Shown here one piece after another: positions 1-30,886 of a stretch of 30,886 bases of DNA. The notes below the pieces were generated by a model. It had not been told where the DNA came from. It did not search any database and was given only the letters and a program-made list of their open reading frames with translations. Location of the stretch: assembly GCA_900128565.1 (NCBI GenBank), contig LT635962.1, positions 1 through 30,886 on the forward strand. Direction: 5' to 3'. Within the stretch, counting starts at the first letter, position 1. Every line of letters starts with the position of its first letter. The stretch comes from Stramenopiles sp. TOSAG23-6 (lineage: Eukaryota; Sar). Made by a program: the position numbers and the translations under genes.

Positions 1-52
1 TACAAAATTTCGTACGAAAAAAAAATCGAATTTGAAAAAAAATAAAACATAC
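1..52 (-). mobile_element. Introner copy 1 (truncated by window edge)
   Basis: On the minus strand the intron starts GTATGTTTTATTTTTTTTC immediately after the codon CAT. It continues into the family core CGTACGAAATTTTGTA, where the window stops. The 3' half, including the CCTAACGA motif and the acceptor, is outside the window. The exon end AAT-CAT matches the YAT preference of the other copies. Confidence 0.8.
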
Positions 53-778
53 ATGATTATCATATTTTTGAGTATCTCCTGCTGAAGTATTCATTATTGA
101 ACTTGTAGGATTCCACCATCGTTGACAGCACCATGAAGCTTCAGACTTTGGATAATTTCGCTCTGGTAGTCCCTCATACTGCCCATCGTTTTTTTCTTCC
201 GCACCAATTGAATTTTCATCGTCGTCATTCGCTTTGAATCCTAAAGGTCTATTACCCTCCTTTTCTAAAAGTTGTAATAAATCATCCGCATCGATGTCAT
301 CATTATTACTCTTGCAATTAGTATCTTCTTCATATCGTTGCTCATACGCACCAAACCAACCACAATTTTGACCATATTCTATATAGTCATATAATGGGCG
401 TATGAAGCGATTTTCCCATAGTTGTCGTTTTGAAGAAAGTCTTTGGGGACTTTGGCAGTCATCAATAGCAAGATCCTTTTGATACTTTTTAGTTTCTTTC
501 GTTTCTTTCGTTTCTTTGGTTTCTTCTTGCCCTGGAATGACTGTAGTAGTGGTTGATGATTCTCCATCTTCTCCTATTCTTTCTGGACGAGTTGGTATTG
601 TTGACCCTGTTTGTACCAAGACGTCTTCTATCATACACATAATAACATCAACTAGGCCTAATGATTTTTGAAAGAAGTTTCTGTCTTGGAGTAACCCCTC
701 ATTATCACATACTTTAATACGCTCTTCGAACCATTCATCATAAAATTGTCGCAATTGTAGACATGGCCTCTTTGGCAT
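1..778 (-). CDS. Unknown acidic protein, 5' exon (partial)
   Basis: I do not recognise this protein. It reads from an ATG at 778 without a stop for 242 codons to a GTATGT donor whose first base is 52. The rest of the gene lies beyond the window edge. The N-terminus begins MPKRPCLQLRQFYDEWFEER. Around residues 85-100 there is a small tandem repeat of ETK codons, and the C-terminal half is rich in Asp, Glu and Asn (for example NNDDIDADD). No signal peptide or membrane segment is visible. The exon ends ...KYDNH in phase 0 and the intron that follows is a copy of the introner family described below. The gene is tandem with, and downstream of, the methyltransferase. The single long frame, sensible start and clean donor support a real gene; its function is unknown. 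Confidence 0.7.
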   Translation of the reverse strand, partial: MPKRPCLQLRQFYDEWFEERIKVCDNEGLLQDRNFFQKSLGLVDVIMCMIEDVLVQTGSTIPTRPERIGEDGESSTTTTVIPGQEETKETKETKETKKYQKDLAIDDCQSPQRLSSKRQLWENRFIRPLYDYIEYGQNCGWFGAYEQRYEEDTNCKSNNDDIDADDLLQLLEKEGNRPLGFKANDDDENSIGAEEKNDGQYEGLPERNYPKSEASWCCQRWWNPTSSIMNTSAGDTQKYDNHVCFIFFQIRFFFRTKFC

Positions 779-1087
779 GATTTTTATTGTTTGTTTTTAT
801 CAAGTAAATGCTATAGCGGTGTGTATAGTAGTATTTTCTGCTATAGTATGGCTACTCTAGTCTACCTTGTCTTGTAAATCTGAAGTACGTTACGTTTTTT
901 TGAAACTTTTTTCGTCTTCAAGTTTAGTATCTCGGAGATTTTCAATTGAAATTATTTTACGCGAAGTAAGTACTCGACGTCACGTCGCGCAGTCGCGCTC
1001 TGTTTTTTCTCAGTTTTTCTGCCAATTTGATACTAATTTTCACGTCATTTAAAAAAAAAAAGAAAAATTTAAAAATTGGAAAATATT
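779..1087. promoter_or_regulatory. Intergenic region between methyltransferase 3' end and unknown gene
   Basis: These 309 bp hold the promoter/5' leader of the unknown gene (778, minus) and the 3' flank of the methyltransferase. There is a short GC-rich patch near 970-1000 in otherwise AT-rich DNA, and an A-run at 1050-1060. I see no convincing gene or RNA here. Confidence 0.4.
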
Positions 1088-2556
1088 TTATCTTTTAATC
1101 ACGATAATACCATCACCAAGGACAGACCAATAATCTATATTTACAACCCATCCAAAATGTGCAATAACAGCTTTTATCTGCCAGTCAGAAGGATCTTTGA
1201 AATAGAAAATAGTACCAATATTTACTGTGTCCCAAAGTTGGGTGAGAAAAACTTCCCAGTGACCACGACATTCATATATTGTGAAAAAATATTTCAAAAA
1301 AAAATTGAAAAAATTCGTTAGGTACAAAATTTGGTACGAAATAAATAAATTCGAAATTCAATTTTGAAACATACATGTAAAACAAATGAAAACAAAAATA
1401 CATTAATATCTCTGCATCGATTATACAATTCGACATTTTCAAATTGTTTCTTGTCTTGTTTATCAACTAACTCAGTATTACCTTGATTTACTATGGATGA
1501 AATTTCTTTCGAGTTAGGGTTAGGGTAAATTAATGGTGATTTCAAATTGCATGGTAAACAATCAATCTTATGCCCAATTATTGTACTCAATTTTTCAACT
1601 AAAGGTGACCAATACTCGGATACGAAATCAAAAACAAAATAATCTGTTGTTGTCTTCGAATTCAGACAAAGTTGTTTAAACAAATGAAATCCATATAAAT
1701 CGTTACCTGGTCCACCCCCAATGGAAGCTATTTTTAATGAAGATGATTTCAAAAGTTGGTCGGATATACACTTAATTCCATTACATTGTAGTAGTGAAGG
1801 ATTTTTTTTCTTTTTCATTTCTATTTCCATGGGCTTTTCTATTGTTTTATTTCCCTCCATTTCTAATGGACAAGTTATACCTATAGGGTTAGGGTTAGGG
1901 CTAGAGTTACTTATGGTATTAGTACTTGTAATTACTGAGTGAAATGCTTCAAATACAAGTAATGCACGATTTGTAAATTTATGCTTCAAATATCCCCAAA
2001 GAGCACCTTGTTCGGAGAAATCCTCTTTTTTAACATCTCCTTTTCTCATTTTTAGCTGAAGCTCGTTCGATAGTTTTATGTTTTTACTTCGCAGTGTTTG
2101 GTATCTAGGCTCATCAGATAATAAAAGCTGAGTATCATTTTGAAATCTTTTGTGCACTTTAGCAATTAGCTCAGGTGGAGCTGTGCTAAATTCTACTTTG
2201 GCTCCACGCATTTTTGCCCCACTACCACCAGGTTCAAGACGAGCCCGACCTCGGCTTGTACTTTGCTTTTTAAGCCAGCGTGTTAGCTTCGCATCGGGCT
2301 CTCCTACCAAATCTTGAGTTGCATTCCTCTTTTTACCTCGTTTGTGGTCAACCCTATCTACACGTCTAATGCCTAGTGCAATCAATGCATTTTCACCAGG
2401 TAATATTGGTCGGTTCAGTGTGCCCTCCTTCCTGAGTGTGGCCGCTGCTTCCCTCTTGCGTTCGGTAACGTTCCCGCTGGCCCAGTCTTCCCCCCATCGC
2501 CACTTACAATACGTTCTGATATTCGACTTCCTGCGTTTTCCTTTTGTGCGAGCCAT
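1088..2556 (-). CDS. SAM-dependent methyltransferase of unknown target
   Basis: Two exons: 2556-1375 (394 codons) and 1273-1088 (61 codons plus TAA), joined across introner copy 2, give a 455-residue protein. The first ~130 residues are very basic (MARTKGKRRKSNIRTYCKWR at the start), suggesting a nuclear, nucleolar or RNA-binding protein. The glycine-rich SAM-binding loop SIGGGPGND is in the second half, followed by an acidic strand (DYFVFDFVSEYW) and, near the exon junction, NVFLFSFVLHECRGHW. The last part, DTVNIGTIFYFKDPSDWQI to IVIKR, reads as the C-terminal strands of a class I methyltransferase fold. Without the second exon the fold would be cut. Two telomere-like tracts lie in its linker regions and encode NPNP. 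The substrate cannot be told; an rRNA or other RNA target is only a guess from the basic N-terminus. Confidence 0.72.
1274..1374 (-). mobile_element. Introner copy 2, AG-less intron in methyltransferase
   Basis: This is a 101-nt intron starting GTATGTTTCAAAATTGAA. It has the full core CGTACCAAATTTTGTACC, then CTAACGA, a T-rich stretch, AAATATTTTTTCACAAT and a final ATAT. No AG dinucleotide occurs anywhere in it on the sense strand. The upstream exon ends TTA-CAT and the downstream exon resumes GAA-TGT, giving L-H-E-C-R in frame with the rest of the methyltransferase. Confidence 0.88.
1514..1526 (+). repeat. Telomere-like TTAGGG tract in coding sequence (1)
   Basis: TTAGGGTTAGGGT on the plus strand lies inside methyltransferase exon 1. 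The sense strand reads the C-rich version and encodes Pro-Asn-Pro-Asn (context IYPNPNSKE). It interrupts a low-complexity linker, not the fold core. Confidence 0.8.
1884..1900 (+). repeat. Telomere-like TTAGGG tract in coding sequence (2)
   Basis: TAGGGTTAGGGTTAGGG on the plus strand lies in methyltransferase exon 1. The sense strand encodes Pro-Asn-Pro-Asn-Pro (context SSPNPNPIG) in a Ser/Thr/Asn-rich linker upstream of the SAM-binding loop. Confidence 0.82.
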
Positions 2557-2840
2557 TGGGAATAAAATAAACTGGAAAAACGTGCACCAGGGACCGAGCT
2601 AGAGAATGTAGAGGGTGGTATTTAAAAAAGGTAATGGAAATAATTTAGGTAAGTGCTAGTAGTACTGCTAAGTTCTACTATAGTTACCGAATCTATAATT
2701 GCCTACCTACAATAACTAGCCTAAGTACCTGTAGTTATGTAGTTGTTTACATAAACAGTGGTGGGGACGTGCAGCTGAATCTATCAAAAAGTAGCAAATT
2801 TTTCATTTCCGATTTCAATTAATTCGAGAATATATTCATT
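2557..2840. promoter_or_regulatory. Divergent promoter region, methyltransferase / ADAL
   Basis: These 284 bp separate two divergent start codons (2556 minus, 2841 plus), so they must hold both promoters. The DNA has many short CTA/TAG words (for example 2655-2735) but no motif I can name. No RNA gene is seen. Confidence 0.4.
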
Positions 2841-4164
2841 ATGTGGGATTTTATAACTCATATACTAGCTTACCCGACTGGCATTTTTGTGGCTTGTGTC
2901 TCCGTTGCCACAGTGCATAGGTTCCAAAGACATTCACGGAGAAAGCGTATTTCTTTCAAGAGATTTTGCAAAGTCATTCCTAAGATTGAGCTTCACGCTC
3001 ATCTTCATGGTTCAATTAGAGATTCAACATTAATTGATCTAATGAAGAATCTTAATTATTCAAAAAAAAAGATATCTGAATTCCCACTGCATGGCGAAAG
3101 ATCAATTAGTGAATGTTTCGAGGTATTTGCTCTCATTCATAAACTAGTTTTAGATGCTGAAACAGTTGCTCGCATCACTAGAGAAGTTCTTGAAGACTTT
3201 GCTGCTGATAATGTAAAATATGTAGAGTTGCGAAGTACACCGAGGGTAGTTGAACAACATGGCTTAACAAAACGATTGTATGTTAAAACTGTTGTAGATA
3301 CGTTGAAGCATTGTGAAGAGATGCTTGGAATTCGTGCGCGTCTTATCCTCAGTATTAATAGAAAAGAAACACTAAAAGATGCTTTTGAAACACTCGAACT
3401 CGCGATGGAATTTGCAAATACTAATGATGGATCAACAAATTATGTCGTTGGTTTGGATTTTTCTGGTAATCCCACAATTAGCTCATTTAGTGCATTTTAT
3501 CCTGTATGGAAAAAAGCAAAAGAAAGTGGATTAAAACTTGCAATTCATGTTTGTTTTCGACATAAATTTCAATTTTTTTTTTGTATGAAAATTCGTACCT
3601 AACGGGTTTTTTTTTTTTCAAAAAAACAAATATTTTCTTACAGCACATGTCGGTGAAGTACCTTGTGCTGCATATACCGTACTGACATCGGATGAAACAC
3701 AGATGACACCTGAAGAAAAGAGTGCGGTCGATACAACAGATATTTTACAATTCAATCCTGATCGATTAGGGCATGCTGTATGCCTCAACCACGACCACAA
3801 AACATATTTACTTTCACAATTACAAGACAAAAATAGAAAAGCAATTCCAATAGAAATTTGTCCAACATCCAATGTAAGAACGTTAGGATTAAAGAAATAT
3901 GAGGATCATCCAACATGTAAGTTTTGGTTGGATGTAGGATATCCAATAAGTATAAATACAGATGATATGGGAGTTTTTTCTACATCTCTCAGTGAAGAAT
4001 TATTTCGTATCGGTAATGCTTTAAAAATAAGTAAAGTTGAGTTGGGAAAACTTGTTGTAAACTCTATTTCTCATTCATTCTTATCAGAAAAAGAAAAACA
4101 GAAAATGTCAAATGAATTTCGGTTGAAAATATCTTCTTGCTTAAGACTGTGTAATGTTGAGTAG
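2841..4164 (+). CDS. ADAL: ADAL-like adenosine / N6-methyl-AMP deaminase
   Basis: Exons 2841-3548 (236 codons) and 3649-4164 (171 codons plus TAG) give 407 residues, longer than the roughly 355 of animal ADAL. The family motifs are complete and in order: the metal-binding H-x-H in ELHAHLHGS (about residue 51), the catalytic HVGE (spanning the exon junction, about 236-239), RLGHAV (about 267) and the acidic NTDDMGVF (about 333). The family hydrolyses 6-amino or N6-methyl purine ribosides/monophosphates in purine salvage; ADAL itself acts on N6-methyl-AMP. Oddly, the N-terminus (residues 5-27, FITHILAYPTGIFVACVSVA) is hydrophobic and followed by an Arg/Lys cluster. This suggests a membrane anchor or targeting signal not usual for ADAL. 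The gene is divergent from the methyltransferase and convergent with TMEM258. Confidence 0.9.
3549..3648 (+). mobile_element. Introner copy 3, intron in ADAL
   Basis: This is a 100-nt plus-strand intron starting GTTTGTTTTCGACAT, with core ATTCGTACCTAACGGG, a long T-run, CAAATATTTTCTTACAGC and a final ACAT. The exon ends GCA-ATT-CAT and resumes GTC-GGT-GAA, so the junction rebuilds the conserved I-H-V-G-E. This copy does contain CAG, but 5 nt before the boundary. Splicing at that AG shifts the frame and soon meets a stop. CATGT is present at both junctions, like a short direct repeat. Confidence 0.88.
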
Positions 4165-4299
4165 TTGGTACACTCAGTAGAGTTCTAGAGTCACTTACTA
4201 CCAGTTCAAAAACAAATTACTGATGCGTTGTAAAAAATGTTAATACTTTATAATAAATGGCTTGGTTATTAAAGAAATAAATTGCCAATTCTTTATATG
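4165..4299. other. Short convergent intergenic spacer
   Basis: This spacer lies between the ADAL stop and the TMEM258 stop. It contains AATAAA-like words (4250-4285) that could serve 3'-end formation on either strand. No other feature is seen. Confidence 0.4.
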
Positions 4300-4509
4300 C
4301 TACACATAGAGCCCCGCCCATAGGAGTAAAAATAGTGTGCCGAACCCTAAAAAAACAGAACTGAACAAAGCTAACAGCAACTCAACCACGATGTTTTTCT
4401 TCTCACGTGTTACGCCCAATTCAAACACTAAGAATGCACCCGTGCCTAAGAGTCCAATAATTGTAAATATTATAGCAAAAAGACGGAAATTATATGTGGA
4501 AAGCTCCAT
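4300..4509 (-). CDS. TMEM258: TMEM258/Ost5, oligosaccharyltransferase subunit
   Basis: This is a 69-residue intronless protein from an ATG at 4509 to a TAG at 4300. It has two membrane spans, roughly residues 9-30 (RLFAIIFTIIGLLGTGAFLV) and 44-66. The end, GFGTLFLLLWAGLYV, closely matches the signature C-terminus of TMEM258/Ost5. Family length is 79-86 residues, so this is a complete small member. The family is a small subunit of the ER oligosaccharyltransferase that transfers glycans to Asn-x-Ser/Thr. It is divergent from the formin-like gene and convergent with ADAL. Its presence is coherent with the sequon-rich secreted protein encoded at 21638-23464. Confidence 0.9.
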   Translation of the reverse strand: MELSTYNFRLFAIIFTIIGLLGTGAFLVFELGVTREKKNIVVELLLALFSSVFLGFGTLFLLLWAGLYV

Positions 4510-4827
4510 ATTTTCTACAACTACAATGTTTGGTTTCTATACAAAACTAAAACAAGAAACTTGAGACCAATCTATCTTACTATTATCAAGGGACGCTGAA
4601 GTCGTTCGTTCGTGTGTCATGGATGGCCAAACGACCTGTCATTTTTGAGGTGAACCGGGTATCCGGATATCCGTCGGTTAAAACTTTCCCTCTCCTTTTA
4701 GAAAATAATCGTATCTACGTCTATTATATAGTCAAGGAAAAATAGAAATAGTTTTGCGTGAATTAGAACTCTGAATTGGAACTTGATTTTAAATTAAGCA
4801 TATATATCCGCATACACCAGAAGAATC
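4510..4827. promoter_or_regulatory. Divergent promoter region with motif shared upstream of MROH1
   Basis: These 318 bp lie between the TMEM258 and formin-like starts. AATCGTATCTA at 4707-4717 and TAGTCAAGGAAAAATAGA at about 4729-4746 recur in almost the same words, closer together, at 13144-13170 upstream of the MROH1-like gene. A small near-repeat GGGTATCCGGATATCCG occurs near 4658-4674. There is no RNA gene I can recognise. Confidence 0.45.
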
Positions 4828-7800
4828 ATGAGTGCTCCTCAGCCTCCATTGCCAAAAGATTGGATCGCGGCAACAGATAAAAAGACAGGTAAGCTTTACT
4901 ATTATCATAAAGTAACGCGAGAGACTACGTGGGTTCGTCCACTTCCTGAAGTGGGTGGTGAAACGAAAATAGACTCGAACAAGCAGGTAAAACGTACATT
5001 GTTGAGGGGTGGTATAACGCCCCGTTCAAAATTACTACAGTCGAAAAAAATGAAATCAGAAGCTGAACAATTTGTTGCGACGTCTTCACCTGATCAAATA
5101 CGAAAACGAATTGAACAACTAAAAGCAAAAGTCAAAAAGCAAAATGTTCAAGCCAAAAGAGCGAATCAAGAATTAGTAAGAACTATTCGTGCAACTGCGC
5201 AAGAAAGTCTTCAGCTTGTTAAACGCGAAGGTAATAATGCAAAAAAACTTCGTAGTAAAGTCAATGCAGTTGAAATTAAATTTGCAAAGACACAACAAAT
5301 GTGGTTAAGAAAATTGCGCGAAATGCAACAGATATTATTGAAAAAACACCAAGTTCAACTTTCGCGTTTAGCAAACGCAGATAGTCATATCTACGCACAA
5401 AAACCACAGCTTCAATTACAACAAACACAGGCTTTTCAGACGCCAATGCAGGCAAATCTACGACAGCATTTAATAACTGTCAAAGCAGCACTTGACGTTT
5501 CTCATTTAATTGATTCCGGCAACTCGGAAAAATTGAAACAGTTGAGGGAAGAAGGTCGGAAACAAAGACTAAAAACTATAGCAAATGAAGAGTCTGATTC
5601 TGCTAAATATAGAAAGTTACTTTATGATAGAGCAACAAAAAATCAAAAGTCAGATACATTGAAAAAGAAAGACTCTGACACTTCCCATGAGTTACACGAG
5701 CCACTACATTTTAGAAATCTGCCCGATAGAGATGATATTCAAAATATAGCCCCTGATTCAAAATCATTTGAGTTCCAACCACTTCTTTATTCTATCGAGA
5801 GAGGTCAAGATATTGAAAAAAACATTTCAAGTGCAAAGAAGGAACTATCTTGGGAAGTAACGGAAAGAAATTTAGAAGAATTTGCAAAGAAGACCAAAGA
5901 GAAGCTTAGCAATATAACCGACCCTACAGAAAAAGAAAAAGTCGATTACCGTGCTGTTATTATTGAGGGCGAAGTTGATAAACGTCATTTATCAAGATTG
6001 TGGCATACGAGACATTTGTCTCTTCACGCAGGGGTGATGGTTATAGAAGCAAAACCTAAGAAAATTTTGAAATTAATTAAAACACGTTCTCATAAACACG
6101 AGTACCATGTAAAATGGTGCAGTGCAAAACTAGCCCGACATGCTGAGGGGAAGAAAAAAGGGGAATTATACGACGGTGGTCGAGTTTTCGTGTTGTCCAC
6201 TGGAGAAGATGGTAAGCATATTCTAGTATTGAGAGTGAAAACACCAGAGCAAGCAGAAGTTTGGGTGGAACAAATCAATTTAGCCCGAGTTGCTGAATTA
6301 GAGAGACTTGCTCAAAAAGCAATTCCACAAAAGAAAAAAATATTTGACGCAATGCCTGATACGGGGAATCTTGAGAAATTACAAAATAGAGTAAAAGAAA
6401 GTAAAAAAACGCTAGAGCTTGCAGTGAAGGACTGCAATGCTGAAAGAGCGGAAATGCTTCTGAAATTGCGCGCTTTATCTGCAAAGGCATTGGATACAAT
6501 AGGGAGTAAACATTTCAATGTTCCGGACGATGAAAGTAAAACAGAAAAGGTAATTCCACAGTATGTAGTAAACGATAATATATATATTCACCATGATACA
6601 CATGATAAGTTCTTATCCGCTACGATTACAAAAGTAGACGACGATGGTTGGTTTCATTGTAGGGTATCCAATGGAGGGAAAAAGTATAAGGTTTATGGCG
6701 TAGATTATGGTACAAAATGGATCTTCCCAGAGAAAGTAAATGATAAGATATTAGTACACCATGATGTACATGATAAATTTGTAGCTGCGACGATTACAAA
6801 AGTTAAAGACAGTTGGTTTCAATGTACAATAGATGAAGGGGGGAAATTGTATAATGTTCATACTGAAGATTTTGGTAGAAAATGGATTTACCCAGAAGAA
6901 AAAGTAAAGCGTCGCACAAAGTATGACAATAATGTGTCGACAAATCGTCATATTAGAGTCCTCCCAAATACTACAGATATCTCTGTCCTGGGAGTACTAG
7001 GTGAACATCATAAATTGTACAAAACTAAGCGAAGCAGGTTACAACACGGTATGAGGGTTCTGAATAAAGTTCACGAATATATGAATGATAAAGATCATTT
7101 TCGTGAGGAGCATTGGAATTATATCAACAAGTTGTTAGGCTACGATCTTGGAAGTCCCTCAAATAGTCCTACCAACTCCCCTCGATATAGTGATAGACAT
7201 AGTCCAAGAGCATTTCGTGTTCCATTGGCAAGGAAAGACTTGCGCCTGGATCCTTCTGATGAACAGTTTATTGAATGGATGGGGCGCCTTCGAAAATCGG
7301 AAGCGTTATTAGACGTCAAACTTTATGGTGTCAAAAGTATGATATTAATAGTTTCACTAATGCAACTGGCACCGTCGCTTGAGTTTTGGCAAAAACGTCG
7401 GCGATATCAACATGAAATATTTGCGGAACTTCAGCAATTAAATGGTAGTGGAAGCGCGCCAAGTGAGTGGAATGTTGATGAAATTGTATCTTGGGTTCGT
7501 TACACTTTACTGGAACCACAGTGTGCTGACGCGTTTAAGACAGAAGATGTGGATGGTATTACTTTACTACAACTAGATGAAGAGACATTTGCTGAGCTTG
7601 GAATTAATGATTCTCGAGTATGTAAAAAGGTCATGCGAAGATTTGCAAATATTGAAAATTTATACAGAGAGAAACTAAAAAAGAAGGAAAGAGAAAAGGC
7701 AAAGGAAAAACGATCACGAGAAAGAAAAGCTCATAAAAAACATCATCATCGGTCTAGGGTAAGTGATCTCATAAAGAGATTTACCAAGAAAGATGATTCT

Positions 7801-10800
7801 TCAAATAGTAGCGATACGGAGGATGAACATGATGAGCGTAAAATANAAAATANAAAAAAACAGNAAAAATNANTCCAGAGTATGCGGTAAATGACAATAT
7901 ATATATTCACCATGATGTGCATGATAAGTTCTTAGCCGCTACGATTACAAAAGTTAACGATAATTGGTTTCAATGTACAATAAATGATGGGGGGAAATTG
8001 TATAATGTTCATGAGGAAGATTATCGTACAAAATGGATCTTCCCAGAGAAAGTAAATGATAAGATATTAGTACATCATGATATACATGATAAATTTGTAG
8101 CTGCGACAATTACAAAAGTTAAAGACAGTTGGTTTCAGTGTACAATAGATGAAGGAGGGAAATTATATAATGTTCATACAGAAGATTTTGGTAGAAAATG
8201 GATATATCCCGAGAAAACAGTGTTACTTCCAGAAACACTGAAAGTAAAACAGAAACATCATAGTGTTCAGTTTACATTATTTGTATCTAGAAGTTTAGCT
8301 AATCTCGTTGCTGATGGTATTGATTGCTTAGGCAAATTAAACCCACGACAGCGAACAGCTGCATTTACTCGTCTTCGCCAAGCAGCTTTACTTTTGCTTG
8401 CACAATTAGAAAAATGTGCTGAAAGAAGACGGTCAATGGATCTAAAAGTTCCTTCTCATAAAGTTGGTCCGTATGCAACAGTTGTTCAACTACATCAGCG
8501 TGTTCAGCAACTTGAAGGGTTGGTGAAGCATGGCCCAGCATTAGAAAAAGACATGGGCTTAGCGTGGGGTCCAAAACTAAAGGAAAAAGAGGGCGAAGAA
8601 GATCATCCTGGTGACGCTTTAGCTGATTTACAAGAAAACTATGATGAGTTGCAGAAATCATATAAAGAAATGAAAGCAAAGTTGGATGCTCAAAAAATGA
8701 AAAGAAGAGCTTCTATGAATGCTCTACAAGCAAAACTAGATGCTGCAAATGAGGTAGCCGATGCAGCAATTCTTGCTAATAAAGATAGTGCAATAGAACT
8801 CAAACAAAATGCTGAAAGAATTGAAGAGATGAAAGAAGAATTAGAAAAACGACATGAAATTGCAGACCGTATTGGCGAGCAAGCTATTGGTGTTGTGAAA
8901 GCCAAAGGAGAACTTGCTCAGGATATGTTACATAATGGTTCTCGGGAAGCTCCATCCAAAGACTTGCAATCCAAAGGACAATTTTTATGTTGGCGTACTC
9001 AACTTTGGTGGTATTGCGAGCATCGGTTGGCTGCAATGGGTATGATGCGCAACTTATTGTTAGTTGCAAAAACTCGCCGTCGTCGACGTATTTTATTCAA
9101 AGTTCAGGTTCTTGGATTATTTAAACGCATAGCTAATGTTCGACGACAAAGAAGTAGGGCAAAGAAAGTATTATCATTAGGTATAATACCAGCATTACTT
9201 CGTCGACGAAGCCAGTCGCAGCTAATGTTGAAAATGTGGATCCTGGGTTCAACAGGTTCTTTGATTAATAAACGAAATGAGTTACACGTTGGAGTGACTT
9301 TAGGTTTATGTGGAGCACTTGAATATCTACAGGAGGAAAGAGATAGATTCGGATCCAGTAGGAAACGAGGTCGTGGTTCTTCTAGTAAATTAAAAAGGAG
9401 AAAAACGAAGTACGGAATAGTTGTACCAAAGACTAAAGTGCGCATTGGGCATTCTATTGCAGATGAAGGCCTGTGGAAAATGATGACACATTTGAAGGAA
9501 ACATTGTCTACGGGTGTAAACACCGATGAAGGAGAAATTCATTTTAATCGAGATAAAAATGGTTCTATTATCAAAAAGAAGGACCACACAGCGGATGAAC
9601 TTGTATATGATGTATTTGATGATTTTGAAAATGTTTTTACTTCTCGACCGATTCCAAAACATAAAAAGAAGAAAAAAAAACACGGTTTAGAAGGGCAGAA
9701 ATTCAAGTTTGAATTATCAAAGATGACTGCTCAATTCTCCACCAAAATTTCAGTTTCTTCGAAGAAGATTGAAAAATCATTTCCTAATTTTGACGATTTG
9801 TTCAAAGCTGTAGGAGTCTTCGATGTTGCTAAAGTAAGCGACGAAGATATCACAATGGTTAATAATCTTTTTGGGCCTGACGGAGATGGCGCAGACTTAA
9901 AAACTTGTATTTCTGAGTGTTTCCATATTCTTTCAGTCATTCGGGACCACGCTGCTGGTGTACACAAAGAAGAGAAAGGTGATACCGGGCGCCCAATAAG
10001 GAAAGGAAGAGCAGGAGAAGTAGACAAAATAGAAGAATTATTAAGGCAAAGACGAGAGAAACGATCCGGTTCAAAGAAAAAACAAACTATCAAAAAAGCG
10101 GTATGTTTATTTAAATCACTTGCTGATGTCAAGAATATGAAGGAGTATATTGCGAGAGTTATTGCACATCCTGCTATTGACATTGATAAATCGGCAAAAT
10201 TTCTATGTAATTTAATGGCAAGCTTAGATCCAGAAGATAAACTTGTGAATCCTTCGGAGAGATTGCCCATCTTTCACGAGAAGATTTCGTTGATGATGTC
10301 TTGTTATGAAATGCCTCGAATGGTGAAAGATATCGGGGATAAACTTGCGACTCTTCGAAAAGTAACGGAAGAGGTTCTCACATCCAAAAATCTACAAGAA
10401 TTTTTATGTGTTGTTTGTAAACTGGTCAATTCAATGAAAAAATGCAAGAAAGAAATGCCTCTTAATGCGATTGACGTCTCGGAATTTGATTTAGTGTTCT
10501 TTCAATCTCTCACTCAACATCCATACAATGAGAAGAAACCTCTTTGTTATTATGCTATTCATAAAATATCTCACGCACCTAAACTGGAGCATATTCTTAA
10601 TTTTCCTCGAGAGTTGTCTAATCTTGAGGAAATGTGCAAGATAGGATTTCATGTATCTCTTGATCTTCTCTTTCGTCAACTTAAAAGCGCTATTGACACA
10701 GCAAAAGCCCAATTCAAGGTATTTTCTAAGCATGGTGATGAATCATGGAAAGTTCATCTTGAAGGAATTGTAAATGACATGGAAACACATCGCAAGGATC

Positions 10801-11384
10801 TAATTGAGGAGAGAAAGAAAATTGATCTTACATATACGAAATTATGTATCTATTTTTCATATAACTCACATTTGTGTCAAAAGACAGGCGCCCCGAAAAA
10901 ACCTTCCCATTATGAAGACATATTTATCATTTTACTGCAATTCGTTCAACATTTTACCCGACTGAAGGAGAAACACACTCATGATGAAACAGTCGCAAAG
11001 CGAGCAGCACAGGCTAAGAAGGATGCAGAAAATAAAGCAAAGCGAAAAGCACGCCGCGCTGAGAGAATGGCACGGAAGAAGATGAATAAACATGCAGAAA
11101 TCGAACAAGATGAAAAAGAATCGAAAATTCTTTTGACTGGCGGCAAGGAATTTGGTTCAGATTCAGGTGAAGATGACAGTAAACACCAGCTTTCTTCCAT
11201 GGAAAGAGCTGACATTTTACTTCAGCTTTACATTCAAGAACGCAATAAAGTCCCAAGAGGGCCAAAATTGCTAATGTTATTTGGACGTAAAAAAATCCCC
11301 GGTACTTCAGTGACTGTGTCGGATCTTCAGGAAGCAATTGATAGATATAAACGAAAGGCGAAAAAGGATAGCGACAGTGATTAA
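4828..11384 (+). CDS. WW-PH-Tudor-like-SAM-FH2 formin-like protein
   Basis: One gene of about 2,185 codons; the frame shifts in an A-rich tract with ambiguous bases at 7846-7873, which I take as a sequence error. Domains: WW at residues 8-40 (LPKDWIAATDKKTGKLYYYH, then TTWVRPLP); coiled coil 85-250; PH-like 372-488; two Tudor-like repeats 578-692 (VDDDGWFHCRV, then DYGTKWIFPE); SAM 881-945 (IVSWVRYTLLEP to FAELGIND); a Lys/Arg-rich tail; a second Tudor-like pair just after the ambiguous bases (7890-8215); a coiled coil (8620-8900); a basic helical segment (9050-9260); and a divergent FH2 domain from about 9700 to 10980 ending in a basic coiled coil. FH2 domains nucleate and elongate actin filaments; PH and SAM suggest membrane and partner targeting. 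The FH2 call rests on the pattern of helices (for example FLCVVCKLVNSMKKCKKEMP, SHAPKLEHILNFPRELSNLE) and is moderate. It stops with TAA, convergent with CFAP210. Confidence 0.75.
6530..6900 (+). repeat. Tudor-like tandem pair, copy A
   Basis: This segment encodes two roughly 55-residue SH3-barrel-like repeats (HDKFLSATITKV and HDKFVAATITKV). It is matched by a near-identical segment at about 7855-8216, on the other side of the SAM domain. The two units within the copy also resemble each other, so an internal duplication preceded the larger one. Confidence 0.85.
7846..7873. other. Ambiguous bases and probable frame error
   Basis: Five N bases (7846, 7853, 7864, 7871, 7873) sit in an A-rich tract at the left edge of duplicated copy B. 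The open frame before and after differs by one base missing or two extra. Both sides are otherwise coding, and the tract matches copy A in frame, so a miscalled A-run is more likely than two genes. Confidence 0.75.
7855..8216 (+). repeat. Tudor-like tandem pair, copy B
   Basis: This is the second copy of the 6530-6900 segment, with a few substitutions (for example DTHDKFLS becoming DVHDKFLA). Alignment of the left edges runs through ACAG-AAAA into TCCACAGTATG/TCCAGAGTATG without gaps. This shows that the downstream reading frame extends back to at least 7862 and that the frame break lies in the A-rich tract just before it. Confidence 0.85.
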
Positions 11385-11495
11385 ATTTGAATTGTAGCAT
11401 TTTTATTTGAAAAAAACAAGATAATTCTACACGGTCTTTGACAAAACTGAAATTCATAACGTGTTTTGTTTTACACACAATTTTCAATTGATTAT
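11385..11495. other. Short convergent spacer
   Basis: These 111 bp separate the stop codons of the formin-like gene (+) and CFAP210 (-). AT-rich; nothing else seen. Confidence 0.4.
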
Positions 11496-12893
11496 TTAAT
11501 AAAATACAAATCCCTTGAGTTCGTTCCTTGGTTCCATGCATTTCATCATTGCCTTCAAGTTAGCTCCTTTTTCTCTATATTTATCAAGTTCACCACGCAT
11601 TGTCTTTCTGAATTGTTTTTCATCTTTTGCTCTCTGCTTACGAACTCTTTCATCATGGGCAAGACTGTCCTTTCGTGATTGGATCTTTCGCATAGCTTGT
11701 TCTTGTCGTTGATTATCTACAAATGCTTGTAATTCAAGTGCCCGTCTTTTAATTTCATCTTTCTCACGCTGGTCCTTCATTTGTAGTGCCGTTGATTCAG
11801 CTTTCCACTGTTTTGCAATCCTTTTATCATTATCTTTTTCCTCTTGTTTGAGCCGTGCCTTTCGTGCCAACATTGCTTGTCTTGATTTATGTATGGCTGC
11901 TGCTTGTTGAGCACGTTTTTCATCACGTGCATCTAACATCGCTTTGTTTTTAGCATCTGCGTCCGCAACCTGAGCCTCTAGACGAGCGCCTTCATGAGTA
12001 TTCATTTTAGATAATAATTCTACAGCTCTGTCAATCATTGCTTGTTGCGCTGCCTGGCGTTCAGCTTGTAACATTTTTCGATGTTCCTTTCGCTGCTCTA
12101 TCTTGTGATCTCGTTCATCTGCATACGCTTGGATTTTGTCCATTTCTTTTGCAAGCTTTAGTTTTTCTTTGTCTTTTAATTTTTCTAGCTTCTGGTTTTC
12201 TAGCTTCATTTCAAGATTATTTTGCCTGGCTCGACGTCTCGCTTCTGCTACTTTCTGTTTCTCAGCTTCGATGTCAGCTATTGCTTTTGCTACTACAATA
12301 TTTCCTTCTATGCGTTCCTGTACAAGTCTATCTACCTTTCGCTGCATCGATTCTTTTAACTGTTGTTGCTGCTCCCGCGCAAACCACTTTGCCTTTTCTT
12401 CCCTAGCTTTCTTCTTTGCAGCATCTGCTTCATTACCTTTTCTCATATTTTCCATTGTTACTTGATGAAAGTATGCTTCCAATGCATTGTGCTCGTCAAT
12501 TACCAATTGACGTTCTCCTAATTGCGCTTCATTATGGGCAAGGACATCACTTTGCATTTGCTTTGAACGAAAACTCTTAATCTCATCTCTTTGTTCGTAC
12601 ATCAATTTGTTCGCACGACTGAGAGCTCCAGATCGTTCTTTTCTTCTTTTTCCCGCTTCAAGTTCATCAAGCTTTACACGCTCTGCTTCTAAGCGAGCTT
12701 CACGCTCTTCTCTTGCTTTGAACTTGGCCAGGCGTTGCGCTCCTAGAGTATTACCCCACGTTGCTTCCCGAGCTTTTGACTGCTTTCGTAGTCTATCTTT
12801 TTCTTTACTTTTGTCACTCTTAAATTCTTCAAAGCTTGCAGCTCGCTTTATGCGCAAGAACTCTTTGCGCGAAATTTCCAGAGCTTTCGTCAT
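11496..12893 (-). CDS. CFAP210: CFAP210/CCDC173-like axonemal coiled-coil protein
   Basis: An intronless 465-residue protein, almost entirely charged coiled coil of the trichohyalin/plectin-homology type. The N-terminal order ISRKEFLRIKR, then ATWGNTLGAQRLAKFKAREE, then LEAERVKLDELEAGKRRKER, then EQRDEIKSFRSKQMQSDVLA follows the layout of CFAP210/CCDC173. Animal CFAP210 is somewhat longer (about 550 residues). In the family it is a microtubule inner protein lining the doublets of motile cilia and flagella. Generic coiled coils can mimic each other, so a related TPH protein (CFAP45, CFAP53, MNS1) is the main alternative. It is divergent from MROH1. It is the strongest evidence in the window that the organism builds motile flagella. 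Confidence 0.72.
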   Translation of the reverse strand: MTKALEISRKEFLRIKRAASFEEFKSDKSKEKDRLRKQSKAREATWGNTLGAQRLAKFKAREEREARLEAERVKLDELEAGKRRKERSGALSRANKLMYEQRDEIKSFRSKQMQSDVLAHNEAQLGERQLVIDEHNALEAYFHQVTMENMRKGNEADAAKKKAREEKAKWFAREQQQQLKESMQRKVDRLVQERIEGNIVVAKAIADIEAEKQKVAEARRRARQNNLEMKLENQKLEKLKDKEKLKLAKEMDKIQAYADERDHKIEQRKEHRKMLQAERQAAQQAMIDRAVELLSKMNTHEGARLEAQVADADAKNKAMLDARDEKRAQQAAAIHKSRQAMLARKARLKQEEKDNDKRIAKQWKAESTALQMKDQREKDEIKRRALELQAFVDNQRQEQAMRKIQSRKDSLAHDERVRKQRAKDEKQFRKTMRGELDKYREKGANLKAMMKCMEPRNELKGFVFY

Positions 12894-13208
12894 ATCTTAT
12901 GTGTAATGTTTATGTGTGTGTTAGCTCTTGGAATGATGGTATTACAATATAAAAGCCTTCTGTAATTTGACTGTTTGGTGGAGAGAGTGATATAGATAAA
13001 GCTACAAGAGATGAAATCTTTCTTGTCACTAATGTAACCGAAAACAAAAAAACACGAAATCGGCCTAAATAATTGAAGGATTCGATAAAATTCCGTCGAT
13101 CTTGGCCAACTCTTTTTTTGAGAAGGATCATTGTTCGTCTAAAAATCGTATCTAGTCAAGGAAAATAGATACTAATACTATTCAAAAAAAAGATACTGTA
13201 AAAAGGCG
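12894..13208. promoter_or_regulatory. Divergent promoter region, CFAP210 / MROH1-like
   Basis: These 315 bp lie between two divergent starts. The sequence AATCGTATCTAGTCAAGGAA at 13144-13163, running on into AATAGATA, is the compact version of the split motif upstream of the formin-like gene at 4707-4746. Its downstream end is about 40 bp from the ATG at 13209. Confidence 0.45.
13144..13170 (+). promoter_or_regulatory. Upstream motif shared with formin-like gene
   Basis: AATCGTATCTA followed directly by GTCAAGGAAAATAGATA. The same two blocks occur at 4707-4717 and 4731-4746 with 13 extra bases between them. In both places they precede a plus-strand start codon by under 125 bp. A promoter or initiator role is inferred from position only. 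Confidence 0.4.
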
Positions 13209-16200
13209 ATGATTCGCAGTGCAATTGAAGCACTATTATCATCGGCCGGTGGCGATAATGACCACAGTGTAATTTTGAGCGTTGAAAAGTCTATGATTGA
13301 TTTGTGCCGCTCTCATCCTAAAGACATGCTTTCGGTTTGTTGTGAGACTCTACGTGATACAAGTGATGCAACGAAGCGTGGCGCAGTACTTCGAATTGTA
13401 GAGACTACAATGAGAGAAGTCGTATCGGAAACTGACGAGGAAGGTATCCGCCAACAAACATGTGAGCTTGTCTCACTGATCATAAAAGACGTTACTCAAA
13501 GACCTACTTCAGAGGCTGGTTCTGTTCTTGTTGGCGCAGCATCTTGTTTTCCAGATGTGGTAATTAACGCACTCTTGGAGCGTTGTGAAATCCCCGGAGA
13601 GGCACCACCGATCAAAATTGTAGACTTGTTAGGAAACGTAGCAGCCACAAATCCAGTAGTATTTGAAACCCGAGCAAAGGAAGTTTTTTCTGTGCTTCTA
13701 CCAACGCTAGGAACTATCAAATCAAAACAAATGCGAATTTCATTTTCACAAGCCTTTGGACAGTTTTGTGACGCGATAAATGTTGCAAAAGAGCAGTCAA
13801 AAGCACCCCCCAAAAACTTCAATTCTGAAGCATTGACTGCATATCAAGTAATATATGGTAATTGGCTTGGCGATTCTGCTGGGGATGTCCGAGGTGCCGC
13901 AGCTGAAGCTCTTGGTCGATGTTCACTGATTTTGAACCTGGAGACGAAGAGGCAGCAACTAGGTGATACCGTGCGCAAACTAATACAATTACTTAATCGA
14001 GCACGGGGGAAAACATCAGAGAGATTAATGATTCTTAGAGGGCTTTCATCTCACTTGAGTAATATTTCTGCTATGGGGTGTGAAGAAGCAGAAAACATTT
14101 TATTAGGTGAGATTAATATTATTTTAGAGGCACTTTATCCTCTTGCGTCCAATCGACCAACAGATGAGAATGACAGCACAATACTACGAAGAGATCTTTT
14201 AGTATATGCTGAAGTATTGCGATGTGTAGAAGCCCTTGCTTCTGGATCTGGTAAACTACTTGGTTGTGTGCAAAAGTTTTTGATTAATGTATTTGGGGCT
14301 TTTATTTTACCTGGGGCGAAACAATTTCCTCCAGAATCTGCTATAATTGCAACATGCACCTTACTAGCTCATCTCGTAAACTCTTTGGGGAAAACTACAG
14401 CAAATACAGAAAATATCGAAAATCTTCTATCGAGTGTCCGGTCTCTCACAGAAATAGGGGATATAAACAATGAGCGCGAACATCGAAGAATTTTGTCTCC
14501 TGCAATTAGACTTGCGGTCGCACAGCTCATTTCTGCATGTGGAACTGCTGGATTTCTACAAACTCAAGATGGTAACCTTAGGATGGGTGCACGACCTGCA
14601 ATTTTATTTATTCTACGACAATGTTCTATCGCGCCAATAGATGAAGAGAATAATCTTGTATCTTTTCGAAAGGGCAAAGGAGGGCGAGGATGTGTCTCAT
14701 TATCCCAGCTTCGAAATGCATGTGATAATGTGCTACTACATGTTTCCAGATGTACGCCTTGTCCAACTGTAACTATTCTTTTACCAGCTGTGATATCTCC
14801 GGAATATCAACATGCATTAGCGATTATTGTACATTGTCTAGCTACGCTTCACTCTAATGGTATAATTGATTACAACGATCCTTTATTACAAATACCTAAA
14901 AAATCACAATTAATGGCAAGATTAATGGTCGCAGCAAATGCTCCATTAACTGGTAGATGTCGTAAAGGACCTCTGCGAGATACAGCGTTGAAGTTACTAC
15001 AGCTCCTGTCTCATCGACTGAGTCCTGAGATTAAAGCAAACGCGCTGATAATTCCAAGCTGCTCACCAAAGGGAGAAAAAGAAAATAACTTCAATGTAAG
15101 TCAACCTGGGTGGCGTCAAACATTATTTGCAAGATTTAGAGGAACTCTTGCAGCTGCTGAAAAAGTAAACCCACAATGGGTAACTGCCTTGGGTCTTGCT
15201 CTCGCCGAACAATTATCAATGTACTCATCAGTTTGTAAAAGTAAAGACAAAGAAGGCAATTATATCGTCACTGAAAATTCTGTTCTTAAATCAGCAGGTA
15301 TTCGATACCTCGGAGCTGTTGCTGCGGCAAGCGGTTTACCAGAACTTGTCACTTCTATTATCGAATCAGGTCTTAACTCAATCGATCATTCAGATATGAA
15401 CCAAGTTCGCGCTTGTGCAGTTGGTATTGGAATGTCGGCGTCGGGTTCGCGTGCTCATTTAGACACTGCAATTGGTTTACTTGGAAAAAAACTTCGTATA
15501 GCTGCTGGTTCAGGAAAAAAAGTAGGAGGGTGGTTCGGATTTGGAGGGAAAGTGGAAGGAAAAGATGATGCGCTCCGGGGTTCGATTGCTATTTGTTATG
15601 GACAGGTTGCGTTTGCTGCACCTAAATGTATTAGATCGAATTTATTAAATCCGACGTCTCCGCTGCTACAACTAACAGATAAAACGACAACAACATGTCC
15701 AAAACTTCGTGAGAAATTCTTACGCTCATTATCTGATATTGCCGCTGCTGCTGGAACTCGAGGTAATAACGAATGTTTCGAATTGTCTCAACGAGAACAA
15801 TTTATTGATCTAACTTTAAGTTATATGCAATGTGATAAAAATGATAAAAAATCAGCAGATACATTGATTGATATTCGTGACGTAGGGGCTATGGCATGTC
15901 TAGAAATGATGAAATTACATCCAATGTTAAGTGGAGAAATTCATATACAAATTCTATCTCAAATGATCCATCTTTGGAATTTGCCATGGAAAAAGATATC
16001 CGAGGAAAATGAACCTCCCAGAGGCGATATTGTTGATATTATTGAAATGACACCAGATCCACAAACGAAACTATTTGCTGAAGGCAGTAGCTATAATAAA
16101 CTCTTACAGGCTTTAGTCACTCAAATTCCACAAGAATTATTTCACGAAAAACTCTCTGTGCAAATAAAAAGTGAAAATCGAAGATGCCGATTGCGTTCTA

Positions 16201-19025
16201 TGAATGCACTCTATGAAGTGTTACTCAAAACAGCGAGACAGTATAATGTGGGAATTAAATCGATAAAGTTTGCGATTAGCAAATGGGCAGCAACACTGAT
16301 ACCTCGATGCTTCGACTCCATGCCAGCTGTGCGTGCACAGGCAGCGAGAGCATGTTGTGCTCTACTTGATATTGCTAAACATGAGGCAAATATTACTTTT
16401 GATATACCAAAAGAAGATAAAGTCTCTCGTAGAGAAATGATTTGGGTAAACCTTGTGCTATCCGAAAGTACCTCAGATAATTGTGCCGGGGTCCAGCTAA
16501 TTGCTGCTGCATTTGCAGATGTCATGCCTTTCATTGCCCCATCATCAAATACGAGTGGAATGATCTATGACGGTTCCGAATGTACTGATGGTAAAGAACA
16601 CGTAACTCCGAAGGAAATAAATCCTCTACTATGTATGCTTCAAAGTCTGCTTGCCGTCGGTATCCGCGACTGTAAAAGTTGTGTAAGAGTTAGTTCAGCT
16701 GTTGCTCTTCTTGTAATATTAACAAAGGTTGTTAAAAGTGAAGCTATCAGCGGGGCAATTCCCTCCCTAGTACAAGATATTCTAAAAATACTTGGTGAAG
16801 TGTACGAAGAACTTGAAGAAGATGAAACAACAATACTGGACGTTGATTGGTATAAACCAAATGATGGTGCTTCAAATGATTGTAATGGACAACAGCCAAG
16901 ACTTTCTTGGGGGCGCTCAAGAATTAAAGCTGAAAGAGCAAAGTCACAAAAGAAAAGTTCTTACAATTATTCGCCTACTGAAAAGTCACACATTCAGCAG
17001 ACAAAAGCCCTCTTGCACCACTCTATATTGACTCTCGCAAATTCATATTTTGAAGTAGTGGTAAACCAAATTTTGAGATCTGTACTCCCACTCCGAGTGG
17101 AAGCTACATATTCTCTAGCAGTATTAGTTGGAGCACCAATTGAGATTGGGTTTAGCGTTGTTCGAGGCGAAACAATTGCTGAAAAATGGGCAGAGGAAAC
17201 TGGCGACACGAACCCTGCAAAGTTAAGTGTACCTACAAAAATGCGAACGCAAATGGTCCAAAAACTAATTGAACATTTAACAGATATTCTAAATAATGTA
17301 AAACCAATTTCGGAAACCAGTGAACCAAGTTCAGATAGTTCATCTTCAGGCAAAAACACTTTAGCTGGAATGGATTCAGTCAAGAAAATTAGTATTGAAG
17401 GAGCCCAACATTTGGTACACGCTACATACAATGCATTTTCTGCCGTCTATTTACTACCGAGTGGGATTCTTAATCCCTTTACTAGTAAGCATTTAGTTCC
17501 TCTAGTCGCCACTCTTTTATTGGGTATCTCGTGTATTCATTGTGCATGTTCACCACCAAAGACTAAAAATATTACAGATAGTCAAGAAGAGGAAAAACAA
17601 AAAGATACCAGATCACATCTTTTATTTGCCGCATGTGCGTCATTACGATGTCTCATTGACTGTGCAAAAGCAGGTTCCATGCGCACAGCTCTTTTGAATT
17701 CAGACATATTTGAAAAATTATGTTCCATTGAAGAGTACGACGAAGCTATCGCAAAAATCACAGAAATTCTATGCCTGAACGCGCCGTCTGTCTTGCGAAA
17801 CAGAGATAAAATTGCCACCGAGCAAATCGTGTCAACAAAGGCAACCAATACTATTGCACGCTCGATTTCTAAAGTGATGTCAATTTTTGTTACTCGGAGT
17901 AATAATGGACAAAGAATAGCTGCCACTGTTTGCTGCGCTGCTGCGGTTCCACACATTGGAAGAGGGCTAAAAGAACCGGAACTCGAGATGCTATTAACAC
18001 GTGTAACTGATGATGAACATTTAGCTCGCAAACACGCAATACGGGGTATTGGTGCATCTTTTAAGACGATCGAAGTATTGAATACTGAATGCACTTATCC
18101 TAAAATCATCAAAGCATTGGAAAAATCAGTCAATGATCCTTTTGGTAGTGTGCAATGCGAAGGCTTACTCGCTATTGAGTTCTTAACTAGTATGCTACCA
18201 TTATCGACACTAGAAAAGTATATTTCATCCATTCTGGATTCATGTTGTGAAACATTGACGGTACTTAGTGCAGATACCAGATGTGCTACACTTCAAGTCT
18301 GGGCTGGACTTCTTGCAAAATTTGGTAGCACTAGACCTAGCAAACGTATAATTGTTAATGCAATGAATGTACTTCCAAATGTATTGGCACACCTTCGAGC
18401 TAGACACGCAAAGACAAGACGAGCGGCCTTAAAATGTCTTTCACATTTATTCGTAGTGATGGGAAATGACTTTGATTCAGCTGCCGCAATATTAGTTCGT
18501 TACGGTGGCGAAGACGTAACGCAAGATCTTCGATTTTCCCAAGATCATGGTATTGATGAAACAAAAGGTATCGAAGTATTACAATCTAATTTTGCAACAA
18601 ATGATGATGCCACGAATGATGAAATATCTGATAATCGTAAAGAAGTCTCAGACTTTGATGCTTGTTTGAAAGAAATTATCCCTAAAATAATCCTGCAAAA
18701 TGGTTGTAGTATCCGCGAAGACTTGGTATTAAACATGATAAGCACGTGTAGAAATTTAATGCTTCAAACCGGAAACAAATCTAGGACAACTAATTTTTAC
18801 CATGATCAAGAAAGCGATATTGATGCCGATACTTGGGCCCCAATTGCTGCCAATGCTGCGATGATTGCTGCATCGATTGTCACATTTACCCCAGAGCACA
18901 AAAGAAAGAAAATCCATTCAAATGAAGTTTGTGCTGATATTTCTAAACTTTTGATAAACCATCCATCTGCCCCAGCAAGAAGTCGCGCAGCGCAGGCACT
19001 TGGACTCTTAGGTACATCATCTTAA
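13209..19025 (+). CDS. MROH1: MROH1-like HEAT-repeat protein
   Basis: A single uninterrupted frame of 1,938 residues made of HEAT-type helical repeats. The N-terminal part (VEKSMIDLCRSHPKDMLSVC, then RIVETTMREVV, then DVRGAAAEALGRCS) and the C-terminal end (SKLLINHPSAPARSRAAQAL) follow the layout of maestro HEAT-like repeat protein 1, which is about 1,640 residues in animals. A Gly-rich segment near residue 770 (GSGKKVGGWFGFGGKVEGK) and a Lys/Ser-rich stretch near 1230-1265 look like disordered insertions. Animal MROH1 has been linked to lysosomes/endosomes; the role in a protist is inferred. No membrane span is seen. A gene this long without an intron or introner is notable beside the fragmented DHCR24. 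HEATR5 is the main alternative, less likely from the terminal repeat signatures. Confidence 0.78.
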   Translation: MIRSAIEALLSSAGGDNDHSVILSVEKSMIDLCRSHPKDMLSVCCETLRDTSDATKRGAVLRIVETTMREVVSETDEEGIRQQTCELVSLIIKDVTQRPTSEAGSVLVGAASCFPDVVINALLERCEIPGEAPPIKIVDLLGNVAATNPVVFETRAKEVFSVLLPTLGTIKSKQMRISFSQAFGQFCDAINVAKEQSKAPPKNFNSEALTAYQVIYGNWLGDSAGDVRGAAAEALGRCSLILNLETKRQQLGDTVRKLIQLLNRARGKTSERLMILRGLSSHLSNISAMGCEEAENILLGEINIILEALYPLASNRPTDENDSTILRRDLLVYAEVLRCVEALASGSGKLLGCVQKFLINVFGAFILPGAKQFPPESAIIATCTLLAHLVNSLGKTTANTENIENLLSSVRSLTEIGDINNEREHRRILSPAIRLAVAQLISACGTAGFLQTQDGNLRMGARPAILFILRQCSIAPIDEENNLVSFRKGKGGRGCVSLSQLRNACDNVLLHVSRCTPCPTVTILLPAVISPEYQHALAIIVHCLATLHSNGIIDYNDPLLQIPKKSQLMARLMVAANAPLTGRCRKGPLRDTALKLLQLLSHRLSPEIKANALIIPSCSPKGEKENNFNVSQPGWRQTLFARFRGTLAAAEKVNPQWVTALGLALAEQLSMYSSVCKSKDKEGNYIVTENSVLKSAGIRYLGAVAAASGLPELVTSIIESGLNSIDHSDMNQVRACAVGIGMSASGSRAHLDTAIGLLGKKLRIAAGSGKKVGGWFGFGGKVEGKDDALRGSIAICYGQVAFAAPKCIRSNLLNPTSPLLQLTDKTTTTCPKLREKFLRSLSDIAAAAGTRGNNECFELSQREQFIDLTLSYMQCDKNDKKSADTLIDIRDVGAMACLEMMKLHPMLSGEIHIQILSQMIHLWNLPWKKISEENEPPRGDIVDIIEMTPDPQTKLFAEGSSYNKLLQALVTQIPQELFHEKLSVQIKSENRRCRLRSMNALYEVLLKTARQYNVGIKSIKFAISKWAATLIPRCFDSMPAVRAQAARACCALLDIAKHEANITFDIPKEDKVSRREMIWVNLVLSESTSDNCAGVQLIAAAFADVMPFIAPSSNTSGMIYDGSECTDGKEHVTPKEINPLLCMLQSLLAVGIRDCKSCVRVSSAVALLVILTKVVKSEAISGAIPSLVQDILKILGEVYEELEEDETTILDVDWYKPNDGASNDCNGQQPRLSWGRSRIKAERAKSQKKSSYNYSPTEKSHIQQTKALLHHSILTLANSYFEVVVNQILRSVLPLRVEATYSLAVLVGAPIEIGFSVVRGETIAEKWAEETGDTNPAKLSVPTKMRTQMVQKLIEHLTDILNNVKPISETSEPSSDSSSSGKNTLAGMDSVKKISIEGAQHLVHATYNAFSAVYLLPSGILNPFTSKHLVPLVATLLLGISCIHCACSPPKTKNITDSQEEEKQKDTRSHLLFAACASLRCLIDCAKAGSMRTALLNSDIFEKLCSIEEYDEAIAKITEILCLNAPSVLRNRDKIATEQIVSTKATNTIARSISKVMSIFVTRSNNGQRIAATVCCAAAVPHIGRGLKEPELEMLLTRVTDDEHLARKHAIRGIGASFKTIEVLNTECTYPKIIKALEKSVNDPFGSVQCEGLLAIEFLTSMLPLSTLEKYISSILDSCCETLTVLSADTRCATLQVWAGLLAKFGSTRPSKRIIVNAMNVLPNVLAHLRARHAKTRRAALKCLSHLFVVMGNDFDSAAAILVRYGGEDVTQDLRFSQDHGIDETKGIEVLQSNFATNDDATNDEISDNRKEVSDFDACLKEIIPKIILQNGCSIREDLVLNMISTCRNLMLQTGNKSRTTNFYHDQESDIDADTWAPIAANAAMIAASIVTFTPEHKRKKIHSNEVCADISKLLINHPSAPARSRAAQALGLLGTSS

Positions 19026-19268
19026 CCTGTATTATATGTATAAAATACAGCATACGCTTTTATTAAAATTGATAAAATATAAATCATGCCCTTTTTCTAT
19101 TTTTATTTTATTTGAGGAGCTTTGCTTCTTGGACATGTACTTTGCTATTCATTCGTAGTAACAAATTCCAATAATTTACATAGTATTTATTTATAATTTA
19201 TTACATTTTGAATCAAAAGATGATTTCGATTTGTTTCAGTTTAAAATATGTTCAATACTGTCGCAACT
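19026..19268. other. Convergent intergenic spacer
   Basis: AT-rich 243 bp between the MROH1-like stop (+) and the DHCR24 stop (-). Nothing beyond A/T-rich 3' flank is seen. Confidence 0.4.
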
Positions 19269-21270
19269 TCAATCTATATCCTTATTAACGACTTTGTCGT
19301 AGAGCATTGGAAATCGATTCTTTGCATCATACTTTGCTTTTAATCGGTCATATTCAACACCATTAAAATGATTATGTACAAATTTACGTGAATACAAAAC
19401 ATCTGAATAAAAAGTCTTTCCGCCACCGTGTTCTTCAATAAGTGCATCGATTTGTCGATTATGCCAGTATTTTTCTCCCTTGTGAGCAGGGTTTCGGGGA
19501 ACTGAGCCAAATGCAGCAACATCCATCATCAAACCTTTCTGCTTCGGCTCCGCAACACATCGTGGTGGAGGCCATAATGTAGCATCGTCTGCAAGTTCGA
19601 GATGACTTCCAAATGTTGCCGGGCATATATTGTTAAAAAATATGTTTAGAAAAAAAAATCGTTAGGTACATATGAAAAAAAAATTAAATTCGAAATGGGT
19701 AAAAAAATAAAACAAACATATCCAAAAGGGCAACTTAGCATGCCCACCATCCAAAAGCTGTTGTATAAATTTGGAGGTTGTCTTGAGGGGTACACCCATA
19801 TCCTGAATGACAATTTCATCTTGATCCACTGGAAAAATCCATTTAGAAAAAATGTATTGTAAAATTTTTTTTTTTTTTTTTTTTTTTGGTTTAAAAAAAT
19901 CATCAGGTACAAAATTTTCATACAGAAAAAAAAAATTGGAATGAATGATGAAAACGTACATATTTAATATCCAATTCTTCATATATCGTAACTGTAAACT
20001 AAGTGACCATAAAACAGTGGATCGTAATACTCGACGTCCGAGTAACCAACGTACCCAAGGTATTCCCAAACGTATTGTGAAAAAATATTTTTTTTTTTTT
20101 TACGAAAAAAAAAATTGTTAGGTACAAAATTTTCTGCCAAAAAAAAAAAATTCGAAATTCAATTTTGAAAATGTACAAATGGAATTCCTAATGTACCCCA
20201 GAACATATCGGTGTCCCATCGCCAAAGATAATCATATATGCTCATACAGAAAACTCTGCTAGTATCACAAGCCAATATTACATCTAAAAAACGACCATCG
20301 TCAGGTAAGTCCTTTGGAAAAATATTCTAAAACATTTCAAATTCGTTAGGTACAAAATTTGGTACGAAAAAAAATCGAACTTGAAAAAAATAAAACAGAT
20401 AGTGAAAATGTACAATTTTACCAGAGGCATTTTCTTAAGCTTATTAGGGCAATTATTAAAAGCCACTTGGATGACCACACCTTCATTGGCTGATAGTACT
20501 AGTCCTTCAATGTAGTCAACTGATTTGATCTGAGGATTATGAGATTTGATGGTTGTAGAGATATGCGAACACTTTGTTGCGAGTCGACCGAGCTCCTCCA
20601 CTGCATCATTCAATGCCATCCGCCGAACAAAAACTGTCACAAAGGGTGAAATTTTCATTAGTGATAGCTTGACAGAAAGTGCATATCCAAGAGTACCATA
20701 ACTATGCGCGAAGCCAGAGAAAAGATCAGCGTTTTCGCCGTGCCTGTTACACAACAACACGCGTCCATCAGAAAGTAAGACTTCGAATTCAACTACCGTA
20801 TTATGAACGAAGCCATATCGCCAACTGGAACTTTCAATGGCGACACCCGAAAGTGCGCCGCCTACAGTAATGCTGTGAAGTATGAAAGTAGTGAAAGTGT
20901 TTTTAAAATGAATAATAACGTGAACAGTAGTTTGATAGGGGGAAGTTTAGTATTGCTTTTTAATAAACATTTCTTACGTATCCAACTCGGGCACAACCTT
21001 TGGTGCAAATCCCCTTGGCAACAGGAACTCGGTCAACATTTTAAATGGTGTTTTCCCACCTACTGTGACTGTACTCGCTTTGTTGTCAAAGTTGATGATA
21101 CCCACAAAAGCATTTAGATTTAGTTTTCCACCTGGAGTACGCTGGGCAGATTGCGCAAAGATCGTCGAGACATTTCCAGTTTGATCTAACCACATTAATT
21201 GTGTGCTAGCCTGCATCTGTTTCTGCGCTGTGTCTACCGCGAGCATGTAAGTATTCAGACCGAGCTTCAT
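19269..21270 (-). CDS. DHCR24: Delta(24)-sterol reductase (DHCR24/DWF1), six exons
   Basis: Exons on the minus strand: 21270-20978, 20872-20422, 20326-20177, 20069-19960, 19851-19718 and 19624-19269 (TGA). The sum is 498 codons (497 aa), close to the 516 of human DHCR24. The FAD-binding (PCMH) domain carries VVPELDTITVGGALSGVAIE, split by intron 1. Then come SENADLF-like GENADLFSGFAHSYGTLGYA, VDYIEGLVLSANEGVVIQVA, DTDMFWGTLGIPF, WLLGRRVLRSTVLW, VIQDMGVPLKTT, the PFWICP motif, and a C-terminus with ALIEEHGGGKTFYSDVLY and MLYDKV. The enzyme reduces the C24 double bond of sterol side chains, using FAD and NADPH at the ER. The frame is open upstream of 21270 to about 21364 without another ATG, so a further 5' exon is possible. 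Intron 1 is ordinary GT-AG; introns 2-5 contain introners. Confidence 0.92.
19625..19717 (-). mobile_element. Introner copy 4, AG-less intron 5 of DHCR24
   Basis: A 93-nt intron starting GTTTGTTTTATTTTTTTACC, with core CATATGTACCTAACGATTT, then CATATTTTTTAACAAT and a final ATAT. It has no AG on the sense strand. The exon ends TTT-TGG-ATA-T and resumes GC-CCG, restoring the family motif W-I-C-P. ATATG occurs at both junctions, so a 4-5 nt direct repeat flanks the element. Confidence 0.9.
19852..19959 (-). mobile_element. Introner copy 5, AG-less intron 4 of DHCR24
   Basis: A 108-nt intron starting GTACGTTTTCATCATTC, with TTTTGTACCTGATGATTT in the core position, a long A-run, ATTTTACAAT and a final ACAT. 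No AG lies within it. The first AG downstream (TTTTTCCAG, 19832-19840) gives a frame with an early stop. The family 3' boundary gives N-I-F-S-K-W-I-F-P in frame. Confidence 0.85.
20070..20176 (-). mobile_element. Introner copy 6, intron 3 of DHCR24
   Basis: A 107-nt intron starting GTACATTTTCAAAATTGAA, with GAAAATTTTGTACCTAACAA, T- and A-runs, AAATATTTTTTCACAAT and a final ACGT. The only AG lies in mid-element. The exon ends GGA-ATT-CCA-TTT and resumes TTG-GGA-ATA-CCT, joining the frames of FWGTLGIPF and WVRWLLGRR. Confidence 0.88.
20327..20421 (-). mobile_element. Introner copy 7, DHCR24 intron 2 with possible GT-AG ends
   Basis: It carries the family 5' word GTACATTTTC, the full core CGTACCAAATTTTGTACC and CTAACGA. 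The best canonical reading uses an upstream donor GTAAAATT (8 nt before the family start) and a TTTTAG acceptor, 95 nt in all, giving M-P-L-N-I-F-P-K. An alternative using the family rule (20322-20413) is also in frame and gives M-P-L-V-K-F-F-P-K. The sequence cannot decide between them. Confidence 0.82.
20873..20977 (-). other. Ordinary GT-AG intron 1 of DHCR24
   Basis: A 105-nt intron from GTAAGAAATG to TACTTCACAG, joining GAT-AC to C-ATT-ACT in the conserved ELDT-ITVGG. It has no introner core. It shows that conventional splice sites are used in the same gene. Confidence 0.9.
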
Positions 21271-21637
21271 TGTTTCCTTTATACTGAGTAGTGATTGCAA
21301 AGACTTTTGAACCTCGACTCGAGACGGAGAGTCGAGACACAAAAAAAGATAATCTCCGATACGATACTACGCGTAATAATATTATACACCGGGTAACGAT
21401 TTCAAAGATTTTTTGATATTTTGATATTTTATGAAAATTGAATTTATTTATCTTTTATTATGTACAAAGTTAGTTTGATTTTATAAAATAAAATCAAAAC
21501 TGTGATAAAATTACTTCAATTATATACATATATCACATCGCCATTCATTTGATTGAATTGTACATTATTACAATTGCAAATAATAAAACACTAATTTAAA
21601 AAAATGGATACTCAGTGATTCTTTCGTCCTCCTACAT
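21271..21637. promoter_or_regulatory. Upstream region of DHCR24
   Basis: These 367 bp lie between the DHCR24 start and the stop of the ARM-repeat gene. The first ~95 bp are open in the DHCR24 frame without an ATG, and could be 5' leader or part of an unseen exon. The rest is strongly AT-rich with short TTTTGATA repeats at 21410-21430. Confidence 0.4.
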
Positions 21638-23464
21638 TTATTGTATTTTTTCTTTTTTTATTGCTTCTTCACCTGCTGAAGCTGATGCAGCGTTTTGTTG
21701 CCGGTAAGACATAATCCGATTCGATATTGTTTTTGATAAGGCAGCAATTGTAGAATTTGTATGTTTTTGAAGACTCTGAATCATTTCTGTTGTACCTTGA
21801 ATTTCATCAATTTTTGCCGTGTTAATTAGACTGCTTTGTGTGATGAGCAGCAGTACACCAAGTGCAGTATGTAAAATATGAAGATTATTCTGATGATCCT
21901 TCAACGATTTTACAATTGTAGCAATAGCATCTTCTGTTGCTCCAACCTTTGTTTGATTATCGGGATGTTTATATGTGGTGTTCAACAGTACACCAAGTGC
22001 CTGTGATACAATTTTAGGATTATTTTGATGATCCTTCAACGATTTTACAACTGTAGCAATAGCATATCCTGTTGCTCCAACCTTTGTTTTATTATCAAAA
22101 TGTTTATATGTGATGTTCACCAGTACACCAAGTGCCTGTGCTACAATTGTAGGATTATTTTGATGATCCTTCAACGATTTTACAACTGTAGCAATGGCAC
22201 CGTCTGTTGCTCCAAACTTTGTTTGATTATCAGGATGTTTACATGTGATGTTCTCCAGTACACCAAGTGCCCATTTTACAATTAGAGGATAATTTTGATG
22301 ATCCTTCAACGATTTTACAACCGTAGCAATGGCACCGTCTGTTGCTCCAACCTTTGTTCGATTATCACGATGGTTGATTGTGATGTTCGCCAGTACACCA
22401 AGTGCAAATGTTACAATTTTAGGATTATTTTGATGATCCTTCAACGATTTTGCAATTGTAGCAATGACACCGTCTGTTGCTCCAACCTTTGTTTGATTTT
22501 CACGATGGTTAAATGTAATGGTCGCCAGTACATCAAGTGCCCATGTTACAATTCCAGAATTATTTTGATGATCCTTCAATGTTTTTACAATTGTAGCAAT
22601 TGCATCTTCTGTTGCTCCAACCTTTGTTTGATTATCGGGATGGTGAAATGTGATGTTCCTCAGTACAGCAAGTATATTTGCTACAATAGCAGTATTATGA
22701 TGATTCTTCAACAATGATACAATTGTAGCAATAACATCTTCTGTTGCTCCAACCTTTGTTTGATTATCAGGATGGTGAAATGTGATTTCCGCCAGTACAA
22801 CAAGTGAGTTTATTAAAACGCCATCATCAGAAGCATTTTTCATAAGCTCAATAATTTTTTCAGTATTAATATACACTTTGCAAGCTTCCTCACTCATTAG
22901 TAGTTTCGAAAGTATAAATAGCGATTGTTGAATAACATCATTAATATTGTATGTAAAAAATCCCTGCAAGACATTAAATATTTCAACATTTTCCCTGATA
23001 ACTCTTCTCTTTTCTGGAATCATGACCATGTTCTGCAGTTCCATGAGAATTAAGTCACATGATTTCATTGCTTGGGTTCGTAAATGCGGAGAATGTATTG
23101 GAATGGATTTATGTATCCCTTGATAGCAGTGTCCAGCACGGAGCTGTTGAATGATTGCTTTTACTTCAGCATCTGAGATTTTTTGACAACATTTCATGCA
23201 CAACCAGTAGTTACAAGATTTACACGCGGCCACATGCGTATGCTTATTAATGTGACACTTACACCCGTCACATATGCCGTGTCCATTGGCTTCGAAGTTT
23301 TGCAACTGGTGGCCAAGGTTACACGGACCTGAAACTCTACTTCGTTTCGCACTTGACACGTCAGTTCCACCTGCATGCGGTCGTTTAGCGTTAGCAGCTT
23401 TGATAAACACAAAGTTACTGATTGAAACGAGCAAACATAGAGTAATTAGAGTAACGTTTTTCAT
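21638..23464 (-). CDS. Predicted secreted ARM-repeat protein with Cys/His domain
   Basis: 608 residues from the ATG at 23464 to TAA. Residues 1-27 form a good signal peptide (MKNVTLITLCLLVSISNFVF, cleaved near KAANA). Next comes a Cys/His-rich module at about 47-96 (CNLGHQLQ, CDGCKCHINKHTHVAACKSC, CMKCCQKI) that looks like a C1/DC1-type zinc-binding domain. About seven armadillo-type repeats of 44-45 residues follow (consensus LKDHQNNPxIVxxALGVLxN, then ITxxHxDNQTKVGATD), flanked by more divergent ones. Most units carry an N-x-T in DNQT/ENQT/DNRT/DNKT, and several a second one in NIT. ARM proteins are usually cytosolic, so the signal peptide and glycosylation sites point to an exported or vesicular scaffold. 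The function is unknown. It is divergent from another signal-peptide gene. Confidence 0.78.
   Translation of the reverse strand: MKNVTLITLCLLVSISNFVFIKAANAKRPHAGGTDVSSAKRSRVSGPCNLGHQLQNFEANGHGICDGCKCHINKHTHVAACKSCNYWLCMKCCQKISDAEVKAIIQQLRAGHCYQGIHKSIPIHSPHLRTQAMKSCDLILMELQNMVMIPEKRRVIRENVEIFNVLQGFFTYNINDVIQQSLFILSKLLMSEEACKVYINTEKIIELMKNASDDGVLINSLVVLAEITFHHPDNQTKVGATEDVIATIVSLLKNHHNTAIVANILAVLRNITFHHPDNQTKVGATEDAIATIVKTLKDHQNNSGIVTWALDVLATITFNHRENQTKVGATDGVIATIAKSLKDHQNNPKIVTFALGVLANITINHRDNRTKVGATDGAIATVVKSLKDHQNYPLIVKWALGVLENITCKHPDNQTKFGATDGAIATVVKSLKDHQNNPTIVAQALGVLVNITYKHFDNKTKVGATGYAIATVVKSLKDHQNNPKIVSQALGVLLNTTYKHPDNQTKVGATEDAIATIVKSLKDHQNNLHILHTALGVLLLITQSSLINTAKIDEIQGTTEMIQSLQKHTNSTIAALSKTISNRIMSYRQQNAASASAGEEAIKKEKIQ
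21884..22800 (-). repeat. 135-nt tandem repeat array (ARM units)
   Basis: The word TGATGATCCT recurs at 21891, 22026, 22161, 22296, 22431 and 22566, exactly 135 nt apart, with one 132-nt unit at the proximal end. The DNA is highly similar between units, including at third positions, which suggests recent expansion or gene conversion. Confidence 0.92.
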
Positions 23465-23777
23465 TGTAACAAATAGTAGGGTTTGCAATAATTTGAGTTT
23501 TACTTGCGCGCGCACTTCTTGTAAACATTTCTACGTCTCTACGTCTCTACGCTGACTCTGTCAGCTGACCAACAGAAGTTTTTTTACTACACGAAATCAG
23601 GCACTTTGGTACATATATGCGAAATAATAGTAATATAGTCAGTCTATTACGCAACACTCTTCTTTTTGAAGTAGTAGAATCCTACCATCAATTTATTTCA
23701 CAAATCTAGTGTGCTATCAATAAATAGTTTGAAGCCAGAGATTTATCACAGTCTAACATATTATATTGATCAACGAA
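23465..23777. promoter_or_regulatory. Divergent promoter region between two secreted-protein genes
   Basis: These 313 bp separate the ARM-repeat start (23464, minus) and the poly-Q gene start (23778, plus). A short tandem CTACGTCT-type repeat lies at 23530-23551. Shared control of the pair is plausible from position only. Confidence 0.4.
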
Positions 23778-24614
23778 ATGGAACTTTGCAAGTATATTCA
23801 AATTGTTTTATTGTTGTGTATGCATCTACAACTCAACCTTGCCGCTCAAGAGGCTCAAGACAACCGCCTCTTCCATTTCATCTTTCCTCCAAACAACCTC
23901 TGGACAACGAACGAGTTCACCGCACTATCGAATGTGCCAATTACACAACAACAAGCCCAACAAGAGCAAATAAAGAAACAAGCTCAACACAAGCAACAAG
24001 CACAATACGGGCAACAAGCAGAACAAGCACAACAACAACAACAACAACAACAACAGCAACAAAAACTAGTACTACAAATACAACAACAACAACAACTACA
24101 ACTACTACGATAGCGTGCATTTTTTCAAGTAAACCCAATGAAGCTCGGTAATGCTCCATTATATATCAAGAGCAATCCTTTAATTGTCAAAGAAGCAGTT
24201 GAAAGTGATCCCAGTTCAATTCAGTTTGTAGGTGACCAACTTCTCAATGGAAAATTACCCGAAGTTTTAATAAACTACGCGATACAGAAAATGGCCGATT
24301 TGGTAAAACAAAATGGTATGAATCTAAAACGATTTGAATGGTTTTTTTATATTGATGAACATTCTATATTTTGCAAGTATCAGACTATTTTCGAAAACAT
24401 TGCAATGATGGCAATTTGTCAAAATAAAGAAGCAGCGAAATTTCTTCCTTATAACTTCAAACTTAAATTGCCATTTCAAATGTGGCTACGACTCCAAAAT
24501 GATGGTTCATATGAAGAATTTATTAAACAGCGCCAGGATTTGAAACAAGAGAGTGATGAATTGAAGTTGCGAATATCTAAATTTGCTCTTGAGAAGGGAT
24601 ATATTATTAATTGA
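23778..24614 (+). pseudogene. Secreted poly-Gln / DUF4116-like protein with in-frame TAG
   Basis: From the ATG at 23778 the first 24 residues form a signal peptide (MELCKYIQIVLLLCMHLQLN, then LAAQ). A short globular stretch (FHFIFPPNNLWTTNEFTALS) and a Gln-rich tract follow, to a TAG at 24111-24113. The same frame reopens at once (RAFFQVNPMKLGNAPLYIKS) and runs to TGA at 24614. The second part resembles DUF4116-type repeats (NPLIVKEAVESDPSSIQFVG). As both halves share one frame and the TAG differs from CAG by one base in a Gln-rich context, this looks like one gene with a nonsense change. Read-through, a sequence error, or a separate 158-residue protein from the ATG at 24138 are alternatives. 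Confidence 0.6.
24027..24105 (+). repeat. CAA/CAG trinucleotide repeat
   Basis: A run of CAA with rare CAG codons, interrupted once near 24063-24080. It encodes poly-Gln in the frame with the signal peptide; the +2 frame would give poly-Thr. Such repeats vary in length and invite sequencing errors, which matters for the nearby TAG. Confidence 0.9.
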
Positions 24615-24765
24615 TAAGTTTGTGACTATTACTTGAACATTTTTTATGATGATAAAAAAATATTAAGAAAAAGAAGCATTAAATATAAATTATGCATATT
24701 TTGTGGTTTTATCGGGCCTTTATTGGTTTATTATTATCAAAATAGGAAACAAAACAGATATATTT
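24615..24765. other. Short convergent spacer
   Basis: 151 bp between two TGA stops; AT-rich, nothing further seen. Confidence 0.4.
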
Positions 24766-27336
24766 TCAAGCCTGTTCATTCGCTTTGCTTTTTCCAGACG
24801 ATTTTCTTTTTTTCTTTTTCGGTTTTGCTGGAATCATCATTCGCATTCCTCCTTGCGCAGCCAAACGTTCTCTCAATGCAGATTTTCTATCCACAGCCTT
24901 TCTAGCTTCAACATCCTCCGGTGTTTCTTTTATATCAGAATCAGAATCAGAGTCTGGGGGAGGCGGCGGTGGTGATGAACCACGCCTCGCTTTTGGCGAG
25001 TTACCATCTACAGACACGGGACGCGATGGCCTCGGTGGGGGTGATTTTACTGTTGACGGAGTACTACCGCCTTGCATAACTGCTATAGGTTCAATTTCCG
25101 CATTTTCCTCGTTTGCTTTTGAAGAGGGTGAAGGAATACCACTGGTGACATCCGGCCCTTGATATTTGTTTTCATCTGATGACTTTGACACTAGCTTTGA
25201 TGCAGCTTCGATCTCACCAATTGTGGGTGATGCAAAGATACTTAACCTGCCACTATTTACACCTTTCAACGAGACTGTCTTTGACCTCTTTCTACCTTGC
25301 TCTGGGCTTTCCAGAATCTCTTCTGCAACGACAAGTTTAACATAATTTCCAGGAAAAAATCCTTCAGACCCTATTGGTATTCCTTGATCAGTAACAAGAG
25401 CTCCAGTCCACCACTCATTTACCCATGATGTCACTAAAATCATATCACCTAGAGAAAAATTGAGTCCCTGTTCATTTTCTGTTTTAAAGTCATATTGAGC
25501 TACGGCAAGCTTTGTTTCTCCAATCCGCATATCATCAACATTGTCATCCTTTGCAGAAATCTTTGAAGAACCGTTCGATACGTCATTGGTAGCAGTAGAT
25601 GCTTTCTGCTTTGGTGAAGAAGATTTGCTAAATGCATTAGAAACTCTATTGATTGACATTCGTTTTTCGCGCTTTATTTGTGCATTCATTGCTGCCATTG
25701 CTAAAGGATTTGGTTCCCTTTTATTTGCAGATAACCGATTTTTATTATTATCAATTGTAGGTGAATCTTCTTTTACTTCCAGAGGCTTAACTTCATCTGC
25801 TTCAGAGGTAAGACTTTCGTCTGGGTCGCTAACTGAAGTTTTCTCTTGTTTTTCTGGAGGAGGTGGTGGGATCTCATCTGAAAGTTCTTCTTTTAAAGGT
25901 GGTGGTGGGATCTCATCTGAAAGTTCTTCTTTTAAAGGTGGCTGTGAGATCTCATCTGAAAGTTCCTCTTTTAAAGGTGGCGGTGAGATCTCATCTGAAA
26001 TATCATTTTCACTGCATGAAATACTTTTTTCTCTGTCAATCTTTTCTTCATCATTTTCAACAACTTTTTCGACTTCAATTTCACCTTCTTGCTGAACATC
26101 TGAGGAGTCGTCCGAATTATCCTCATATTCATTTCCAGAATTCACATCAGAAACGTTTTCTTTGACTTCAGAAACAATTGGACCAGAATTCACATCAGAA
26201 ACATTTTCTTTGACTTCAGAAACAATTGGACCAGATTCATCATTACGCATACTTTTATGATGACTATTTCGGGGACTCATGCATTGTGAAAAAATATTTT
26301 TTTTTCCCTAAAAATAAATCATTAGTTTTTTTACGAAAAAAAAAAAAATTCAAACATTCAATTTTGAAAACGTACATAGATCCTCGGCGAGCTTCAGGTC
26401 TCCTTTCTTGGTAAAGTTTTTTAATCACTGCTTCTTCAGTTAGTTTGGCTGCAAAAGCTTCCATCAAATGTTTTGAATTTCCACCAAAAGCAGCGAGTAC
26501 GTTTGTCATGGCCAATATTTCAGTACGAATCATTAATGCTTGTTGCATTTGGAGAAAGTATTGTGAAAAAATATTTTTTTTTAGTAAAAAAAATCGNTAN
26601 GTACNGNANTNCCATACGAAAAAAATAAATTTTGAAATTTTGAAAACGTACATATCCACTGCTTTGTTCATTCTCAGGTCTGCTTCTCTATATTCTTCTT
26701 CACAATTTTCGTGCGCTTGCTGTCTTTGTAGAAGTTTATCTTCAGCTAAAGCAGCAACTTCATGACGATTTTTCTTTGCAAAGAATCCTGTTTTCAATGC
26801 TGCTGCACGTGCCTTTCGAGCTTTTCCTGCCGACTTTTCAAGCTTATAGTGGGCAGTTTCCAGATTGTCCATTGCTTCACGTCGCTTTCCAATCGCTCGT
26901 TCAACGTCGCTAATGAGAGCAATCAAGTTCGTCTGAAAACTTTCGACCGGTGCAAGTAATGAGGTTTGCCAAGTGCGTTCGTTATCAATTGAAATGAGTT
27001 GTTTTTGTGCGTCTGATAAACGTGTAAGGTCCTCAATATTGGTATCTACGTCATCTACTATGAACTCTTGGAGGCATTCCGTAACGTTTACAGAACTCGC
27101 ACAATAATCGCGCATATTTTCCAGCATTGCAGATGTCGCTTTAGAAATGGATACAATTTTCTTCGCCATGGCTTTTTTTTCTCGGACAAAGTCATGCTCC
27201 TGTGAAGAGTAAGAAAGAAATATTAGGGTAGAAAGGTGAGTAATGTGTATTTACTGATTGTGAAAGTCTGTATTCAAGAGAGGTTACTAAAATGACTTAC
27301 ATCTTTATCCTTGTATTTTGAATAACTAGACCACAT
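24766..27336 (-). CDS. BAR-SH3 membrane-remodelling adaptor
   Basis: Four exons: 27336-27301 (12 codons, MWSSYSKYKDKD), 27199-26652, 26555-26376 and 26278-24766 (TGA), giving 758 residues. Residues about 15-250 form a helical BAR-type domain (SISKATSAMLENMRDYC to LMEAFAAKLTEEAVIKKLYQ). A long acidic, Pro-rich linker follows, with tandem repeats. An SH3 domain runs from about 510 to 575 (TKLAVAQYDFKTENEQGLNF, WWTGAL, GFFPGNYVKLV). The C-terminal tail has Pro runs and a Lys-rich end. BAR domains bind and bend membranes, and SH3 domains bind proline motifs of dynamin, WASP-type or formin partners; a link to the FH2 protein in this window is only speculative. Intron 1 is GT-AG; introns 2 and 3 are introners. 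Confidence 0.85.
25855..26000 (-). repeat. 39-nt tandem repeat in BAR-SH3 linker
   Basis: About four units encode LSDEIxxPPLKEE (Pro-rich and acidic). The unit is 13 codons, with near-identical DNA. The PPPP cores could bind SH3 or EVH1 domains. Confidence 0.85.
26135..26235 (-). repeat. 48-nt direct duplication in BAR-SH3 linker
   Basis: SGPIVSEVKENVSDVN is encoded twice in a row with almost the same DNA, just after the exon junction of introner copy 8. Confidence 0.85.
26279..26375 (-). mobile_element. Introner copy 8, BAR-SH3 intron 3
   Basis: A 97-nt intron starting GTACGTTTTCAAAATTGAA. An ACTAATGATTT takes the place of CCTAACGATTT, followed by AAATATTTTTTCACAAT and a final GCAT. The one AG inside (TTTTTAGGG) would give a frame ending in TGA. 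The family boundary joins GGA-TCT-AT to G-AGT-CCC (G-S-M-S-P). ATG is present at both junctions. Confidence 0.88.
26556..26651 (-). mobile_element. Introner copy 9, BAR-SH3 intron 2 (with Ns)
   Basis: About 96 nt from GTACGTTTTCAAAATTTC to AAATATTTTTTCACAAT and a final ACTT. The core is blurred by ambiguous bases at 26597-26611 but still reads as CGTATGG...GTAC.TA.CGATTT. The join GTG-GAT-AT / T-CTC-CAA keeps the BAR frame. No AG is visible. Confidence 0.82.
26597..26611. other. Ambiguous bases inside an introner core
   Basis: Six N bases (26597, 26600, 26605, 26607, 26609, 26611) fall exactly in the conserved core. This is the pattern expected if reads from several near-identical copies were merged. 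Confidence 0.8.
27200..27300 (-). other. Ordinary GT-AG intron 1 of BAR-SH3 gene
   Basis: A 101-nt intron from GTAAGTCATTTTAG to CTTACTCTTCACAG, phase 0, joining YKDKD to EHDFVREKK. It has no introner core. It supports starting the protein at 27336 instead of the internal ATG at 27169. Confidence 0.82.
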
Positions 27337-27740
27337 TAAGCCACAACTTTGGATACAGCAATAGTGTAAATATTAATCCTACTGTTGCGAAAAAGAATCC
27401 GTCTCAGAAAAAAGAAGAAATATTCGATGAAACACTTAACGTAGTGTGAGGAGCGATTCTTCTTCGAATCAAATCAAAATCAGCTGAAGCTTCAAGTTTC
27501 TCCTCGAGAGCCATCAAAAAAAATAAAAAAAACACGAAAAACTAAAAAAAATATCAATAATATGATCGATCAAACACGTCTTGACGCCCGAGTCAATGAA
27601 ATCGGACAGGTACAGAGCTCGACAGAAGCAGTCGTCGTGGAGAGTGCGCTTTACCATTTTTTCTAAATTACTGTGGATTCGCATTCGACAAATTCCATTT
27701 GCAGCCGAATAGCAGCTGTGTAGTTCTTTTTAATATTTTT
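27337..27740. promoter_or_regulatory. Divergent promoter region, BAR-SH3 / SRPK, with a 34-codon ORF
   Basis: These 404 bp hold the two promoters. An A-rich stretch lies at 27513-27552. A 34-codon reading frame at 27562-27666 (MIDQTRLDARVNEIGQVQSS...) lies in a less AT-rich patch and could be an upstream ORF of the kinase mRNA or chance. No RNA gene is recognised. Confidence 0.35.
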
Positions 27741-30700
27741 ATGAAGAAGCTTCTGGTTGCTAAAGCAAAAGCTAAAAAAACAACGACTATGGTTAAACAA
27801 AAAGAAGGTTTGTGATCTGTATTACTGACATTTTTATTGTTGTGAATTTTCTTTAACTTTTTATTTACTAATATCTATATTGCTTTATTCCCACACAATT
27901 ACAGACCATGATGACGAAGATTACATGGATGATGAATCGGAAGGAGAGGAAGGTTATAAACAGGGTGGTTACCATCGAGTACACATTGGTGACGTGTACA
28001 ATAACCGATACAAGGTTTTGACAAAACTAGGCTGGGGACATTTTTCTACTGTTTGGACTGCGCTTGATACACAAAAGCGCCAGTATGTTGCATTGAAAGT
28101 TCAAAAGAGTGCAAAACACTATACTGAAGCTGCGATGGATGAAATTGCAATATTGACACGAGTAAACGAGGAGGCCGGAGTTGAAGACGTCAATGTAGTT
28201 CGTCTGCTGGATCACTTCAAACATAGTGGACCGAATGGTATTCATGTTTGCTTTATATTCGAAATGCTTGGTGAGAATCTGTTGAGTCTTATAAAGCAGT
28301 ATCACTACCATGGTATCCCACTTCCGATAGTTAAAAAAATCACAAAAGATGTTTGCAAAGGGATGGCGTTTCTGCATTCAAAATGTTCTATCATCCACAC
28401 CGACTTAAAACCAGAAAATATTTTAATCTCGATTCCTCAGTCAAGCAAGTTAAAATATCTCGATAGTACAATACCAATAGCAATTGGTCCAGATTTAGAA
28501 CAACTCCGACGGAGTAATGCAAATGGGGGCGAAGTCTCGTCATTTTCAACGAATAACCCTAACCCTACTCTGATTTCTACCAGTAAGTCATTAGCCACCG
28601 ACACGGCTCAACCTCCTATTCCTCCACCACCAACTGAAATGACTATTGAAGAAATATTAAAACAACTGAAGTCTTCAAAATCTGAGATGAGCTCTTCGAA
28701 AAGAAAGCGATTGAAAAAGAAATTAAAAAAGTTGTATCAGGATAAAGCTGAACATGTGGTAACAGATACAAAGGAATTGTGCAACAACGAAGAAAATGAA
28801 GAAAACGAAAAAAATGACAAAAATGAAAAAAATGACAAAAATGAAGAAAACGAAGAGAACGAAAAAAATGACAAAAAGAGTGACATGTGTAATAATTCAA
28901 CAATTTCAATAGAAACAATGGAAAAAACTCCTGTCAGTGGAAGCAATGCTAGTGTAACATGCGACATACAAAGAAATACAAAAAACGCGACAAATTTGCA
29001 AAATAATTTAAGTTTATTTGATGTAAAAGCTCCTCAAGTTCCAATAGAAAATAGTGAAGAAAATCTTCAAAATTTAAAAAAACTAAAAAATGATTCTGAA
29101 AAGAATGAAGATAATGCGATTCTATCTTCATCCGCTAAATATAAATTCCAAAAATTCGTGATAGTAAAACATGTAAAATATGACGAATATTCTGATGGAG
29201 AATTTGGATTTGAAATATTACAATGTAAAATTCCAATGAATGAAGAAGCAGCCAACAAAACTAAAACTAGCAATGATAAAAATGATATTCGGACAGATTG
29301 TTCCACGTATCGTAATATTATTTTTACATCGTTGAGTGTTGCTCGTGCGTACAATGAGAGCATGATAGAAGAACATGAACAACTTCTCCAAGAATCTGAA
29401 GAGAATGAAGAAGACGAAGATATTGATTTTTTTCACTCTTTTATTTGTCCAATTAAAACAGGGGATTTAAAGTTCTCTAACGATCGAATTCCCATACAAA
29501 TACATGATATAGATGATTTACCCTCTCCTCCTTTGTTTCGGCGTGCGAGATTTGACGAGTGGTGTGTTGTATCCAATACACAAATCTACAGATTATTTGA
29601 GCAAAAGAATTTCAACTGCTCTTTACTAAAAGATATTCATAATAATATCCTCCAATGGGAGCAGAATAGACCCCATTCTGGTGCTCACTACGATCCTACT
29701 CTTGACTATGCTAACCTTTTCAACAAGGAGAAGAATCTTTCTAGTAGTGTTGTTGACTCAAAGCCTAACCCTAACTTATATAATTCTTTAAATACTTCAA
29801 AAAAACCTCCTCTTCCTCCTGGTTCTCTTACTCAGCAAATTCGAAATTCGCCAAGTGATGCCTCTCTGCAGAAGAATTCTCCTTCGTTGCCTCCGAATGA
29901 TAATGATGACGATAGTGTTGGCAATGTTCCATTGGAAGATATGCAAATAGATTGTATAGAACCTACACTGGAGCCAATATCTAAGTTTGATTGGAAGTAT
30001 CCACCAAGACAACATATTTTTCGTGTCATTTTTGCCGCTCCAAAAGGTGTAATGCAAAGCGCTTTTGAGTGTCCTAAAATGAAACAAATTATTGCATCGG
30101 ATGAACAGAAAGAAAAAGTCGTAGATAAACTTTATTGTGAAGATGATGATAGTACTGATATGAACCCACCTTTGAGAGATTGGCATTTTAGTTGTTCTAA
30201 TGGTACTGATAGTTCTCTTTTGATGATACGATTTCACGATGAAGATGAAGAAATACATATTGCAAATTCTATTGGACGTATCGCAAAATTGAATATGGGA
30301 CAACATCGTTCTGGTGCTCCTGATAAATTTGATGATCTTTATTTATGGAGTATTCGATTTGATGCGCGGCATTGTATTGCCGTTTTCACTGCTCTGGAAG
30401 AACATATGAAAAATCTTTTCTTTTTTCGTGTACCCATGTCTTCACACTCTAAGGGAACTAAAGGTCCGGCTTTATTCCCAGAAACTGTTTATGAACAATG
30501 TAGACTCCCACGTATCATTAGAAGTGATAAACTTGTAGTCATGGGATGTTATATACCACCGGATAGTGATCGTTTTAATTTTAGTAATTGTATCTTATCT
30601 GTGAATGAACGCTTTAAATCATGGGAAGATAAACTATCAAGTTGTCAGTCTGGCATAGCAACACAGCTTGATGACGGACGTGATATTCAATGTAAAGTTG

Positions 30701-30822
30701 TGGATCTTGGAAATGCTTGTTGGAAAGATCGTCATTTTTCAGATGACATTCAAACTAGACAATATAGATGCCCCGAAGTAATATTAGGGGCTAAATATTG
30801 CACTCCTGCTGATATGTGGAGT
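27741..30822 (+). CDS. SRPK: SRPK-family protein kinase (partial at 3' end)
   Basis: Exon 1 27741-27807 (22 codons plus 1 nt) and exon 2 27905-30822 (972 codons plus 2 nt); the gene continues past the window. The start MKKLLVAKAKAKKTTTMVKQ is basic. The SR-protein kinase signature GGYHRVHIGDVYNNRYKVL leads into the Gly loop LGWGHFSTVW and the lysine motif VALKVQK. The catalytic loop is HTDLKPENIL (about residue 186), and the metal-binding motif is VVDLGNACW (about 955), DLG as in SRPKs, followed by TRQYRCPEVILGA. Between the two lobes lies a spacer of about 750 residues, three times the usual SRPK spacer, with Asn/Glu/Lys repeats and two telomere-like tracts. The family phosphorylates RS domains of splicing factors. 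The frame reaches ADMWS before introner copy 10. Confidence 0.93.
27808..27904 (+). other. Ordinary GT-AG intron 1 of SRPK gene
   Basis: A 97-nt intron from GTTTGTGATCTG to CACACAATTACAG, phase 1, with a CTAAT branch-like word near 27870. It joins KQKE to DHDDEDYMDD. Its end ACACAATTACAG resembles the introner 3' end with an AG added, but the core is missing. Confidence 0.85.
28554..28567 (+). repeat. Telomere-like CCCTAA tract in coding sequence (3)
   Basis: TAACCCTAACCCTA in the SRPK spacer, encoding N-P-N-P (context STNNPNPTLIS). Confidence 0.8.
28787..28880 (+). repeat. Asn/Glu/Lys low-complexity repeat in SRPK spacer
   Basis: Imperfect repeats of the kinds NEENEENEK and NDKNEKNDK in the kinase spacer, built from GAA/AAT/AAA codons. 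Probably disordered and length-variable. Confidence 0.8.
29764..29775 (+). repeat. Telomere-like CCCTAA tract in coding sequence (4)
   Basis: CCTAACCCTAAC in the SRPK spacer, encoding P-N-P-N (context DSKPNPNLYNS). Confidence 0.72.
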
Positions 30823-30886
30823 GTAAGTTTTATATGAATTTCTAATTTAATTTTTTTTTCATACGAAATTTCGTACCTAACGATTT
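30823..30886 (+). mobile_element. Introner copy 10 (truncated by window edge)
   Basis: The intron starts GTAAGTTTTATATGAATTTC after ADMWS in the kinase. It then shows the core CATACGAAATTTCGTACC and TAACGATTT, where the window ends. It is in the sense orientation of the gene, as all other copies are. Confidence 0.85.

Follow-up and report, generated by a model that had tools for sequence, protein, structure and literature searches.

The coding sequences of Stramenopiles sp. TOSAG23-6, an uncultured marine protist taken to be a MAST-3 stramenopile after the label of its matching EukProt protein, are interrupted by introners that begin with GT and mostly end with AT rather than AG. Judged from their sequence features, these are probably transposon-like elements of about 100 bp that inserted in coding sequence and are excised by the spliceosome at the pre-mRNA stage, a reading to which we attach a probability of roughly three in four. 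GT...AT introners probably number in the thousands genome-wide, having spread in a transposon-like manner.

The complete copies found in the window (the whole stretch of DNA analysed, 30,886 nt) belong to a single introner repeat family with the consensus AT|GTAYGTTTT...CCTAAC...T-rich...CAMAATAYAT|exon. In 265 kb of contigs from this organism 166 copies were counted, after removal of two stretches (L013 and L014) that both repeat L012 on contig C408. Both ends could be mapped in 107 of these matches; flanks of 60 nt on either side were available for 104 of them, and the frames were clear in 84. The exact 16-base core of the element occurs 1308 times in 8 Mb of genome, and its reversed control is absent. 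Densities were taken only from six 10-kb stretches chosen blind (L030-L035), which together hold 29 copies, with none in one of the six; L010-L029 had been picked mainly for carrying copies (L010 and L011 for PRP8). The presence of many similar copies at different sites and in unrelated genes identifies the elements as introners. An 18-mer of the core had no match among viral contigs, and the window itself gave no match to Rfam.

The sequence-only reading had claimed seven complete copies in the window, each closing with AT or another NT, alongside the use of GT-AG in the same genome, and these placements were borne out. They occur at 1274-1374 on the minus strand (GTATGT...CACAATATAT; the open frame joins as ...FVLH|ECRGHW...); at 3549-3648 on the plus strand (GTTTGT...TACAGCACAT), splitting an adenosine-deaminase-like gene recognized by homology (2841-4164, plus strand); at 19625-19717 (GTTTGT...AACAATATAT), 19852-19959 (GTACGT...TACAATACAT) and 20070-20176 (GTACAT...CACAATACGT), all on the minus strand; and at 26279-26375 (GTACGT...CACAATGCAT) and 26556-26651 (GTACGT...CACAATACTT), also on the minus strand and each recognized by family match and a bridged frame. 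Their final tetranucleotides are, in this order, ATAT, ACAT, ATAT, ACAT, ACGT, GCAT and ACTT, as originally listed. The copies at 1274, 19625 and 19852 indeed lack any AG on the sense strand, as does the copy at 26556, which contains several N, and use of the sole AG in copies 3549, 20070 and 26279 would break the frame by leaving 5, 64 and 29 nt, respectively. However, an eighth complete copy had been missed at 20307-20413 on the minus strand (GTACAT...CAAAGGACTT), which ends in CAAAGG+ACTT, fits equally well and contains three AGs. Two more copies are truncated by the window ends, their 5' parts lying at 1-52 (minus strand) and at 30823-30886 (plus strand), the latter inside a protein kinase gene recognized by its kinase domain; both were matched by nhmmer and their boundaries read from the sequence. 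What stands of the fixed YACAAT+4 end proposed earlier is an end shared across copies because these belong to one transposon-like repeat family; copy 3549 ends in TACAGC+ACAT, and the motif is not a general splicing rule. Four of the copies, together with an ordinary GT-AG intron at 20873-20977 on the minus strand (GTAAGA...TACTAAAC...CACAG), lie in a FAD oxidase gene resembling delta24-sterol reductase (DHCR24-like; FAD_binding_4) at 19269-21270 on the minus strand, with a provisional 5' boundary.

Coding continuity across the copies suggests that the introners are removed from the message. GT...AT removal keeps the frame in 79 of the 84 copies whose two flanks are clearly coding, where about one third would be expected by chance, and misfits in five; of those 79 frames, 76 would be broken or stopped were the intron retained. 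Among all 104 bridged junctions, 82-89 fell at offsets of 0 modulo 3 versus 15-23 at other offsets, a test that fixes the frame and not the codon. Homologues place the cut to the codon at all three introner junctions of a urocanase, and gap-free alignments were obtained at the junction in sulfite oxidase, at that of copy 3549-3648 (...KLAIH|VGEV..., against a solved deaminase-family protein) and at two of three junctions in propionyl-CoA carboxylase, the third adjoining a 7-residue insertion. In the FAD oxidase, offset 0 is the best fit to nine homologues at three of the four copies (19625-19717, 20070-20176 and 20307-20413) and at the GT-AG intron used as canonical control; in the fourth, 19852-19959, the frame is certain and the in-frame offsets are not separable to the codon by homologues, the region being poorly conserved. 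All three intron phases are used (34, 24 and 21 copies), which led us to reject translational bypassing, and a model based on a TA target site was discarded since it would delete two codons per site where homologues align without gaps. In practical terms, the single EukProt gene model compared, that of the host urocanase, is wrong at all three of its introner junctions.

The elements carry spliceosome-like signals at the donor, the branch site and the T-tract. GT occupies positions +1/+2 in 94 of 104 copies, within a GTAYGTTTT logo that conforms to a GTRNGT-like donor, and a YTNAY-like branch motif, present in 92 of 104, precedes a T-rich tract, the branch A lying at a median of 38 nt from the intron end. 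Copies are oriented with the coding strand in 101 cases versus three opposite, which favours removal at the RNA level. The 3' end departs from the U2-type GT-AG pattern: GT..AT introners make up 76 of the 104 copies.

The last two intron nucleotides equal the last two exon nucleotides in 76/104 copies (shuffled 59.7, sd 2.5) and the last three in 30/104 (shuffled 19.9; largest of 3000 shuffles, 29). Equality of the last two was found in 44/52 copies of the better-scoring half versus 32/52 of the other, and single-site excess was seen at -2 and -3. Because the terminal intron dinucleotide matches that of the preceding exon, the introner 3' end (its final 2 or 3 nt) probably represents a target-site duplication, a trait of some introner families. 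Of candidate terminal inverted repeats, likewise present in some families, only about 4 bases (GTAY / RTAT) could be spotted by eye in the consensus.

A perfect 2-nt repeat makes the exact cut ambiguous, and the same introners might instead be cut two bases upstream at both ends, as AT..AC (or AT..AT) introns. We consider this unlikely, even if it is the best placed of the alternatives: it yields an identical mRNA in the 76 of 104 copies whose last two bases are equal on both sides, the exon reads AT at -2/-1 in 73/104, and intron positions -4/-3 are mostly AC. Against it, GT at +1/+2 is better conserved than the exon AT, and among 25 comparable copies with imperfect repeats the AT-AC cut produces a stop codon in three, the GT-AT reading in none. 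Known U12-type AT-AC introns, whose AT..AC termini would match after such a two-base shift, have the donor ATATCCTT and the branch TTCCTTAAC close to the intron end; both are absent from the introner consensus, and the branch distance seen here (38 nt median) is long by comparison, so that donor, branch consensus and branch distance all differ.

The sequence-only reading had left a choice between altered 3' splice-site selection and a separate removal mechanism. The latter would resemble the nonconventional introns of euglenids, for which removal outside the spliceosome has been proposed and whose ends pair with each other; direct repeats at the ends and a missing 3' AG agree with it. In predicted folds of 98 copies (six with N were omitted), 18 join the first 10 bases to the last 10 by at least 4 pairs, versus 8.8% of 490 shuffles, and expected end-to-end pairs were 1.37 versus 0.60; this is only weakly above shuffles, and RNA structure may play some part. 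In copies 1274 and 3549 the first bases are predicted to pair with a segment lying 15-17 bases upstream of the end. Yet no such stem occurs in the remaining 80, and none of the seven window copies folded has at least 4 end-to-end pairs. The donor, CCTAAC and the T-tract all look spliceosome-like, and a spliceosome is present, as indicated by the homology-backed GT-AG intron in the same gene and by a PRP8 that is ordinary over a 400-residue core stretch. Strand bias, CCTAAC and T-tract thus appear to favour the spliceosome, and a separate mechanism, less supported, strikes us as improbable, somewhat more so than the shifted cut.

The splicing factors singled out earlier for checking offered, besides the ordinary PRP8 core, a U2AF65 relative with two RRM1-like domains; a special U2AF65 as cause was rejected, as this layout is common to proteins of other organisms. 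A U2AF35 query over the 8 Mb, run without a positive control, gave no match, and an Rfam search of the same 8 Mb matched neither U2 nor U6 RNA, its controls giving no match either. An automatic count of acceptors in introns outside the family returned YAT 11, YAG 7, YAA 7, RAG 5, YTG 5, YCG 4, YAC 4, YGA 3 and YGG 2, in which YAG is not separated from control acceptors.

Two further explanations are very improbable. Excision from DNA, in the manner of ciliate internal eliminated sequences, would account for precise restoration between short direct repeats but would neither require placement on the coding strand in 101 of 104 copies nor account for the conserved splice-like motifs. Ordinary GT-AG introns with an overlooked AG, or an assembly artefact, are equally implausible: an AG does terminate 3 of the 104 mapped copies, but 44 contain no AG anywhere, the AG that comes first after the branch motif keeps the frame in 20 of 70 (chance level), the GT-AG pair placed elsewhere by EukProt at one urocanase junction drops a serine kept in homologues, and thousands of copies at different sites exclude assembly error as the source.

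Spliceosomal removal of transposon-like introners could proceed as follows. The element would insert mostly at (N)AT|G sites in coding sequence and bring its own donor (GTAYGT), branch site (CCTAAC, its branch A some 38 nt from the 3' end) and T-tract, with which U1, U2 and U2AF65 could commit the intron to splicing even though no AG is there. In the second step the exon would be ligated where the duplicated target (YAT|) ends. Target-site duplication and a narrow branch distance would thereby set the acceptor, and removal would return the gene to its pre-insertion state. The spliceosome would have to accept a final U instead of G, and sometimes A at +1. What the sequence itself shows is the family, its preference for one strand, the frame in which the cut falls (and its codon where homologues allow), the absence of any AG that could be used, and an end repeat of 2, perhaps 3, nt. 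A bolder proposal, on which our opinion is evenly divided, is that in the present MAST-3 lineage the transposition target and not AG writes the 3' splice site: an NT-duplicating transposon family would have filled the genome with GT..AT introns by the thousand, and a spliceosome with an ordinary-looking PRP8 core would ligate at a U chosen by branch distance and target-site duplication. If true, large-scale AG-free splicing would have originated independently in stramenopiles.

The AG at the intron 3' end is among the most conserved of eukaryotic signals. Large-scale exceptions at this end are on record in a tunicate and in parasitic dinoflagellates (PMC13326754, PMC7789003). An unrelated lineage in which donor and branch motif are normal and the end is almost uniformly AT would isolate the 3' splice site as the sole relaxed element, and both acceptor choice by a spliceosome without AG and intron-making transposons as its driver become testable through this family.

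The introners described here resemble the introns of Fritillaria and Amoebophrya but differ in lineage and in the class of intron end. According to the published account of the tunicate Fritillaria borealis, the short motif YAY occurs both ahead of the 5' site and at the 3' end, the commonest non-canonical classes start with AG (AG/AC, AG/AT) and U2AF is duplicated (PMC13326754). A repeated short motif (mostly YAT here) and introns ending in AT or AC are common to both systems, whereas the ordinary GTAYGT donor, the single repeat family and the stramenopile host are particular to this one (PMC13326754). Amoebophrya introners are described as having ends that pair through 8-20 nt inverted repeats and as lacking a clear splice signature (PMC7789003). 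They share with the present family repeated non-canonical introns, short direct repeats across exon-intron borders and a proposed transposon-like spread, but differ from it in that end pairing here lies weakly above shuffles and one class, GT..AT, accounts for 76/104 copies (PMC7789003). Introners of many other eukaryotes likewise place similar introns in unrelated genes, in part with target-site duplications, which are reported often to include the core GY/AG bases; in contrast, the duplicated bases of the present family occupy the position of the AG itself and are mostly AT or another NT (PMC9860276).

The genome examined is a eukaryotic draft of 8,027,113 bases in 408 contigs, the window being bases 1-30886 of its contig C12. 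All seven introns that the sequence-only reading had proposed to end without AG (those at 1274, 3549, 19625, 19852, 20070, 26279 and 26556) are present where it placed them, and an eighth complete introner copy occurs at 20307-20413. A profile built from these eight copies gave 143 matches in the first 221 kb examined and, once refined, 166 copies. The refined count covers 25 sequences totalling 265,188 bases, the majority of which were picked for carrying copies; six 10-kb stretches taken blind contain 2, 3, 8, 8, 8 and 0. The exact 16-mer AAATTTTGTACCTAAC occurs 684 + 624 times genome-wide (reversed control, 0) and is present in 66 of the 166 copies, from which a total of roughly 3,300 copies in the draft can be estimated, a figure somewhat inflated by duplicated contigs.

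Both contig ends in the window (1-52 and 30823-30886) fall within introner copies, as do starts or ends of other contigs, and the family is therefore probably assembly-limiting and undercounted. Inverted or doubled stretches, recognized by matching 16-mer positions, were observed in contigs C408, C2, C4 and C13/C14, and loci L012-L014 are repeats of one another; inverted and doubled stretches are an expected outcome of whole-genome amplification of single cells. Other repeats were also observed in the window: telomere-like GGGTTA units in the coding frame of a gene without Pfam match (about 1511-1528 and 1884-1903), seven 135-nt (45-residue) repeats in a protein that is armadillo-like by eye (21638-23530, minus strand), and two in-frame tandem arrays in an SH3-domain gene, one with 48-nt units (98% alike; 26135-26230) and one with 39-nt units (25846-26001).

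The sense consensus is about AT/GTAYGTTTTC...TTTCAAATTTATTTTTT...GTACGAAATTTTGTACCTAACAAATTTTTTTTT...GAAATATTTTTTCACAATACAT/G, slashes marking the borders. Two mapped ends and 60 nt of neighbouring sequence per side are available for 104 copies; their length ranges from 83 to 125 nt (median 100), and 101 of them lie on the coding strand. Starts are GT (94), AT (8), GC (1) and TT (1); ends are AT (83), TT (8), GT (6), AG (3), AC (3) and CT (1), the pair GT..AT occurring in 76 copies. Of these copies, 92 carry a branch-like motif, its A at a median of 38 nt before the intron end, and 44 have no AG anywhere. The three AG-ending members (loci L016, L015 and L033) would be canonical, and may show a step between the two end types.

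The position of the cut was assessed with reading frames called by codon usage, derived from 50 long reading frames. Frames are clear on either flank of 84 copies, and removal of exactly the mapped stretch fits modulo 3 in 79 of them (34 phase 0, 24 phase 2 and 21 phase 1); retention would give a frameshift or stop in 76 of these 79. Sliding the 3' end, a test that settles the frame and not the codon, bridged 82-89 of 104 junctions at multiples of 3 versus 15-23 at other offsets. The codon is settled by comparison with homologues. Offset 0 scored highest at all three introner junctions of urocanase (nine homologues) and, in the window's DHCR24-like gene (19269..21270, minus strand), at the ordinary GT-AG intron (20873..20977) and all but one of the four introner copies; the exception, 19852-19959, scored 919-925 across in-frame offsets in a poorly conserved region. 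Alignments to solved structures are gap-free over all three urocanase junctions, the deaminase junction KLAIH/VGEV, the sulfite oxidase junction and two of three in propionyl-CoA carboxylase, the third adjoining a 7-residue insertion.

Exon and intron often share their final bases. Of the 104 copies, 84 match at position -2 (shuffled 67.6; 0 of 5000 shuffles as high) and 41 at -3 (shuffled 31.7, p 0.004). T at -1 is almost invariant in both and uninformative. The last two bases match jointly in 76 copies (shuffled 59.7; maximum over 3000 shuffles 69) and the last three in 30 (19.9; maximum 29); the two-base match occurs in 44/52 of the better-scoring half versus 32/52 of the other. Positions -1 and -4 to -8 show no significant excess in the 104 copies, and neither does the comparison of intron with exon at +1 to +6. 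The repeat probably reflects a target-site duplication of 2 or 3 bases, and removal of the element with one repeat copy would restore the pre-insertion gene, since homologues show no codon lost or gained at the named junctions.

Because of the direct repeat, an AT..AC intron with both cuts two bases upstream would yield the same mRNA as GT..AT in 76 copies. Of the 28 copies whose repeat is imperfect, 25 permit a comparison of the two readings (three, with unclear or unfit frames, were skipped): AT-AC creates a stop in three and GT-AT in none, which favours the GT-AT cut without constituting proof. Among the eight copies with an AT start, seven are in frame.

Removal by the spliceosome is the best-supported reading: the sequences show a donor, a branch motif and a T-tract, as well as a bias to the coding strand. 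Its second step would accept a terminal U, presumably chosen by branch distance and the duplicated target. RNA structure may also have a part: in 18/98 copies versus 8.8% of 490 shuffles, the first and last 10 bases form 4 pairs or more, a weak pairing, and in two of seven folded window copies the first bases are predicted to pair with a segment lying 15-17 bases short of the end. An AG acceptor downstream of the branch is very unlikely, as the nearest AG lying 8 nt or more past the motif restores the correct frame only at chance level (20 of 70 in-frame copies, nine others having no recognisable motif; 2 within the intron, 2 at its end and 16 in the exon).

A PRP8 gene was found in the draft, with an introner-free open frame of 2001 codons that is then broken at an N run, the remaining gene lying beyond. 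A 400-residue stretch, in the region that contacts the 3' splice site, matches human PRP8 without gaps and almost residue for residue. A U2AF65 relative (L036:114-2075, contig C376) combines its UHM with two RRM1-like domains rather than with RRM1 and RRM2, a layout common to an MMETSP protein, metagenome proteins and, within its shorter sequence, an Ectocarpus protein. Genome searches for U2, U6 and U2AF35, each run without positive control, were empty.

The spliced urocanase of locus L032 matches EukProt GSMAST32.ASY1.ANO1.2386.1, identical apart from gaps and mis-joined parts; going by its label, we assign the organism to the MAST-3 stramenopiles. Its probable source is the set of Tara Oceans single-cell assemblies in PMC5778133, if, as we infer, label and paper belong together. 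The EukProt model deviates from homologues at all three introner junctions, with ten residues reading like translated intron at one, about 20 residues missing at another and a serine kept in homologues lost at the remaining one; three more gaps lie elsewhere, where there is no introner. Other protein models of this genome may thus be wrong too.

No paper on MAST-3 introners, splicing in MAST-3 single-cell genomes or GT-AT introns was found in a library of open-licence papers, and on these searches the family seems to be unreported there. Introners with non-canonical ends are already known from Amoebophrya (PMC7789003), where the ends pair through 8-20 nt; since end pairing is weak here, the difference seems to be one of degree. 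Fritillaria (PMC13326754) has introns with YAY repeated at both borders and ending in AC or AT. What the present family adds to these systems is another lineage, in which a normal GT donor goes with an AT end that is nearly uniform.
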